The translations under genes and the position numbers were made by a program. The notes under the pieces were generated by a model, which was not told the DNA's origin, did not search any database, and saw only the letters and a list, made by a program, of their open reading frames with translations. A stretch of 64,000 nt of DNA, from positions 558,001 through 622,000 of the forward strand of contig JAFCMP010000246.1 in assembly GCA_017506865.1 (NCBI GenBank), given 5' to 3'. Origin of the DNA: Tribonema minus (taxonomy: Eukaryota > Sar > Xanthophyceae > Tribonematales > Tribonemataceae). Below, one piece after another: positions 1-64,000 of this stretch (the first letter of the stretch is position 1; the number at the start of each line of letters is the position of its first letter).

Positions 1-2257
1 GCAGCACCTCGCCGCAAACGATGGGCCGCTGCTTAGCTGTACCATCTTCCTGTTGTTCTGCAAGTGGCGTCAGGCGCCCCGCGCCATGCAACTGCCAGAA
101 GGCATCCGGCAGCCGCGCAGCCTCCCGCATAACGGTCTGAAGCCACCGTGTGAGGACAGCAGCAAACTCATGCCGTCCCCAGCTTGTGCGTAGCGCATCC
201 TGCAGGTGGCTGTAGCGCAGCCCCGATGGGCCTGCTCCACTGTAAGGGCTTGCTCGCTGGATGAGCTTGGCAACCGTCTCTGGCTCAATTCCCTCCCCCT
301 GTAACAGGCTGAGTTCTGCTGGCATGTCGGCTGCTTTCGCCACAAGCTGATCAACCATGCCGGATAGCTCATGGAGTTGTTCCCCTGGCGCAGCGGGGGG
401 GTGTTTGGACTGCATGGCGGCAAAGCAGTCATCATCAGGTATCGCCACCGTTTTGGGCTGAAGGAAACGCGCTGCCTGCTGTAGCCCCCCCCGTGTGCCC
501 ATGCACTGTAGGACGTAGGCGTTGATCGCTGCCTCCGTTTGCTGGCGCGCGCGCCAGCGCCGGTGCGCACGCGCGTGTGCGAGGAGCGCTGGCACCAACC
601 GGTCAAGCTCACCGCGTGCCAACATTCTGATTCTGTCGGAGCGAGTGATGCCAGGTGCGCCATCGGTGGAGGTGATGAGTGATGGCATGAGGTGGTGTAG
701 AATCGTGGATCTTTGCAGTCGCTGCACCCGCCCTGCGGAATCTGGCTCCCGCGCCGCATTGACGAACATCGTCATTGTGTGTGCCAACAGATGTGTTGCT
801 GCGTTCTCCAGTGCAGCTCCCACATAGCGACGATTGCGTGGTCTAGCAAGGCTTCTAGTTGTCGCGAACTGCAGCTTGCACAGCTCATCGAGGCTGATGC
901 TGTCAAGCACTGCTGCGACTGCGGGGGTTGAGATGGTCCACGTGAAAAGCCCACCTGCCCCACCTGCTGCGCCTGCAGGGCCTGGCGCTGCCGCTGCTGT
1001 CGCCGCACCTGCCGCTCTGGGGCCCCCTCCGCCGCCGCCGCGGCCGCCACGACCACAGCCTCGTCCGCCGCTGTCGCTGCTGCGACCGCTGCCACGGCCA
1101 CCGCGGCCGTTTTGAGTTCGCGCGCCACTGCCGCTGTTGCTAGCACCGCCGCTGCGGCTGCTGGCATCACTGCTGCGGCCGTTGCCAGCGCCGCTGTCCT
1201 TAGTACCGGCTGCACTGCCGCCGCCGGCACCGCTGCTGCTGCCGCCTCCGGTTCTGCTGCCGCTAGTCGCTCTGCTACTGCTGATGTCTGCATCATTGCT
1301 GCCGCTGCGAACGCGTCCTCCATTGCCACGTCCGCGCCCTCCACTGCGACCCCGACCCCCTCGTGTAGCACTGCTGCCCCCACGTTCCGGCCTCTTCGAG
1401 CTGCCGGAGGAGCTGCTGCCACCAGCCTGAGCAGCAGGTGCCTGCTGCGCGTGCGCTGGTCCCTTTGCGTAGGGGTTGCCGATGGGTGTGCACGCCGGTT
1501 GCTGCTGTGGCAGCGACGTGGTAGCTGTTGCCGTCGATGCATCAGGTGCTAGCGGTGCTGCTGATGCTGTTGTTGACAATGTTGCCGCCACTGCAGCGGG
1601 TGAAGTGATAGGCCTGCATTTGCGGCAGTGCTTGCCCGCGCTGGCATCGCTGCTGTCCACTCTGAATGTCTTGTTGGCATGAAACAGGTTTTTGCACAAG
1701 GCACACTCGGTGTAGATGGTTTGCAAGTGCGACGTGCTGAGGTCGGAGCGCTCCAGGAACGTTGTTGCTGTCCCACTGTGGTGTTTGCGCTGGTGCTTCG
1801 CCGCGATGTGGGCGTTTAACCTCTGCTGTAACGAGAGCAGCGACATGCCCTTCTTCACCACGAGGTCGCATAAGTTGCACTTGTACTCCGGGTCCGCACT
1901 GCCTCCACCTCCAGCTTCGTCGTCTAGCATCAGAGGTTGCTGTTCCAGACTGTTATGACCTGTTCTAGAGCGCTTGACTGCACTTTGCCCGCCCGTGTGC
2001 TCCCCTTCGCCTGTTTGATCGGAAATTGACCAACCGTCATTCTGTACCCTCTTGCGTTTGTGCGCTGCGCGTCCGTCTCCAGTTGCTCTGCTGCTGCCAC
2101 TCGTGCCATCGTCCTGTTGACAAGCGCCATTGCCATCTGCAGCACTGGTGCTAATATCCTGCGCTTGTGCGCACGCTAGATCGGATTCCTTGCATTTCTG
2201 CGCTGATTCAGAGTTGGCAATACGGGCCTCCCGCCGCCGCCATGATATTCTTTTCAT
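1..2257 (-). CDS. Retroelement ORF, zinc finger plus reverse transcriptase, 5' part
   Basis: An uninterrupted reading frame runs from an ATG at 2257 to the left edge of the window (752 codons, no stop); an in-frame TAG at 2281-2279 fixes the start region. In order: a basic stretch with KRKR (about residue 67-70); a C2H2-type finger (C127, C130, H150, H155); a second Cys/His cluster (C185, C188, C211, C214); a long Gly/Ser/Arg-rich linker (about 260-430); then an ordered region. That region ends in a pattern typical of retrotransposon polymerases: PYSGAGPSGLRYSHL, then RLTPLAEQ and finally RPIVCGEVL at the very edge. GLR..HL followed by a basic step and RPI..GEVL is the fingers region of non-LTR type reverse transcriptases. 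The palm with its catalytic aspartates would lie beyond the edge, so activity cannot be judged. No frameshift is seen, which suggests a fairly young copy. Family assignment (LINE-like) is inference. Confidence 0.75.
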   Translation of the reverse strand, partial: MKRISWRRREARIANSESAQKCKESDLACAQAQDISTSAADGNGACQQDDGTSGSSRATGDGRAAHKRKRVQNDGWSISDQTGEGEHTGGQSAVKRSRTGHNSLEQQPLMLDDEAGGGGSADPEYKCNLCDLVVKKGMSLLSLQQRLNAHIAAKHQRKHHSGTATTFLERSDLSTSHLQTIYTECALCKNLFHANKTFRVDSSDASAGKHCRKCRPITSPAAVAATLSTTASAAPLAPDASTATATTSLPQQQPACTPIGNPYAKGPAHAQQAPAAQAGGSSSSGSSKRPERGGSSATRGGRGRSGGRGRGNGGRVRSGSNDADISSSRATSGSRTGGGSSSGAGGGSAAGTKDSGAGNGRSSDASSRSGGASNSGSGARTQNGRGGRGSGRSSDSGGRGCGRGGRGGGGGGPRAAGAATAAAAPGPAGAAGGAGGLFTWTISTPAVAAVLDSISLDELCKLQFATTRSLARPRNRRYVGAALENAATHLLAHTMTMFVNAAREPDSAGRVQRLQRSTILHHLMPSLITSTDGAPGITRSDRIRMLARGELDRLVPALLAHARAHRRWRARQQTEAAINAYVLQCMGTRGGLQQAARFLQPKTVAIPDDDCFAAMQSKHPPAAPGEQLHELSGMVDQLVAKAADMPAELSLLQGEGIEPETVAKLIQRASPYSGAGPSGLRYSHLQDALRTSWGRHEFAAVLTRWLQTVMREAARLPDAFWQLHGAGRLTPLAEQQEDGTAKQRPIVCGEVL

Positions 2258-2399
2258 GATCTCTGCTACGCCATGGTGCTACATGCTACAGCTACATACC
2301 TATCCGCAAGTACTTGTCAATAGGATGTACTGGTCATCAAGCACTACTGCCATGTACTGCCTTGTACACCATCACAGTACTACCATCACTACTCCAGTT

Positions 2400-2920
2400 A
2401 CAGAGACGACGAAACGGAGCGCCCACAAGAACCCGGGAAGCGCGCGAGCGCGTGTGACTGCGCTAGGGTGTGCGAGACGCACCGCGCGCAGCGCACCGGC
2501 GACGCAGCGCACCGGCGACAAATCATGCATGCCACCGCGACGCACAAGCTTTCAGTTTGGCGGAATACAGAATGTGCGACTCTGGTACTGCATGAGCGAC
2601 AGCCCCTGGAGTACGCATGTAATGCGCATACCTGCGAGAGGATGCGTGAGACGCAGCGGGCGCAGTGCGCGTCGCGCGCGCGCCACCGCGCGCGCAGCGG
2701 CCCCGCCAGCCACGCGCGCATCTCCTGCTTGTGCATCCCCGCAAGCACCTGCGTCGGCCGCGCGGCGCAGCGCGTGAGCGGGAAGGCAATGTGTGATGCA
2801 CACGCGCTCGCCGAGACAGCGCGCAGCACGGTGATGTGGGGCGCAAACTGAACTGCCCCGCCAGCGACGTGAGTTGCGCACACCCGCAAGCACCTGCGGC
2901 GGCGGCACGGCGCATCGCGT
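2400..2920 (-). repeat. Degenerate tandem copies of a GC-rich exon-like segment
   Basis: Three related segments occur around 2860-2910, 2640-2760 and 2460-2520. The middle one reads on the minus strand as an exon: acceptor GACGCAG, then VLAGMHKQEMRAWLAGPLRA and onward to RILSQ, followed by a GTATGC donor near 2638. The other two share its 5' half (GTGCTTGCGGG...) or its 3' half (CGCTGCGTCTCGCAC...) only. They lie downstream of the HAD-phosphatase first exon on the same strand and may be its second exon plus decayed copies, but I cannot prove the link. Confidence 0.4.
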
Positions 2921-3564
2921 GCACGCAAAGGCAATGCTGAGCACTGCGATGCACACGCGCGCGTCGAGAGACAACTGTACTGCGCCAGCGCCGTGAGAGC
3001 GACGCCTGGAGGTCGCACGCATCGTGCGGACAAGTGCTGCCGCAGCCACGCGTGTATCAGCTACTGTACTCGGACGGCAGCGCCAGCAAGCCTCGTGTTG
3101 CGTAGTGGTCCTTTCAACTTCCACATGCGCGCGCGCTGTTGTGCGCGCGAGCGTTGCCACATCTGTGGACTTGCGTGCGTGCGGAAAAGCCTGTCCCAGC
3201 ACTGGGCGCCGGCATACCGTCGCTGACGAGGACGGAATATGATGACATGAGGGATTGTTGACATGATCAGCACACGCCCGCCATTGGCACAATCGGGCAG
3301 GCAGCGCAAACCATTGGGTCTGCGCACGCGTGCTGGCGGCATGCGTGGTTTGCAGGGCCATTTCGCTCTTGTTCTTGCGTTGCGTGCTAGAAGTATGAGA
3401 CAAGACGCCAGTGCACACACACGCACACTACTCGTGCTGCTGTCTGCCCGGGGCCCAACTGCCTGAGCAGCAGAATGTCGCAGGCTGTGCTGCCTACTCG
3501 GTCTGCATGGCTTCGAGGTATTGAGAGCCCTCTTTGGGTGAAGTGAAACTGCTGCGTAGCTCAC

Positions 3565-3894
3565 CTTCGTCTCTGAAACCTTCCGAATGGTGGCCAGCTC
3601 TGCATCCCCCAAGAGCTGCAGGTAATCGCCGAGCTCCAGGTTCTCTCTCCTCTTCAGGTTGTCCCTCAAGGCCCCATAATACGATGTCAAGAATAAGTCC
3701 GTCAATGCCTCCCAAGTCTCGCCTATGAACACGTGCCGCGAGGGCGATGCCAGGGCAGCCAACGCCGGGAGAAGCGCCGTCGTGTCCCCGCATGTGAGCG
3801 TGTCGTCGAAGTCCGCTACAAAAAGGGCTAGTTGCGGCGCCAGAGGTCCACTAGTCTGGCGCCATTTGGTGTTTTGAGTGATAGTGCATGTCAT
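3565..3894 (-). CDS. HAD-superfamily phosphatase, first exon
   Basis: Exon of 330 nt starting at an ATG directly preceded by an in-frame TAG, ending phase 0 at ACGAAG|GTGAGC. It encodes a short leader and then FVADFDDTLTCGDTTALLP, the HAD motif I DxDxT/V signature in which the first Asp is the phosphorylated nucleophile. The rest (ETWEALTDLFLTSYYGAL, then a charged helix) resembles the cap-side region of the HAD phosphatase fused to TenA in plant TH2 (thiamine monophosphate phosphatase). That family match is from memory and tentative. Motifs II-IV are missing because later exons are not securely found; the segment near 2640-2760 is a candidate. The 670-nt downstream stretch in the same frame is not coding-like. 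Confidence 0.65.
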
Positions 3895-4372
3895 CTAAGC
3901 GTCTAAACCAAGTCTCCTCCTACACGGTGCTGCTGCTATCGGATTGCTGACTCCCCCGTAGCTGATAGTGTCTGTCAGTGCTGTGCTTCGTTGCCGCAGC
4001 AACGTGGTGGCGATGCCGTCCGTCAAAGCGCTCTCTTTTTGTTTGTGTGTGTCGCTGGCTTGGAGTTTCGCCATTGAAGTTGAAGTGATTTTTTTCCATT
4101 TCCGTTGCAGGAATAAAGTGATGCATGCATGCATGCACACACCAACTGTATCGTGTACGTGTACCTCGTGGAAGTTCCAGCAGCAGGTCACCGCGTTGCC
4201 AGAAACTTCAAGCTGTTCGAACCCCCAACCCCCCAGAAAACGTGGTGCGCCTCAGTTGACAAACCATCTCACACACACAACTTAACCGTGAAGATGAAGT
4301 ATAAAATTAAATTTTATACTTCAAAAGGTGGCGCTGGTGGTGATCGGAGTTGAAATGTTCGGGCTTGTGCAG
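3895..4372. other. Spacer without recognised gene
   Basis: Lower-GC sequence with a short GCAT-repeat run near 4122-4138 and a 29-nt hairpin at 4295-4323. No frame here looks coding. Confidence 0.5.
4295..4323. repeat. AT-rich perfect hairpin, 13-bp arms
   Basis: Arms TGAAGTATAAAAT and its exact reverse complement are separated by TAA. It is isolated in the spacer, and could be a transcript-end hairpin or a remnant of a small transposon terminus. The outer TGAAGT/ACTTCA also belongs to a hexamer that is frequent in the non-coding DNA of this window. Confidence 0.7.
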
Positions 4373-4451
4373 GCTTTTCTGCCAGGCCCATCTGTGGTGG
4401 GCCTGGGCCGCCCTGTCTTCATCAGCAGGTTCATGATGCCGACGGCACCAG
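4373..4451 (+). CDS. Possible single exon, unknown protein
   Basis: Flanked by a plausible acceptor (CTTGTGCAG) and donor (CACCAG|GTGAGG). The open frame reads AFLPGPSVVGLGRPVFISRF and continues to MMPTAP. Amino-acid use looks protein-like but there is no family match and no linked exon. It could be chance. Confidence 0.3.
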
Positions 4452-4860
4452 GTGAGGGGCCTATAGCAGGCTCGCTGTGGCTCTTTAACTGTGCAAACCT
4501 CAGCTGTGGTTTGCGGAAGCAACGGCTGTGTGCTAAGGAATTACTTGATGCTCGTTAGAAGGGCTCGCGACATGTGCTAGCATTCCGCCTTAACTTCGGT
4601 CTGAATCTGGGTACACTCTCCCCAGCTCATGTGCGGATCAGCTGACACCAGGTATTGTGCTGTGCTTATTGTCCATACAGCGTCGCTGCTATGCGCCCGG
4701 CTGCTGGCTCCTCTACATACCACATGCTCAAGATCAGCGCAGTGCTGCTGCGCTGCTGCTGGCTGCCGCAGCCTTGTTTCACCCATTCATCTAAACCTTG
4801 CTGATGATGCTGCGCTGCCGCCCGCTGCTGCTGCTGCTGCTGCTGCAGACCTCTGCATGT

Positions 4861-4990
4861 TCCTCAACCTCGGCCACGGGGACGGGAAGCCACCCAAGAC
4901 CATGATGGAAGAGATTTCCCAGCGCTTCGACAAGGTGGACAAGGCGCTTCATGACAATCCGAAGGACATAGCATTTCTGAAAGGGCAAGG
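4861..4990 (+). CDS. Exon copy A of an inverted duplicated coding segment
   Basis: Reads FLNLGHGDGKPPKTMMEEIS, then a charged helical stretch to FLKGQG, preceded by an acceptor-like CTGCTGCAG near 4849. After the end of the shared segment the frame turns into non-coding-looking sequence, and a possible donor (GATGAG|GTGAAG) lies near 5036. It is about 96 % identical (roughly five differences in 130 bases) to the reverse complement of 5155-5284. This copy lacks the hydrophobic C-terminal part seen in the other and is probably the broken one. Confidence 0.5.
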
Positions 4991-5051
4991 ACGAGCCAGG
5001 GGCCTGAGAGCAACAGACCGGCTATGTGCAGATGAGGTGAAGAACATTGTA

Positions 5052-5292
5052 CATTGGAATGGGTCACGTTGTGTGCAGATGCGCAAAAACCTCAGAGTAA
5101 ACCTTACTCAGCCTGTCACTCAGCAGCGCGAACAGCAGCCCCACCACCACAATGCCTTGCCCTTTCAGAAACCCCATGTCCTTCGAATTGTCATGAAGCG
5201 CCTTGTCCAGCTTGTCGAAGCGCTGGGAAATCTCTTCCATCATGGTCTTGGGTGGCTTCCCGTCCCCGTGGCCGAGGTTGAGGACCTCCCTG
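5052..5292 (-). CDS. Exon copy B, small tail-anchored-type protein C-terminus
   Basis: Minus-strand frame preceded by the acceptor GCTGCCACAG. It reads EVLNLGHGDGKPPKTMMEEI, a charged amphipathic helix, then IVVVGLLFALL (one predicted membrane segment) and a short tail ending at a TGA near 5053. That is the layout of the C-terminal exon of a small tail-anchored membrane protein: a helical cytosolic part, one hydrophobic helix, a few polar residues. Upstream exons were not identified and the family is unknown. The matching inverted copy at 4861-4990 shows recent duplication. Confidence 0.45.
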
Positions 5293-5889
5293 TGGCAGCA
5301 TGGCTTGGACGTGGTTCCAGCGCGGTGCGTAGAGTGTTCAGTCGTAGCGACAAAATGCTGAATTGAGGCAGCAGCGGCTGAACGTACAACTCGGTGTTGA
5401 CTCTTCTTGTCGTTCTGGCGCTTGTCTTGACCCCGTAATCACCAGTCTCGGCAAATGCGAGGACGATATCGACGAGGACGGCATCGATAAGCATCGATGG
5501 GTTTGTTAGCGTCATTGTTGGTGGTAAAGTGGATGGTGCTGGTGACCTTCTACATCATGGCAACGTGTTTGAGGGTTGAGGCATTCTGCATGTCAACACC
5601 GTTGCACGTCTGTCACGTGGCTTTGCACCACACTCACTGGCAGACCGTAGCCCTGCCAATCAGCTGCAGCCTGTTGCATGCCCTGCTGCATGGGTGTCGA
5701 CCCACTACACCTGCAGCGTTTCTGCACATCTGTTGCGTTCCACGTGAATGTATGCTGTTACCCTTGGTCTGCGGTCCCGCTCTCTCTTTCGTGTCCCCAT
5801 CACCTTGCTGTGCCGTACCTGTGCGGTCATGTTCGACGTCCTCGTTGCATGAACATCCGCATGCATGCATGTCTGCCTCGTTGTGCTTT

Positions 5890-6850
5890 GATGTGACCCA
5901 TCCCATCTGCAGCCTGGAGTTGAAAACAAAATGGACCAAACCGACCACAGGGAGTATCCTCTGAAGCACAGTGATCATGTAGGGTGAATGAAGCAAGATG
6001 CCAAAAGTAGCTCCCTAGTAAAAGTTTTCTGACCACCTTTTCCGACCACACTCGTCAGTGCCACTCACAGCATTTCTAGAAAACAAATTAGTGAAAAATG
6101 TTACTCGGACACGCAACCTAAGCAGCAAGATGCCAAAAGTAGCTCCCTAGTAAAAGTTTTCTGACCACCTTTTTTGACCACACTCGGCAGTGCTACTGAC
6201 AGCATTTCTAGAAAAACAAATTAGTGTTACTCGAACACGCAACCTATGCTAAATAACAAGTCGATTGACAAAACACATTTCACCCCAGTCAAATGCCTCT
6301 CTTGTTTGTGCCTGTTCTTGCTTCACTCGTGGTCGGAAAAGTCGGTCGGAAAACTTTCACTAGAAAGCTACTTTGGCATATTCATGTCGCTCACCCTAGT
6401 GAACCTGTACTTTTTATTCATTCTCGCTCAGGGCGCGAAAAAGCCTCGATGATGGTCTAACTTGATGCTGCTGTACGGAATCTGCATGTCGTGTGACTTC
6501 TGAACGTGTCTCAACAACAACCACTGTACTCATATATGTATATACTACTTGGTCCATTTGGTCCATTTTACTTGAGAGTTTATGGCCATACTGGCTGAGA
6601 CTCACACTTGATCACATATGAGATCCATCCCTCATCCCATCTGCAGCCTGGAGTCAAAAACAAAATGGACCATACTGACCACAGGGAGTACCCTCTCAAG
6701 CACAGTAATCACGTAGGGTGAATGAAGCAAGATGCCAAAAGTAGCTCTAGTGAAAGTTTTCCGACCGACTTTTCCTACCACTCGGCAGTCCTACACACAT
6801 TTCTAACACATGTTTAAAAACAAATACCTGAACACGCAAGCAGTAGTCTA
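5890..6850. repeat. Cluster of direct and inverted non-coding repeats
   Basis: Two kinds of unit alternate. Unit A (5907-6012 and 6634-6746) starts CCCATCTGCAGCCTGGAG and runs into GATGCCAAAAGTAGCTC. Unit B (about 5992-6120 and 6125-6247, period near 131-133) contains AAGTTTTCTGACCACC and ends with ACACGCAACCT. A further partial copy of unit B near 6325-6400 is in inverted orientation. The area is distinctly AT-richer than its surroundings and has no coding frame. I read it as remnants of a small non-autonomous mobile element; no transposase is present. Confidence 0.7.
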
Positions 6851-7774
6851 TGAAGATGACAAAGCTACACCTGCACCGTTGGTGCCGGCGATAGTGATAT
6901 GTCATCCGATGCTAATCTGATGCTAGAATACACAGGGCATGCCACCACTGCAGCTCTTGGGCGTATATACACAAGGGTGCGCAATGAGCCATACATACCC
7001 ACACTGAACGACCACCCGCGCACAGTGCCTCAATGATTCAATGCTTCAAAGGCTCAATGAAAACACGGTCGCACGGGCACAAGGGCTCAATGCACACACG
7101 GCTTACCCTACGGTCCCAAGCCCTACGTACTCACTCTGCATCGAGGGCCGCAGGCCCTAGCCCTCGGGCACTCTGCCTGCCCTGCTACTAGGGCAACGCC
7201 GGTCTGCCGTTAGGGGTACATGTATAGTGCTTCATTGAAGGTATGTCAGGGTGCTGCCCGGATGGTACTAAAGTTCATATGAGAGATGCCTGGTGTGGTG
7301 GGTATAGTACACACAATGTACATTGAGCAGGGCCCTGCGTACATGCCGAATGCAGTAAACATGCATACGAAAGTAACGGTTTGTGGGGGTAAAGTTCACA
7401 GTGTTAGTACGAGAACTATGCATAATTCTCGTACTAACACAGCTGACAGTTGCAGTTCATGAGGAGTTGAGGACATGGTGATTACACCGAGATGATGACG
7501 CACCGAGAGTTATCATGACACCTGCACAGACAGGGCCAGCACAAGACACACAGAGCCACCACCCAATAAAACAAAACACTGTTTCAGTTATCAACCAAGT
7601 ACATCCAGATTGCGACGCCGCACGATGGCACTGCCATAACACATATCTGTGCATGGCAAAGGCAGACCATTGCAGGCGAAACGCTGGGAAGCCTGCATCT
7701 GCGAAGCTGACACCACAACCATCGCACACGGTTGAACTGAACACACTTAATGTACAAAAACAAACGCCAACTCG
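6850..7774. other. Spacer without recognised gene
   Basis: No convincing exon. It contains the 40-bp palindrome at 7401-7440. The remainder holds short repeats (for example AAGGGCTCAATG-like motifs near 7040-7090) but nothing I can assign. Confidence 0.5.
7401..7440. repeat. 40-bp near-perfect palindrome
   Basis: Fifteen-base arms (GTGTTAGTACGAGAA and its reverse complement) flank CTATGCATAA, whose core TATGCATA is itself palindromic; only one base pair of the 40 is mismatched. Such a long palindrome is rare by chance and would extrude as a cruciform or fold as a hairpin in RNA. It lies at the end of the repeat cluster and upstream of no recognised gene. Confidence 0.9.
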
Positions 7775-10700
7775 CTACCAATGCGACATATCGTGGCGTG
7801 GCGTCCACCCCTTGGGGCGGCGCGGGGACCTGCTAGATGCCTGCGGCGGTCGCAAACGCTGTTTTCTGGGCCTCCCCTGCGCCCGCACACCCGCCCCTCC
7901 CCCATCTTTCTGCCCACGGCCCACCCCCACCTCCACGCTGCCGCCAACAGCATCCGCAGCAGCGCTCGGCGGCACCGCCTCGCCTCTGCCACTTGCGTCC
8001 ACGCCAGATGCTACGGCGCCGCCGCCAGCTCTGCCGCCAGGCGCAGACACTACCGAAGCAGGCTTCTTCGAACGACCAGCAGCACGGCCACTGGCAGCAG
8101 CAGGCGCCGCGCCGCTTCGCGCAGCGCTGGCGGCGCCGAAGTTGAGTCGCCTCGGCTGCGCGCCAGGCTGCTGCCGCTCGGCGGAAGACGGCGGCGGCGG
8201 CGGCGCCAGCCTGCAGTTGCTGAGCCTCCGCCGCGCCATGTCTTCCACCTCATCGCGGCTCACTACCGTCGCTCTGCCCGTAGCAGCTGGCACGCCGCCG
8301 CCCGCGCCTGCGCCGCCGCTGCTGCGGACATTTGCACTGCGGCTACGCTGCATGGCGGCGCCGCCGCCGCTGCCGTCGCGTCGCCGCGCGGCGCCCTTGC
8401 CAAAGGCGCTGCTGCTGCCATCGCCAGCGCTATATCGCCGCCCATCACCTCCGTCGCCCGTCCCCTCGCGCGCCGCACCGCCGCCCCCAGCATCGTCGCC
8501 GCCGCCGCCGCGCGTCGGCGGCACCACGCGATACTCGGTGACATGGCTCAGCAGGCGGTAGTCGGGGCCTTCGAGCGCGCGCGCGGCGAGGTGGTGAAGC
8601 TCCTCCACGCGCCGCAGCAGGTGCTTCGCGGGGGAGCAGCGGTGGCAGCGCTGCACGCGGCGGCGGCGGCCGCCGGGCGTGACGTCGTACACGCACCTGC
8701 GCACGGCGCGACAAGGCAGTGCGAGAGAGTGAACCGACGCGGAGGCGGCTGTGCAGCATGTGAGAGGGCTGTGCTAGAGGACAGAGCTGGTCAAGAGCGC
8801 ATGCCACAGCGCACCTCGCGCAGCGTAGAAGCTCTACAGCAGCATGTCTTCAGCGGTCTCGGGTGCCGTCTCGCTCTTCGCAAAGCTGCACCGAAAGCTG
8901 CTGCTCCGCTCACAATGAAGCGAGCCCGTTATCCGACTGCATTTGATGTGCTCAATCCACACTCAAAGCTGCACACTCACTCACCTGCAGTGACCCTGGC
9001 GAGCCCTGCCGGGAACATTGACAGTAGAGATGAGCACTTCCTTCACCGGGGGCGGCGGCGGCGGCGGCGGCGGCGCGCTCGGCCACCGCTGCCACGCACG
9101 CCGCAGGAGCATCCTCTGCAGCGCGCAAATCAGATCGCGGAGCGCTGCTGCATGTGCCGCGTCATCGCGCCACGCGCGCAGGCACTTCCTGAGCAGCGCC
9201 GCCTGTCACGGTTGGGGACGTTCGGTGCACGCCGATCAGCGCACGCGTCGTGCGTAATGCGATGCAATGCTGTTGGATTGTTTACATTTGCTAGCTGCGT
9301 GCCGTCATCAGGTCAGCGTGGGTGTACGAGCATGCAGGCATAGTGGCAGGCTGTATGGTCGGGTCCGCCAGTTGAGGCTTGGGAATGAAAGTCAAACCCT
9401 AACCCTAACCCTAAACCTAACGGAGCCCTGATCCATCGTGACACGCTGCCTGACAGCAGTTGATCAGCGAACACCGCCATCCAATGACAGTTTGCGCCCT
9501 TCTGCCCAGAATAGGGCCGCATCGCCGCCAATGCCCGCATTCGCGCTTATGCAATGCAGGAGCTGTTGCTTAGTAGCGTGTTGCTGTACACCACCGGCGG
9601 TAGACATCGAGTTGCTAGGAGCCAATGTATTGTGGTCTGTCCTCCGGCACTTGCAACCGCCGTGACCGTCAAGCGTGCGGAGGCAATGATCAAGCCTCTG
9701 TCAAGATGCTGCAACAACGCTCACGGAGCTCATCAGAAGAAAACCTCACGGAGCTTCAGCGTAAGCGCTCGTGGTCTTTCTCTTATTAAAACCACAACCA
9801 CACCGACCTTGAAGGCCCTGTCCAGCGCCGTTCCCTGCCATATGTCCTGCAGCCGCAGCTGCATGGCGGTGTCGCGCCAGCGCCTCAGCCACGGCAGCGC
9901 AAGCGCGCGCAGCCACGCGTGCCGCAGCGTGCGCGCTGCGCGGCGCCGGCGGCACCACCGCCGCCACCACCAAAACCTCTGCACAATTACAGCAAATGGC
10001 AAAAATCTTAAATAACAGGAGTTTGGCTGTCAGCAGCATCTTTTGTTGGTGTACGTGTGATTATCAGCACGCGTGCCGCAGCGTGCGCGCTGCGCGGCGC
10101 CGGCGGCACCGCCGCCGCCACCACTGGAATCTCTGCACAATTACAGCAAATGGCCGTTGTCTCATGTGAAAAGAGCTTGGCTCTCAGCAGCAGCAGCAGC
10201 AGCTGTTGTTCGTGTACGTGTGATTGTCAGCACTCATGGAAATGAATCAAAAGATCGTAGAGCTCATATTGCTGAGCCTCGCCCACTGGCGCCATACGCG
10301 CCTGCAGTGTGACGCGCTCCCACAAAATTGTTGAAGTGGTCATGACTGCAGCACCATGCCTTCCACCAGAGGAGCAAGCAAGCCTGCAACATAGCGCCAG
10401 CACGAATGCGAGGTGTTCCAGAGCGACTGCCGCCGAGTGCCACATACATACCGCCCCCTACGCATCTCTTGGTGCGATTCAAAGCGCAGCTCCAGAAGAC
10501 CAAAACCTTGCCAGGCACGTGTGAAACTGCTGACTTCTGCTGCATCGCAAGGCACTCCTGCCAACTCACCGCCCTCAAGGCTGCCAGCCTGCGCACATTC
10601 GCCATCCACCATACGTACTCCCGCCACCGCCGCCACGCGCGCCGCCGCAGCCACCGCTCGCGCTGCTCCGCGGCGCGCAGCGCCAGCGTCCGCTCTCGCC

Positions 10701-11283
10701 ACCGCCTCAGCGCTCCGCACCGTATGGCAGCGCTCAACTGCGCTGTCAGACGCAGCATGCGTGCCACCCAGCGCCAGCGCCGCAGAAACGCGCGCTGCAG
10801 CAGGTCGAGCAGCGCTGCTGCGCGCGCGCGCCGCGCCAGCGCGCTGCGGGCCGTCCACCGTGCCCACCGCCGCAGCACGAGCTGGCAGAAGAAGCCCATG
10901 GCGATGTGCCACTTCTCGCGCTGGCAGGCGCGCACGCGGGCGCTGCGAGCGTCGGCGATGCCTCTGCAGTGCTTGATCCAGTCGAGGTGCGGGGGGTCTG
11001 GGAGGTGGCTGTAGGGAGCATGGGCGAGGGGAATGCCTTTGGAATTGACATGTCTCGCGTGCAGCGTTCTCAGGCAGTCCTGACGCGTGGGCAGGAGTTC
11101 GTCGCAGTGGGAACGGGCTTCTCCGACTCTCAGCAGCAGGACCTCCCTGTCGTCAGCGGCTGTCGCTGCAATGTCGCTGCCTCTCACGTTCTTCGCCGTG
11201 CCGCGTCTGAGCCTGACACGCCTCCTGCAGTCCATCTCCACGGACGCGAAGACGTCGTCGAGTTGGAGCATGGCAGGTAGCAT
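7775..11283 (-). CDS. Sfi1-repeat (centrin-binding type) protein
   Basis: Four exons with matching phases: 11283-10570, 9978-9808, 9202-8985 and 8696-7775 (stop TAG 7777-7775), about 674 residues. Exon 1 starts MLPAMLQLDDVF and from about residue 115 carries Leu/Arg/Trp-rich repeats such as LVLRRWARW, AFLRRWRWVARML, ALRRWRERTLALR, WRRWREYVWW. Exon 2 continues (RFWWWRRWCRRRR, PWLRRWRDT), as does exon 3 (LLRKCLRAWRDD, LLRRAWQRW), followed by nine prolines. This W-spaced helix is the centrin-binding repeat of Sfi1-like centrosome/basal-body proteins (family knowledge). The last exon has an ordered piece (RCSPAKHLLRRVEELHHLAA to LLSHVTEYRVV) and a long Gly/Ala/Arg-rich tail. Donors are GTGAGT, GTCGGT (weak) and GTGAGT. 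A further small exon between 10570 and 9978 is possible near 10300. Intron 1 contains a partial copy of exon 2. Confidence 0.75.
9395..9420. repeat. Interstitial telomere-like repeat (CCCTAA)3
   Basis: Three perfect CCCTAA units followed by a diverged one, inside the second intron of the minus-strand Sfi1-like gene, so TTAGGG lies on the transcribed sense strand. Confidence 0.9.
10058..10160 (-). pseudogene. Partial copy of Sfi1-like exon 2
   Basis: The 5' half of exon 2, its acceptor (TAATTGTGCAG) and the upstream intron end are duplicated about 150 bases upstream in the transcript direction. The frame starts RFQWWRRRCRRRR and stops at TGA after HAC, so inclusion would truncate the protein. 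Identity with the true exon is high over about 90 bases and ends abruptly after CACGCG. Confidence 0.8.
10244..10265 (+). repeat. Dispersed conserved element, copy 1
   Basis: Shares the core ATCAAAAGATCGTAGAGCTC with copies at 26965-27001 and 38937-38973, all on the plus strand. This copy is the shortest (22 bases exact). Function unknown. Confidence 0.85.
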
Positions 11284-12650
11284 TGCTGCAAGAGGGCCTC
11301 TGTTCAGTCCAGTTCGACTCCGATCCTTTCAAAAGTCATTTGAGCCGGCACCAGTTCTCAATCGGGTGCATGACGGGAACGCTGATCATCGGCACGATAA
11401 TTGCGTCTTGAAGGCCTCAGGGCGAGCTTAGCTAGCTTTCAGGTCCAGGTTCAACTTTGGCAGTGGGGAACTCAACTGTTGAAGTAGAAGTTGCAATGAT
11501 TTAAAAATGATCCTGATATCAGATATATCCACCTCGTGTATGGCACCCGGTCTCTGGCGAGCTTTCGGTGGCTGCTGGCTTCTACCTTCCCTGGGCGTGG
11601 CGCTCAGCACAGTGACCATGTCAACTGTGAAGCGCGTGGTCATTGGTAAGTGCCATTTCGACTTTCAAGAGAAATCGTGAAACTCGTTTGGCAGATACAC
11701 GCAACGTTGCGCTGCCGTGCGCGCACTGACCAGCCTCATCAAAGCACGTGACAAGCGTCTTCATACTTTGCTTCAAACCAAACAATCTGAATATCATAAC
11801 ATGATCCACTTGGGGCTGCACACATGCCGCTCAAACACAGTAATTTGCACCGACAACTGAGATTTTGAACGTGAACCGAAGCTTGTACTGCAGACAAAAC
11901 CAGCTTTGAAGCTGGCTCACATACAGGCGGTGCAAACCTTCTGCTGTCCAGGTCAAGAAAAACATGATGGGATACCAGCATTGTGTCATACGTTGACAAC
12001 GTCATTGGGCATAGTGTGCGCAACAGGCACTGGCACTATGCCCCTGCACGTAGCAAGACCAATCTCACGATTGCTTCTCGCTCCCTCCGCAGTCAATACT
12101 TGCGGTACACACTGTGAAGTTATGCAGCACTGGCGGCCGAGGCAGTCGGCGCTGCGTCGTTGGGGCGACATGTAGGCTGCAGCAGCCCGAATGCAAAGGA
12201 GCAGAAAGGGAGCACACTTGACAAGGCTCGGGTGTCAACCAGCTGGAGCGGCATCGTGCTTGCAATGATGCACGCTACGTAGACAGTCAACATCACCACC
12301 CCAAGTGCGGGTGCACGGCGGCGATCTGCCAACGCCGACAACGCTCAGCAACTTACTACTGTATGTGCAGGGCCCTTGAGAGATTGCAAGTCACACACGC
12401 CTCGGCAAACGGCTGCGCCCCTGCTGCTCGTCACGCCTGGCAGCACACACCTCTCGTCCCAACCGAGTTGCCGCCACGCCAGACTCTAAACACTATGTAC
12501 TTCATGCTTCTGCTGTCACGCCAGCCTCCGTGGATGCCACACATCATCACGAGCCCTGCGCTTCTCTTCACAGCCTGTTGCTGCTGCTGCCGTCACGTCG
12601 CTGCTGCCGTCGGCGCCGCGCAAGCGCCAGGATGCATGCAAGCCGCTCTA
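11284..12650. other. Spacer without recognised gene
   Basis: Upstream flank of the divergent Sfi1-like and RBBP9-like genes. No frame has convincing exon boundaries. The missing first exon of the RBBP9-like gene could lie near the right end. Confidence 0.45.
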
Positions 12651-12654
12651 CACA

Positions 12655-12925
12655 GTGCATGATACACTCTTTACTTGGAGTCTTCAGGGTCGCAGGCAGC
12701 CGCTGCTACGCACAGTGCTCCACACGGCGCATGATACCCTCTTCACTTGAAGTCTTTGACGTTGTAGTGGCCGCTGCTTCACACATTGTTGTACACGGCG
12801 CAGGAGACAGTCTTCACTTGAAGTCTACAGAGCCGCAGTAGCCGCTGCTTCGCACAGTGCTCTACACGGCGCATGCGGCTCTCTTCACTTGAAGTCTTCA
12901 GGTTGAAGTAGCCACTCCGCAGTGC
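12655..12925. repeat. Four degenerate tandem repeats of about 68 bp
   Basis: Each unit contains TTCACTTGAAGTCTT, then a variable part, then GTAGCCGCTGCTTCGCACAG and ACACGGCGCATG (with substitutions). They lie just upstream of a C28 run and the first identified exon of the RBBP9-like gene, probably inside its first intron or its 5' flank. Confidence 0.8.
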
Positions 12926-12932
12926 GGATCGT

Positions 12933-12960
12933 CCCCCCCCCCCCCCCCCCCCCCCCCCCC
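12933..12960 (+). repeat. C28 homopolymer serving as polypyrimidine tract
   Basis: Twenty-eight consecutive cytosines followed by ACCTGCAG and the exon start at 12969. The complementary strand is G28. Confidence 0.9.
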
Positions 12961-12968
12961 ACCTGCAG

Positions 12969-15427
12969 TGCCCGGCAACGGCTGCGTCCCCGTCGCGCGG
13001 TGCAACTGGTACGCGTGGATGGCCAATCAGATTCGAATGCGAGGCCTCGCAGAGACGGTGGAGCTGAGGGACATGCCCGATCCGTACGTGGCGCGAGAGA
13101 GTGCGTGGCTGCCGTTCATCGTCAACGAGATGGGTGCTGGCGAAGACACGTGAGCGCGCTGCTGAGGATGCTCATGGTTCAGTTGACAGTGTTCGATTTT
13201 GCGCTGATAAAGTGGTAGTTGAACTCTGACAGTGTTCAATTTGTGTGCTGATGAAGTTGTAGTTGAGTGCGGCAGATACACGAGCACGCTGCTGAGAATG
13301 CTGAAGGTTCCGCTGACGGTGTTCAAGTTTGTGCGGATGAAAATGAAGGTGGAGGCGGCCTGCCTTTCATCGTCAACGAGCGCAGCGCTAGCGAAGGCCC
13401 TTCAAGCGCTGCTGACAAATTAAAGTGCTGCTGTAAAATATGTTGAAATCGAGCATGGCCTTGCGTTTCAAAGTCAATGAGCTCGTTGACGGCAAGGACA
13501 CGAGGTGCACCGCACGGACGTCTGCTCGCGTATGTAACTGCGCACTCATTGTGTATTGTGCGTACGCATGTGGACAAATCAAGCTCACAACGGCACAAGT
13601 GATGTCCCTGCATGTTCGGTGCAACGTAGGCGCATTGCAAGTCTGCGCGAGGAACGCTCGCCGCATGAATTTCTTCGCCGCTACAGTATGCGGTGCACAC
13701 AGGGGTAGTACCTTCCAGCAGTGCGGCCGCTGCCTTGAGTGCAATGAACGTACTGTAGTGTATGCATGCACATTGATCTATGAATGGTATGACAAACTAC
13801 AAACACTATGCTGTGCCCGTTCTTCTACTTGAGCGCGAACGTACTCTGTTGTATGCACGCACATTGATCTATGAGTACCACAAACTAAAATCACCAGCTG
13901 TGCCGGTTGTTCTACTTCCAAGTACAGGGCGGTCTTTCTACTAGAACAGTCATACTTTTTGAAGTAGATCGAATGCTTGTTTCAAATACAGCCGCTGCTC
14001 ACCTGGGGCATGCTGACTGAGGGTTTGACCGCGTCTTCATACGGTATGTATTTGTACAGGGTGGTGGTGGGACACTCCAGCGGTGCTGTCGCGGCTATGC
14101 GGCTGTGCGAGACACAGAAGCTCGCGGGCGTGCTCCTGGTCAGCGCCTGCCACACAGGTGCGTCACGACTTGAACTTATGACTTGAAAAACTGATGCATG
14201 TGCGAGACGCAGCGGCTCGCGGGCGTGCTCCTGGTCAGCGCCTGCCACACAGGTGCGTCTCCACTTGACCTTGCAACTAGAAAATTATGCCTGTAAGAGA
14301 CGCACAGGCTCGCGGGCGTGCTCCTGGTCAGCGCCCCCCCAGGTGCGTCATGACTTGAACTTATGACTTGAAGTCAGTTATTGAGGCGTAGCTGCGAGGA
14401 CACCAGGAGTTGATGGTGAACCACACGCCAGGGCTTGGTTGCGGTTGGCAGCAGCGGCGCCGTTTTGAAGCTGCACGCTGAACAATATATGCTCCTGTCA
14501 GCGCCTGCCGCACGGGTGCATGACTCGAAGTAATGATATATGCGGAATGGCTTGAGGTTGTGTATGCGGACACACCAGGCTTGTGGTGCCAATTAAGTAC
14601 ATGCAAGCGCTTGAGATGACCCCTCCGAGCTGCATCTTAACAGATTGCCACTGATGGCGCATAAGTCTATACATGCGCACAGAACATTTGACCGATCACG
14701 ATTATTATGATGTCACTCCGCACATGCAATGCTGAGCACCGCCAGCGCCCCTGACATGCAACTTGAGACGACCTATGGACAGTGACTGTCCAAAAAGCTT
14801 CAGCCCGCGTGTCGTGCACAGAGCCCAGCAGTTAAGACAAACACGCCCTGAGGCTCCTGCTCGCAGCATCGAGCCTTGACGGCATTGAATGCCGGCGGCT
14901 CACCTTTCAACTGCAACTGTGAACTGCGCATTTGAAAGCGCCGAGCACTGACGCCCGCCGCCTGCGCGAGCAGCTTTTTGAGGCTTGATGGCACCCATAT
15001 GCCGGGCTCAACTCTGGCGAGTGTTCTGGTGCCCAACAAAATCACGATAAAGAGGATAAAGAGCAGGGAAGAGGCCGTATTCGGGCAGGACACGAATCAG
15101 TGAACTGCAACTGCGAAACTGCGCACTGCACACGCTGAGCACTGACGCCCGCCGCCTGCGCGCGCAGCTTTGAGGCTTGATGGCACCCAAATGCCGGGGG
15201 CTCACACAAGAACTGCCGCATATTGCACACGCTGAGCACTGACGCCGCTGCCTGCGCGCGCGCGCAGACCTCGGCGACGACAACGAGCGCGCGTCGGGCT
15301 ACTACTCACGCCCGTGGCGGTGGGACGCGATCCGCGCCAACGCCGGAGCGCTGCTGCAGCTGCACTCGGCGGACGACCCGCTCATCCCCGTCGCCGAGGC
15401 GCGCCACGTGGCGGCGTCGCTGCGGCT

Positions 15428-15461
<34 letters not shown>

Positions 15462-15495
15462 GCTCAGGTCGGCAGCAGCGGCAGCAGCAGCAGCA

Positions 15496-15530
<35 letters not shown>

Positions 15531-15671
15531 AGCGGCAGCGGCGGCGGCAACGGCAGCAGTCAGAGCCTCGGCGAATACCGCGAACTGAAGCGCCAATCGC
15601 ACTTCTTTGAGCCAAGCGAGGATCTCATGGCAGCGCTCCGCGATGTCATTGAAAGCGCGAACGCAAAATGA
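12969..15671 (+). CDS. RBBP9: RBBP9-family serine hydrolase (5' end missing)
   Basis: Exons 12969-13149, 14060-14157 and 15268-15671 join in phase. Exon A reads PGNGC..., CNWYAWMANQIRMRG, then LRDMPDPYVARESAWLPFI, the family hallmark MPDPxxARExxWLPF. Exon B gives VVVGHSSGAVAAMRLCET, the nucleophile elbow (Ser in GHSSGA). Exon C gives DLGDDNERASGYYSRPWRW, the acid-bearing LHSADDPLIP, and the His in RQSHFFEP. So the Ser-Asp-His triad of the alpha/beta hydrolase is complete. Oddities: about 60 residues of Ser then Gly repeats are inserted just before the catalytic His segment, and every intron edge carries decayed copies of the neighbouring exon edge. The first codons (before PGNG) must be on an upstream exon ending with one base; I did not find it. 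Cytosolic hydrolase by family; the substrate is not predictable from sequence. Confidence 0.93.
13355..13510 (+). pseudogene. Two decayed copies of RBBP9-like exon A 3' edge
   Basis: GCCTTTCATCGTCAACGAG (near 13362-13380) and a weaker copy near 13464-13500 (TTTCAAAGTCAATGAGCTCG, then GCAAGGACACGAG) resemble the exon A end CCGTTCATCGTCAACGAG...GAAGACACGTGAG at 13111-13155. The sequence following the first copy (AGCGCTGCTGA) also matches the intron start. Confidence 0.7.
14199..14530 (+). pseudogene. Three decayed copies of RBBP9-like exon B 3' edge with donor
   Basis: The segment from GCGAGACACAG through CTCGCGGGCGTGCTCCTGGT to the GTGCGTC donor (14106-14163) recurs near 14201-14261, near 14290-14348 (with a short deletion) and in part near 14488-14518. 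Each copy keeps a GTGC donor-like step, so each is a decoy 5' splice site. Confidence 0.85.
14900..15267 (+). repeat. Three tandem copies of the 3' splice-site region before RBBP9-like exon C
   Basis: GAGCACTGACGCC followed by a GC-rich C-tract and CGCGCAG occurs near 14943-14972, 15133-15167 and 15234-15267. The first two are followed by a shared segment (GAGGCTTGATGGCACCCA) and only the last by the exon. Each contains a CACTGAC that could be a branch point. Confidence 0.8.
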
Positions 15672-16858
15672 GGATGCAGCGGCAGCGGCAGCTGCTGGTG
15701 GTGCTTAGACCCCATTAGCCCCCCGGTCGGCACGCAGGGTTGCAGCTGCTTTTTCTTGTGGCTGCAGCCTAAACCCCCCACAGTTGCGCAAAGCTTGTTC
15801 AACTGTGCAAGCGGCGATGGAGTCTGGTTGCCACGTGTGGGGCATAGCGGCGATCGCATGTGCGCCATGCGGCGTGCATCTACGCAGCAGCACGCTGTGC
15901 AGCCGGCAGCGGCAGCGCTGGGCGATGCGCATTCGGCGCTTTGGGTTGGGTTTTGCACCTAGCCCTAAGCCGCTCATGTGCCTGTCTGCAGCTCGACCGC
16001 ACCCAGTGCCACCGCCACCGCGTTTGGCGATGACGCAACGCCGACGCCAATTGTGCGGCGCCAGCGGCACCGGCTGTTTAGAGCGCGAGCGGGCAACCTT
16101 ACCCCTGTGCTGCCAGCGGGGACCACATTCTGCAGGGACAATCAATTAACTGGCGTCCTGTTCTGCGGCGTGAGCTGCCTTGTAAGAGGCGGATTGGTCG
16201 TGCGCTCTTTGTTAGGGTTGGGCTAGGGTTCATGCACGCACTGCCTCTGGCCAGTGCTTGCAGGCCCGGGCGGTTGACTTGGGAAAACGGCTACGTGTGG
16301 TCAGCTGTGCACCAGCGGCGGTACTCGCGCGCAGCACGGCAGTTTGGTTGATGCTCATCCCTCTGTCGTTTGGCGAAGTACCCAATAGCCGTTGCAATAA
16401 TAAACGGCTTTCAACGATCAAATACAGCGAGCCAGGCGGTGACTGTCGTCTCGTTTGACATGCCTTGCGTGCTTGTCCATGCATCACTGTCTCATGTGCT
16501 GTTGTGCGCAATGCAGCGTTGCAGAAAGCTGCTGCAGTGCCTAGATGGATCAGATCCCAGTTGTGAACGTTGTTTACGGAGCGCAGTGCTGATGGGAGTA
16601 TGCATGTATGTTCGGCGAATAGAGCCAGACCCAACAAGCTGGCGAGCCTTAAGACACGCAGCGAGCACCCCCGACAGAACACCATTGTGAAGGGGCGGTG
16701 GACGCACAAAAAGCATCCAAGCGCTCCGCTCTAGCAAACTACCACACCGCATCAACAGCTACCCAGCAGCAGCAGCACCATCACTGCCACAGCAATGCAA
16801 CCAGCAACACCGCAGCAAGCAACAGCAACAGAACCCCTCCCTGCGCTCAGCAAAGCGG
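15672..16858. other. Spacer between convergent RBBP9-like and RPL26 genes
   Basis: No coding frame with exon structure. It contains a short TTAGGGTTGGGCTAGGG tract near 16211-16228. Confidence 0.5.
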
Positions 16859-16864
16859 TTTATT
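16859..16864 (-). promoter_or_regulatory. Likely polyadenylation signal AATAAA of RPL26
   Basis: Minus-strand AATAAA lies 79 bases beyond the RPL26 stop codon, the expected spacing for a 3' processing signal. Confidence 0.55.
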
Positions 16865-16942
16865 CAAGAGCGGCCGGGCCGGGTACACCCCCACCCCCCA
16901 CGAGGACGTATGGCGAACTGTGAGACACAGCAGGGGGGGGGC

Positions 16943-19900
16943 TTAGTCGACGCCCGCCATGTTGACGTCCTTCTCAGACGCCTTCTTGGCGGCGCCGGCC
17001 TTGCTCTTGCGCTGCTTGCGCTCGAGCAGCTCCTTGCGGTCCTTGTCGAGCTTCAGCTTGGTGATGACGACCTTGGAGGGGTGGATGCCGATCTGGACCG
17101 TCGCGCCTGAAAGGGGCAACGCAGGGGGGGGGGGGGGGGGGGGGGGGGGCCGTCACTATTGAAGATGAAGTAATGAGCTTTGAACCAGGGCTTTACAACA
17201 TCTTGGAGGGGCGGATGCTGATCTGGACCATCGCGCCTGGGGGGGAGGGGGGGGGGGGGGGTGTTGGGGCATCACGATTGAACGTGAAGTGAAGATTAGC
17301 GGGACCTCGCAGGCGCTTCCATTGAAGATGCAGCACCAGGCTTGACCAGGACTTTACAGCAGCATACCAACACCAAGGCTGATGTTCAGATCAGATCTTC
17401 AAGCAATCAGCATACCCGTCAGAGTCGCTGATTGTCGTTATTGGAAACTTCAAACCGACACTCTTGAAGTGAATGTAGTTCATCGTTGCTCATCAAAGGT
17501 ACCATGGGCATGGGCGGCCGCGCCTGCTGCACATATGTAGGCAACGTGCAGTAGGCGTGTGGGTGGTGCTGGTCAAGCCAGCAGGGCGCACAGCACGTGC
17601 ATGGCAGATGGCCTCAGTGAGAGGCACTTGGAGCTCTGCGAGCTGTCAGTGTGCCCAGAAATTGATGCATGTAGATGCAAGCTGTCAGCATACCCAGACA
17701 TTACTATCGTTGTAATGCAGTCTCCAAGCGCACGAGGCCAGAGTTGAAGTTCGACATTGAGCTTACGAAGAATCACATGTGCACATGCTCTCCCTTCATC
17801 TTGAGGTCAGTGCGTAGTACACATGCACGTGCTTCACAATGGCACTTAAATGCACTCATTTGACAATGTTGAAGATAGCGTGCATTGACTTCAATTTGTT
17901 GTGACGCTCCAGCAGAACGTCACTTCCTGCGGCCATCCGGTGTCCATTGACTTCATTGTTCCACACCTGCTAATGCCGCCCTCAGCGCACATGTTAGGTG
18001 ACCAGGGACGAGAGGCACTTCAAAAGAGCCTGGCTCCCTTCCACCTTTGTGTTCGTGGGTGATGATTCACTTAGAGATGCTATTTTGGCTAGTTTATTTG
18101 TTCTTTGTGGAATGAAATTTTTTGAATGCCCAGCGACAATCCGACACCCTCGACTGTACTGCTGCGACCCTACTGATATCACCCTCAACGCGACCACCGG
18201 GCGCTTGCGTGAGGTGAGCAGCAACTTTGTTGTGAGGTGTTGTGCCTGGTGGGCGCTGGCACAACCGCCAGCGGTTACAGATGTGTATGTGTAACTGCTG
18301 TGTGGCCAGCAGCAGCAACAAGACCTTGAGGTCTGAGGTCCCTCAACGGCAACTTCAGTTTGTGGCATTGCGGAGCGTTGCCGCGAGTGTGCGCAGCGAG
18401 TGCGCTTGGGCAGGGTCACTGCCAACACCGAATTGGTGAGACCTTTGAGCACGTGACGACACGGCGATTTGCAAGAGTGTTGTTGTCATGGCTAATCCAG
18501 CCCTTACGTTTCCAATTGAGCGCTCCATCGGCACTCTCTGTGGCCAGCAATCACGGGCATTGCACCCTTGAGCTTCAGCATTGCGCTAGGTGCCTACAAT
18601 GGATGTGCGTGGACGATCTGACGCACTGCGCAACGTGCACGCACTGACACCTCATTTCGCCTCAATGTCGGTGTGAAACATGCTGAGCGTTGATGGCTGC
18701 AGAGCTATTTAGAAGCAGCGGCTCTGACCGCTGGGCTCCTTCGTACGGACAAACGCCATACATACACACAGAGCGCGTGTAATCTGCAGCACTTGCACTG
18801 CAGTACGTCAAGCCAAAACCCCTGACGCGCTTGGAATGTGTGATAGTGTCCAGGTTGCGTAAAAACGCAACAGCATGATTCGCCTGTTGAACATGATGCC
18901 AGTGATCTGCTCACTGCGAACGACGCACTTCCCCATCCGCGATACTGCTGATACCACAAAGTTGTGCCCATAAACTCTGTGACGCGGATGCAGGACACCA
19001 CGGGTCATGATATACAATGATCTTAACAGCAAGGTTGCAGCAGTGCTCACCATTGGCCTTCTCGCGCGTGACGCGCTCAATGTGGATCACGTACTTCCTC
19101 CGGTAGCACGCCGTCACCTTGCCCTCGCGGTTCTTGTAGTGCCCCCGCACCACCATCACCTCGTCGTCCTTCCGCACGGGCACCGACCGCACCTGCTCCG
19201 CGGCGGGATGAGCGCGCGAGCAAGGTGAGGGTGGGCAGGTGCTTGCGGACGGATCAGTGCAGTGGCGCAACTGGCGCAGGCAGGTGCTTGTGGGCAGATT
19301 GGCCGAGTCACGTCGACGAAATGGGGGGGTGGGGGGACATGCGGATTGCGCCGTGTGTTATACGCTGTGCCTGAATCGATGCGGTAAGTGGATGGCAGAG
19401 GCATAAAGAGGATGCGCGCACAGCTCTACCCTGTGTGTAGCCCGCTTGAGCCATGGTCCTGGGTCAAAAGAGGTGCAGCGACCTGCCGACGGCCAACAGC
19501 AATCAAACGCTGACAACCATTTTCTGCGCTGCACTGAGCCAAGATAACTGCAAGTGTGTTGGCAGATGCAGGAAACATCCGTCTACCTATTGCGGTCGCT
19601 AGCTGTTGATGCACTAATCCCGGCACTCACGTTGTACTTGGCCTGGAGCTCCTTGGACAGGGAGGCGGACATGATGATCCGCCTCTGGTGGGAGGGCGCC
19701 GTGAAGTGAGCCTTGCGGCTCTTGCGCCGCGAGGACGACACATTGGGGTTGACCTTCACTGTTGGACGCAAGCACAGCAGCGAGCACAAACCGCGCAAAG
19801 TCAGGCCCCAATGACGCCGACCAGCATAGGGGCATTGGATTTACACAGCTTTTCGTACATGAGTATCTGCAGATATTTCATTGCAAAGTCAACAGGACCA

Positions 19901-20218
19901 CTGCCAGGACGCCAGGACGCAAGCGCGAGGTGCTGCCAGGTGCTACTCTCTGTGCCGCCAGCCCCTGGCTATTTGAGATGCGACTCTAATGCAGCTGCTG
20001 GCAGTCCGCTGTGTGCGCAGCTTCGAGAGTTCCACCAACTGCATCGAGCGACCATCCCAGCTGCGCCGCGCCTTGCGCCTCCAGCAGCATCGATTAGGCC
20101 AGCATCGCAACCAAATCAAATGGCCATCCGCTAAGCCTAAGCGCCGCATCCATCGAGCTGCCCGCAGGACGTATCAGAAGCAACACATGAGGTAGTCGTC
20201 TCACGCTATTCACTCACT
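16943..20218 (-). CDS. RPL26: 60S ribosomal protein L26 (uL24)
   Basis: Secure exons 19758-19631, 19192-19051 and 17106-16943 (stop TAA). They give [20 protein letters not shown] and [20 protein letters not shown], then [20 protein letters not shown] and REKANG, then [20 protein letters not shown] and [10 protein letters not shown] with a basic tail. This matches eukaryotic L26 end to end, with a total of 144 residues, the family's normal size. The first secure exon begins TGAAG after an acceptor, so the A of the start codon must come from an upstream exon. A good candidate is 20303-20218 (acceptor CTTTCAG, end GGGGCAAGA, donor GTGAGT), which would leave an intron inside the AUG. Intron 3 (1.9 kb) contains a G26 run and a decayed copy of the start of exon 4. 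Cytosolic large-subunit protein near the exit tunnel (family knowledge). Confidence 0.96.
17124..17149 (+). repeat. G26 homopolymer (C26 on the RPL26 sense strand)
   Basis: Lies 18 bases upstream, in the RPL26 sense, of the last-exon acceptor CTTTCAG and acts as an extended pyrimidine tract. A second, interrupted G run near 17238-17260 accompanies the exon copy. Confidence 0.9.
17189..17260 (-). pseudogene. Decayed copy of RPL26 last-exon start inside intron 3
   Basis: Plus-strand TCTTGGAGGGGCGGATG and ATCTGGACCATCGCGCCTG repeat the exon's CCTTGGAGGGGTGGATG and ATCTGGACCGTCGCGCCTG (17069-17109), again followed by a G run. The copied block thus includes exon start, acceptor and pyrimidine tract. 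Its acceptor would be functional in principle. Confidence 0.85.
19759..20217. other. Probable RPL26 first intron; short basic ORF on the other strand
   Basis: On the plus strand 19989-20195 there is an ATG-initiated 68-codon basic frame (ending [18 protein letters not shown]). Without homology or exon signals I regard it as chance. Confidence 0.3.
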
Positions 20219-20725
20219 CTTGCCCCAGGCCGCTCCTGCTGGAAAGTGGTGAAGCCTCCACACCATCGAACGCGCAGTTGAAGTTCCCCTGGAAGTTTTT
20301 GACCTGAAAGCAAGTGTTGTGTGTATCAGCGGGAACAACGGCGGCAGAGGGACCTGCACCTGCCAAAAGCAATATGAGCTTATTATTAACACACTAGACC
20401 TCCGATGGGGTGGTAGACAATGATGGAGTGGGGCGGGCGCGACTGCTGTCAAGCTATGCAATTATGGTAAGCATGTCTTTTAAAAGCCCACGGCTCGGAC
20501 AGACGAGTTCATTTGCTTATGCACACTGCGCGTAAAAAGGCAGCTGCAACAGTGAGAGACTGCCCTTACTTTTTTTCTGCCCGGCCCTGTCAGCCTACGT
20601 CTCATCAACTGTCGTCGACTGTGTAGCCGCTACCGATGACCATTCTGCTGTCCATCTCTATATCATCGTATTCAAGCGCAGTTGGCTCAGCAGCTATGCT
20701 TGCTTTGATTTCCAAACCGGTGCAG

Positions 20726-21039
20726 GCGGCTTGCCTGACTACGAAGCCTGCGTCCATACTGCGGCTGCACTCGGACGTGCGCAGTCTGCTCGTGGCCAAG
20801 AACTGCTCAAGCAGGCGCAACTCTATCGTCATCACCTAGCGCACCTCAAGATGCGCCTCCACCGCCGGCGTCTCAGTGAAGTTCTCAATCACGCAGCCCG
20901 CCAAGGTGACATCGCCCTTGCGTCGCAGCTTCGCCACACGCACAACCGCAAGTGGGGCAAGATCGCCAGCCACCTTGCCGCACTGCGCCGCCTCTATGCA
21001 TTATGGAAGGGACGGCGCAGCGAAGGACGCTGTATGTAG
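20726..21039 (+). CDS. Possible exon, unknown Arg/His/Leu-rich protein
   Basis: Open frame after the acceptor ACCGGTGCAG. It reads PDYEACVHTAAALGRAQSA, a basic helical stretch (HLKMRLHRRRLSEVLNHAA), then HNRKWGKIASHLAALRRLY and a stop at 21037-21039. Composition and heptad-like leucines look coding, but no family is recognised and no partner exon was found. It could be part of a decayed mobile element. Confidence 0.35.
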
Positions 21040-21299
21040 AGAATGACGCTGGATTTGACAAAATCATTTTTGTCATTGCAGCCACAGCGGGCCGCCTGTA
21101 TCACCCAGTGACTGCGTGCCTTTTCCAAAATGTATGCTGGGGTCAGGCCTGCGCAGCTGCGTCGAGGCAGGCCACATGCAGGTAGCTGATGATGATGCCG
21201 GCGCGGCGCTGCCGTTGAAGCAGACTGTACTGGTGTGGCGCAGCACCTCCTTGATCACGGGTTCGTGCCTTTGCAGCAATTCATGCACCGCAGAAGCGG

Positions 21300-21560
21300 G
21301 CCATGGCAGCTCTACTCTGCCGCAGCAGCTGTCAGGCGGGCTGTGCGGGCATCACAAGACCGCTCTGCACCCCACTTCGGCCTGCAGCTTGGGAAGCCAC
21401 GCAGCCACTGGATGATATCCGGGCGGCCCGTTACGGCCGCGCTGACGATCATCCTCTTCTCCAAGCCCACGTGTTCTTCACACCCCTCTCGCCGGGCACG
21501 GTTCCAGAAGTTGTTGAAGTGGCTGCGCAGTGCGGCGGTGGTGATGACTGTTCATGAGGC
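21300..21560 (-). pseudogene. Possible ankyrin-like exon remnant
   Basis: Minus-strand frame of about 80 codons containing ALRSHFNNFWNRARREGCEE and IVSAAVTGRPDIIQWLRGF, ending in a stop. The AAVTGRPDIIQWLR segment has the spacing of an ankyrin second helix (A..G..D...WL). No start or flanking repeats in frame; probably a fragment. Confidence 0.3.
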
Positions 21561-23816
21561 TGCGTGTGCGGCGAAGCTCCTGGGCAAGGGCAGTGTCGCC
21601 ATAGCGCGCAGCATGGGTGAGCAGCCAGCACTTGAAGGCTGCTGATGGTGTTGGCAATGCTCATGGAGCTGCCCGTGCTGAGGCAGACGTTGGCTATCCT
21701 GCGATACTTTCAAGCATGATGGTCCCTGGGCTCGCTAACTGGAACAGCAACGTGGTGCTGCAGCCGTTGCTGGTTTTGGACACTACACAATCCTTTGGAA
21801 GCGTGATGGTCCCTGGGCTTGCTCACTGGAGCATGCGACGTGGACCGCTCGGGCCGTTCTTGAAAGGATCTGAACTTCCTACTTCAAGGTGCTGCAAAGT
21901 TTGAAGTTGAGGACTATTTTTACTGACTGCAACAAGACTTTGCCAGTATGCCTCGTACTTACCGTGTGGTGCTCAGCCTTTAACGTAAGGATGTTCAGGT
22001 TTGTTGACTTCTTGTAATCGACCCATAATGCACAACGTCACCAGGTGTGCCTTTGATTGTATTATTGTGGCCTGGTATACTTGGCTGCAGGTTCTTGCGC
22101 TATTTGCATGATTGTATGCGGCGTTGTTCGTCGGCTTCTCGTACAAGTGACTGTTGACGGTGTCGTCTTGCGCGCACCATGCTGGGCACAGGCACCTCTC
22201 TTCACCCAGTGTCGTGATGACATTGACTATGCGGTTAGGCGATTGCATCAAAGCACTGTGCTGTTGTCACCTGAGGTACGCATGCTGAGTGATCCGTGAA
22301 AGCTACCCATTTGACTGCATCAGACGATGCTCTGTATTCACGTCACATCATTATTCACCTCACATCACCCCGCAAGTGCCTGAGTCCAAATCGCCAACAG
22401 CAAAGGAGTTCTCATCTCTCTGGCCAACGAATGTTCCTACGCAAAACTGAAGTCGGGGCAGCAATTGAACTCCTGCATGCTGGTTCTGGCAGTTGTAATG
22501 AAGCTCACAGCATTCGGACTACATGGTTGCAAAAGCCCACCATGCCCCAGGTATATCACGAATTCAGAATCGCCCTTGCAGCTGCCTGATGACATGATAG
22601 CTTGACATGCTTGAAGAAACTATTCTTCGCCCTTTTTTGCCAGGGGAACCCGAGGGTCGGCCCCAGGGGCTCTGTCGGGCAGGTCCATGCAAGCTGAGCG
22701 CTCTTACCGCATATAGACACACTTTTACAGTGCACTTTCACATTGATCAAGTAGGTGTTCCTGCAACAGATATGATACCCTGTGACAAGACTTTGTTGAA
22801 AGAGCCAAACGTAATACGTGCCAGCAGCAGAATACCCCACCACCAGATCGCATGCACCAGTGCCGCACTGTATCAGCATGCCCAACCCTCAGAGAAACTG
22901 CTAAGCGCAAACTTCATCATCCGATCCATCACCAACCGCACTTTCTGGAACTAAGGGTATAGTCATATACGGCGCCACCAGCAGCCGTGAAAACATGCTG
23001 CAGTAAATGCGCTAGCCTGAGCATGCAGCAGCCTCCACCAGGGTTGCAACAAATGTGTCATATTTTCTTTTGAGCGCATGCTCGTCTTCGTTCACCAGAA
23101 GATCCAGCAGACAGTGGGTTGACTCGTGCAGTGAGTGGGACGTGTAGTGAGCAGTGGCACGCAACTTGAATTAGTGCCGTATGATGCCTCGAGTTGCCTG
23201 CCATAAGATGCCGGGAAAGGTTGGAAACTGGCAATCTCTACATGGCGAGTCGGCAGGCCCCGCGGTCGAGGCCGATCTGGCTCGAAATACTCGACGACAA
23301 GCAATATGTCTATGAAAATTCACCCATCAAGTACACAGGCAGGCCCTCCACTAGCAGCCTCGCTTGCTGCCCGTCCGCAGCTCTATCCACCACGAGGCCT
23401 GCAATCCATGCGCGGTTCAATAGTGGGGGGCTCCTGCTCGGCATAACCGCTGGCTCTGCCTCGCAGGCAGCCTAGCGGACACACGAGCTGCCACCCTGAG
23501 CTGCTCGCCGCCCATGTGACAGGTCGGGGCGCAGCATGTACCGGTGACAGTTACTCTCACAGGTGAGACATCAACTGCAGTGGCATCATTCAAAAAAGCA
23601 CCGCAGATCTTGGCCTCAAAACGGCTGAGGGGACATTCCGGGGAGCTTTGCCGCGACCGGGTGGTGGCCGCGTAGGAATGCGCAACGGAGAGCCACCGCG
23701 TCAAGCAGGCGAAGTGGGACACAACAAAACAACACACACACAACCAGCAGCAGCAGCACACTGCCACACCTGCTCTAGCCAGCAACACCACTGCAACCTC
23801 CCACCCAACCAGGATC
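21560..23816. other. Spacer without recognised gene
   Basis: No supported exon. A roughly 90-bp direct repeat is visible: GATGGTCCCTGGGCTCGCTAAC near 21717 recurs, with changes, near 21804. Confidence 0.5.
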
Positions 23817-25366
23817 ATGAAGGCTGCTTGTGCTATCGTCGCTGTCGCCGCGGGCCTGGGCCTTGTCGCCGCACACTCTAGCTACTGCCCCAACGACCCT
23901 CAGCCCACGCCGGACTCCAACCCCGGCTGCCTGACTTACGAGATCGACGGCTACACACTGTAAGTGCTGTGAGACGGCTCGATTATCATCGCTTGTGTTG
24001 AGCAGCAGCAGGCAAATCGTCCGGCACACATTATTAGGCATGCAACTACAGCGATATCTACAGCAGATCTAGGTATTCGATTTTTGTCAGTAGCTGTTGC
24101 ACCTCCAGCTGCTATCTGAACGTGTATTTGCTCAGCTCGCTAGTGAATGATCTGGCAAATGTTCCGGCACACATCATTGGTGGGTGCAGTGTGCGACCGT
24201 AGCGGCATCAGCTTGTGCCTTTATTTCATTGTCAACACTTGCTTCTCCTGGTGTTGGTTCGTGCTGTTTACTCGCCTTAACTTCCACTTGCTTGGCGTGA
24301 TCTGTACTCCGCTTTCTAGATGATCGGGCTTGGTGTGTACTCAAGCAAAGCTTGCTGCACTAAAAAAACTTCTTTTGTTCTCAGAGGTGTATGGCGACCC
24401 TGTTCTGACTCTGTGAAATCTTATTGTGGCGTGCAGGTGTGTGCTGGACTACAGCACCTGCCAGCCTGTAACAGGGTGTGGCAACATCCAGTTCGACAAC
24501 GACCACTCAGTGTGCTTCGACAGCTGCGCAACCGTGGCATATGACGGGGAACGGCCAGTGTGCGCTTCGCCGGATGCGGGCTGCGTGACAGAATATGTAA
24601 GTTGAACCCACATAAAGAGTTCACAGTAGACTTCAGATGCATACCACCACACACAAAGCAACTGGCTTGAGCATCATGTGTAGGGCAGACTTCATCCGCC
24701 AGCAACATTCTTTGAAGATTTGTGTTTTGTGTTCCACATTTGTATGTCATTGCGGTTTGACTGCTGTAGCCCATATAGATGTCGCACGACAGTGCTCCTC
24801 CATGAACAAGCATGGCACATGTCATGCTGCCATCTCTTAAACCATCTGCTTTGTGCCGAAATGCAGAGCTGCAGCCACGACGCGTCAACTCGCAGCACGC
24901 ACGCACCGGCCGTCTTGTTTCCTCAGCACCCCCGCAACCCTTGCAGTCCAGCGCGAAGCTGCCCAGTGAACTCATTCCCATGACCGTTACCCCCCCCCCA
25001 CCCCCCCCTCCCCCCCAGGACTACTCGGGCAAGCCCTTCTGCGTGACGGACGAGTGCGGCGTGCAGGTCTCCTCGTGCGACATCGGCGACGGCAAGAAGA
25101 AGGTCGGCGTCTGCCCCAGCGGCTCGCTCGGCGTCGCGTACTGCTTCGTGGACTGCACCGCGCCCGGCAGCGACGTCCTTTACCGCACCGACTACTTTGG
25201 CGTGGCGACCCCCTACTGCTCCACGGGACCCTACACCGACAAGTCGCCCTGCGAGGAGGCCTTCGACTGCGGGTCCCCCGATGGCTCCACACTCTCCCCC
25301 ACGACAGCGCCGACCGCGGCGCCGTCGGTAGCGCCCACGGCGGCACCCTTCGCGCGCCGGCAATGA
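23817..25366 (+). CDS. Secreted cysteine-rich protein, paralogue 1
   Basis: Exons 23817-23959, 24437-24596 and 25019-25366 join in phase (216 residues). The protein starts MKAACAIVAVAAGLGLVAA, a clear ER signal peptide. The mature part is Cys-rich: exon 2 carries CVLDYSTCQPVTGCGN and HSVCFDSCATVAYDGERPVC, exon 3 carries FCVTDECGVQVSSCDIGDGK and YCFVDCTAPGSDV. The protein ends in a Thr/Ala/Pro repeat (TAPTAAPSVAPTAAP) that looks like an O-glycosylated stalk. Exon order, phases (2, 0) and Cys spacing match the gene at 45707-47716, so the two are paralogues. The last acceptor follows an almost pure C tract (24989-25016). Function unknown; an extracellular, cell-surface or scale/wall protein is inference. 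Confidence 0.88.
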
Positions 25367-28300
25367 GCAGCGCGCGAGCGCTGACGACGAGTCTGCAGGG
25401 TGATTTGTTGTTTGTTCTACATTTGGAGATGGTGGGCTGGTGACGGCGGCGGCGGCGGCGGGGCAGAGACAACTGTTTTGGCGTGCGCGCGCCGCCACGA
25501 CTGCGCGCACAAGAGGTGAGCCGGGTGGTCATGCATTGTGTTCTTGTGTTTGCATATGTGTACATTTGTGGGCACGGTTATGACGGCCATGATAAGTTTT
25601 GCTCAATGACAAGCAGCGGCACTGTGCATGTCATCATTGCGCTGGAGCTGGTCGGCAAGTCGCCTACTTGTCTCCTTCCGGAACAGTTCAGTACCTTGTG
25701 CCCACTAGTCTTCAGGTGCCTTGTATTTGCGCAGCGCCTCAACAGCTTTTAGGCATCTTGAATGCCTTGAGTGCCCGTAGCACTGCATGCAGCATTAGCG
25801 CACCCCCGCATACACTGCTTTTCTTGCATAGTCCTCTCATCATTCATGACTACATGCATACTCATTGCACCCCCACAACTGCACCTTACATATGCCATTT
25901 GAACCATCCCCGAGTCCCTGCTTCTGACTCCTCTCTCTCGCATGTTCTTCACTTTGCCTCTCTGCAGATCCCATGGTCTGCTGGCAGCGCGAAACTCTTC
26001 TGCGCCGGCGCCCACGCGACGGCGCGATGTGTGCTTGTCCTCTCGATGGCTTCTATATGGTCATTTGTGGTGGTGATACGGCCGTCCCCTTGTGACACTA
26101 CGGACGGCGGGGGAGGCTCGCGAGGAGGGTGCACCTACGTGTGTGCCATACATACCCCCTTGTTACACCCCCTTCTTCCCCCCCCGACCCCCCCTATTTG
26201 TGCTTGATGGTTTTGTAGGCAGCGGGCTACTACGCACCACCACATTACACGTCAATTTTCATTTACAATAGCCACACCTGTTTCAAACGCGACCACCGCA
26301 GTGTGTGTGTCTCCAGTGTCCCGCTGTTTTGCTCTGCTGCTTGCGAGCATGGCTCGGTTGATCATATGACTTGATTGTGCTCAAACTTGTTCTGAGCTAG
26401 TGTGCTGTGATAGTATGCGCATGTCGTTTGCATTGTGGTCAACAAGCTGTGCTTGAAGTACTCATTCCCAGACATGTGTGCCTTGTCATTGCATCTTGAA
26501 CTCATGCAACGGGCCTGTTGTCAGGGTATGTCCTGTGCATTGTGGCCTTTGCAAGGCCACAAACGCATAATCAATCAAGCTGTACTTGAAGTACTCAGTC
26601 CATGCATGTGTGCCTGTCAATTGCATGGTCAACAATATTGTTGTTGGGCCTGGCTGTAGTCAAGTGCGTTTTGTCACGTGACTGGCTGGCATACGGTTCA
26701 ACTCATGTACGTGCTGCAGCGCAGCTGACTCGGCAGCACTGCACCAAGGTCACTTTATGTTGCTGCAGGTCTGGCGCTCGTGTGCACCATGGTGCTGGGC
26801 ACAATCACTTGCGCGACTGGCTCTTCAAGCAGTTCATTGCTATCTGCTTCATGTAACCTGCATGAATTGGCCAGACTCTCTTGGCGACATTTTCTCTTTA
26901 AACGTCTCCAACCATGGAACCCAGTGTCGACCAGCACTTCAAGCAGTTCGATGTCTGTCATTGAATGAAAACGAATCAAAAGATCGTAGAGCTCTAGGTG
27001 AATGCTGCTTGTGTAATCTGCATGAATTGGCCGGACTCTCTGGCGGCAGCATCCGTCTCTAAACATGGATGACAGCGTCAGTGCATAGACTTGTGCAGTT
27101 GTCCTACTGCCTGACTGCACCACTTGTTTAGCAGACGTCTTGGCAGCACTGGCGTTAGAGGTAGGGTTTGCTAGTCCACCAGACAGTCTTGGCTTACAAG
27201 GCATCGCACGCTTCTCGGCGGTGGCAGGAGATGCTCAGCACAACAGTACATCTATGGTCATGAATGAGTGACTTGGCTCTTTGATGCCAGGTAGGATTCG
27301 CGGCCTTGGACTTGTGTGGGCTATGTAGCGTTAGGGTTGGGATGTAGGATTAGCATTCATTTTGTGTGCATCAATTGCGCTGTGCATCGGGTTCGATCAC
27401 GTGGTGTTGTGCTTCATCAGAGCGCAAAGCTCCGCTGTGCTGCTTTGGCTTAGGGTTAGGGTTGGCGCCGCTGAACATTGTGATCACTACTTGCCTGAGT
27501 GTGGTCAGTAGGCACAGAGTACTGCGCAAAGCGAGGGAAAGCTAGTCAATATTAGTGCTGCGGAAATTCCATGTGCACAAGCAATGGCAATCATTGAAGT
27601 CAAGCGGCACTATGCCATTGATTGCGCGTAGACAAGGCAATGACAAATACTGCATGTCAACAGTGCAATGCCATTGCATATGACGAGACTTCCCATCAGA
27701 AGCAGTGGCAATGTCGAATGCGACACTCAAAGAGTAAAGGCGACACATTGCAGCGCTGTGCAACCTGCAGTATCCGATGCACCTGCCAAGCGCAACTCGA
27801 GTGCACAGATGATAACATATGCGCACAAGCAATGCAACAGAACAAATGAGCATGCCTCACCGCTGCAGCGGCGCATGAGTAAAAAAAAAAAAAACATCCA
27901 CTGATCCACTCGAAAGCCATCTATATTTGTCAGGCACACGCAATGGCTTTGTGTGACTGCCCCCCTTCCCCTCGCAACAATATGCAGTGCACTGCTGTTT
28001 CAGAATGAAGGGGAGCAATTGTGCGCAGTCAGGAGGGGGGGCGCTACGGTGCGGCGGCACAGCCGAAAGCCATGGGGGGGGTTCCAAGCAGCTACTAGTT
28101 GGACAGTGGCGGTCGCGACGCACTCAGCTGTGAAACGCACTGCAATGGCCTAGGTCAGGGCTAGTACTCTGGCGCACTGCTATGAAGCTACTGTCACACA
28201 GTCACTGCCACATGCACAGCTGTGGCGATCGCCAGGCGCAGGTGTCCCGCACATGGGTATCGTATCTCTAGCTGCATCTGTCACAAGCCTTGCTGGGGCA

Positions 28301-28693
28301 GCACGTGTGCGCCCTCACTGAACCTCCCGCAGCTAGCAAGCGCCGACGATGGCCGAGCTGCCGGTCTGATGGAAGAATTGAATTGCCTGGCTGAGCATCA
28401 ACACAAATCAGCTGCAGTGCTCACGTTTCATTGCAGCAGCGGTGCTCACGCCTCTTCAACTCCTTTGCGTGCGTGTGCTGCAAGGCAGCTGCTGCGGCGT
28501 ACTTCCGCGCTGGCTGGCTCGCTGAGTTGCGCGCCCGCCGCTGATGCGCCGCATCTTGAGAGCGCGCACAATCAGCAACAGTCCCGCCCTTGCACACCGC
28601 GCTGCAGCCACAACCGCCGCTGCTGCTGCTGCCATCGCTTCGCACTCGCCCACCCTTGATGTAACGTCTCCACCGCTGCTGTGAAAGGGGCAC
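25367..28693. other. Spacer without recognised gene
   Basis: No convincing exon on either strand. Visible are telomere-like tracts near 27330-27355 and 27451-27465, a tandem duplication of about 148-bp period near 26856-27066 (TGCATGAATTGGCC in both copies), copy 2 of the dispersed element, and an A-run near 27881-27894. Confidence 0.5.
26965..27001 (+). repeat. Dispersed conserved element, copy 2 (37 bp)
   Basis: Identical over 37 bases to 38937-38973 (ATGAAAACG, then the core ATCAAAAGATCGTAGAGCTC, then TAGGTGA). It lies in a tandemly duplicated non-coding stretch, and only one of the two duplicated units carries the element, so it may have inserted there. Confidence 0.9.
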
Positions 28694-31600
28694 CTAAAGT
28701 TCGCAGGCCTGCTGCCATGCGCTGGCGCTGCTGCTGCCGCCGCCGCCACTGTGCTGCGGCCCGCCAGCGTCGCCAGCTGACAGTGTCTGCTGCTGAGCCG
28801 TCAGTGCTGGCACTGGGGGTGCGCCACCATTGACAGCTGCTGCGCCGCTGCCGCTGTCACTCTCGGGGGCGTCCGCAAGCGCGGAAGCAGCTGCGCCGCC
28901 GCCGCCGCCGCCATCGCAGCTGACACTGGCGCCGGCAGTAATGTCTGCATCCGGGCAGCTCGGCGCAACGGCGAGCGGCACCGCAGGATTTGCCTGCGAT
29001 GGCTGGTCGCCGGGCGCTGCTGCTGCGTCTGCTGCTCTCTCGGCGCCTGTGCTGCTGCCGCCAGCGGAACTGTCGATGCCGCCGCCGCCGCTGCTGCCGA
29101 CGCCGCCGCCGCCGCCGCTGCTGCCAGCGCCATGGGCAACGTCATCAAACGTCGTGGAGAGGCTGCGGTGCACCTTGGTGCTGAAGGCGGCGGCGGGCAT
29201 AGGCTTGCGGACCGCTGGCGACATTGTCGATGGCGCGGAGCTGCAGCTGCTGGGGCAGCGCTCGGCACTGGTAAACGCGGATAGCTGCTTGGCTGCTGCG
29301 GGCGATGGCGCGCCAGCATCATCATCGCCAGCTTTGGGGGCAGTCAGTGCGCTGGTTGCGCCGCCATCGCCGGCGGGGGTGATGGCAGGCGTGCCAGTGG
29401 ACAAGTGCCCTGGCTCGGCAGCGGAGTTCGGCGCCGCATGATCATGGTCGGCCGTTGCGCTGTCGCAGACAACAACAGGTGCCTTCGGCGTGGTCGCGAG
29501 TGCGTCAGGCAGCGGCGCCTGCGGCGCGTCTTGAGGCGCCAGCGGCAGCGTCGCCGCTGAACCGCTGTCGCCTGCCGAGCGGCCGCCGCCATCACCGTCG
29601 CGCCCTGCCAGCCGCTGCACCATTTGCGCCATGAGCAGCGCTGCAGAAGGGGCGTTGGCGCCGCCGCCGCCGCCGCTGCCGCCCATGTCATAGTCTCGCA
29701 AAGTCACGAGGGCTTCGCTCAGCGCCGGATGCGGAGGCGAGCGCGCCGGCAAAGCCCACGCGCCAGCGCCGCCGCCGCCGCCGCCATTCATGCCGCTCAC
29801 TTTGGCGCTGTAGCCGCTGTAGGCGTCCAGGAAGGCGCTCACCGGTGCCCGTGGCAGTGTCGCCGCGGGCGCCGTTGCCGCGGGTGCCTCTGCAGGCGCC
29901 GCTGAGGTGTCAACGCTGCCTGCTTTGCCGCTACCGCTGCCGTCATCGCTGTTGCCGTCAGCGCCGCCGCCCGCTTCGCTCGCGCATTCCTGTACAGCGC
30001 TGTCTATGCCGGACGCATCAATGGGCGATGACTCGTGTGGCTGTTGCTCAGCAGCTGCTGCGACACTCTGCGCTGTGCTGTCCGCAGCATCGCCGCCTGC
30101 CGGACTAGCGGGTGTGGATGCAGGTGACAGAGTCTGGGTCTCAGTCTCTGCCGCGGCTGCAGGCACTGTGGCGCTGGCGTCACCATTTCCGGTTCGCACT
30201 GCATCACCATCACTCGTGTCTTTGATTTTAGTGGGCTGCAGTGTTGAAGTTGCGGGAGTCTTTTCCACCGCGGCGGTGCGTGATGCAGCTGCCGCAGCGG
30301 CGGCGGTATCAGCAGCAGTGGTGAAGCCCCACTTCTCCAAGACAGAGCGGCTGCTGCTGCTGCTGGTGCCAGCTGTCGCTCCCTGAGAGCTAGCTGTTGC
30401 AGCGCGCGGCAGCGCTTTCATGACAGTCGCATCTGTGATTGCACCGGCTACGATGATGCCCAGCTTCGGCTTGCTGACAACATTTTTGGCGGAACCCGAG
30501 AGCTGCTGCTCCTGCTCCCGCTGCGCTCTGCCTCCCGCGGGTGCGGCAGCACCTCCGTGGTCGCCGCTGCCTCTTGCGCCAGGGCTCCGCCCTTCTGCAC
30601 CGTCGCTGCGCCTCCCTGCCTTTGTGTCACTCCGAGCACTCCTGCTGCTGGCGGGTGTCAGCGGTTTCGTTGCTGAGCCGTGGGTGCTCTTCTCGCTAGA
30701 ACGGGCAGCGCCACCAGCACGAGGGCTGCTCACGGTGTCCCGGCTGCCAGTTTCTTTTCTGCTGCCGCTGCCGCGCGCGCTGCCGTTGCGCCTGTCGTCT
30801 CCATGACTCTCAGAGGCCCTGCGGCCGCTGCCGCGCTCGTCGCTGCCGCGCGCGGCGCCCTCACCGGAGCGCTGCTGCTGCGCCGGCCTTGTTGAGCCAG
30901 AAGTTGAAGTTGCGCCGCCGCTGCCGCCGCCGCTGTCGCCGCGCCGGCCCCCGCTGATACCGCCCTGATCGCTGCTCTTGTCTTTGCTGATTGTGTCCGC
31001 TCTGCCATCACGCGCGCGACGAGCGAGCACGGCCGCGGCCTCCGCCAGTGCTGCTGCGGCTGCCGCCTTCCGCATGCCGGCCCTGTCAGCGCTGCTCTCT
31101 CTTACGGGCTTGTCGATGTTGTCGCTGCCGCGGAGGCCGTTGCTGCGCGGCGTGCCTGCCGCTGACGTGTTCGCTGCGCCGCCTCCGCCGCTGCCGCCGC
31201 TGCCGCCGCCGCTGCTGCTGCCCCCGCCGCCGCCGCCGCCGCTGCCTTCCCTGCTGCCATCCGCCACGCTGTCACCGTGTTCAGCGCTGGCCTTTGCATG
31301 CAGCGCCTTCGAGTGGCTGTCAGCGGATGCCGGCCTTGACGCTGCTGCGCCGCTGCTGCGCTGCGGCTGCGGCGGCGATGGTGACGGCGCGTCCGCAGCA
31401 GCGCGCGACGACGCCGCCGCCGCCCTCTGCGAGCGCGGCGCCGCGGCGCTCTGCTGTTCGGCAGCGGCGACGACAGCGCCAGCCACGGGCCCGGGCGCGT
31501 GGACGGCGCGCGCGTGCTTCGATGAGTGCTTGTCGGAGGAGCGTCTCTCCTTGTGAGTTGAAGTTGACGCGGGCTCCGCGCCGGCGGCCGACGGGCGGCG

Positions 31601-32517
31601 GCTGCCGCTGCTGCTGCTGCCTGAGCGGTGCTTCTTGCGCTCCCCCTGCCCCTCGTTGTCGTCCTCCGTCTTGACGGCGGCGCCGCGGCCGCTGCTGCTG
31701 CCGCGCGACGCCGGCTTCTCCGCCTTGACCAACATCAACTCTGACTTCACCTCCATCTTCGACGCCCTGGCCTTCTTTTCAGACTTGGCGCCGGGAACGT
31801 CCTTCGCGTCGTCGTCGCTGCCGCTACGCGCGCGCTTCTTGCCGCTGGCCGCAGAGGCCGATCGCTGCCCCTTCGCGGGTGCCTCGTGGCTGCACCAGCA
31901 ATGGGGGGAGCACAAACAGCGGCAGATAAGTAAGTGCCCTCAGGCACATGGGCAAGTGGCTGCCGTCGCCGTATACGTAGCATGTGGAGCGCCGCTGCCA
32001 GAGGTCTAGCGCGTGCGCGAAACCCTGGTGCGCCTGCCACTCAGACTGAGACTCTCAGACGCGGAGCGTCGCGTCACGCTGCGATGAGCAAATTGAATGA
32101 ATTGGCGAAATTACACAACAGTGTAGGCCGAACGTCACAGAACGCACCACAAACAAGGCACTTCCGTAGACCCCCCCACACTTAGCACCCCCTGCTATTT
32201 TCGGAGGCGGGCACCCATCTTCTAAGCACAGGGTGATGATGGCGAGAGAGGTCTACCTGGCCTTCTCGCCGCTCGTCGCCGCGTCGCAGCCGCCCCCCCC
32301 CTCGCACGCCGCGCCCCCGCCCCCGCCCCCGCCCCCGCTGTCGTCGCCCCCCTGGAAGCTGAACACGGCATCCTCGCAATCGCGCGCCTTGAGCAGCGTG
32401 TTGCAGGGGCGCCCCTTGATGCAGGACACCAGGCCCAGCGCGTCCACGTCCTCCAGCGCCACCAGCGCCTCGCGCGGGCTCTCAAAGCGCACGTCCATCA
32501 CGTGCTTCTTGCGGTCC
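28694..32517 (-). CDS. Long, mostly disordered nuclear-type protein (5' end missing)
   Basis: Two exons, 32517-32257 and 31889-28694 (stop TAG), join in phase across GCCAG|GTAGAC and GGTGCAG|CCACGAG. The first encodes the only ordered part: DRKKHVMDVRFESPREALVA, then LVSCIKGRPCNTLLKARDCE and a Gly run. The second encodes 1064 residues of low complexity. Near its start it is Lys/Arg/Ser-rich with likely nuclear signals (GKKRARS, KSEKKARASK); after that it is Ser/Gly/Ala/Pro-rich throughout, with poly-Gly, poly-Ala and poly-Ser tracts. A frame this long without stops, including at GC-poor positions, is coding rather than chance. The ordered segment belongs to no family I can name. Upstream exons should lie in 32520-33800 but were not found. 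Confidence 0.75.
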
Positions 32518-33812
32518 CTACGCGGCGGCGGCGGCGGCGCGTGAGGAGCGCGGGGGTACGGCAGGGTTACAGCTTGTTCCCCGAGCCCCCATCCTTAGTA
32601 GCCTCTGTTGCATAACCCCCCCCATGGGGGCTATGCGAGGCATAAGGACATCAAAATTGGGTGACGGGCGGATGGGATGCCAACCAACAACAGCAGCAGC
32701 GCGCCCCGCTACCAGGGTCCAGGCAACCGAGCGTTGGAGTGTGACATATGGCTGCGCAAAACAGATACGTAAAGCCTCTCTTGCGCAACAGTCGCTGTTG
32801 TACAAAGGGCTTGCGATAGGAAGGACACGCTGCAATGCGGCGATGCGGAAATTGGAGCGTCACCCGTACTGTACCTGCCAATGAAGTTGAAGCTGCCGAT
32901 ACGCTTGCACACGCCCATGATCCTTTTCTCGAGCTGCATCAGACAGAGAATGGCAGTTTGGCGGCAACAGGTGAGGGCACATTTGTGAACCTTCAGTGTA
33001 CCCCACTGGCGCATTGTGAAAGCATCACATGTATGAAGAATGCAAGTCGCTGGCTCACACAACATGCGTGCTGGCAGCAGCGGAGTCACCTCACTCAGTG
33101 CAGAATGGCGTACTTGGTTTGTACTGTCGTGACCCTGTGCGAATGAAACCTCTCAGTGATTGGCATATCTGCAGTGCGCACAAAGTGTATGCATGTATGC
33201 GCACAAATATATAGCGTCTTCTGAGTATGTATACTCGAGCAGTGCCAGCCTTGCGCCAGCATGTGGCATCAGCGTTGCACCATCATCCATTTTGTTGTAA
33301 AAATCAATGCTCGATTGTATGTTGAGTTCCCATTCTGATGCATGTGTGGTGAGGCTGAGGATAATGAGGTCTGCGGAGGGATTTGCAATGAAATAATACC
33401 CAACACGGCTCAACACAGCTTGGCACCATCAGAAGAGTCACAGTTGAGGGGTAGGGGCAAGGTCACACCTCCACTAGGTTCATACACTTGTTGTATAACA
33501 GAGGCAGCCTGCGTGATTGTTGCATCGGTTGTTAGTTAGAAATGGCACTGCTGAAGTTCACGCAATAGCAAAGTGGTGCACATGATAACGATGGCACAGG
33601 AGACAGCTGCTGAGACTGCAATAGATGAAACATCAACTGGCCTGCTCGACGTCAACACCCAGCATGCGCTGGTACAACAGCCACCACTGCATAAAACTGC
33701 TACGCATCACGACAATGGCACACTCGGAACGAGCTTGCTGTTAAAACTTCAACCAATGCAACATCAACTGCCTGGCTGCTGAAAACTTCAACTGATGCAA
33801 CGTCATGCAACG
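32518..33812. other. Spacer; probable upstream exons of the disordered-protein gene not resolved
   Basis: No clear exon boundaries found. At 33629-33690 there is a decayed copy of the end of the neighbouring RRM gene's last exon. Confidence 0.4.
33629..33690 (-). pseudogene. Copy of the RRM gene's last-exon 3' end
   Basis: Plus-strand CATCAACTGGCCTGCTCGACG, CCAGCATGCGCTGGTACAAC and AGCCACCACTGCAT match 33811-33870 (CGTCAACTGGCCTGCTCG, CCAGTACGCGCAGGTACGAC, AGCTGCCGCCGCAT) about 180 bases away. The copy lies beyond the gene's own stop, so here duplication hit a 3' flank rather than an intron. Confidence 0.75.
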
Positions 33813-36800
33813 TCAACTGGCCTGCTCGCTGTCGACGTCCAGTACGCGCAGGTACGACAGCTGCCGCCGCATCGCCTCCTCGGGTTCTATCTTTGCCGCC
33901 GAGGAAATGCTGTACAGGCCGCCGTGACCTCCAAGCGACACTTGCACGCCCTGCGTGCATGTAGGATTAGGGTTAGAGTGAGGGCTTGGGGTAAGGGTCA
34001 TGCGAGCGTGACACGCGTCACTCTCTGAAGGACAAGCGGAGTGAATACTAGCAGGAGCAGCAGTGCTCAGGACGCCAGCAGCAGCAACACCAAAAGCAGC
34101 AGCGACAGCGGAAGCGGAGTAGCAGCGGCGCGAACAGCAGCAGTAGCAGCAGTCACCAACAAGCTGACAAGGTGGAGTATTGGTTGAAACAGGCTGTCTG
34201 AACACAACGCATAGCCCCCGTGCCTGTGGCGAATGAGGTGGTCGTACCAAAGGGAGTGTTCATGCAGTACCATCAGCAGGGAATGCCATCTGTTACTTCA
34301 GAAGCGTGCGCAACACCCTGGCTTCTGCGCTCATTGCTCTTGTCATGTACTTCGAAGTATAGACTATGTACTTCAAGAAGTATGATACTGCAAGTAAAAG
34401 TATATGTTTCGCAAGTACAGGTAGGTTACATGCACGGGTAGGTTAAATGCAGTCAAGAAAACTGACTTTGACGTACATGCCTTCGTTACAAGGGAGAAAA
34501 GATTAAGCCCTCAAATAGCCAGTGTGCGGATACATTATTGTCATTGATGCTGCAGCCTGAGCGCTGTTGCACAACTCGTAATGCACATAACGACCCCCTG
34601 CACACCGTTTTGATTTCCGACCAAAACAATCAACCTCTCACTGTGCAGCCAATCCGGTCCCGAACACACCTTGGACACCATTTGCACAGGCTTTCGAGCC
34701 GAGAGCTGCTGCTCCTCCTGCTTGGCGCCAAGCCGCTGAACCACCGACACCATGCCCGCTTTGACATCCTCCGCCAACGGCGGCGGCACTTGCGACGGCG
34801 GCGGCGGCGGCGGTGGAGGGGGGCCGTGCACCTGCAGCGGCGCCGCGCAGAGCCAGTGTTGAAGAGATAATGCAGTGTGAGGATGGGCATACTGGACTAG
34901 ATGAAGAGCGTTGCCAGAAGGAGGTTAAACTGTTGTGTGACCTACATATGTGCAGGTGAACCGTACGCTCAATATACAATGTGGGAGAGAGACGCGCAGT
35001 CGCGAATTCTTCCCCCATAGGCAACACTTCATTTTTTGAAGCATGCAAGTATTAGCTCGAGCGAAAAGATCACCGGACACAGCGTGCCGTGACTACGCCA
35101 GTTGCCAATGAAAGGACATCCATCGCATGAAGGCTGAGCCATGCGCACAAGAGCACGACAGCTGCGCGAGAACCGCAGGCCCTGCACTGCACACAACCCA
35201 CGCACACTTGCAACTGCCATACGCAAACTCACATTGGCTAAGTTGAACCCCACGGGGCCGCCCTCCGCGCTATCGAGCGCCCCCCTGAAGCCCCCCCTTC
35301 CCCCCTGTCAGCGCTCAACCGGTCCCTGCTCCCCAGCGCGCCGCCCCCCTGCACCCTCTCCCCCCTGCCCTCCCTGCCGCCGCTCTGCGGTGTAGGCGAG
35401 CGCTGCTGCTGCTCTCCCAGGTGCCGCCGCGGCGGCGCATCGCCGAGGCGCGGCGTGCTGTCCCTGCCGCCCGCGCGCGCCGCGCTGCCGCCGCCGCCGC
35501 CGCCGTCGACGCCGTAGCCGCCGCCGCCGCCGCCGTCGACGCCGTAGCCGCCGCCGCCGCCGCCGTCGTGGCCTCGCGGCGACATTTCCTCATGCTGCGG
35601 TGGCGCGCCGAGGCGCAGCCCGAGCGCGCCTGGGGGCGAGCGCAGCTGCGGCGGCGGCGGCGGCGCGCGCGCGCCGGGCGCCTCCAGCGGCGGCGGCGGC
35701 CCCCTGTGGCGCTCGTCGATGAGCTCCGTCGCCCCCGCCGCTGCCCCTGCGGAGCTGCCGCTGCTCGGCTGGCTGCGCGGCGCGCGGCTGAAGGGCAGAA
35801 ACTGCGCGCGCACGGGGCAGCCGCCGAGCGCGACGTAGATGCGGCCGCTGCCGTTGACGCGGTTGATGGCGTGCGGGTGCTGGTACTCGCGCAGCAGGTC
35901 CACGAGCGCGCGCGCCGCCTCCGCCTCGTCCTTGAACGAGACGGAGCAGAGCGTGTACGTGGAGCTGTGCTTGAACTGCGCCGTGTCGGCCACGGCGGCG
36001 CCGAAGCGCTCCGTGATCGCCTGCGGCGGCGGCGGCGGAAAACAGCAGCAGCGCTCATCAGGGCACGCAGGCTGCAGGATGCATGTGCGCAGTTGCTGCT
36101 GTCGCTGTCTAAGGTATCAACTAGTTTCACATTTCCATTTACATACTTTGAAGTGTTAGCGCATCTTTACAATGCAGTTGAAACCAATGGAGGCAGTGCT
36201 TCAGGTGGCAGTGCCATTCTGCTGCCGACTGGTGCAGCTGCTGCTCGTCCCGTTGCCGTGCTGGTCATACTTCTTTCAGTCTTGCTGGTTTCGCAGGGAC
36301 TCTGGCCTTGCCAAGTACAGGTCTGCGACATCGGCAAAGCTTAGGCATGGCTGACCGGCATCACTGAACAGCACACCTTGTACTGTATGGACGCCTTCAA
36401 TTTTCACAAGCGCTTCGTTCCTGAATCATTATATATACGGCGCCCCCACACCCCCGCGACCAGCGCCGCGCCCATGCGCTTCGCACCCTTGCCTCGCCGC
36501 TGCGGCGCCACACGCCACTCCCCATGATCAAGTACGCATGCATAATCGCCACCAGCACGCCAAGCGCGCAGGCGCGCCGCGCGCTGCCAACTTCAACTTC
36601 AACTGTCGCGCATGGCGATCCCGGCGATAACTGACCTCGTGCATGGTGGCGCGCGTGTGGCGCACGGCGCCGTCGCTGCCGAGCCCCAGCACCGGCGACG
36701 GTCCGTAGTTGCTCACGTACACCACGTTGACGAGGCGCCGTGTCATCGCAAAGATCGCGCCGTCCATCTCCGTGGAGGCGCGCTCCGCCTGCTGCACGCT

Positions 36801-39800
36801 GCGCGCGGCAGGCAGCAGGAGGCGGCGGCGGCAGGAGGCGGCGGCGGCGAGGGGTGCGTGAGTCAGCGCTGAGCGCCGACAACTCTAGGGTAGCGCATCT
36901 GCCAGTGTTGAAGTGAAGCGGTACAAGGCGGCGCCGCATTTGCGCCTGTCAGACGTGTTCGCTGCTGCGCGAGAGGCGGCGTTGCAAAGGCGCGCTCACA
37001 AGGTGTGCGCTTCGTGTCGGCGCCGCAACAGGCGCGCCGTCTGACTACTGTAGTTGCAGGGTCACGGAGAGGCTGTGTGCAAGGGAGGGAAGTTCAACTT
37101 CAGGGGGCGCTGCGCGCAGGCAGCATTTCAGGAGTACACATACAGTACATGATCATATCAACGGGCGACGCTCACTCAACTTGCAGCCAGCTGCTGCTGC
37201 CAGCTGCGGACGCGCACTGCACCTGACGCCTGAGAGTTTGCAAGCATACGCATACCCTTTGGTAATGTAAGGCCATCAGCTCCCGCGCTTCGCCCCGCGC
37301 ACACAAGAGTCTGGCGAGCTTGCCCGTTGAGGTTGCGCCTCCGCATAGCTGTAGCTGACATCACACATATACATACACAGCCTGCGAGCCAGCGTTGAGG
37401 AGAGGGCATGGGAATAAACGCGTTCGTGCGCTGCAGCTGTGGCATGGCGCCGCAGCAGCGGCGGCGGCAGCAGAGCTCACCTGAACAGCGACACCAGGGC
37501 GACGCGCGAGTGCCCGTCGTGCCCCGCCACCAGCTTGATGCTCACGGGCCGCACCGTCCCCCCACAGTGCTCCGCAAAAAAATCCGCCACGTCCCCCGCC
37601 TCCGCCGCCAGCGGCAACCCCAGCACCGCCACCACGGGCTTCCACGTGCTGCCGCCATCCAGGTCCACGGGCTGCTGCTGCGCTGCCGCGGCGGCAGCGG
37701 CGGCGGCGTGCGCCGCGTGCTGCCTGTCCTCCGCATCGCGCTGCTGCTGCTGCTGCTGATAGTGATGATCGTCAGGGCCGCCGTTGCCGCCGCCGCCCGG
37801 CGCGCCGCGCGCATGGCCATTGGCAGCGCTGCGGCGGTCGACGGCAGCGAGCGCGGCGGCGCGCAGCTCGAGCTCGCGCGCGCTGCTGCTGGCGTGCGGC
37901 GCGCCGCGGTGCGCCTCCATTCCAGTGCCGCCGCCGCCGTGGTTGTGATCTGCATAGCCGTCGGCCGGCGGCGGCGGCGGCGCGGCGGCGTCCCCGTGCT
38001 GCGCGCGTGCATGGTTGAGCACCGCCACGGCCTTCTCCACGAGCACCGCCTTGACGTAGTCGAGCTCGTCGGGCTCAAAGGGCGCGTTGGCAGACGCGGA
38101 CGCGCGCACGCCGAGCGCTGCCAGCACGCGCTGCAGGTTGCCGCGCTCCCAGCAGATGTGTTGCGCGAGCGTCAGGAGCGAGGAGCGGTTGGGGTAGTAG
38201 ATGAAGCCGGGCGCGCGCAGGGCCGCGTCCTTCCACGCCTGCGAGGGCATGGACACGCGATAGCGGCGGTGCCACGTAGTTGGTCGAGAGTGTTTGCGTT
38301 TTGTTGGCGAGGGAGTAAGTAAGAGAGGTTGTCGCAGCTAAAAATGAGGTTGTGTGGGCATTCGACGGTGAGCTTCCGCACCCGCGGCACGGGGGGGTTG
38401 ACTTGCAGGCAGCGGTAGGCGCGTCACACGTTGAAGAATCAGCAGTGTGAAATAGCAACTGAAGTGGGTGCCGGTGTTCAGCAAAGGCAAACCAAGCGAT
38501 CGCGCCATCCGTGGTGATGGGCTCAGTGTAGTGTACCACAAAATCAAATGGAAGGTCCAGCAACGCAAGCTGCAATGTTTGCCCAGTGCGGGTCCATGTC
38601 ACATGTATGTCAACGTTATGGCTATTTGATGTTCAGTGTATTGTGTCCTGCGAATGCTGCAAGGTCATTTGAGTGCAGGTTATTGAAGTTACCACATGCC
38701 ATTGTCGAGGGCTTCGCCTAGCACAGCGGTCATGACTTGCAGTGATTGCACCTCAAGGTGCAAAGGTCAATTACATCGAGTAAGTGATGTCAAATGTCAC
38801 TGCATCGTTGACATCACCACTGTTGCAACTGCAATAGCAATTGTAACTGCTTGTGAGCGGTTATACCACGCAACGTGCATGTGAAGACTTCACTGCAGCA
38901 CAGAGATCAGAGCATGAACCTGTGTCTTCATGCTGTATGAAAACGAATCAAAAGATCGTAGAGCTCTAGGTGACAAGGGATGGTTAGCCGCAAGTGCCTT
39001 CCACCAATAACCGTGGTCGCTGTATGTTGGCACCAGTGCGTCAGGCAGGACACATCCACCGACAGTCAGCATTGAACGTGTTTAACACCAGAAGTTGCCA
39101 ACATGGCTTGGCACAGACGGGCCGGACAGGCCGGCACGTTGAAGCTGATGACAAACCACAAATGAACTTCTCCATACATGCCTTATGTACCAGCAGCAGG
39201 TGCGAGTCAGGACGCATGCAGCGGACCACGCCACTGCGTCCTGTCAAGGCGAGCGCTGCAACCCACCGCTCAGCAGACTCAGCTGGCAATTACCTCACAC
39301 TGGGGGCTGGCACGTAAATTGAAGTTGTGTCGCTGAGCGCTGAGACACACAATCTCACCTGTAGAGGGAGCCACAGTGGGTCAGGCAGAGCCGGCCGCGC
39401 CGCCGACGCCGCAGGCTCCCTGCGCCTTGCATCATCCGCATCCCCTTGCCCCTCCCTCGACCAATCGCCGTGCCTGTCACCACCGCCGCCGCCGCGGGGC
39501 GTGCTGCCGCGGCTGGCGCTGCCGCCGTGGCCGCTGCGCGCGTCCGCTGCGTGCCCGTGCTGCTCCGCACTGCGCCCACGTGCATCAGCGCTCAGCCTAT
39601 CCTGCTGCGAGTCGCGGCTGCGGCCACGCACGCGCCTGAGCGTGTAGCCATCCCCCGCGCCCTCGTGTGCCCCATTGCGCATGTCGTCGTGGTAGCCGCC
39701 GCCGCCGCCGCGCCTGTCGCCGGCGTCGCTGTCGCGCTGCAGCCGTTCGCTGCTGCGCAGCCTGCCGCCGCCCTCGCGCAGCGGCGAGCGCGACACTGCG

Positions 39801-40987
39801 GCGTGGGCCGGCCGCATGCCGCGCATATCCTCTCTGTAGCCGCCGCCGCCGCCGTCACGGTAGCCTGCGCCGCTGCCGCTGCCGCGCGAAGGCGAACGCG
39901 CCAGGCCAGCGGCATGCTGCGGCGGACGCGGCAGCCGCATCGGCGGCCGCTCGTCCCTGTAGACGGCGGCGTCGCGCGCGCGGGTCGCGCTGCGGCCGAA
40001 GCGCGGCACATCCGGCGGGCTCGCGGAGCGCTTGCGCTTGTACAGCGCGTCGCGCGGCGACGGGCGCGGCGGCTCCATCCTCATGCCGGGCGGCGAGCCA
40101 GTGCTCAGGGGCGGGAGGGGGGGGCGGCGCGGCGGCGGCGCGCGGGCGGCGGCGCCGCCGCCGCCCCCGCGCGACTCCTGCGGCCCCGGCTGCGGCAGAG
40201 TGCCGTGGAGCATCGTGCGCATCATGGGGGAGACGGAGGGGTGCGCGGCGCGCGCGTGCGTGTCCGCGAGGAACGCTCCCATCCACGGCTCGCCGCCGGC
40301 GGTGCGGCACAGCGTGGCGAGCGCGACCGCGGCGCGTATGCACACGTCGGTGGGCACGCTCGCCATGGCGAGCGCCGTGAGCGCGCGGCAGAAGGCCTCC
40401 GTGGTCGGGTGCAGCGCGGCGCGGTTGGCGAGGCGATCTTCCGCAATGCCGACGCACATGTTGAGCGCCGCTATGTCGCCGCGCTCGTTCGCGACGACGT
40501 CCAGCGCGTCGTCGAGCACCTGCGAACGTGCAATGCAAAACGCGCAGTTGGAGCTCAAGCGCAGTGGCGGTTGGATCCAGAGGTGACCCCCGCTGATGAG
40601 CCGATTCACCCGAATGAGCTGCGGGTGCACAAAGTTATGCAATGCTTGCGCACACCAATGCAGTGACCGAGCACATGCAGCTGTGCACACAGATTGAGCT
40701 CACCCAGCCTGTTAAAACGCACGCACGCGGTAGAAAGAAGATTATGGGGTGCGTCGCTCGAGTGCCGCGAACAAGTGTTGGGTGACAGAGCGTGGAGTCT
40801 TGAATGACGCCGTGGGCGCCATACACCGACAGCGCTCACTGCTATTAAAAACACGCACCGCAAACGCCACAGGCGGAGCACTTGGCACGATCTTGGCAAG
40901 CAGGAACACCGACAAACTCACCTCATCCTGGCCTCGTCTGCGGTTCAAACTGGAAAGAAAGGGCGAAGTGAACTGCATCGAGTGCAT
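33813..40987 (-). CDS. RRM-containing, RG/SR-rich RNA-binding protein
   Basis: Exons (all phases agree): possible first 40987-40922, then 40519-39359, 38238-37481, 36798-36636, 36020-35233, 34831-34670 and 33950-33813 (stop TGA). Total about 1060 residues. Exon 2 has a helical domain (VLDDALDVVANERGDIAALN to AVALATLCRTAGGEPWMG) and a Pro/Arg/Gly/Ser region with RS and RGG-like pairs. Exon 3 has AWKDAALRAPGFIYYPNRSS and opens an RRM fold (KPVVAVLGLPLAAEAGDVAD) that exon 4 completes (RRLVNVVYVSN). Exon 5 has a second RRM-like unit (TYTLCSVSFKDEAEAARALV to VALGGCPVRAQF), then three YGVD/Gly6 repeats. The last two exons give a Pro-rich stretch and YSISSAAKIEPEEAMRRQLS. Inferred role: nuclear mRNA processing; no orthologue named. 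Within exon 5 the frame shifts near 35310-35360, see findings. Confidence 0.75.
35506..35570 (-). repeat. In-frame 27-bp coding tandem repeat
   Basis: Repeats of (GGC)n plus TACGGCGTCGAC encode Gly6-Tyr-Gly-Val-Asp twice, followed by a third Gly run, in exon 5 of the RRM gene. Units are identical at the DNA level, so they are recent or homogenised. Confidence 0.85.
38937..38973 (+). repeat. Dispersed conserved element, copy 3 (37 bp)
   Basis: Identical to 26965-27001. It lies in the intron between RRM-gene exons 40519-39359 and 38238-37481, antisense to that gene. Confidence 0.9.
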
Positions 40988-41194
40988 AGCGGCTGACAGC
41001 AGAGTGTGCCCTTCCCTCGTGGGCTCTCGCGGCCTACGAGCGGAGGTTCATCGTGTCTATGTGCGGAGAAGAGCCGTGATTTCAAACTTTGCTTGATCTT
41101 GGCTTCGTCGAGCTCATGTGCTGGCCAACAGGAGAAAGAGGATGATTGCTGCTGCCAAGGCGGACGCGACGTCGTCACCCTCTTGTGGGGTGCT

Positions 41195-41280
41195 TGTGGG
41201 AGCGCCAAGTTCAGAACCTAGCTATGAGCCTTGTGAAATGCTCCTGGGCGCCAAGTTCAAAACCTAGCTATGAGCAAATC
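41195..41280 (+). repeat. Short tandem duplication upstream of the 41.3-kb gene
   Basis: GCGCCAAGTTCAGAACCTAG at 41202 recurs with one change at 41251; both continue CTATGAGC. It lies in the presumed promoter/5' UTR of the small membrane-protein gene. Confidence 0.8.
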
Positions 41281-41313
41281 GAAACTTCAAATTCGCCGCC
41301 AACCAGCACCAGT

Positions 41314-42456
41314 ATGAGCTTCCTGAAGAGAGTGTCGCTTGCTCCTGAGGATTACATCAACCGGTTCGACAACTGGCGCAGTTCTTATCACGCGCGGAAC
41401 TTCAGGCCTTCAAGAGTGGGGTGAGTGAGATTGAAGTACTCTCATGTAATATAGTGATTGGCGGATCTGATTTCACGCCACGCTCGAGCAGGCATCAAGA
41501 GCACAAATGTCAAGTTCAGGTCACTATGCACTGTGTCAGTACAGAAAGACTTCTGTACTTTAACATGATGGCTTTCGCGGAATGACGGAACTTCCTCGGT
41601 TTCAAACAGACAATCAAAACTTTGCACCTACTCGTCTTGCCACAGAGAGCCGGAAGTGTCCATACGGACACTTGAAATATCAAGCTGTGATTGTTGGTCA
41701 CTGAGGCATTGGGTGAAAGTTGAACTTCAAGCTATCTCAAAATGCTTGTAGTCACAGAGACGAACGCATACGTGCCAACTCTGCCCAATGCGTGTCGCTT
41801 GCTTGTCCTTGACAGTTGGCTCCATTGCTCAGCATTGCGTAGCTTGTTTCGTGACGCAGACATCAACTTGAAGTCGAACGTCCACCATTGCACACAGCCA
41901 ACACAGCCACCGCAGCAATCAAGGACTCCTCGAATGTGCGCTCACGCTGGCTCACGCCAACCCGGGGCCTCTTTGCCATTGCATCGGCTGCTTGCGTGCT
42001 GCGAAGGCACGAGTCTGCCTTGAACTGACTTGAATGGTGTAGCTGCGTCCTGCACCTGACCACACGGCTTCGCCACGCGGTCTTCACGGCTCTTGCTTCG
42101 CCTCACCGCCTGGAGGACCCTCATCCACCTACGCATTTGTTGAGCGTTGCATGCGCTGGCGCAATGCGATTACAACAACGACAGTCACAATGGCAGTCAC
42201 GACCCTGCAGCCTCAGCGTGCCCAGCAGCAATGCATATCAAATTCCCAGCACACACACGATCCCCCCTTTCCCCCCCCCCCCCTCCCGCCATCTGTCCCC
42301 CGCGACTGCAGAACGTTCAGGCCCGCCGTGCACCTGATGCTGCTGGTGGGGACCCTCGGTTACGAAGCGGAGTGGTATGGCCTCGGGCGCTTTCACGTAG
42401 CGCACAAGCATCATGACATCGAGGAGGGGGCAAAGCTGCTGGCGGCGCAGCGCTGA
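41314..42456 (+). CDS. Small single-helix membrane protein, possibly mitochondrial
   Basis: Two exons, 41314-41420 and 42312-42456, join in phase to 83 residues. Exon 1 reads MSFLKRVSLAPEDYINRFDN and ends in a basic ARNFRPSRV. Exon 2 reads TFRPAVHLMLLVGTLGYEAE (one predicted membrane helix), then WYGLGRFHVAHKHHDIEE and a short tail. The size, the basic amphipathic start and a single helix followed by a His-rich segment recall small F0 subunits such as the ATP synthase f-type subunit, but this is only a structural resemblance. The intron's 3' end is an extended C tract (42265-42300) and a G29 run follows the stop codon by 70 bases. Confidence 0.65.
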
Positions 42457-42524
42457 GCGCATGGGGGGGACCACCTCTAGCGGCAATGCGAATTGATGGG
42501 TGAGATGCTGTGCGAGGGAGGGGA

Positions 42525-42555
<31 letters not shown>

Positions 42556-45500
42556 TGCGGCGACACAGCTGTTGTGAAGCCGGTGTGTATACGCGGTCTG
42601 TAGTGACGCTGTGCCATAGTGCTGCACTAGTAGTGCTGCCATTGCATAAGGTACCTGTCAGAGTCATCACAAAGGGCGTTATGTGGTGAATGGCGTGCTC
42701 ACGTGCGCGCCGCCGTCGCGAGCAGCACCAGCAGCAGCGCCAGCAGCAGCGCCGGCGGTGGCAGTGTGTATGTACATGTAGGATGTGTGGCTGTACCTCC
42801 AAAAGGGGTGCTAGCAAAGCCCACTGGCACTGTGTTGCCGTGCCGTCGCACCAGGAAGTGTTACACGAGCAGCATCGGCGCGCTTTTCTGTTGTTGTCAC
42901 ACGGTCTCAGATGGTAGCCTTAGGTATGCAGGCGCCCGACCACCGAGGCGTAATCCTAGCCAAGGGGAGCAAGATGACCAGAGTCTGCCATTGAATGTGG
43001 ACGGTTTGTGCGACTGCTGGCGGTCTCCTGCACTGTCGTCTTGCACTGTGCTACCAAGTGAGCGTGTGAAGATGCATGGAAAGTCCAGATGTGGCATTTG
43101 CTACCCTGCGTGCGCAGTCATGTTGGAGAATGTCTTGAAACTTCAGGCTCATGAGACTGCGGCAGGCAGCTTGAGCAGGTGCAGCTGCCGCAGTAGACGG
43201 TGCATTCTGAGCATCGCCACCGTCGTCCACTCATATGTGCTCCCGTCTTGCTGCCGCTGCTGCTTGCGTTGAGCAAGCGACAATGTTGAACCTGAAGTTG
43301 GCTCACCGAGTCAGAGCTTATCATAGCGCTGATCACAATGGCGCGCCTCCGTCTCTTGGTGCAAATGTGCAGCCCGGTCATCTGCCCTTACATCACCGCT
43401 GCTGGAAAATTTCTGTTGCACCACAGACGTGATGGCTGGCACCAGCGCAGCATGTAAGACCTTTGGAACCTCTGGTTAACCTTGCAAATCAGACGCCGCC
43501 TGCCGTATACTTAAAGTTTGCGTTTGTGTGGCAGCTGCTTGCTAATCAACTGAGCTGCCAGTGAAGACGTCTACGTTATATTGCAATCCAGATTCTTACA
43601 CTCACCACCGTGTGTACAGGGGGATGCTCTTATTTATGAAACAGATCGAGAGCCGCGCTGCTGTCAAAACATCATGATATGAGGTCAACGGGGTGGATTG
43701 CAGCCTGGTGATGTAGCGTCTTTTGAAGCTTTACTCAGTGGCCCGTTGCTAGAACTGTCAAAGCGAGCTGGCATTTCAATGTTAACACTGACTTGGTCTG
43801 CAAGCGTTCATGGCAGCATCATCATCTCAGTCTGACAGCGCACAGCGCCACCACTGTGTCAGAGGCGGGCGACCAAGCATGCAAGTAGACCCAATTGCGA
43901 GAACACATGTAGTGCCAACCAGGAGGGGAATGGAGGGGACTATTCGTACGTGTACTCTGACCTATTTCTTAGATGGCACATCAGTGCTCACCACTGATCA
44001 ACCTCCAAAGGTGACAGTCTGCTTTCTTCTGGAGGAGTCATGGCGCAGTCAGTGGCACGGTGTGTTCAGGCTGCAGCCTGCGCTTACGTTGGTGAGCGTG
44101 CCACATTTCGCGATACCAGGCGCTGAGCTCAAAGCCAACGAAGGCGCCTGAAGGTGTTACATTAGCGGAGCGCCACTTGAATAGCTCTCACACGGTGACT
44201 GTGGCACGAAGCCTAGTGGCGTGCGCGGTAGAGCAGCGCCCTGATCAGTGCGCAGCGCACCTACAAGTTGGCGCTGGGGGCGTGAGGCGTCATGTCGGCG
44301 ACGTTAGCGCGTGGCGCCATACGCCTGTTTCGCGACCGCACTGGAGGCTCAGGCTGCAGTGCTTCAAGTTGGTGTCGAAGCTGAAACCCTGAAAACCGGT
44401 CGAATGATACCGACGCTGGTGCTCAAGTGGGGGCTCAGCTCGATGACTAGATCCATGAGCACGCCGAGCGCGAACATCATGGAGCCAGACATGATCGCAA
44501 TCATGAATCGCTGGCAGTACCACTGGCACCTGCGCCAGCGCTGCGTGTATGCTGCTGCAGCTGTCCTGCGCTGCAGCTTCTGGGCACCGACATCCAGCTG
44601 AAGGTCCGCCTTCGAATTCGCATTGCGCGCTGCATATGCGTCGACTTCATCACCAAGCTGCGGTGCAGTGCGCTGCCAGGCATCTCCACTGCAGGCTGCA
44701 CATGTGCTGCGGCTGCTGCCGATTGGCTTCAGTTAAGGCACGTTGCCAGGTGGCACCGCAGCCTGAGCGTTGCTGTCACAGTCGCGCGCCGCGCATCCCC
44801 GCCGCTGTCGTCATGCCGTGGCACACCGCTGCAGCGATGCCGTTGCGCGCTCTGCTACACACCGCTGGCGCCGCCGGACCGCGGCGCTATTGCTGCCGCA
44901 TCATGCTGCACAAGTGGCGGCATCGCATATGCTTGTGTTTAAAGTTTTCCGAGTCACTGCTCAGGCACACCGAAGCTTATGAGCAATGCTGTTGAACAGA
45001 AGTTGCTTCAGAAGCACCGTGAATGATATTTTGTGATACTACAGTAAGTGAGCATGAATGGCAGCATTGCACACTTTGGCATGAAACCGCATGACAGACC
45101 ATATCACTTTTTTCTTTCAAGCAGTTCAGATAGAATGTCATCAGTTGTTTTTGTATGTCATTCGCATCACCAGGGGCTTGCACGGGCTTGCATGCTACCA
45201 GTATACCCGGCGGGCCCGCGCGTATGCCAATGTGCGCACCGCGGGCGGCTGATTACTTCTGCCGCCGCCGTCAGGGCCATCTGGGTTCTAGGGGTCCTGT
45301 GTTCCGCGCTTGATCGTGAGCATCCCAGCGTGCGCGCCTGAAGACCGGACGCCATGCGCCAGCGCAGCATTCATTGAACGATGTGGAGCAGCACATGCCA
45401 GTCATCATCAACAAATAACACTTGTCATTGTCATGGCAACGTGGTGGAAGCCAGGCAACCAACTCGTCGGGAAATTGCGAAACCGAAATCAGTTATTTAT

Positions 45501-45706
45501 TCACATCGGCAAAATATGTACGCATTTTGTTGCATGGATTCCCCGGCGAGCTAGTAGCTCGCTCGGGCGCAGCATCTCTGGATATGATCACTCACAATAC
45601 CTCCAACGACCCTCAGTAACCCAGGGACAGCAGGGACAGCCAGCCACCACCAACCTTCCTTCCCACAACCTTCCCCAGCTCTCCCTCCCACTCAACATCA
45701 GCAACA
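42457..45706. other. Spacer without secure gene
   Basis: Contains a G29 run (42526-42554). A 113-codon ATG frame at 43810-44151 (MAASSSQSDSAQRHHCVRGG at its start) has no family match and no splice context; I give it about 0.25. No other supported feature. Confidence 0.45.
42526..42554 (+). repeat. G29 homopolymer
   Basis: Twenty-nine consecutive guanines 70 bases downstream of the 83-residue protein's stop. Strong G-quadruplex potential if transcribed. Confidence 0.9.
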
Positions 45707-47716
45707 ATGAAGGCCGCTACTATCATCGTCGCCGTCGCTGCGGTCGTGGGCTTCGCTTCCGCTGCACCAGACACCCGCTGTCCCACCACCGCCACGCCAG
45801 AGGACTTCCCCAAGTGTGTCACCTACTACTTTGAGGGGCAACAACAGTGAGTGTTAGTCACTGATGGCATATGCCATCGAGCAGCGCGTCTGGATCCAGG
45901 GTTGGTCACCAGCACGGTAGTACATGTAGCTCTACAGTAGCTGCTTCTGTATGACCAAGCTTCACTTACTAGTAGTCTGGCAGGCTATCGCAGTGACAGT
46001 CACTGTGGTCACTCTGATGCACTAAGCAAGGGCACAACGCATGCCTCAATGACATGCCCGGCCATGTTGCTGCAGTAACTGCGTGCCAGTGTCTAGTTTG
46101 GAAATTGCTGAATCTGATTCAGTCTTCAGTGGGATTCACATGCCACTGAGTCCTCGCCATAATCTGCCACACAGTGACAGGCTGAGCGCTGCCACATTCA
46201 CTGGTACATGTGACTTCAGTTGCAACGTCAGCGACTGGAACGGTTACCATTCTCCGCGACAGCCGTTGCGACAGCTGTTGCGACTTTCATAGTGTTGCTT
46301 TCTTGTCGCTTCTTCACAGTTACTGTATTTGCTCCTGTTCTCGCTACCGCCTCTGCAGGTGCATCACGAGCTTTGATGGTTGCGAGCCCGTCGCCGCGTG
46401 CGCCAACGTCATGTGGGACGGCGCTCAAGCTCTGTGCTTCGACGGCTGTGCCAGCGCCGACTACGACAACGGAGTGCCCGTCTGCCTGGCCACTGACGCG
46501 GAGGGCGCCTGCGTCGTTGTCTGGGTAAGTGCGCGCTGCCACATTCACTGGTACATGTGACTTCAGTTGCAACGTCAGCGACTGGAACGGTTACCATTCT
46601 CCGCGACAGCCGTTGCGACAGCTGTTGCGACTTTCATAGTGTTGCTTTCTTGTCGCTTCTTCACAGTTACTGTATTTGCTCCTGTTCTCGCTACCGCCTC
46701 TGCAGGTGCATCACGAGCTTTGATGGTTGCGAGCCCGTCGCCGCGTGCGCCAACGTCATGTGGGACGGCGCTCAAGCTCTGTGCTTCGACGGCTGTGCCA
46801 GCGCCGACTACGACAACGGAGTGCCCGTCTGCCTGGCCACTGACGCGGAGGGCGCCTGCGTCGTTGTCTGGGTAAGTGCCGCATCGAGCTTTTCTGTGTG
46901 ACAGTTAACTGTGTGTCAATAACCGCATGACTGAGTACTGTACTGCAACAACATGACATTGTGATGAACCATCATGGCAGTCACTGGCACTGAGCGTAAC
47001 AGTGACCGTCACAGCGACTGCTGCAGTCAACGAGCATTAGCTGCTGTGCATTGCAAGCAGCTGTTGTGTCCATGGCACTGCAACTGTTGCACCATCATCC
47101 AATACATTAGCTGTGACTGTCACAGTCACTGTGTAGTAAGGGTACTGAACAATAATTGATGAGGTGCAGCATCAGATACTGACTGAGCGCTCAGCATGCA
47201 GCGCGCTGCTGCTGTGCCCCCCACCCCCCCCCCCCCCAACAGCGACTCACGTTCCCACACAATCACCTCCCTCCCACCAGCCACTGGCATGCGCGATGCC
47301 TGAGCAAATACGCGCCCCCCCCCTTCCCCCCCCCCCCCCCCCCGCAGAACGGCGGCGTCCCCAGCTGCCTGACGGACCACTGCAACGCGCGCGTCGAGGG
47401 CTGCGACAGCATCGGCTGGTGCCACGAGGCGGGGCAGCCGTCCGGCGAGGGCGTCTTCTGCTTCGACACATGCGCGCCGCGTGGCATCAACTGGTCCTCC
47501 GACGGCCTGCCGCAGTGCGCCAACGGCACGACGCCGTGCCCCGCGGGGCGCAAGCCGCACTGCTACGAGGCGGGCGGCACGTACGCGCCGACCATGGCGC
47601 CGAGCGCTGCGCCGACGGCGGGCCCCACGGCCGCCGCCGCCGCTGTCGCCGCTGGCGCCGCGACGCGCAACCTGCGCGCCACCGTCCGCGCGCTGGGCGG
47701 CCAGTTCTTTGAGTGA
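45707..47716 (+). CDS. Secreted cysteine-rich protein, paralogue 2
   Basis: Exons 45707-45846, 46359-46524 (or its identical copy 46706-46871) and 47348-47716, total 224 residues with one copy. It starts MKAATIIVAVAAVVGFASAA, a signal peptide, followed by CPTTATPEDFPKCVTYYFEG. The middle exon has CITSFDGCEPVAACANVMWD and LCFDGCASADYDNGVPVC, paralleling paralogue 1 (CFDSCA..YDGERPVC). The last has PSCLTDHCNARVEGCDSIGW and VFCFDTCAPRGIN, then a TMAPSAAPTAGPTAA stalk and a basic end (RNLRATVRAL). Intron phases (2, 0) equal those of paralogue 1. The middle exon is 166 nt, so only one copy can be included per transcript (see findings). The final acceptor follows long C runs. Extracellular or surface location is inferred; molecular role unknown. 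Confidence 0.88.
46186..46532 (+). repeat. 347-bp exon-containing tandem repeat, unit 1
   Basis: Head-to-tail with 46533-46879 and, as far as I can compare by eye, identical. Boundaries are sharp: base 46185 (A) differs from 46532 (C), and 46533 (G) differs from 46880 (C). The unit carries 172 bases of intron, the 166-nt exon and the first bases of the next intron with its GTAAGT donor. Confidence 0.95.
46533..46879 (+). repeat. 347-bp exon-containing tandem repeat, unit 2
   Basis: Second copy of the unit, containing the duplicate exon 46706-46871 with intact acceptor (CTCTGCAG) and donor (GTAAGTGC). A collapsed or expanded assembly cannot be excluded without reads. Confidence 0.95.
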
Positions 47717-50700
47717 GGGCCGCGGCGGCGTCGACCAGTGGTGTGAGCGCGGCGGGCGGGCGCGCGTGGCGCCTTGTGCGCTGCGCGCGCGCGCGCGCGT
47801 GCGCATCGCTGTACGATAGAGGTGAGCGATCGTTGTGCGCCGCTGCCGATGAGTCAACTTGCTTGCCACTCTGATGCAGTGCTGCAACAGCGAGATGGTG
47901 GACTGTTTGGACACTGTTAGTTTGTTCTTCAGTGTACAAGAACTGTTCGTGCGTTGTGATGCTGGTGCAGATGTGCGTGCGTCATGTCCGCTTGTGATGG
48001 CATGCTGTTTCCAATCAGCGCATCTTCACCTTGCTAGTATGTGTAGTATAATGTTGTGTGCGCAGTTCAGTGTCTGCGCATGCGCACACGCATGGGTGAC
48101 GCCACAGCATGTGACATTCTGTGTGCACTGGCAGAAGCCCTCGTACCACCTGTGCTGTATACTTTAGTATTCATGAACTGTTATTGCGTTGTTATGCTCT
48201 TGCAGATGTGCATGCCTCATCTTCCGCCTCCTGGCATGCTATTTCGGATCAGCGCACATTGCTAACGTGTGCAGTCTAGCGGTGTGTGCGTAGTTCTGCA
48301 ATAGTGTCTGCGCAGCAGCCCTTGCACTACAAGTAGTACTTGCGCTGTACCATTACCAAGTCGTTGAGTGTCAGAGCGTGCAAGTTCAACTGTTTGCCTC
48401 TGAAACTGACCGCCCACATTCCACCGCTCTCTGCCTCTGCCGCCCCCTCCGTGCAGACAAATAGGCGACGAGACCTTCCAGAACACGAGCTTCCCGTACA
48501 AGTTCATGTTGCGTGAGAACTTCAGTGAATGCGTTGGTTTTGCGTCCCGTGCCAGGCAGCGTGCGCGCCTTTGCGGCGTAAACTCTGTTTAAAGGAGGTT
48601 GAGCGCTGCCACCTGTGGGTGTCAGCAGACCAGTGCGCCAAGACTCCCAAGTCCGAGTCCTTCTTTTTCAGTCCCCTTACACCCATGGTACACCTTCACT
48701 GAGTGTACCGGCTGTAGCAACCCTGGTACCGCGTGCGAGTAGTCAAGCAGGCGGCCCCCGCGCATGTTGCGTTGAGAGTTTCCTTTTTTTGTAGCGATCC
48801 CCCAGGATGATGACGTCCCGTAACTGTTCGTTGCCAACACAGTCATTGATTGTCTACGGACACCCCTCCATGTGTGCAATATAATGTTATCACCCCCTTT
48901 ATCAAACCCCCAAATGCTTTTTTGAGTTTCTACCTCCGTGCATTTTTTGCACCTGCACCTCTGCGTTGCTGAATGCCTGTTCAGTTGCCAAGTGAGTTGA
49001 CAGCGTCTTTCGTTGAGCTTGCAGCTGATGTTCATCACTCTTTGGCACATGAATTGCCCTACTATTAGTAGTACTCGGTAGTTTCAGAGGATGCTCATAT
49101 GCCGCAGCTTGGAAGCTGAACTTGATCGACCCCCTTCACTTGCTGATTCATGAATGCCTTTGATGCTCGCTCATGAGTCCCAGGCTGGTGTAGTTCTCAC
49201 CCTATTGAATTACTAATCACTTGCCAAGTTGATGCTCACTGGCAGTTGGCGGATGCCGCATGGCGGTGCTTGTTTTGACTGACTGCTCATATTGACTAGC
49301 ATGCTGCAGCTCGTGATCCCTTGATGGGGGGCGCACCTGCTGCGGCGTGTCAATGACTGACATGTGTCACTTCTTGTCCTCGTAACGACAGGTCCATGAG
49401 GGATCTTGAGACATGGTGATGTACACCACACCACATGTGAACTTGAAGTGCAACTGAATGTCATCGCCTTCTACGTCAAAACTCGAGCGTTTTCGTGGCA
49501 CAGTGGAACGAGCGCGAATGCACTCTAGCTTTTCCATTGCGGCAAGCTATCTGCGCTGGCATCCTGAAGAGCAGCTGATGCGCAGTTTTTATGGACATGA
49601 TTGGTGACTGACGATTGTTTGCACCACTTCTTGGTCATAATCGCAATTACCTCCAGCTTGCCATGATGCGCAATGATGCAGAACCATGACATGTCCATTG
49701 TCTGCAGCAAAAATGTCAGTTTGCCTCAAGCATGTCATGGTTTGAAGTGATGCAGCACACAGCGCGTGCCCTGCGTAGTGAGCATTGCAGGCTTGCTGAC
49801 CATGGATCAATTGAACATAGAATGTCGTGCTTGAACTACCTCCATGTGAACGAACGAGCAGGCATGCACGCCACGTTTTGGTCATCACGATTCGGCTGGG
49901 CCTCCAAAAACAGACACACATGCGGCACACATGGCATGCGGACATGGTAATGGTAACATGAGATGGAATGCTAGTGTTATTTCACCGCATCTTTTCTGCA
50001 GAACCGGGCCGCGATCGACGCCATGACACCTCCGTGCATGCGCTGTCCCCGCGTCAGCAACATGCCTTGAAGTTTCTGTGGGCTGCTGAGCACTGCTTGA
50101 CAGTAATCACCCCGCGCTACGATTCGGCTGGGCCTCCGAAAACAGACACACATGCGGCACACATGGCATGCGGACATGGTAATGGTAACATGAGATGGAA
50201 TGCTAGTGTTATTTCACCGCATCTTTTCTGCAGAACCGGGCCGCGATCGACGCCATGACACCTCCGTGCATGCGCTGTCCCCGCGCCAGCAACATGCCTT
50301 GAAGTTTCTGTGGGCTGCTGAGCACTGCTTGACAGTAATCACCCCGCGCTGCCTGCTGCTGATGCGGCTCGTGAGCGCAGGCGGTGCGTGAGGGCCCTCA
50401 TGCAGCAGGTCAAGAAAGTGCTTGAGAAGAGGCGGTAGCAGGACCACTTGCACTGCTGCAAAGTCTTGGGTTACGGTCGAAGCTGCTGACACAGGGTCAC
50501 ATGTAGTCTACGACCGATGCGTGCCTCACGACGGCAGCCACGGCATGGCCGGTTTTTATGAGGTGTTGGTCAAGCTTTCCGGTCCACTGTGCGGGTGACG
50601 CAGAGCGCTGATTCGCAAGCGGTTGCGGCAGACCAGTGGCGCGTTCCAGATGCTGTGCGCAGCCGGGGGGGAAGCAAAAAGCGCCATAAAACGCGTTAGG

Positions 50701-51725
50701 CCGCTGTCTCTATAGTTTGTGCAGATGTGGGCACAGCACCAATGCTCCCGCACAAAGGGCAAGAGCGCACACACACAGGTCAGTGTAACTATGACTATAT
50801 AAAACGCCGGCACTGTCCATAGGGCTCAAGACGAGCCCCGAGGTTGGACTCCGGGAGATTGGGTGTCATCATCCCTGTGTTTTCCCAAGTAAGTTGTTGC
50901 AAGAAGATGCACATCTAAGCCCAGCCCAGGGTACATGGGTGTGTTTGCACAATTTTTTCTGGTGATAAGTGCAGCAGTACTTGACTGAATCGACGTGCTT
51001 TCCAAAACATGCATTCCACTGCAGGGCGCCTGAATCACCTGCTGGCTCCCTCTCATCGCCGCCAGCGGCCTGCTGCCAGGAGTCACCTCCGCAGGTTCCA
51101 CATCCATCATGGCGAGTCTGTGAGGTGCACGGGGGCAGCACGCGAAGGTGTCAGACAACCGGCAGCCGCGAATTTGCTGGCGTGTGTGTGGCTACGAAAC
51201 AGAGCTCAGAAGGCGATGTATCACCACATGTGGGTCTGACGGGTAAACGGCATGTTTTTCGCGATCATCTCGTCACTGCTCCATGCACAAACAAGCCTGG
51301 ACTGTGGGTGATGGGGCTGACCTGAAATTCGTGTGGCCTTCAGCAAGGTGTGTCTGGTTTGCCATCACCTGACGATTAGTACAGGGGCCTCGATGGCTGT
51401 CGCAGCTGCGCTCGCGCAGCTGCACTCTCGCTTTAGTCACATCGCCAGGTCGCGCTCCAGACCAGCAAGCGGATCCAGGATAATGATCCAGGATAATAAA
51501 ACACACAACTAGGAAGAACCAAAGTTCAAAGTTTGAACTTGGGATTAATTTTATCAGCATTTTTTTTTCTCGCTCGTGAGAGGGAGGTTGAGTGGGATAG
51601 CATCCGGCAGTAGCTGCCTGCTGCACTCAGGGCCACAGGCTTTCCACCCACCAAGGACTTGTGCAGCTGCACACTGTTCGACTTTCTGAAGCAGACACAC
51701 TCAGGACACAACAAAGAAACACACG
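47717..51725. other. Spacer without secure gene
   Basis: Apart from the 232-bp tandem repeat and a possible 56-nt exon (48457-48512, after CCGTGCAG, reading QIGDETFQNTSFPYKFML, donor GTGAGA), nothing recognisable. Frames are short and no family motif appears. Confidence 0.45.
49887..50350 (+). repeat. 232-bp tandem duplication with exon-like content
   Basis: Units 49887-50118 and 50119-50350 differ at about two bases (CCTCCA/CCTCCG; GCGTCAGC/GCGCCAGC). Each contains TTTTCTGCAG followed by an open frame reading PGRDRRHDTSVHALSPRQQH, then ALKFLWAAEHCLTVITPR. After unit 2 the frame continues CLLLMRLVSAGGA and stops at 50389-50391, as a terminal exon would. The gene it might belong to is not identified. 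Confidence 0.8.
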
Positions 51726-54700
51726 ATGGCGTGGGCGGCCTCTGCCGACGACAATCCCTTTGCGGTGAGCGACATGTTTTTCATGTTGGTTCGACGGCAC
51801 TCTAATCTGCGACTTGCTCTGCTAGAGCAGCTCAACTTGCGTTCTTGTCTGCCGAGGTTTTAAACGGCGAGCTGTAAAAACCTTCGGCCTGTCTCGTACG
51901 CTGCTGCATGCAGGACCCGTCAGTGGCTGCTGCGCGGAGTGCGCCAGCAGCGAACAGCAGTAACACGCCATCCTGGTTATCTGGGGGAGCAGCGGTCCCG
52001 CCCCCCCCTCCCCCAGCTGCGGCACCGCCTCCAGCTACTGCTGCAGGTATGCTGTGTTGCTGCAATTTGTGTGCTTTTGGTAGCTGATACCCACGAAGCG
52101 TGCCAGGCATTTCATCTTGATACCGCCATGCGGGCAGCGGTCACGAAACGTGATTGTGAATATGGCACATAAGTCCAAAACGTGAGTTAGATTCCAGATC
52201 CCACCCTGCATTGCGCAGTGCACGCAGTACACACCCGCGAGTTCTACATCTGTGTATCACAGTACTCGACTGAAGCCACATCAACCGCGGTGCAGCCGTG
52301 CCGTCGCGCAACATGAAACTGAAGGCCGCTGGCCGTCAAACGCAGCTGTCGGCACTGTTCTGAGCGAGTTGTCGCATCAGCCAGTGATGCACCCGGATAA
52401 GCTATAGTGTTGTGTTGTCATCCCATTTCCGAGCGCTGATGCATGCTGAAGTGTTGAGCAGCAATGCAAGTCATTCGCGAGTTGTCGCACCGCCCAACGC
52501 TGCATGCTCAGCAGTTGAACATGTTGTCGTTTCGTTGCCCAGCGCTGATGCATTCAGCAGCAATGTAACTTATGAACAAGTCGACGTTCACAAGTCATCG
52601 CATCATCGAGTGCTGCAGTTATCAGCAATACCTCTAATATGTTGTCATCTAATCACCCAGCGTTGACACACTCTCAAGTGCTGAGCACCTACTCATCTGA
52701 ATCACAATGTAACTGCCACTGTCTCTTTTGCCCCCTACCTACCTACCTACCAGCGAGCGCGCGCGCACCGGACCCTGCGCGGGACTCCAAGGCGTCGCAC
52801 ATGGTGATCCTCACGCGGCTGATCAACATGGGCTTGTGCGTACTGCTGAGCGCGACAGCGGTGCTGGAGCTCATCGGACTGCCTGTACGTGCCGTAACTG
52901 CCGGTTGTGAGCGCGCGCGCATGCCTCAACGCTGCGACTTTTGCGGCAAGACAGGATACCGTGAAGACTTTGTGTGCGGCTCATCGCCGTTTGTGTGTGC
53001 GCCTGCATGCCTCAACTGCTGTGTACGTCGTGGCAAGACTAGATACAACTTCAACACCGCTTCCAGCGTGTTTCATTACATTCAGCCCAAGTTGGTGCCA
53101 CCTTTCGCGGTGCATGAGGGCCAAAAGCGCAGCTGCTGCTTGTGGCGTACGTTCTACGTGCATCGCACTACTGCCTTGTGTCTGAAAATCGGACAGTCCA
53201 CCATCTGGCACAGCAGGATTATAGCCTATTCATAGGTGCCGATGTAAGCGTTGCTCTCTGAGCAACAGCCACTGTCAGTATCATGCCAACACTTCTGCAG
53301 TGCTGCTGGTGGCACCAACCAGCTCCTTGTGCGCATGTAGGGCTAGGGTTCAGGTCAAACTCACAGTACTCCACGGCGCGCGACTGGCACTGCTGCGCTC
53401 CTGTGCACAGTGGACTGCGCAGCAACAAAAAAAAAGACCGTCGATGTGTGGTGCAAGTGCATGTTTTCACTGTTGACAGCTGCACTCCCGTGTACAGTGG
53501 ACTGCACAGCACAAAATGAAAAAGACTGTCAATGTGGGGTGCAAGTGCACGTTCTAACTGTCGTGCTGCTGTGACCTTTCGTCGCCCCGCCGCGCAGAAC
53601 TTCCAAACGCTGGTGCTGGCAGTGTACCTGTTTGCGTTCGCCTGCATCCTGTGCTGCTTCGAGACGCACATCAGCTTCATTGCGAGCCTGGCGGCGTCCA
53701 ACTTTGGGTTCCTGTACAACGCCAAGGGCCGCGCTCTCTTCCTCCTCTTTGTGGGGATTCTCTGCTTCAGGTACTCTGCAATAAATCGGGTGTTTGCTAC
53801 TTTGAAGTAGTTTGACTCAGCTTTTGTCACTTCACCGTTTTTACGCACGACAACAGACCTGATGTACGAGTGCTAGCTCTACAATAGACGGCTTGTTGTA
53901 GTGAGAGTGGGTCGCGGGTGCATCGGACTTTGATTTCCACGGCGATGCGGCCGCAGCACGCGACACAAAGTACGCACCGATACCATATAGTCATAGCTTG
54001 TTCACGCGGACATCAACGCCATCAGTTATGTAGTGCTTTTTATATGATTAAGGTCAGGATGAGGGTTAAGAAAGGCGTTGGGGTTGGTTGGCCATGCGGC
54101 CGCAGCACGCGACACAAAGTACGTACCGGTACCATGCAGTCATAGCTCGTTTCATGCGGAAGTCAATGCCATCAGTACGTCAAACTTGGTGACGGAGCAT
54201 CCCATACACGCAGGGAGCGCAACGTTGCAGTTGCCCACGCAGAGAGCGCAACGTTGCGGTTGCCCACGCAGAGAGCTCCTCCTGCTCAGAGCCTGTGTTA
54301 TTCACAACATGTGTGATCGCAGGCATAGCGCTCCACTGCAAATTCAAGGTCATACCTAACGATGCAGTTCTACTTGCTTGTCTCTGTGTACTGCTCTAGC
54401 TGGCGGCGCGCACGTCATGTGTGACGTCGCCAACTCTGTAGTCACTGACAGAGCAGAGCTCAGCACATGTTGAGGTTGGGTCCTCCGGTGCGCAGTGACG
54501 TGCCACCGTGACGATCCGCTGGTAGCAACACAGCTCTAGTGATCACAATGTTAACGTGTATGCCACCTCTCTGAGGTAGTCTGTCGATACAGTGCGTGTT
54601 GAAAGTGCAGCCAGGCTTATTGTCAAACTGGACACGCTCTGTCGCCTACCCCTTGTACACACCACTGTTCACACATCGCTTGCTCGATGGTGCTCCGCGC

Positions 54701-55843
54701 CCGATCAACGGTTTCGTGCTCGCCATGCATGTACATGTGATGCAGCCAACGCAGATGCCTCGATACTTTTTCTGACGTTGCCGGCTGGTCGCAAGCAGTC
54801 TAGCAGCTGACCCTTCGCTGCAGAGACACAGGTTTTGGCAACCAACTTCAAGATGAAGTATATGGCTGATGCTGTAACGTTTGATGTGTGCTGCACTGAC
54901 AGCTTCGGGTCCATACTGGGCTACATATCGGGCATCGCAATGATCGCGGACTCCATCTTCAACTTCTTTGTCATCCTTAAGTACCCGGAAGTACAGAACC
55001 AACAACGCAAGGTGAGCTTGCGCGCGCTGCACGAGTACACGGCAAGCACAGAGACTCGGAATGGTGTACGCATGGATGCTCACAAAGGCCACGCAGCACG
55101 CGTTGTGCCCAAGAATAATTGTGGTGTCTGCTTTCGGTGCGTGCTAGAGTGCTGCTTGCCCGCAGTGTACAGTGCAGGTGTTCAAGACACCGTGCACGTG
55201 TATTCAAAATATACATAATCGATGGAGCATGGCAGGTTTGGCAGGCAGCGTGATATGTGCACTAACGCTTCGTTCAGACGCGCAACCCATGCTTCACGCT
55301 GGTGCTTGGAAAGTACCGCAGAATTTGTACACAATGGATTTCAAGTAATCGTCACACCGTTGATGACAGCATACGGCAACGGTCAGCAAGGGCACTGTAG
55401 GGTCAGACCATGGTGTCTTGAAAATTCTCAACAGTTTGCGCTTGTGTCTGTCCTTCGATTGTACTTGCACGAACTTCTGCTTTGAACTCTTGTGCAAGCA
55501 TGTCATCTCGGCACGCATCTTGCCCCCTTTGCATGAGAAAAGTCCAGTGTGCGCGCTGGCTAAAGCTTGATCTGCTTCCATGACCCTAAGGTGCGCCTCC
55601 ACTTCGCCACTCAGCAGCCACACACGCGCTTGCGTGCGCCTGCACGAATCAGCCTGACTCAACTGCATGCGCTCATGCCTCCAACCTGCCACTGCGCGTC
55701 GCTGCCTGTAGGATCTGGAGAGCTCCAGTCGCGACTTTGTGAGGAACAACCAGGGCGCCATCGCGCGGCAAGGGGTCGCCTTCGCGCAGAACAACCCGCA
55801 GCAGGCGGCGGCGGCGGCGCGCACCGCGTCCACCTTTGTCTAG
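51726..55843 (+). CDS. COPI-associated (TVP15-type) Golgi membrane protein
   Basis: Six exons in perfect phase: 51726-51764, 51914-52046, 52754-52884, 53598-53770, 54903-55011 and 55712-55843 (stop TAG), 238 residues. It starts MAWAASADDNPFA, with an NPF endocytic-type motif, then a Pro/Ala-rich cytosolic stretch (GGAAVPPPPPPAAAPPPATA). Four hydrophobic segments follow: MVILTRLINMGLCVLLSATA; FQTLVLAVYLFAFACILCCF; GRALFLLFVGILC; and FGSILGYISGIAMIADSIFN. The motif NFGFLYNAKGRALFLLFVG is the hallmark of the COPI-associated/TVP15 family of small four-helix Golgi proteins. The C-terminus is a charged cytosolic tail (DLESSSRDFVRNNQGAIARQ) and poly-Ala. Donors are GTGAGC, GTATGC, GTACGT, GTACTC and GTGAGC. 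The complete exon set and ordinary length suggest an intact gene. Confidence 0.88.
52905..53062 (+). repeat. Two decayed tandem copies within intron 3 of the TVP15-type gene
   Basis: ATGCCTCAACGCTGCGACT and ATGCCTCAACTGCTGTGTAC start two related segments about 86 bases apart, both containing GCAAGAC followed by GATAC. They begin close to the exon 3 donor (52885). Confidence 0.6.
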
Positions 55844-57180
55844 CTCGCCCATGCGCGCGCGCGCCCCCATTTGTCTGTGCGTGTTCGTTCAGCGCCAACC
55901 TCAGTCGCCACAGCCTCCCGACTCTTTTATGCTTTGCGCGCCGCCTCGAAGGATGTGATGACTGTGTGAGGTGTCGATGGGTGGGGGGTACGCATCAAGT
56001 ATGGGCCATGCTACCTACCCCAGTCCCCCCTTGAGAACGTGCGGCTGTGTGGGGGGGGGCACGCGCGCGGGCCTGCGCCCCTTGTTGTTGGTATGTTCAA
56101 GTTTATGTACATGGACCAGTATTTGTGCACTCTCCCAAAAGTTGCCTTTGCAGTCTGTTTCTGTCGTGCCATTCGCCTTATTCGCCATGTGCTCCATTTG
56201 TGCACTTCGAGTGTCTCAGTGGCTTCAGGGACAGATGGGTATGGCATAAGTTGCACAGCGCAGCCATTACTGCTACTTCGTTGGCGCCATCTTCTCCTTG
56301 TGCATACGCGATGAGATCTTGCTGCATGAGCGGTGTGTGTGCTTGGGAAAGCCAGACACCTTGTGTATTTCCGTCGCGTGGTTTCTTTGCCTGGCGAGCG
56401 CGCCACATATGCCCCAATCTGCTGCATTGCACCTTGAGTCAAATGGGGATCATAGAATCTCGCACTTGTAAATGCATCAGGTGGGAGTTTGTCTAGCATG
56501 TCTTGGTTGGACAACAAGATGTCCTTGATTTAATCCAAGGAGGGGCTGAAACCCAAAATTGTTCTCTTTTTTGTTTCCACTTGTGTTGAAACACGGGGCG
56601 TTTCGGCCCGCAGGAGGTCCACTGGCCAGCAAGGAGACGCCCCACGACCAGATCCCGTGCAAGAGGGATCATTGTGCAAGTGCAGGCAAGGCAGGTGACA
56701 CTCCCACTTGTCACTGTTCAGAAAGCCCTAAGCATAGGCACACGCGATGCTGGCGCACCTGGGCTGCTTGGTTGTTGGCCTTGTTGTCAGTCTCAGAATA
56801 GCATGCAAAGCTTGCCGGCCCCCCCCGCCCCCCCCCCCCCCCACATCATCCACTACAAATCACCCGCGACTGTCCCACGCAAACAACAAGGAACACCCCG
56901 CAAAGCTACATAACTCCTGGCCCACAGACAGACCCGCATTGAAAGGCCCCAAGGCCAAGGCCGCCCGGCTCCACGCCGACTCCATCCCAAGAATGTAATG
57001 CAGGTCGGGGTCACCAGGACGGGCCCTGCACTGGGGATTTTGCTATCGATGTAGACCCCGATATCAAGATGATAAGACGTGGGAGGCACTAGGCGCCGGG
57101 CACTGACGCTACAGAGAACGAAAATATATTTGAGCCAGCAGAGGCCCACCCGACCCCACTACTTTCAGACCGCTCATTAC
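55844..57180. other. Spacer without recognised gene
   Basis: Contains a C tract around 56820-56842 followed by CACATCATCC, with no exon following in frame that I can support. Confidence 0.5.
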
Positions 57181-57184
57181 GCTA

Positions 57185-57950
57185 CTGCGCCCTTGCTTCG
57201 GCGGCACAGGCAATATGGTCAGCGGCAATGCTTTCAGCGGCGCGGCCTCAGCCGCCGATGGATTGCTTTTCCTCCAGTTGATCTCCGACGCAATCAGGCC
57301 ACACCGCAGTGCACCAAACACATGGCTTTGGTTGCACCCGGTTTAACCTGCACTGGCTGCGTCAAAGACTCACGGGAGTGAAAGCAGTCCATCGGTGGCA
57401 GAGGACGCGGCGCTGAAGCTCTGCCATCCAGCCATGTTGCCTGTGTGTTGTCCACAGACTTGCAGGTTGTGAATGTATGCCGCCTACGTCTTCAGCAACA
57501 CCACAATCAGCTGCACCAACGCCTCAACTGTCCGCTGGGAGCTGGCGCGCCAAAGGACTCCTGAAAGGAGCTACGCACCCTGTCGTCGCCTGAGGCCTTG
57601 CAGGCCCTGAAGGTCAGGCCACCCACCAAACCAGCCGCATTCGCTGCCACGCCTCTCGGCGTCAACGAGCTGATATGCGTGCCTGTAATGCGCCCTTGCT
57701 TCGGCGGCACAGGCAACATGGTCAGCGGCAGTGCTTTCAGCGGCGCGGCCTCAGCGGCCGATGGATTGCTTTTACTCCTGTTGATCCTACGCAATCGGGC
57801 TATACCACATCTCGATAGTCCGAAATGATTGCTCCAAACACTTGTGATGCTGCACTGGCTGCGTCGAAGACTAACGGGAGTGAAAGCAGTCCATCGGAGG
57901 CAGGGGACGCGCCGCTGAATGCTCTGCCATCCAGCCATGTTGCCGGTGTG
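57185..57950. repeat. Diverged tandem duplication, period about 500 bp
   Basis: GCGCCCTTGCTTCGGCGGCA starts at 57186 and again near 57690; ACGGGAGTGAAAGCAGTCC occurs near 57372 and near 57871. Units are about 90 % alike. A plus-strand frame in unit 2 reads PTKPAAFAATPLGVNELICV and then FGGTGNMVSGSAFSGAASAA, which looks coding-like, but unit 1 does not keep the frame downstream. No family recognised. Confidence 0.75.
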
Positions 57951-59751
57951 TCGTCACACAGGTGCACGTGCAAGTGTTCAAGTCCGCACAGATTAACTTG
58001 AACTATGGGTTGTGACTCTCCACTTGATGATTGAAAATTTGAGAAGGTCTGAGGTACCATAGGTTTGCAACATGGTGGGCGCCACCACGCACGCCCTCAT
58101 GGGCATCGCGACCCTAGTCTACTTCATGTATGCCTGTCAGGCTTGGATACTCAATGGTGTAGATACACCTGTACCTCATGATCGCAGCAAGAGCAAACTT
58201 GTGCAGCGCGGTGCGTCCGACAGATGGGCTCATCTGCATCCTCGTCGCGCCAGCAGCGGCTTCGCCAGCTTCAATTCTGCGACCGCAGCTGACATTACAG
58301 GTGTGTGTCGCCTGTTGAAGTTCAATCAAGACCAAAGTACCACCAACACGAGACTAAGTGCTTCGGTACAGAGCATGCAGCAGTACTGGTATTGATGAAG
58401 CGTTCAACAGTGCAAGCTAATCAGGTCTGAGATCTGGGGGTCGTGTCCTTCTCGGCCTGTCAAGCAAGACTGCATCAGATTACTGACACAGCACTGACAT
58501 GAGCATGGAGGCCTTGCCTTTCACCACTGCGAGCCTGCGGTGCAGTACCGTTGGATGGCGGCATCAGTTGCGCGCTGCTGCTGAAAATGCACATTTCAAA
58601 CCGTGTTAAGGGGTTTGCAGGCTCCGCTGGACATATTCTCAACAAAAGCCGCTGGATTGTCAGCGCCTTGTCGCACGCCACCAACTTGAAGGCCCAAATC
58701 ACCGCATCCTCTGCTCAAAAAGCAGTCAGGATGAAGCATGCGTGAGTTGAGCCCGCCAGTCCATCATGCAGGCATGCTGCGCGCAGCCTTGTGCATCTCA
58801 AAGCGCACAGGCCCCTGTCAACAGGCAACGTGCCTGAATAGCGTTTGGTAACCTTGCATGGAGCTGCTGGGTAATGGAAGGTCATGAGGCCATAGACACG
58901 CAGTGATTATGCATGCAAGCAGTGAGCGGTCTCGTCACCCCTACATAATGCTACTGCGAACCCCTAACCTCAACTTCAACCCAGCGTGGCAGAGCACAAG
59001 CTAGTGTCAGACATGTCAGGCCTGCAGGCATGGCACTGCACGCCGTATCCTGTTGTGGAGCTGAATGTAAGCTCCGCCGCCACGTGCTGGTAGCTGTTGG
59101 AGATATTGAGCTAATGGACACACAGTTTGCCGTTGCGCATGCCAGGACCATTCTGTTCAGGCACAATGACAATCGGTGTCAACTGCATTGCGCAGCGAGG
59201 AGGGGAAGCGGTGCGCGTGTAGGGGATGCGTGCAGGCTGTGGTGCAGCCGCCTCCGCGCCCTGACAGTGCCGCTGTGATTGTCACACTGGGGCATGGAAA
59301 AGCGCGCTCGAGTCTACTTCGCCCGGCTCGTGAAGTGCAACAGGATTCCTTTAACTGACCAGGGCCCGCATGCCGGAGCTTGGTTGAACTTACATCTGCA
59401 GGGTTGGTAGGTACCGGGAGTGACGGCTTCCGCCCTCCCCCTCCACAGCTCATACAATAGTTCACGTTTTCATTCTCGAGTGTGGTGCAAGCGTGATTGC
59501 CGGCATCATCTGCAAAATGTACTTTACTGTATTCTAGAACTTGATATACGTGGGGCAACTTGTGCGTTGGCGCCATCTCTGCATCAGCTCTCACCTGGCA
59601 GCATCATGAAGCCACGATGTTTCAGGATGGCGAGACCGTGCTCACAGCTTCGCAAAGACCTCACTGTCACAGACCCTATGCGTGCCACTCTCCCCGCCAC
59701 CGACGTTCTTCTTGTTGCACATCCATCCCACCACAACACCCTTGTTTACAG
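57951..59751. other. Spacer with two weak candidate exons
   Basis: 58072-58131 reads MVGATTHALMGIATLVYF from an ATG up to a GTATGC donor, a hydrophobic start that could be a signal anchor. 58551-58745 reads ISCALLLKMHISNRVKGFAG onward. Neither has a partner exon or family match. Confidence 0.3.
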
Positions 59752-62539
59752 GCGACGCATCATTCTTGCCGCCGGTGTACAATGGCCCCATTCAATCCCT
59801 GGACAAGATGGAGGCTGGAACAGAGATTGCCAGCTTGGGTCTCGCGCTCATGGTCGGGGAAAGTGTGGTGGCGCCGGGCTCGCTGGGGCTGTTCTGCAAG
59901 GTGCTGGATGAAGGCGACTCCGTCAGCCTGCCCGCGTTCACTCCAATGGCAGGTGGGTCTAACGACGCAGCTATCATGCGCCTTTGGCAGATAGATGTAG
60001 CATTGCGGCTGATATGCAAGGTGCTGGGCGAAGGCGACTCTGTCAGCCTGCCTGGGTTTCCTTTCAAGAGCATGCGGGTAAGCCGTTGAAAGTTGTAAAC
60101 TTCAAGTAGTAGCAGCAGTAGAAGGATTTGGCACCGAACTGAAATCACGCGGAAGGAAACTAGTTTTCAAGTTTCAGTGCTGTAGGATAAGTGGATCGAA
60201 ATGTCATGGGCTAGGGGTAGTGGACGATTTGTGGCGCCTCCTTGCCATTGTTGAGGTATGACACATGAACGCCATCTTGAAGTTTGGTGCAATTAGACTC
60301 AACAGGGTGAATGATGGCCGCGTGCATTCGCTGCAGTCGCATGCGTTCGCTGTGACTGTTGTGCAACGCGATGAGAGCGGGAGTGACTCCATCAGTGCGC
60401 CGCACCATCCCTGCATTCCTCAGCGCGCCTGCCACGCAGCGCGCTCCGTGGCGCGCAACTTCGGAGCTCTGTCAGGCCATAGTACATGCCTGTACTGTCC
60501 CGTGATCCCCGCAAATGCAGGGGCGTCGCATCGATTATGGACAGCTGTACCTCACCGCGCAATGCCTGTTGTTCTCTGCGATATGCTGTCGCGTGCGCGG
60601 GCACCGCCTCTCAGGCTACGTGCGCGGCACGTGCCGCCACGACGAGGCCAGCAAGAGCGACAGTGGCCCACCTCTAATTTTGTTTGTACGGGTGCAGAGA
60701 CACTGCAGCTGTCGAAATCAGTGGTGGCAAACGCAGTGAACTACGTGTTACTGCCAGAAGGCTTCACACGCGGCATGTTCCAGCACGTAGAAGAGGGTCA
60801 GGGCACAGTACATCCCTGCACTGCATGCGGACTGTCAATGTACATGCCTGACCATCACAGATGCAAAAGAACTTCGGTCATATCGCACCGGTCGTTCCTA
60901 TAGCCATTGACGCTTCTGCTGCTGCATACGTGCGCGCCGCCGTCGCCAAGCTATGCGCATTCCAATGACGTTTCTCTGCGGCAGGGAACTAATTAGTTAC
61001 CTCACTTCATGCACATACTGGAACCTGATCACGAAAGCAGAGGTCGCCTCGAGCACGTGCGCTGCGTATCTCTTGCAACCCTCAGTGCCGCTACTATACT
61101 TATCATATCCGCGTGCGCGCGCCGCTGCCGGGCTATGCGCGTGGCACCTTTTGCAAGTGCTTTTGCCAGGGCTTCAGCGGAAAGACGGCAAGTTGATGAC
61201 GTAACCTTTGCCCCTTTCACGATGCAGACACACTGCAGCGGTCAAGGCCAGCTGCGCCGTGCGCAGTCAGCTGCGTATTTGCCGGCGCAACAGTGCTCCG
61301 CGCTTGCCGCCGCGTATGCGCGCCGCCCCCACGCCACGCGCACAGCGCCTCTTGACTCGGCTGGAGCGCAGTACACGCCTGTACTGCGTCCTGACCACGC
61401 ATGTACTGTGCACCGACCACGGCTGCAGAGACATCACGAAGTGAATCGTAATGTAACGTACGCTGCCAAGCGCCAGGGCACTGCATCGCCCTGCTGCGCG
61501 TGTGCAGATGGCTCGTGAGAAGGCACGGCTACTTCACTGCGCCACCCCTGCTGCTGCTGCGTGCGTGCGCGGTCTCATCAGGTTACGCGCGCGGCACGTT
61601 CCACCGCGAGGACACCGGCGACAAGACGGTTGCCTACGTGCTCAACAGCCCCGACACGGCCGTCTTCTACAACCAGCAGCTCATGCCGCTGCGCGAGGCG
61701 GTCGCCGCGGTGAGCGACGCCGCCGTCGACGCCAGCGACAGCGTCGCCGGGCACACGCTGGTGAGCCACGGGTAGGGGTAGGATTAGGCCTGGAGTTAGG
61801 TGTCAGGGTAAGGGTTAGGTCATTACTATAGGATAAGGTGATTACTATAGGATCAAGTATTCACTATAGGGTTCGGTTCGGGTTAGGGTTGGGGTTGGGG
61901 TGAGAATTCGGGTTACGATTAGGGTTAGGCTTAGGGTTAGGGTTTGGATTGGGGTGTAGCGTTAGCACGCTGTGCTGATTGTGGACAGTACGGAGCGCCT
62001 CTGTCATTTGTTGAGGGTTGGTGTTGAGGTTAGGGCTAGGGTTATCTCAGGAATAAGACTAGGGTTGGAGTAGGGTTAGAGCACGTACCCAGCGGACACT
62101 CTGGTTGCCTCGACATCCTGCACGGTTGAGAGAGAAGTGAAGTAATGGCAGCGCCTGCCATCATGCACAAGATCGTCAATGGTCGGTGCTGGCAACATCA
62201 GTATCTATATATTGACTGCACAGTATTACGCCCTTGTGAGTTGTGTCAGCGCTCAGGCGACACGTCCCCGCGCGCTTCAAGCCGATTTCCCTGCTGCTGC
62301 CAGAGCAGCGCGTGGCTTGGTGGTGGTGCGAGCGCAGTGTCAGTGCTCAGCCACCCATTCCTGTCGGTTGGCACGCCTGCGGAGGCAGCTTAACACATGC
62401 CGTCAATGCGAGTGGCATTATGTCGAGTCGTGCACACGCGGGTTGCAAGGGCGCAATACTGACAAGGAGCGGCCGAGTTCTTCCGCAATGAGTACAACAT
62501 AGCCAGGAACTAGAGAAGGGGGGCAACGCTTACATCAAG
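59752..62539 (+). CDS. Unrecognised conserved-looking protein (partial)
   Basis: Exons 59752-59952, 61582-61760 and probably 62507-62539 or slightly longer join in phase. Exon A: GDASFLPPVYNGPIQSLDKM, GTEIASLGLALMVGESVV, LGLFCKVLDEGDSVSLPAFT. Exon B: GYARGTFHREDTGDKTVAYV, LNSPDTAVFYNQQLMPLREA. Exon C: ELEKGGNAYIK, perhaps reading on to VCEIDGDDAGGHADIG before a GTAGGG donor. Amino-acid use, splice signals and phases are those of a real gene, but I do not recognise the family. No signal peptide is visible because the first exon is missing upstream. The intron between A and B contains one copy of the exon A tail and three copies of the exon B head; the intron after B begins with a telomere-like array. 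Confidence 0.65.
60010..60075 (+). pseudogene. Copy of exon A tail in the 59.7-kb gene
   Basis: CTGATATGCAAGGTGCTGGG through GAAGGCGACTCTGTCAGCCT repeats the exon A tail at 59890-59930 and ends at a new donor (ATGCGG|GTAAGC). The frame is still open (ICKVLGEGDSVSLPGFPFKS), so use of the decoy donor could extend the protein. Confidence 0.85.
60430..61170 (+). pseudogene. Three decayed copies of exon B head with acceptor
   Basis: GGCTACGTGCGCGGCACGTG (60616), GGCTTCACACGCGGCATGTT (60761) and GGGCTATGCGCGTGGCACCT (61130) resemble the true exon start at 61581, GGTTACGCGCGCGGCACGTT. All four encode G(Y/F)xRG(T/M). Short upstream motifs (GTACATGCCTG, GTACACGCCTGTACTG) recur too, so units of roughly 150-400 bp were duplicated. 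Confidence 0.8.
61771..62080 (+). repeat. Degenerate telomere-like array in an intron
   Basis: Some two dozen variants of GGGTTA/GGGTTAG/TAGGGT starting ten bases after the donor at 61761, including perfect runs such as TTAGGGTTAGGGTTTGG near 61936, interrupted by ATTACTATAGGAT repeats (61826-61876) and unrelated bases. Confidence 0.85.
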
Positions 62540-62599
62540 GTTTGTGAAATTGATGGTGACGACGCGGGCGGCCACGCTGACATTGGGCGACAAACTCTG

Positions 62600-63925
62600 G
62601 TAGGGTGGCCATGGCGATGTGGAGGCTGACACACAGCTAGGCTCGCTACCGCTGCAGCATCGCGCGCGCGCCGTCGCCGGCACCAGCACCACAGGAACTG
62701 AGCGCTGATGATTGGACTGAGCAGACGAATCTGACTATGCGCAAGCTTCAGCAGCTCAGAGGTAGGTGCAAGCAGCTAGCTGCAGACAAGGAGCAGTGCA
62801 AACAAGATGGCGGCCGGCAACCGATATTGTTGCATGCCGTCGTCGAGGGAGAGACATGCCCGCGCCGCCAAAGTCATTGCTCGCAAAGGAACACACGCGC
62901 CACGAGCAGGCCGCCAAGTGTCGACACTTTCAGGTCCTGTTGTGGGCTGCTTGATAGTTTTGGGATGGAGCAGGTTGAGCTGGGGGGGCTTAGCGGGCCT
63001 GTATGTGTGAGCGACTGTTATATGTAGCTTCGCGCTTTCTGTGTTTGCGCAGCAGTTCCTGGCAGAGAGTTTGCAGCTAGTACATTGAGGGCAGGATGCG
63101 ATGGCTTGCTGTGCATGCTGCATCAAATCATAGGGAAGGTTTGTGTCATCAGCGACCGATGAGCTGAGCCTGAAGCAAGTGTCGAGTTTTTGATCAAAGT
63201 ACCAAACAACGACGCAATGCGTCGATTGCTGCTGATGCTGGACGTCACGTGCTCTGAGGCACAGGTGCAGCCGCGGGCAGCAAACACTGCAGCGGACTCG
63301 AGCGCGTGCCGTGCCAGAAGCAAACGGACCCACAATTTCTGATCACTCTATCAGATTGCTACATGCTTGCGATCCTACCAGAGATCGGCAATTGGGGACT
63401 GGCGGCATCGGTGCGCAAGGGCGGAAGCTGCTGGGTGCAGAGCATGCAACAGGATGGGACGGAGCTGCCAGTTCGCTAGCTGTTGAAAGGTTTGGTGCAA
63501 TACGCTCTGTGCTGCGAGTGCAATGCTCTGCGTGAGTTGACGTAGGCATGGCGGATCGGCGGGGGCGCCCATAAGGGCGCGAGCGATGCGGTGGCGGGAG
63601 GTGCAATTTGAGCGACGATCAGCATCATATCTTCGCGCCTGCTGCAGCGAATTCAAAATGGGAAGTGCCACATCATTATGCAGACGGCCGCTGCAGCCAT
63701 TGCAACAGCGACGCAGCGCCGTAGGTGCATGGATGGCACAGCCTGACGCCGTGCAGCCCATGCTGGCAGCCCATCTCGGCGAGAGTCAGGGCTGAGGTGG
63801 TGCACTGAGAATAAAACCGTGCATGTTTCAACACGTCAGTGAGCAATTGCAAGTGCGTGCCCATCAAAACACACAACACATTTCACTCCCCCTCCTACGA
63901 GCACATCCACCACCACCACCTCAAC
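62600..63925. other. Spacer; promoter side of the right-edge gene
   Basis: No supported exon. The last 50 bases before the ATG at 63926 are rich in CACC/CCACCA, like the leaders of the two secreted-protein genes (CAACC, CCAACC before ATGAAGGC), which may be a shared initiator or leader type. Confidence 0.4.
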
Positions 63926-64000
63926 ATGAAGGCCACCGTCCTCGCCGTCGCCGTCCTGGTGGCCAGCACCCAGGCCTTCACCTTCATCGCCCCCATGCAG
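63926..64000 (+). CDS. N-terminus of a plastid-targeted protein (cut by window edge)
   Basis: Start CAACATGAAGGCC, 25 codons to the edge. The peptide begins MKATVLAVAVLVASTQ, a short hydrophobic ER signal, followed immediately by AFTFIAPM. A predicted cleavage between Ala and Phe with an aromatic +1 residue and a nearby AP is the ASAFAP-type bipartite targeting motif that directs proteins through the four-membrane plastids of red-lineage algae. Fucoxanthin-chlorophyll proteins often begin this way (MKxxV...ASAFVAP), so an antenna protein is one possibility, but nothing of the mature protein is visible. An ordinary secreted protein is the alternative. Confidence 0.65.
   Translation, partial: MKATVLAVAVLVASTQAFTFIAPMQ

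What the first reader, a model, noticed from the sequence alone, without database searches (positions are those of the whole stretch)
9800..61770. Recurrent local duplication of exon edges and splice sites across unrelated genes
In at least seven genes (RBBP9-like, RPL26, Sfi1-like, both ends of the 59.7-kb gene, RRM gene, secreted paralogue 2, perhaps the HAD phosphatase) the block spanning an exon boundary, including donor or acceptor and often the pyrimidine tract, is repeated one to three times next door, with decay from 100 % identity to faint traces. Copies keep GT or AG dinucleotides. This suggests an ongoing duplication process focused on, or preferentially retained at, splice sites, which lengthens introns and seeds decoy sites and new exons. 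I know of tandem exon duplication and of intron gain by segmental duplication, but not of a genome where most introns show graded edge copies; whether this is new is inference.
Basis: partly seen in the sequence, partly recalled or inferred. Interest (0 to 1): 0.88.

Follow-up and report, generated by a model that had tools for sequence, protein, structure and literature searches.

The report
Introns filled with exon-edge copies
In this yellow-green alga, over half of the introns examined carry decaying tandem copies of the edge of the exon next door, more often at exon edges than an even duplication process would leave, so introns look partly built by repeated local copying of exon borders.

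Summary
The window is from Tribonema minus. The pattern holds and reaches beyond the window, though several window examples are only partial. In 36 stretches chosen by protein family (264.5 kb), local self-matches were 344 direct, 0 inverted. In 43 of 74 modelled introns at least one exon edge has a copy in its own intron above the 99th percentile of other-intron controls. Copies lie on the intron side. The exon is the constrained source; copies carry frame-breaking indels, though some coding-like bias remains. Copies share few derived changes and diverge with distance, so each seems to descend from the exon edge itself. Clusters spanning a junction outnumber purely intronic ones 44 to 12; fourteen even-duplication simulations gave ratios of 0.36-1.06 against 3.67. 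So a focus on exon edges is supported; special retention of GT/AG is not; new exons are not shown; 14 of 31 loci lack such clusters. Mechanism inferred: recurrent break-repair tandem duplication. Unexplained: the exon-derived part of a unit looks younger than its intron part. New variant of a known kind.

The parts
9914..10070 (-). Sfi1-like gene: acceptor with intron side and exon start (functional copy; AG at 9980-9979)
   Evidence: 81% to 10068-10233, period 154
10068..10233 (-). tandem copy of that acceptor edge in the intron (AG at 10134-10133)
14909..15006 (+). RBBP9-like gene: acceptor-side block, copy 1 (AG ends 14973)
   Evidence: 88% to 15103-15198
15103..15198 (+). RBBP9-like gene: acceptor-side block, copy 2 (AG ends 15167)
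15224..15261 (+). RBBP9-like gene: intron side of the putative functional acceptor (AG ends 15267)
   Evidence: 95% to 15127-15165
17072..17171 (-). RPL26: acceptor, C-tract and start of the last exon recognised (exon starts 17106)
   Evidence: 78% to 17202-17290, period 130
17202..17290 (-). RPL26: tandem copy of that acceptor edge in the intron (copy exon start 17236)
33805..33872 (-). RRM gene: end of an exon; donor position uncertain
   Evidence: 78% to 33625-33692
33625..33692 (-). RRM gene: copy downstream
46183..46532 (+). secreted paralogue 2: apparently a whole exon with both splice sites, first unit
   Evidence: 99.7%, period 347
46530..46879 (+). secreted paralogue 2: second unit
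47927..48080 (+). secreted paralogue 2: acceptor-like block (TGCAG|ATGTGC)
   Evidence: 73% to 48162-48314
48162..48314 (+). secreted paralogue 2: second acceptor-like block
59884..59938 (+). 59.7-kb gene: exon block near its donor; similarity stops before the donor
   Evidence: 85% to 60004-60058
60004..60058 (+). 59.7-kb gene: copy downstream, followed by a donor-like GTAAGC

Best explanation
Tribonema minus introns gain length through recurrent, small, direct tandem duplications that preferentially span an exon-intron border (minimum period per cluster mostly about 100-165 bp; about 50 nt of exon, the rest intron). The extra copy comes to lie in the intron, next to the exon. The exon-proximal splice site stays in use and purifying selection keeps the exon unchanged, so the exon edge acts as a fixed source while the copies decay, largely without coding constraint. 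New events at the same edge push older copies outward. SHOWN here: direct orientation, position, direction of copying, frame-breaking indels in copies, near-absence of shared derived changes at codon positions 1 and 2, trend of divergence with distance, excess at junctions over the even models tried. INFERRED: that the events are break-repair duplications (two nearby nicks or a break with overhangs, fill-in synthesis, end joining) and that exon borders are weak points, perhaps through transcription, splicing or nucleosome placement.
For: Direct 344, inverted 0 matches at 45 bits or more. 41 of 148 junctions have a copy at score 44 or more, 77 copies in all. In one search donor-junction copies are only downstream and acceptor-junction copies only upstream. 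In arrays of two or more copies, changes unique to the exon fall at codon positions 1/2/3 as 1/0/18; 20 of 22 indels in copies break the frame; copy-copy divergence at positions 1 and 2 (about 0.12) is twice parent-copy divergence (about 0.06). In 12 arrays with three or more copies, derived changes at positions 1+2 are private in 82 cases and shared by several but not all copies in 3; the nearest copy is less diverged than the farthest in 15 of 20 arrays, p=0.007. Spanning:inside 44:12, bootstrap CI of the ratio 1.77-7.71, stable from 42 to 100 bits; simulated 0.36-1.06 in 14 settings. Exon part is not evenly spread over its possible range (n=34, p=4e-5). Small tandem duplications by fill-in at breaks with 3' overhangs are shown in cultured cells (PMC8355091; abstract, outline and Introduction seen).
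Against: In a unit the exon-derived part looks younger than the intron-derived part: copies with exon part at least 95% identical have intron part at or below 80% in 17 of 23, against 9-10% in neutral simulations; only simulations in which intron-derived sequence evolves about three times faster come near. Coding-like bias remains: position 3 to positions 1+2 divergence in parent-copy pairs is 3.46, CI 2.53-4.58, where 2 is the simple neutral limit; it is 3.34 in 57 frame-intact and 2.28 in 20 frame-broken copies. At position 3, 9 derived changes are shared by several copies and 61 are private. Copies of one edge often share the same exon breakpoint, which needs reused break sites or in-register exchange. 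At the loosest setting a circular-shift control is exceeded only modestly (donors 16 of 74 against 10.5, acceptors 18 against 10.4), though clearly at 80% identity (12 and 12 against about 4) and, at 90%, for donors alone (5 and 1 against 1.0). 14 of 31 loci lack junction-spanning clusters. Few pairs are young enough to read breakpoints, and stop-codon edges as a non-splice control are inconclusive: 1 of 8 above about 25.
Confidence: 0.5

Rival explanations
1. Even tandem duplication over the gene plus survivorship: duplications inside exons are purged, and edge copies stay visible longer because one partner, the exon, does not change.
For: Intron 60-mers next to splice sites have copies about as often as one-sided intron interior (11% and 10% against 9% and 13%). 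Coverage at the loosest setting is flat across introns (0.25, 0.27, 0.24). The exon is indeed the constrained partner.
Against: Simulations with a constrained exon, six and eight, varying rate, indels, intron mutation 1-8x and homology-driven re-duplication, gave spanning/inside 0.36-1.06, and none gave both counts; observed 3.67, CI 1.77-7.71. Two further sets put junction 60-mers with copies at 8-18% with intron interior at 16-27%, where 28% and 31% were observed with interior at 18%.
Confidence: 0.17
2. Exon-anchored concerted evolution: old in-register arrays whose exon-derived blocks are repeatedly overwritten from the exon (ectopic conversion, perhaps templated by spliced RNA or cDNA) while the intron parts drift.
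For: Exon part far more similar than the intron part of the same unit; sharp drop within a few nt of the junction; shared exon breakpoints among copies; few shared derived changes.
Against: Ordinary conversion tracts should spill into the intron part and leave a gradient; the profile beyond the consensus is roughly flat. It does not explain where arrays are founded.
Confidence: 0.2
3. Copies are kept because they do something (decoy or backup splice sites, poison or alternative exons).
For: Nearly half of the copies keep a strong splice-site score (20 of 42 donors, 16 of 35 acceptors); divergence at codon positions 1 and 2 is lower than simple neutrality predicts, more so in frame-intact copies.
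Against: 20 of 22 indels break the frame; positions 1 and 2 change about equally on copy lineages (56 and 51); GT/AG are kept no better than the exon block; the deposited CCT-theta protein agrees with a model that holds none of the copies.
Confidence: 0.1
4. Assembly or gene-model artefact.
For: Only one gene model (L016) was checked against a complete deposited protein; deposited kinesin P0001 differs from my L028 model at one junction.
Against: Copies cover a broad range of divergence and behave as decaying copies of a constrained exon; the L016 model matches the deposited protein at 100% over 497 aa; strict models (54 introns) give 36 to 10.
Confidence: 0.03

Closest known systems
Tandem genomic duplication crossing an intron-exon boundary (potato RdRp intron gain, PMC4974935; abstract read)
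   Same: A tandem duplication that spans an intron-exon border and carries the 3' splice site, tract and exon start.
   Different: One event in one gene that made a new intron; here 41 of 148 junctions have copies, donors as well as acceptors, up to six per edge, inside existing introns, without a new intron shown.
Intron gain by duplication of an AGGT-bearing exon segment (review PMC3443670, passages; Drosophila PMC2891723, abstract)
   Same: Local tandem duplication supplying splice signals.
   Different: There the duplicated piece is exonic and becomes a new intron; here the unit already contains exon plus intron and the copy falls into an existing intron.
Small tandem duplications by Pol alpha-primase fill-in at breaks (PMC8355091; abstract, outline and Introduction seen)
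   Same: Short, direct, tandem duplication.
   Different: Nothing on exon borders in the parts I saw; enzymes not testable here.
Introners (PMC9860276; start of abstract in a listing and one passage)
   Same: Recurrent sequence gain tied to introns.
   Different: Introners are dispersed elements that create introns; here each copy resembles the exon next to it.
Tandem exon duplication (recalled, no paper read)
   Same: Exon sequence repeated in the neighbouring intron.
   Different: Mostly 20-110 nt of one exon edge, not whole exons; one apparent whole-exon case at 46183-46879.

Membership tests
Tandem genomic duplication (general) | copies direct, nearby, tandem or near-tandem | tested here: met
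   344 direct, 0 inverted at 45 bits or more within 1.5 kb; minimum period per cluster 62-371, median 127, 143 clusters
AGGT-type intron gain by tandem duplication | duplicated segment is exonic and its GT and AG bound a new intron | tested here: not met
   many units hold exon plus recognisably homologous intron part; nearest copies lie a median 154 nt from their own junction inside an existing intron (n=41)
Introners | same element dispersed in many genes | tested here: not met
   28 of 74 donor and 28 of 74 acceptor edges match their own intron above the 99th percentile of matches to length-matched other introns
Introners | terminal repeats or target-site duplication | not tested
   -
Tandem exon duplication | whole exon duplicated with both splice sites | tested here: not met
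   exon part of the nearest copies: median 53 nt, 5-95% 21-109 (n=41); one apparent exception at 46183-46879
Minisatellite growing by exchange among copies | copies share derived changes | tested here: not met
   12 arrays: positions 1+2, 82 private and 3 shared by several but not all copies; position 3, 61 private, 9 shared by several, 8 in all copies
Break-repair (fill-in/end-joining) tandem duplication | little or no homology at breakpoints | tested here: inconclusive
   aligned length minus period -9, -2, +5 and 0 in the four best-preserved pairs of the loci; +3 and 0 in two near-identical window pairs
Break-repair (fill-in/end-joining) tandem duplication | dependence on repair enzymes | not testable with these tools
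   -

The most novel reading that the evidence does not exclude
A DNA-level process coupled to exon borders (through splicing, transcription or border chromatin) repeatedly makes copies of exon edges, and sometimes refreshes the exon-derived part alone, so that introns are a fossil record of their own exon's past; the signal stops at the splice site because the template or the break is set by it.
Probability: 0.35. Interest if true: 0.9.

Novelty: new variant of a known kind. Interest (0 to 1): 0.72.

Why it matters
It would be a source of intron lengthening that can be read event by event, and a natural supply of decoy splice sites derived from real ones. That makes two questions directly testable: how introns grow, and how the spliceosome picks the exon-proximal site among near-identical neighbours. 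If the focus is mutational, it links exon borders to DNA breakage.

Tried and rejected
Blind Pfam scans of the three + strand frames of window 12000-27000 and 49000-64000 gave one hit just under its cut-off (COPI_assoc); ten candidate ORFs gave none. A homology search with a window ORF gave nothing at E<=0.001. Rfam: no match at gathering scores in the window or in L009, L016, L033.

Coding constraint on copies was considered because parent-copy dN/dS is 0.21. I set it aside as the main account because indels break the frame, positions 1 and 2 change about equally on copy lineages and the copy-copy position ratio falls to 1.66, but a bias remains and is told under evidence against. CpG context does not remove the position-3 excess (ratio 2.49 at CpG, 2.96 elsewhere). 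Arrays growing copy-from-copy were set aside. An ACTTCAA-type motif is denser beside breakpoints (6.5 per kb in the 77 flanks against 2.3 per kb in introns), but copies of one array are not independent and this was left. Correlation with GC: none.

Selections and drops: of 295 family rows, 155 lay in the 36 stretches used; two short extension stretches, L012 (one CCT row) and L020, were fetched but not used; kinesin stretches were picked for holding several matches; HSP70 loci could not be fetched. Ten rows were taken out as presumed edge copies before modelling; 74 of 90 modelled introns passed score>2 and mismatch<=5; low-complexity 60-mers were dropped as given; the evenness test used 34 of 41 nearest copies (one left out of the typed list, six over 200 nt).

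Full report
IDENTITY. The window is G000:C246:558001-622000. A kinesin exon about 22 kb beyond its end matches a deposited 'kinesin family-like protein, partial [Tribonema minus]' at 100%, whose contig has the length of C246, and a CCT gene on C135 gives a deposited T. minus chaperonin at 100%. T. minus is a yellow-green alga (Xanthophyceae, stramenopiles; from general knowledge, not looked up).

WINDOW. Self-alignment gives 26 local direct pairs at E<=1e-4. Sfi1-like and RPL26 are clean exon-edge cases; the others are partial, different or not confirmed.

SAMPLE. I used 36 of the 38, with 155 rows. Exon ends were set by profile position, phase and self-trained splice matrices: 90 introns, 74 confident. 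For L016 the spliced product equals the deposited protein over all 497 aa modelled.

PREVALENCE. Direct to inverted matches are 344 to 0 at 45 bits, 413 to 4 at 36 bits. Of 60-mers, 28% at donor junctions and 31% at acceptor junctions have a same-strand copy within 1 kb, against 18% in intron interior, 12% in exon core, 5% in the 5' flank and 10% in the 3' flank; inverted copies 0-0.5% at the same score. Donor copies are downstream and acceptor copies upstream without exception there. Against other introns of equal length, 43 of 74 introns carry an edge copy, 13 at both ends where 10.6 is expected by independence.

DIRECTION AND FATE. In arrays with two or more copies, changes seen only in the exon are at codon positions 1/2/3 as 1/0/18, while copy-lineage changes are 56/51/99. 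Of 22 indels in 69 copies, 20 break the frame; 17 copies have one. So the exon is the constrained source. A coding-like bias remains in parent-copy pairs (position 3 to 1+2: 3.46, CI 2.53-4.58; 3.34 in frame-intact, 2.28 in frame-broken copies). GT or AG is kept in 64 of 77 copies, as expected from about 0.91 identity at each of two bases, and the positional profile puts GT/AG at the level of the exon block; six intron bases were part of the search piece, which favours them a little.

HISTORY. Nearer copies are more similar (51 of 68 untied pairs, not independent; nearest against farthest 0.070 and 0.114, 15 of 20 arrays, p=0.007). In 12 arrays with three or more copies, derived changes at positions 1+2 are private in 82 cases and shared by several copies in 3; at position 3, 61, 9, and 8 in all copies. 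Serial copying from the exon edge fits; growth by exchange among copies does not. Copies of one edge often share their exon breakpoint.

FOCUS. Among the 74 introns, 44 clusters span a junction and 12 are wholly intronic (2 unassigned). The ratio 3.67 holds from 42 to 100 bits (3.7-6.0) and in strict models (36 to 10); the bootstrap interval over 31 loci is 1.77-7.71. Even-duplication simulations with a constrained exon, balancing deletions and the observed periods gave 0.46-0.72 and 0.36-1.06 when intron mutation was raised up to 8-fold or homology-driven re-duplication was added. Of 16 well-preserved full-unit matches, 7 overlap a family-matched exon, 1 is inside a modelled intron and 8 could not be classed. 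Weaker evidence: a circular-shift control is exceeded modestly at the loosest setting (16 and 18 of 74 against about 10.5) and strongly at 80% identity (12 and 12 against about 4), and base coverage is flat across introns at the loosest setting. My reading is that arrays anchored at exons run deep into introns; I did not measure that share.

SHAPE. The minimum period per cluster has median 127 bp (IQR 104-163; 143 clusters); nearest edge copies lie a median 154 nt away, with a median 53 nt of exon (IQR 40-63; n=41), not evenly spread over what is possible (34 copies, p=4e-5).

UNEXPLAINED. Within a unit the exon-derived part is much more alike than the intron-derived part: with exon part at 0.95 or more, intron part averages 0.75 (23 copies), where neutral simulations give 0.92. 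The profile drops at the splice consensus and is roughly flat beyond. Either intron sequence changes about three times faster, or exon-derived blocks are refreshed from the exon. I could not decide.

HETEROGENEITY AND LIMITS. Junctions with copies cluster in some genes (8 of 12 in L016, 0 of 10 in L014; p=0.0018); 14 of 31 loci have no junction-spanning cluster. Stop-codon edges as a control gave 1 of 8, inconclusive.

LITERATURE. In ten searches I saw, among the listed titles and starts of abstracts, no report of graded exon-edge copies across most introns of a genome; this covers only those listings of an open-licence library. The nearest single case is the potato RdRp gene (PMC4974935, abstract). 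The T. minus genome paper, looked up by a recalled DOI, was not held.

VERDICT. A real and unusual pattern. The focus on exon edges stands against the models tried; the mechanism is inferred.

Noticed in passing
36 loci among L009-L046 (264.5 kb); in the window near 9394, 16210, 27329, 27449, 33966, 58961 and 61810-62079: Telomere-like TTAGGG pieces are common: 121 places in the 36 loci, 59 of them in 60 kb of modelled introns and none in the family-matched exons; in introns they lean to the 5' half (p=2e-4) and are 39 sense to 20 antisense. Possibly scars of break repair or G-rich splicing signals.
   Followed up: partly
window 4861-4990 and 5155-5284: An exon-like 130-bp block is repeated in inverted orientation at 96%.
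   Followed up: no
window 5899-6805: A short repeat family, direct and inverted copies at 82-89%.
   Followed up: no
window 49887-50350: A 232-bp tandem duplication at 99.1% with no extra homology at its ends: apparently a very recent event.
   Followed up: no
window 57183-57457 and 57686-57961: A block that is also self-complementary recurs at 83% 503 bp away; looks like a foldback element.
   Followed up: no
introns of the 36 loci: An ACTTCAA/TTGAAGT-type motif is over-represented in introns and denser next to copy breakpoints (6.5 against 2.3 per kb).
   Followed up: partly
L028 2321-2888: The deposited kinesin P0001 reads VRVTSD where my splice model gives TLSQGGS, which is closer to the Phaeothamnion protein P0003; the deposited splice site may be wrong.
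   Followed up: partly
L016 against L014: Edge copies are strongly uneven among genes (8 of 12 junctions against 0 of 10), not related to GC, weakly related to intron length.
   Followed up: partly
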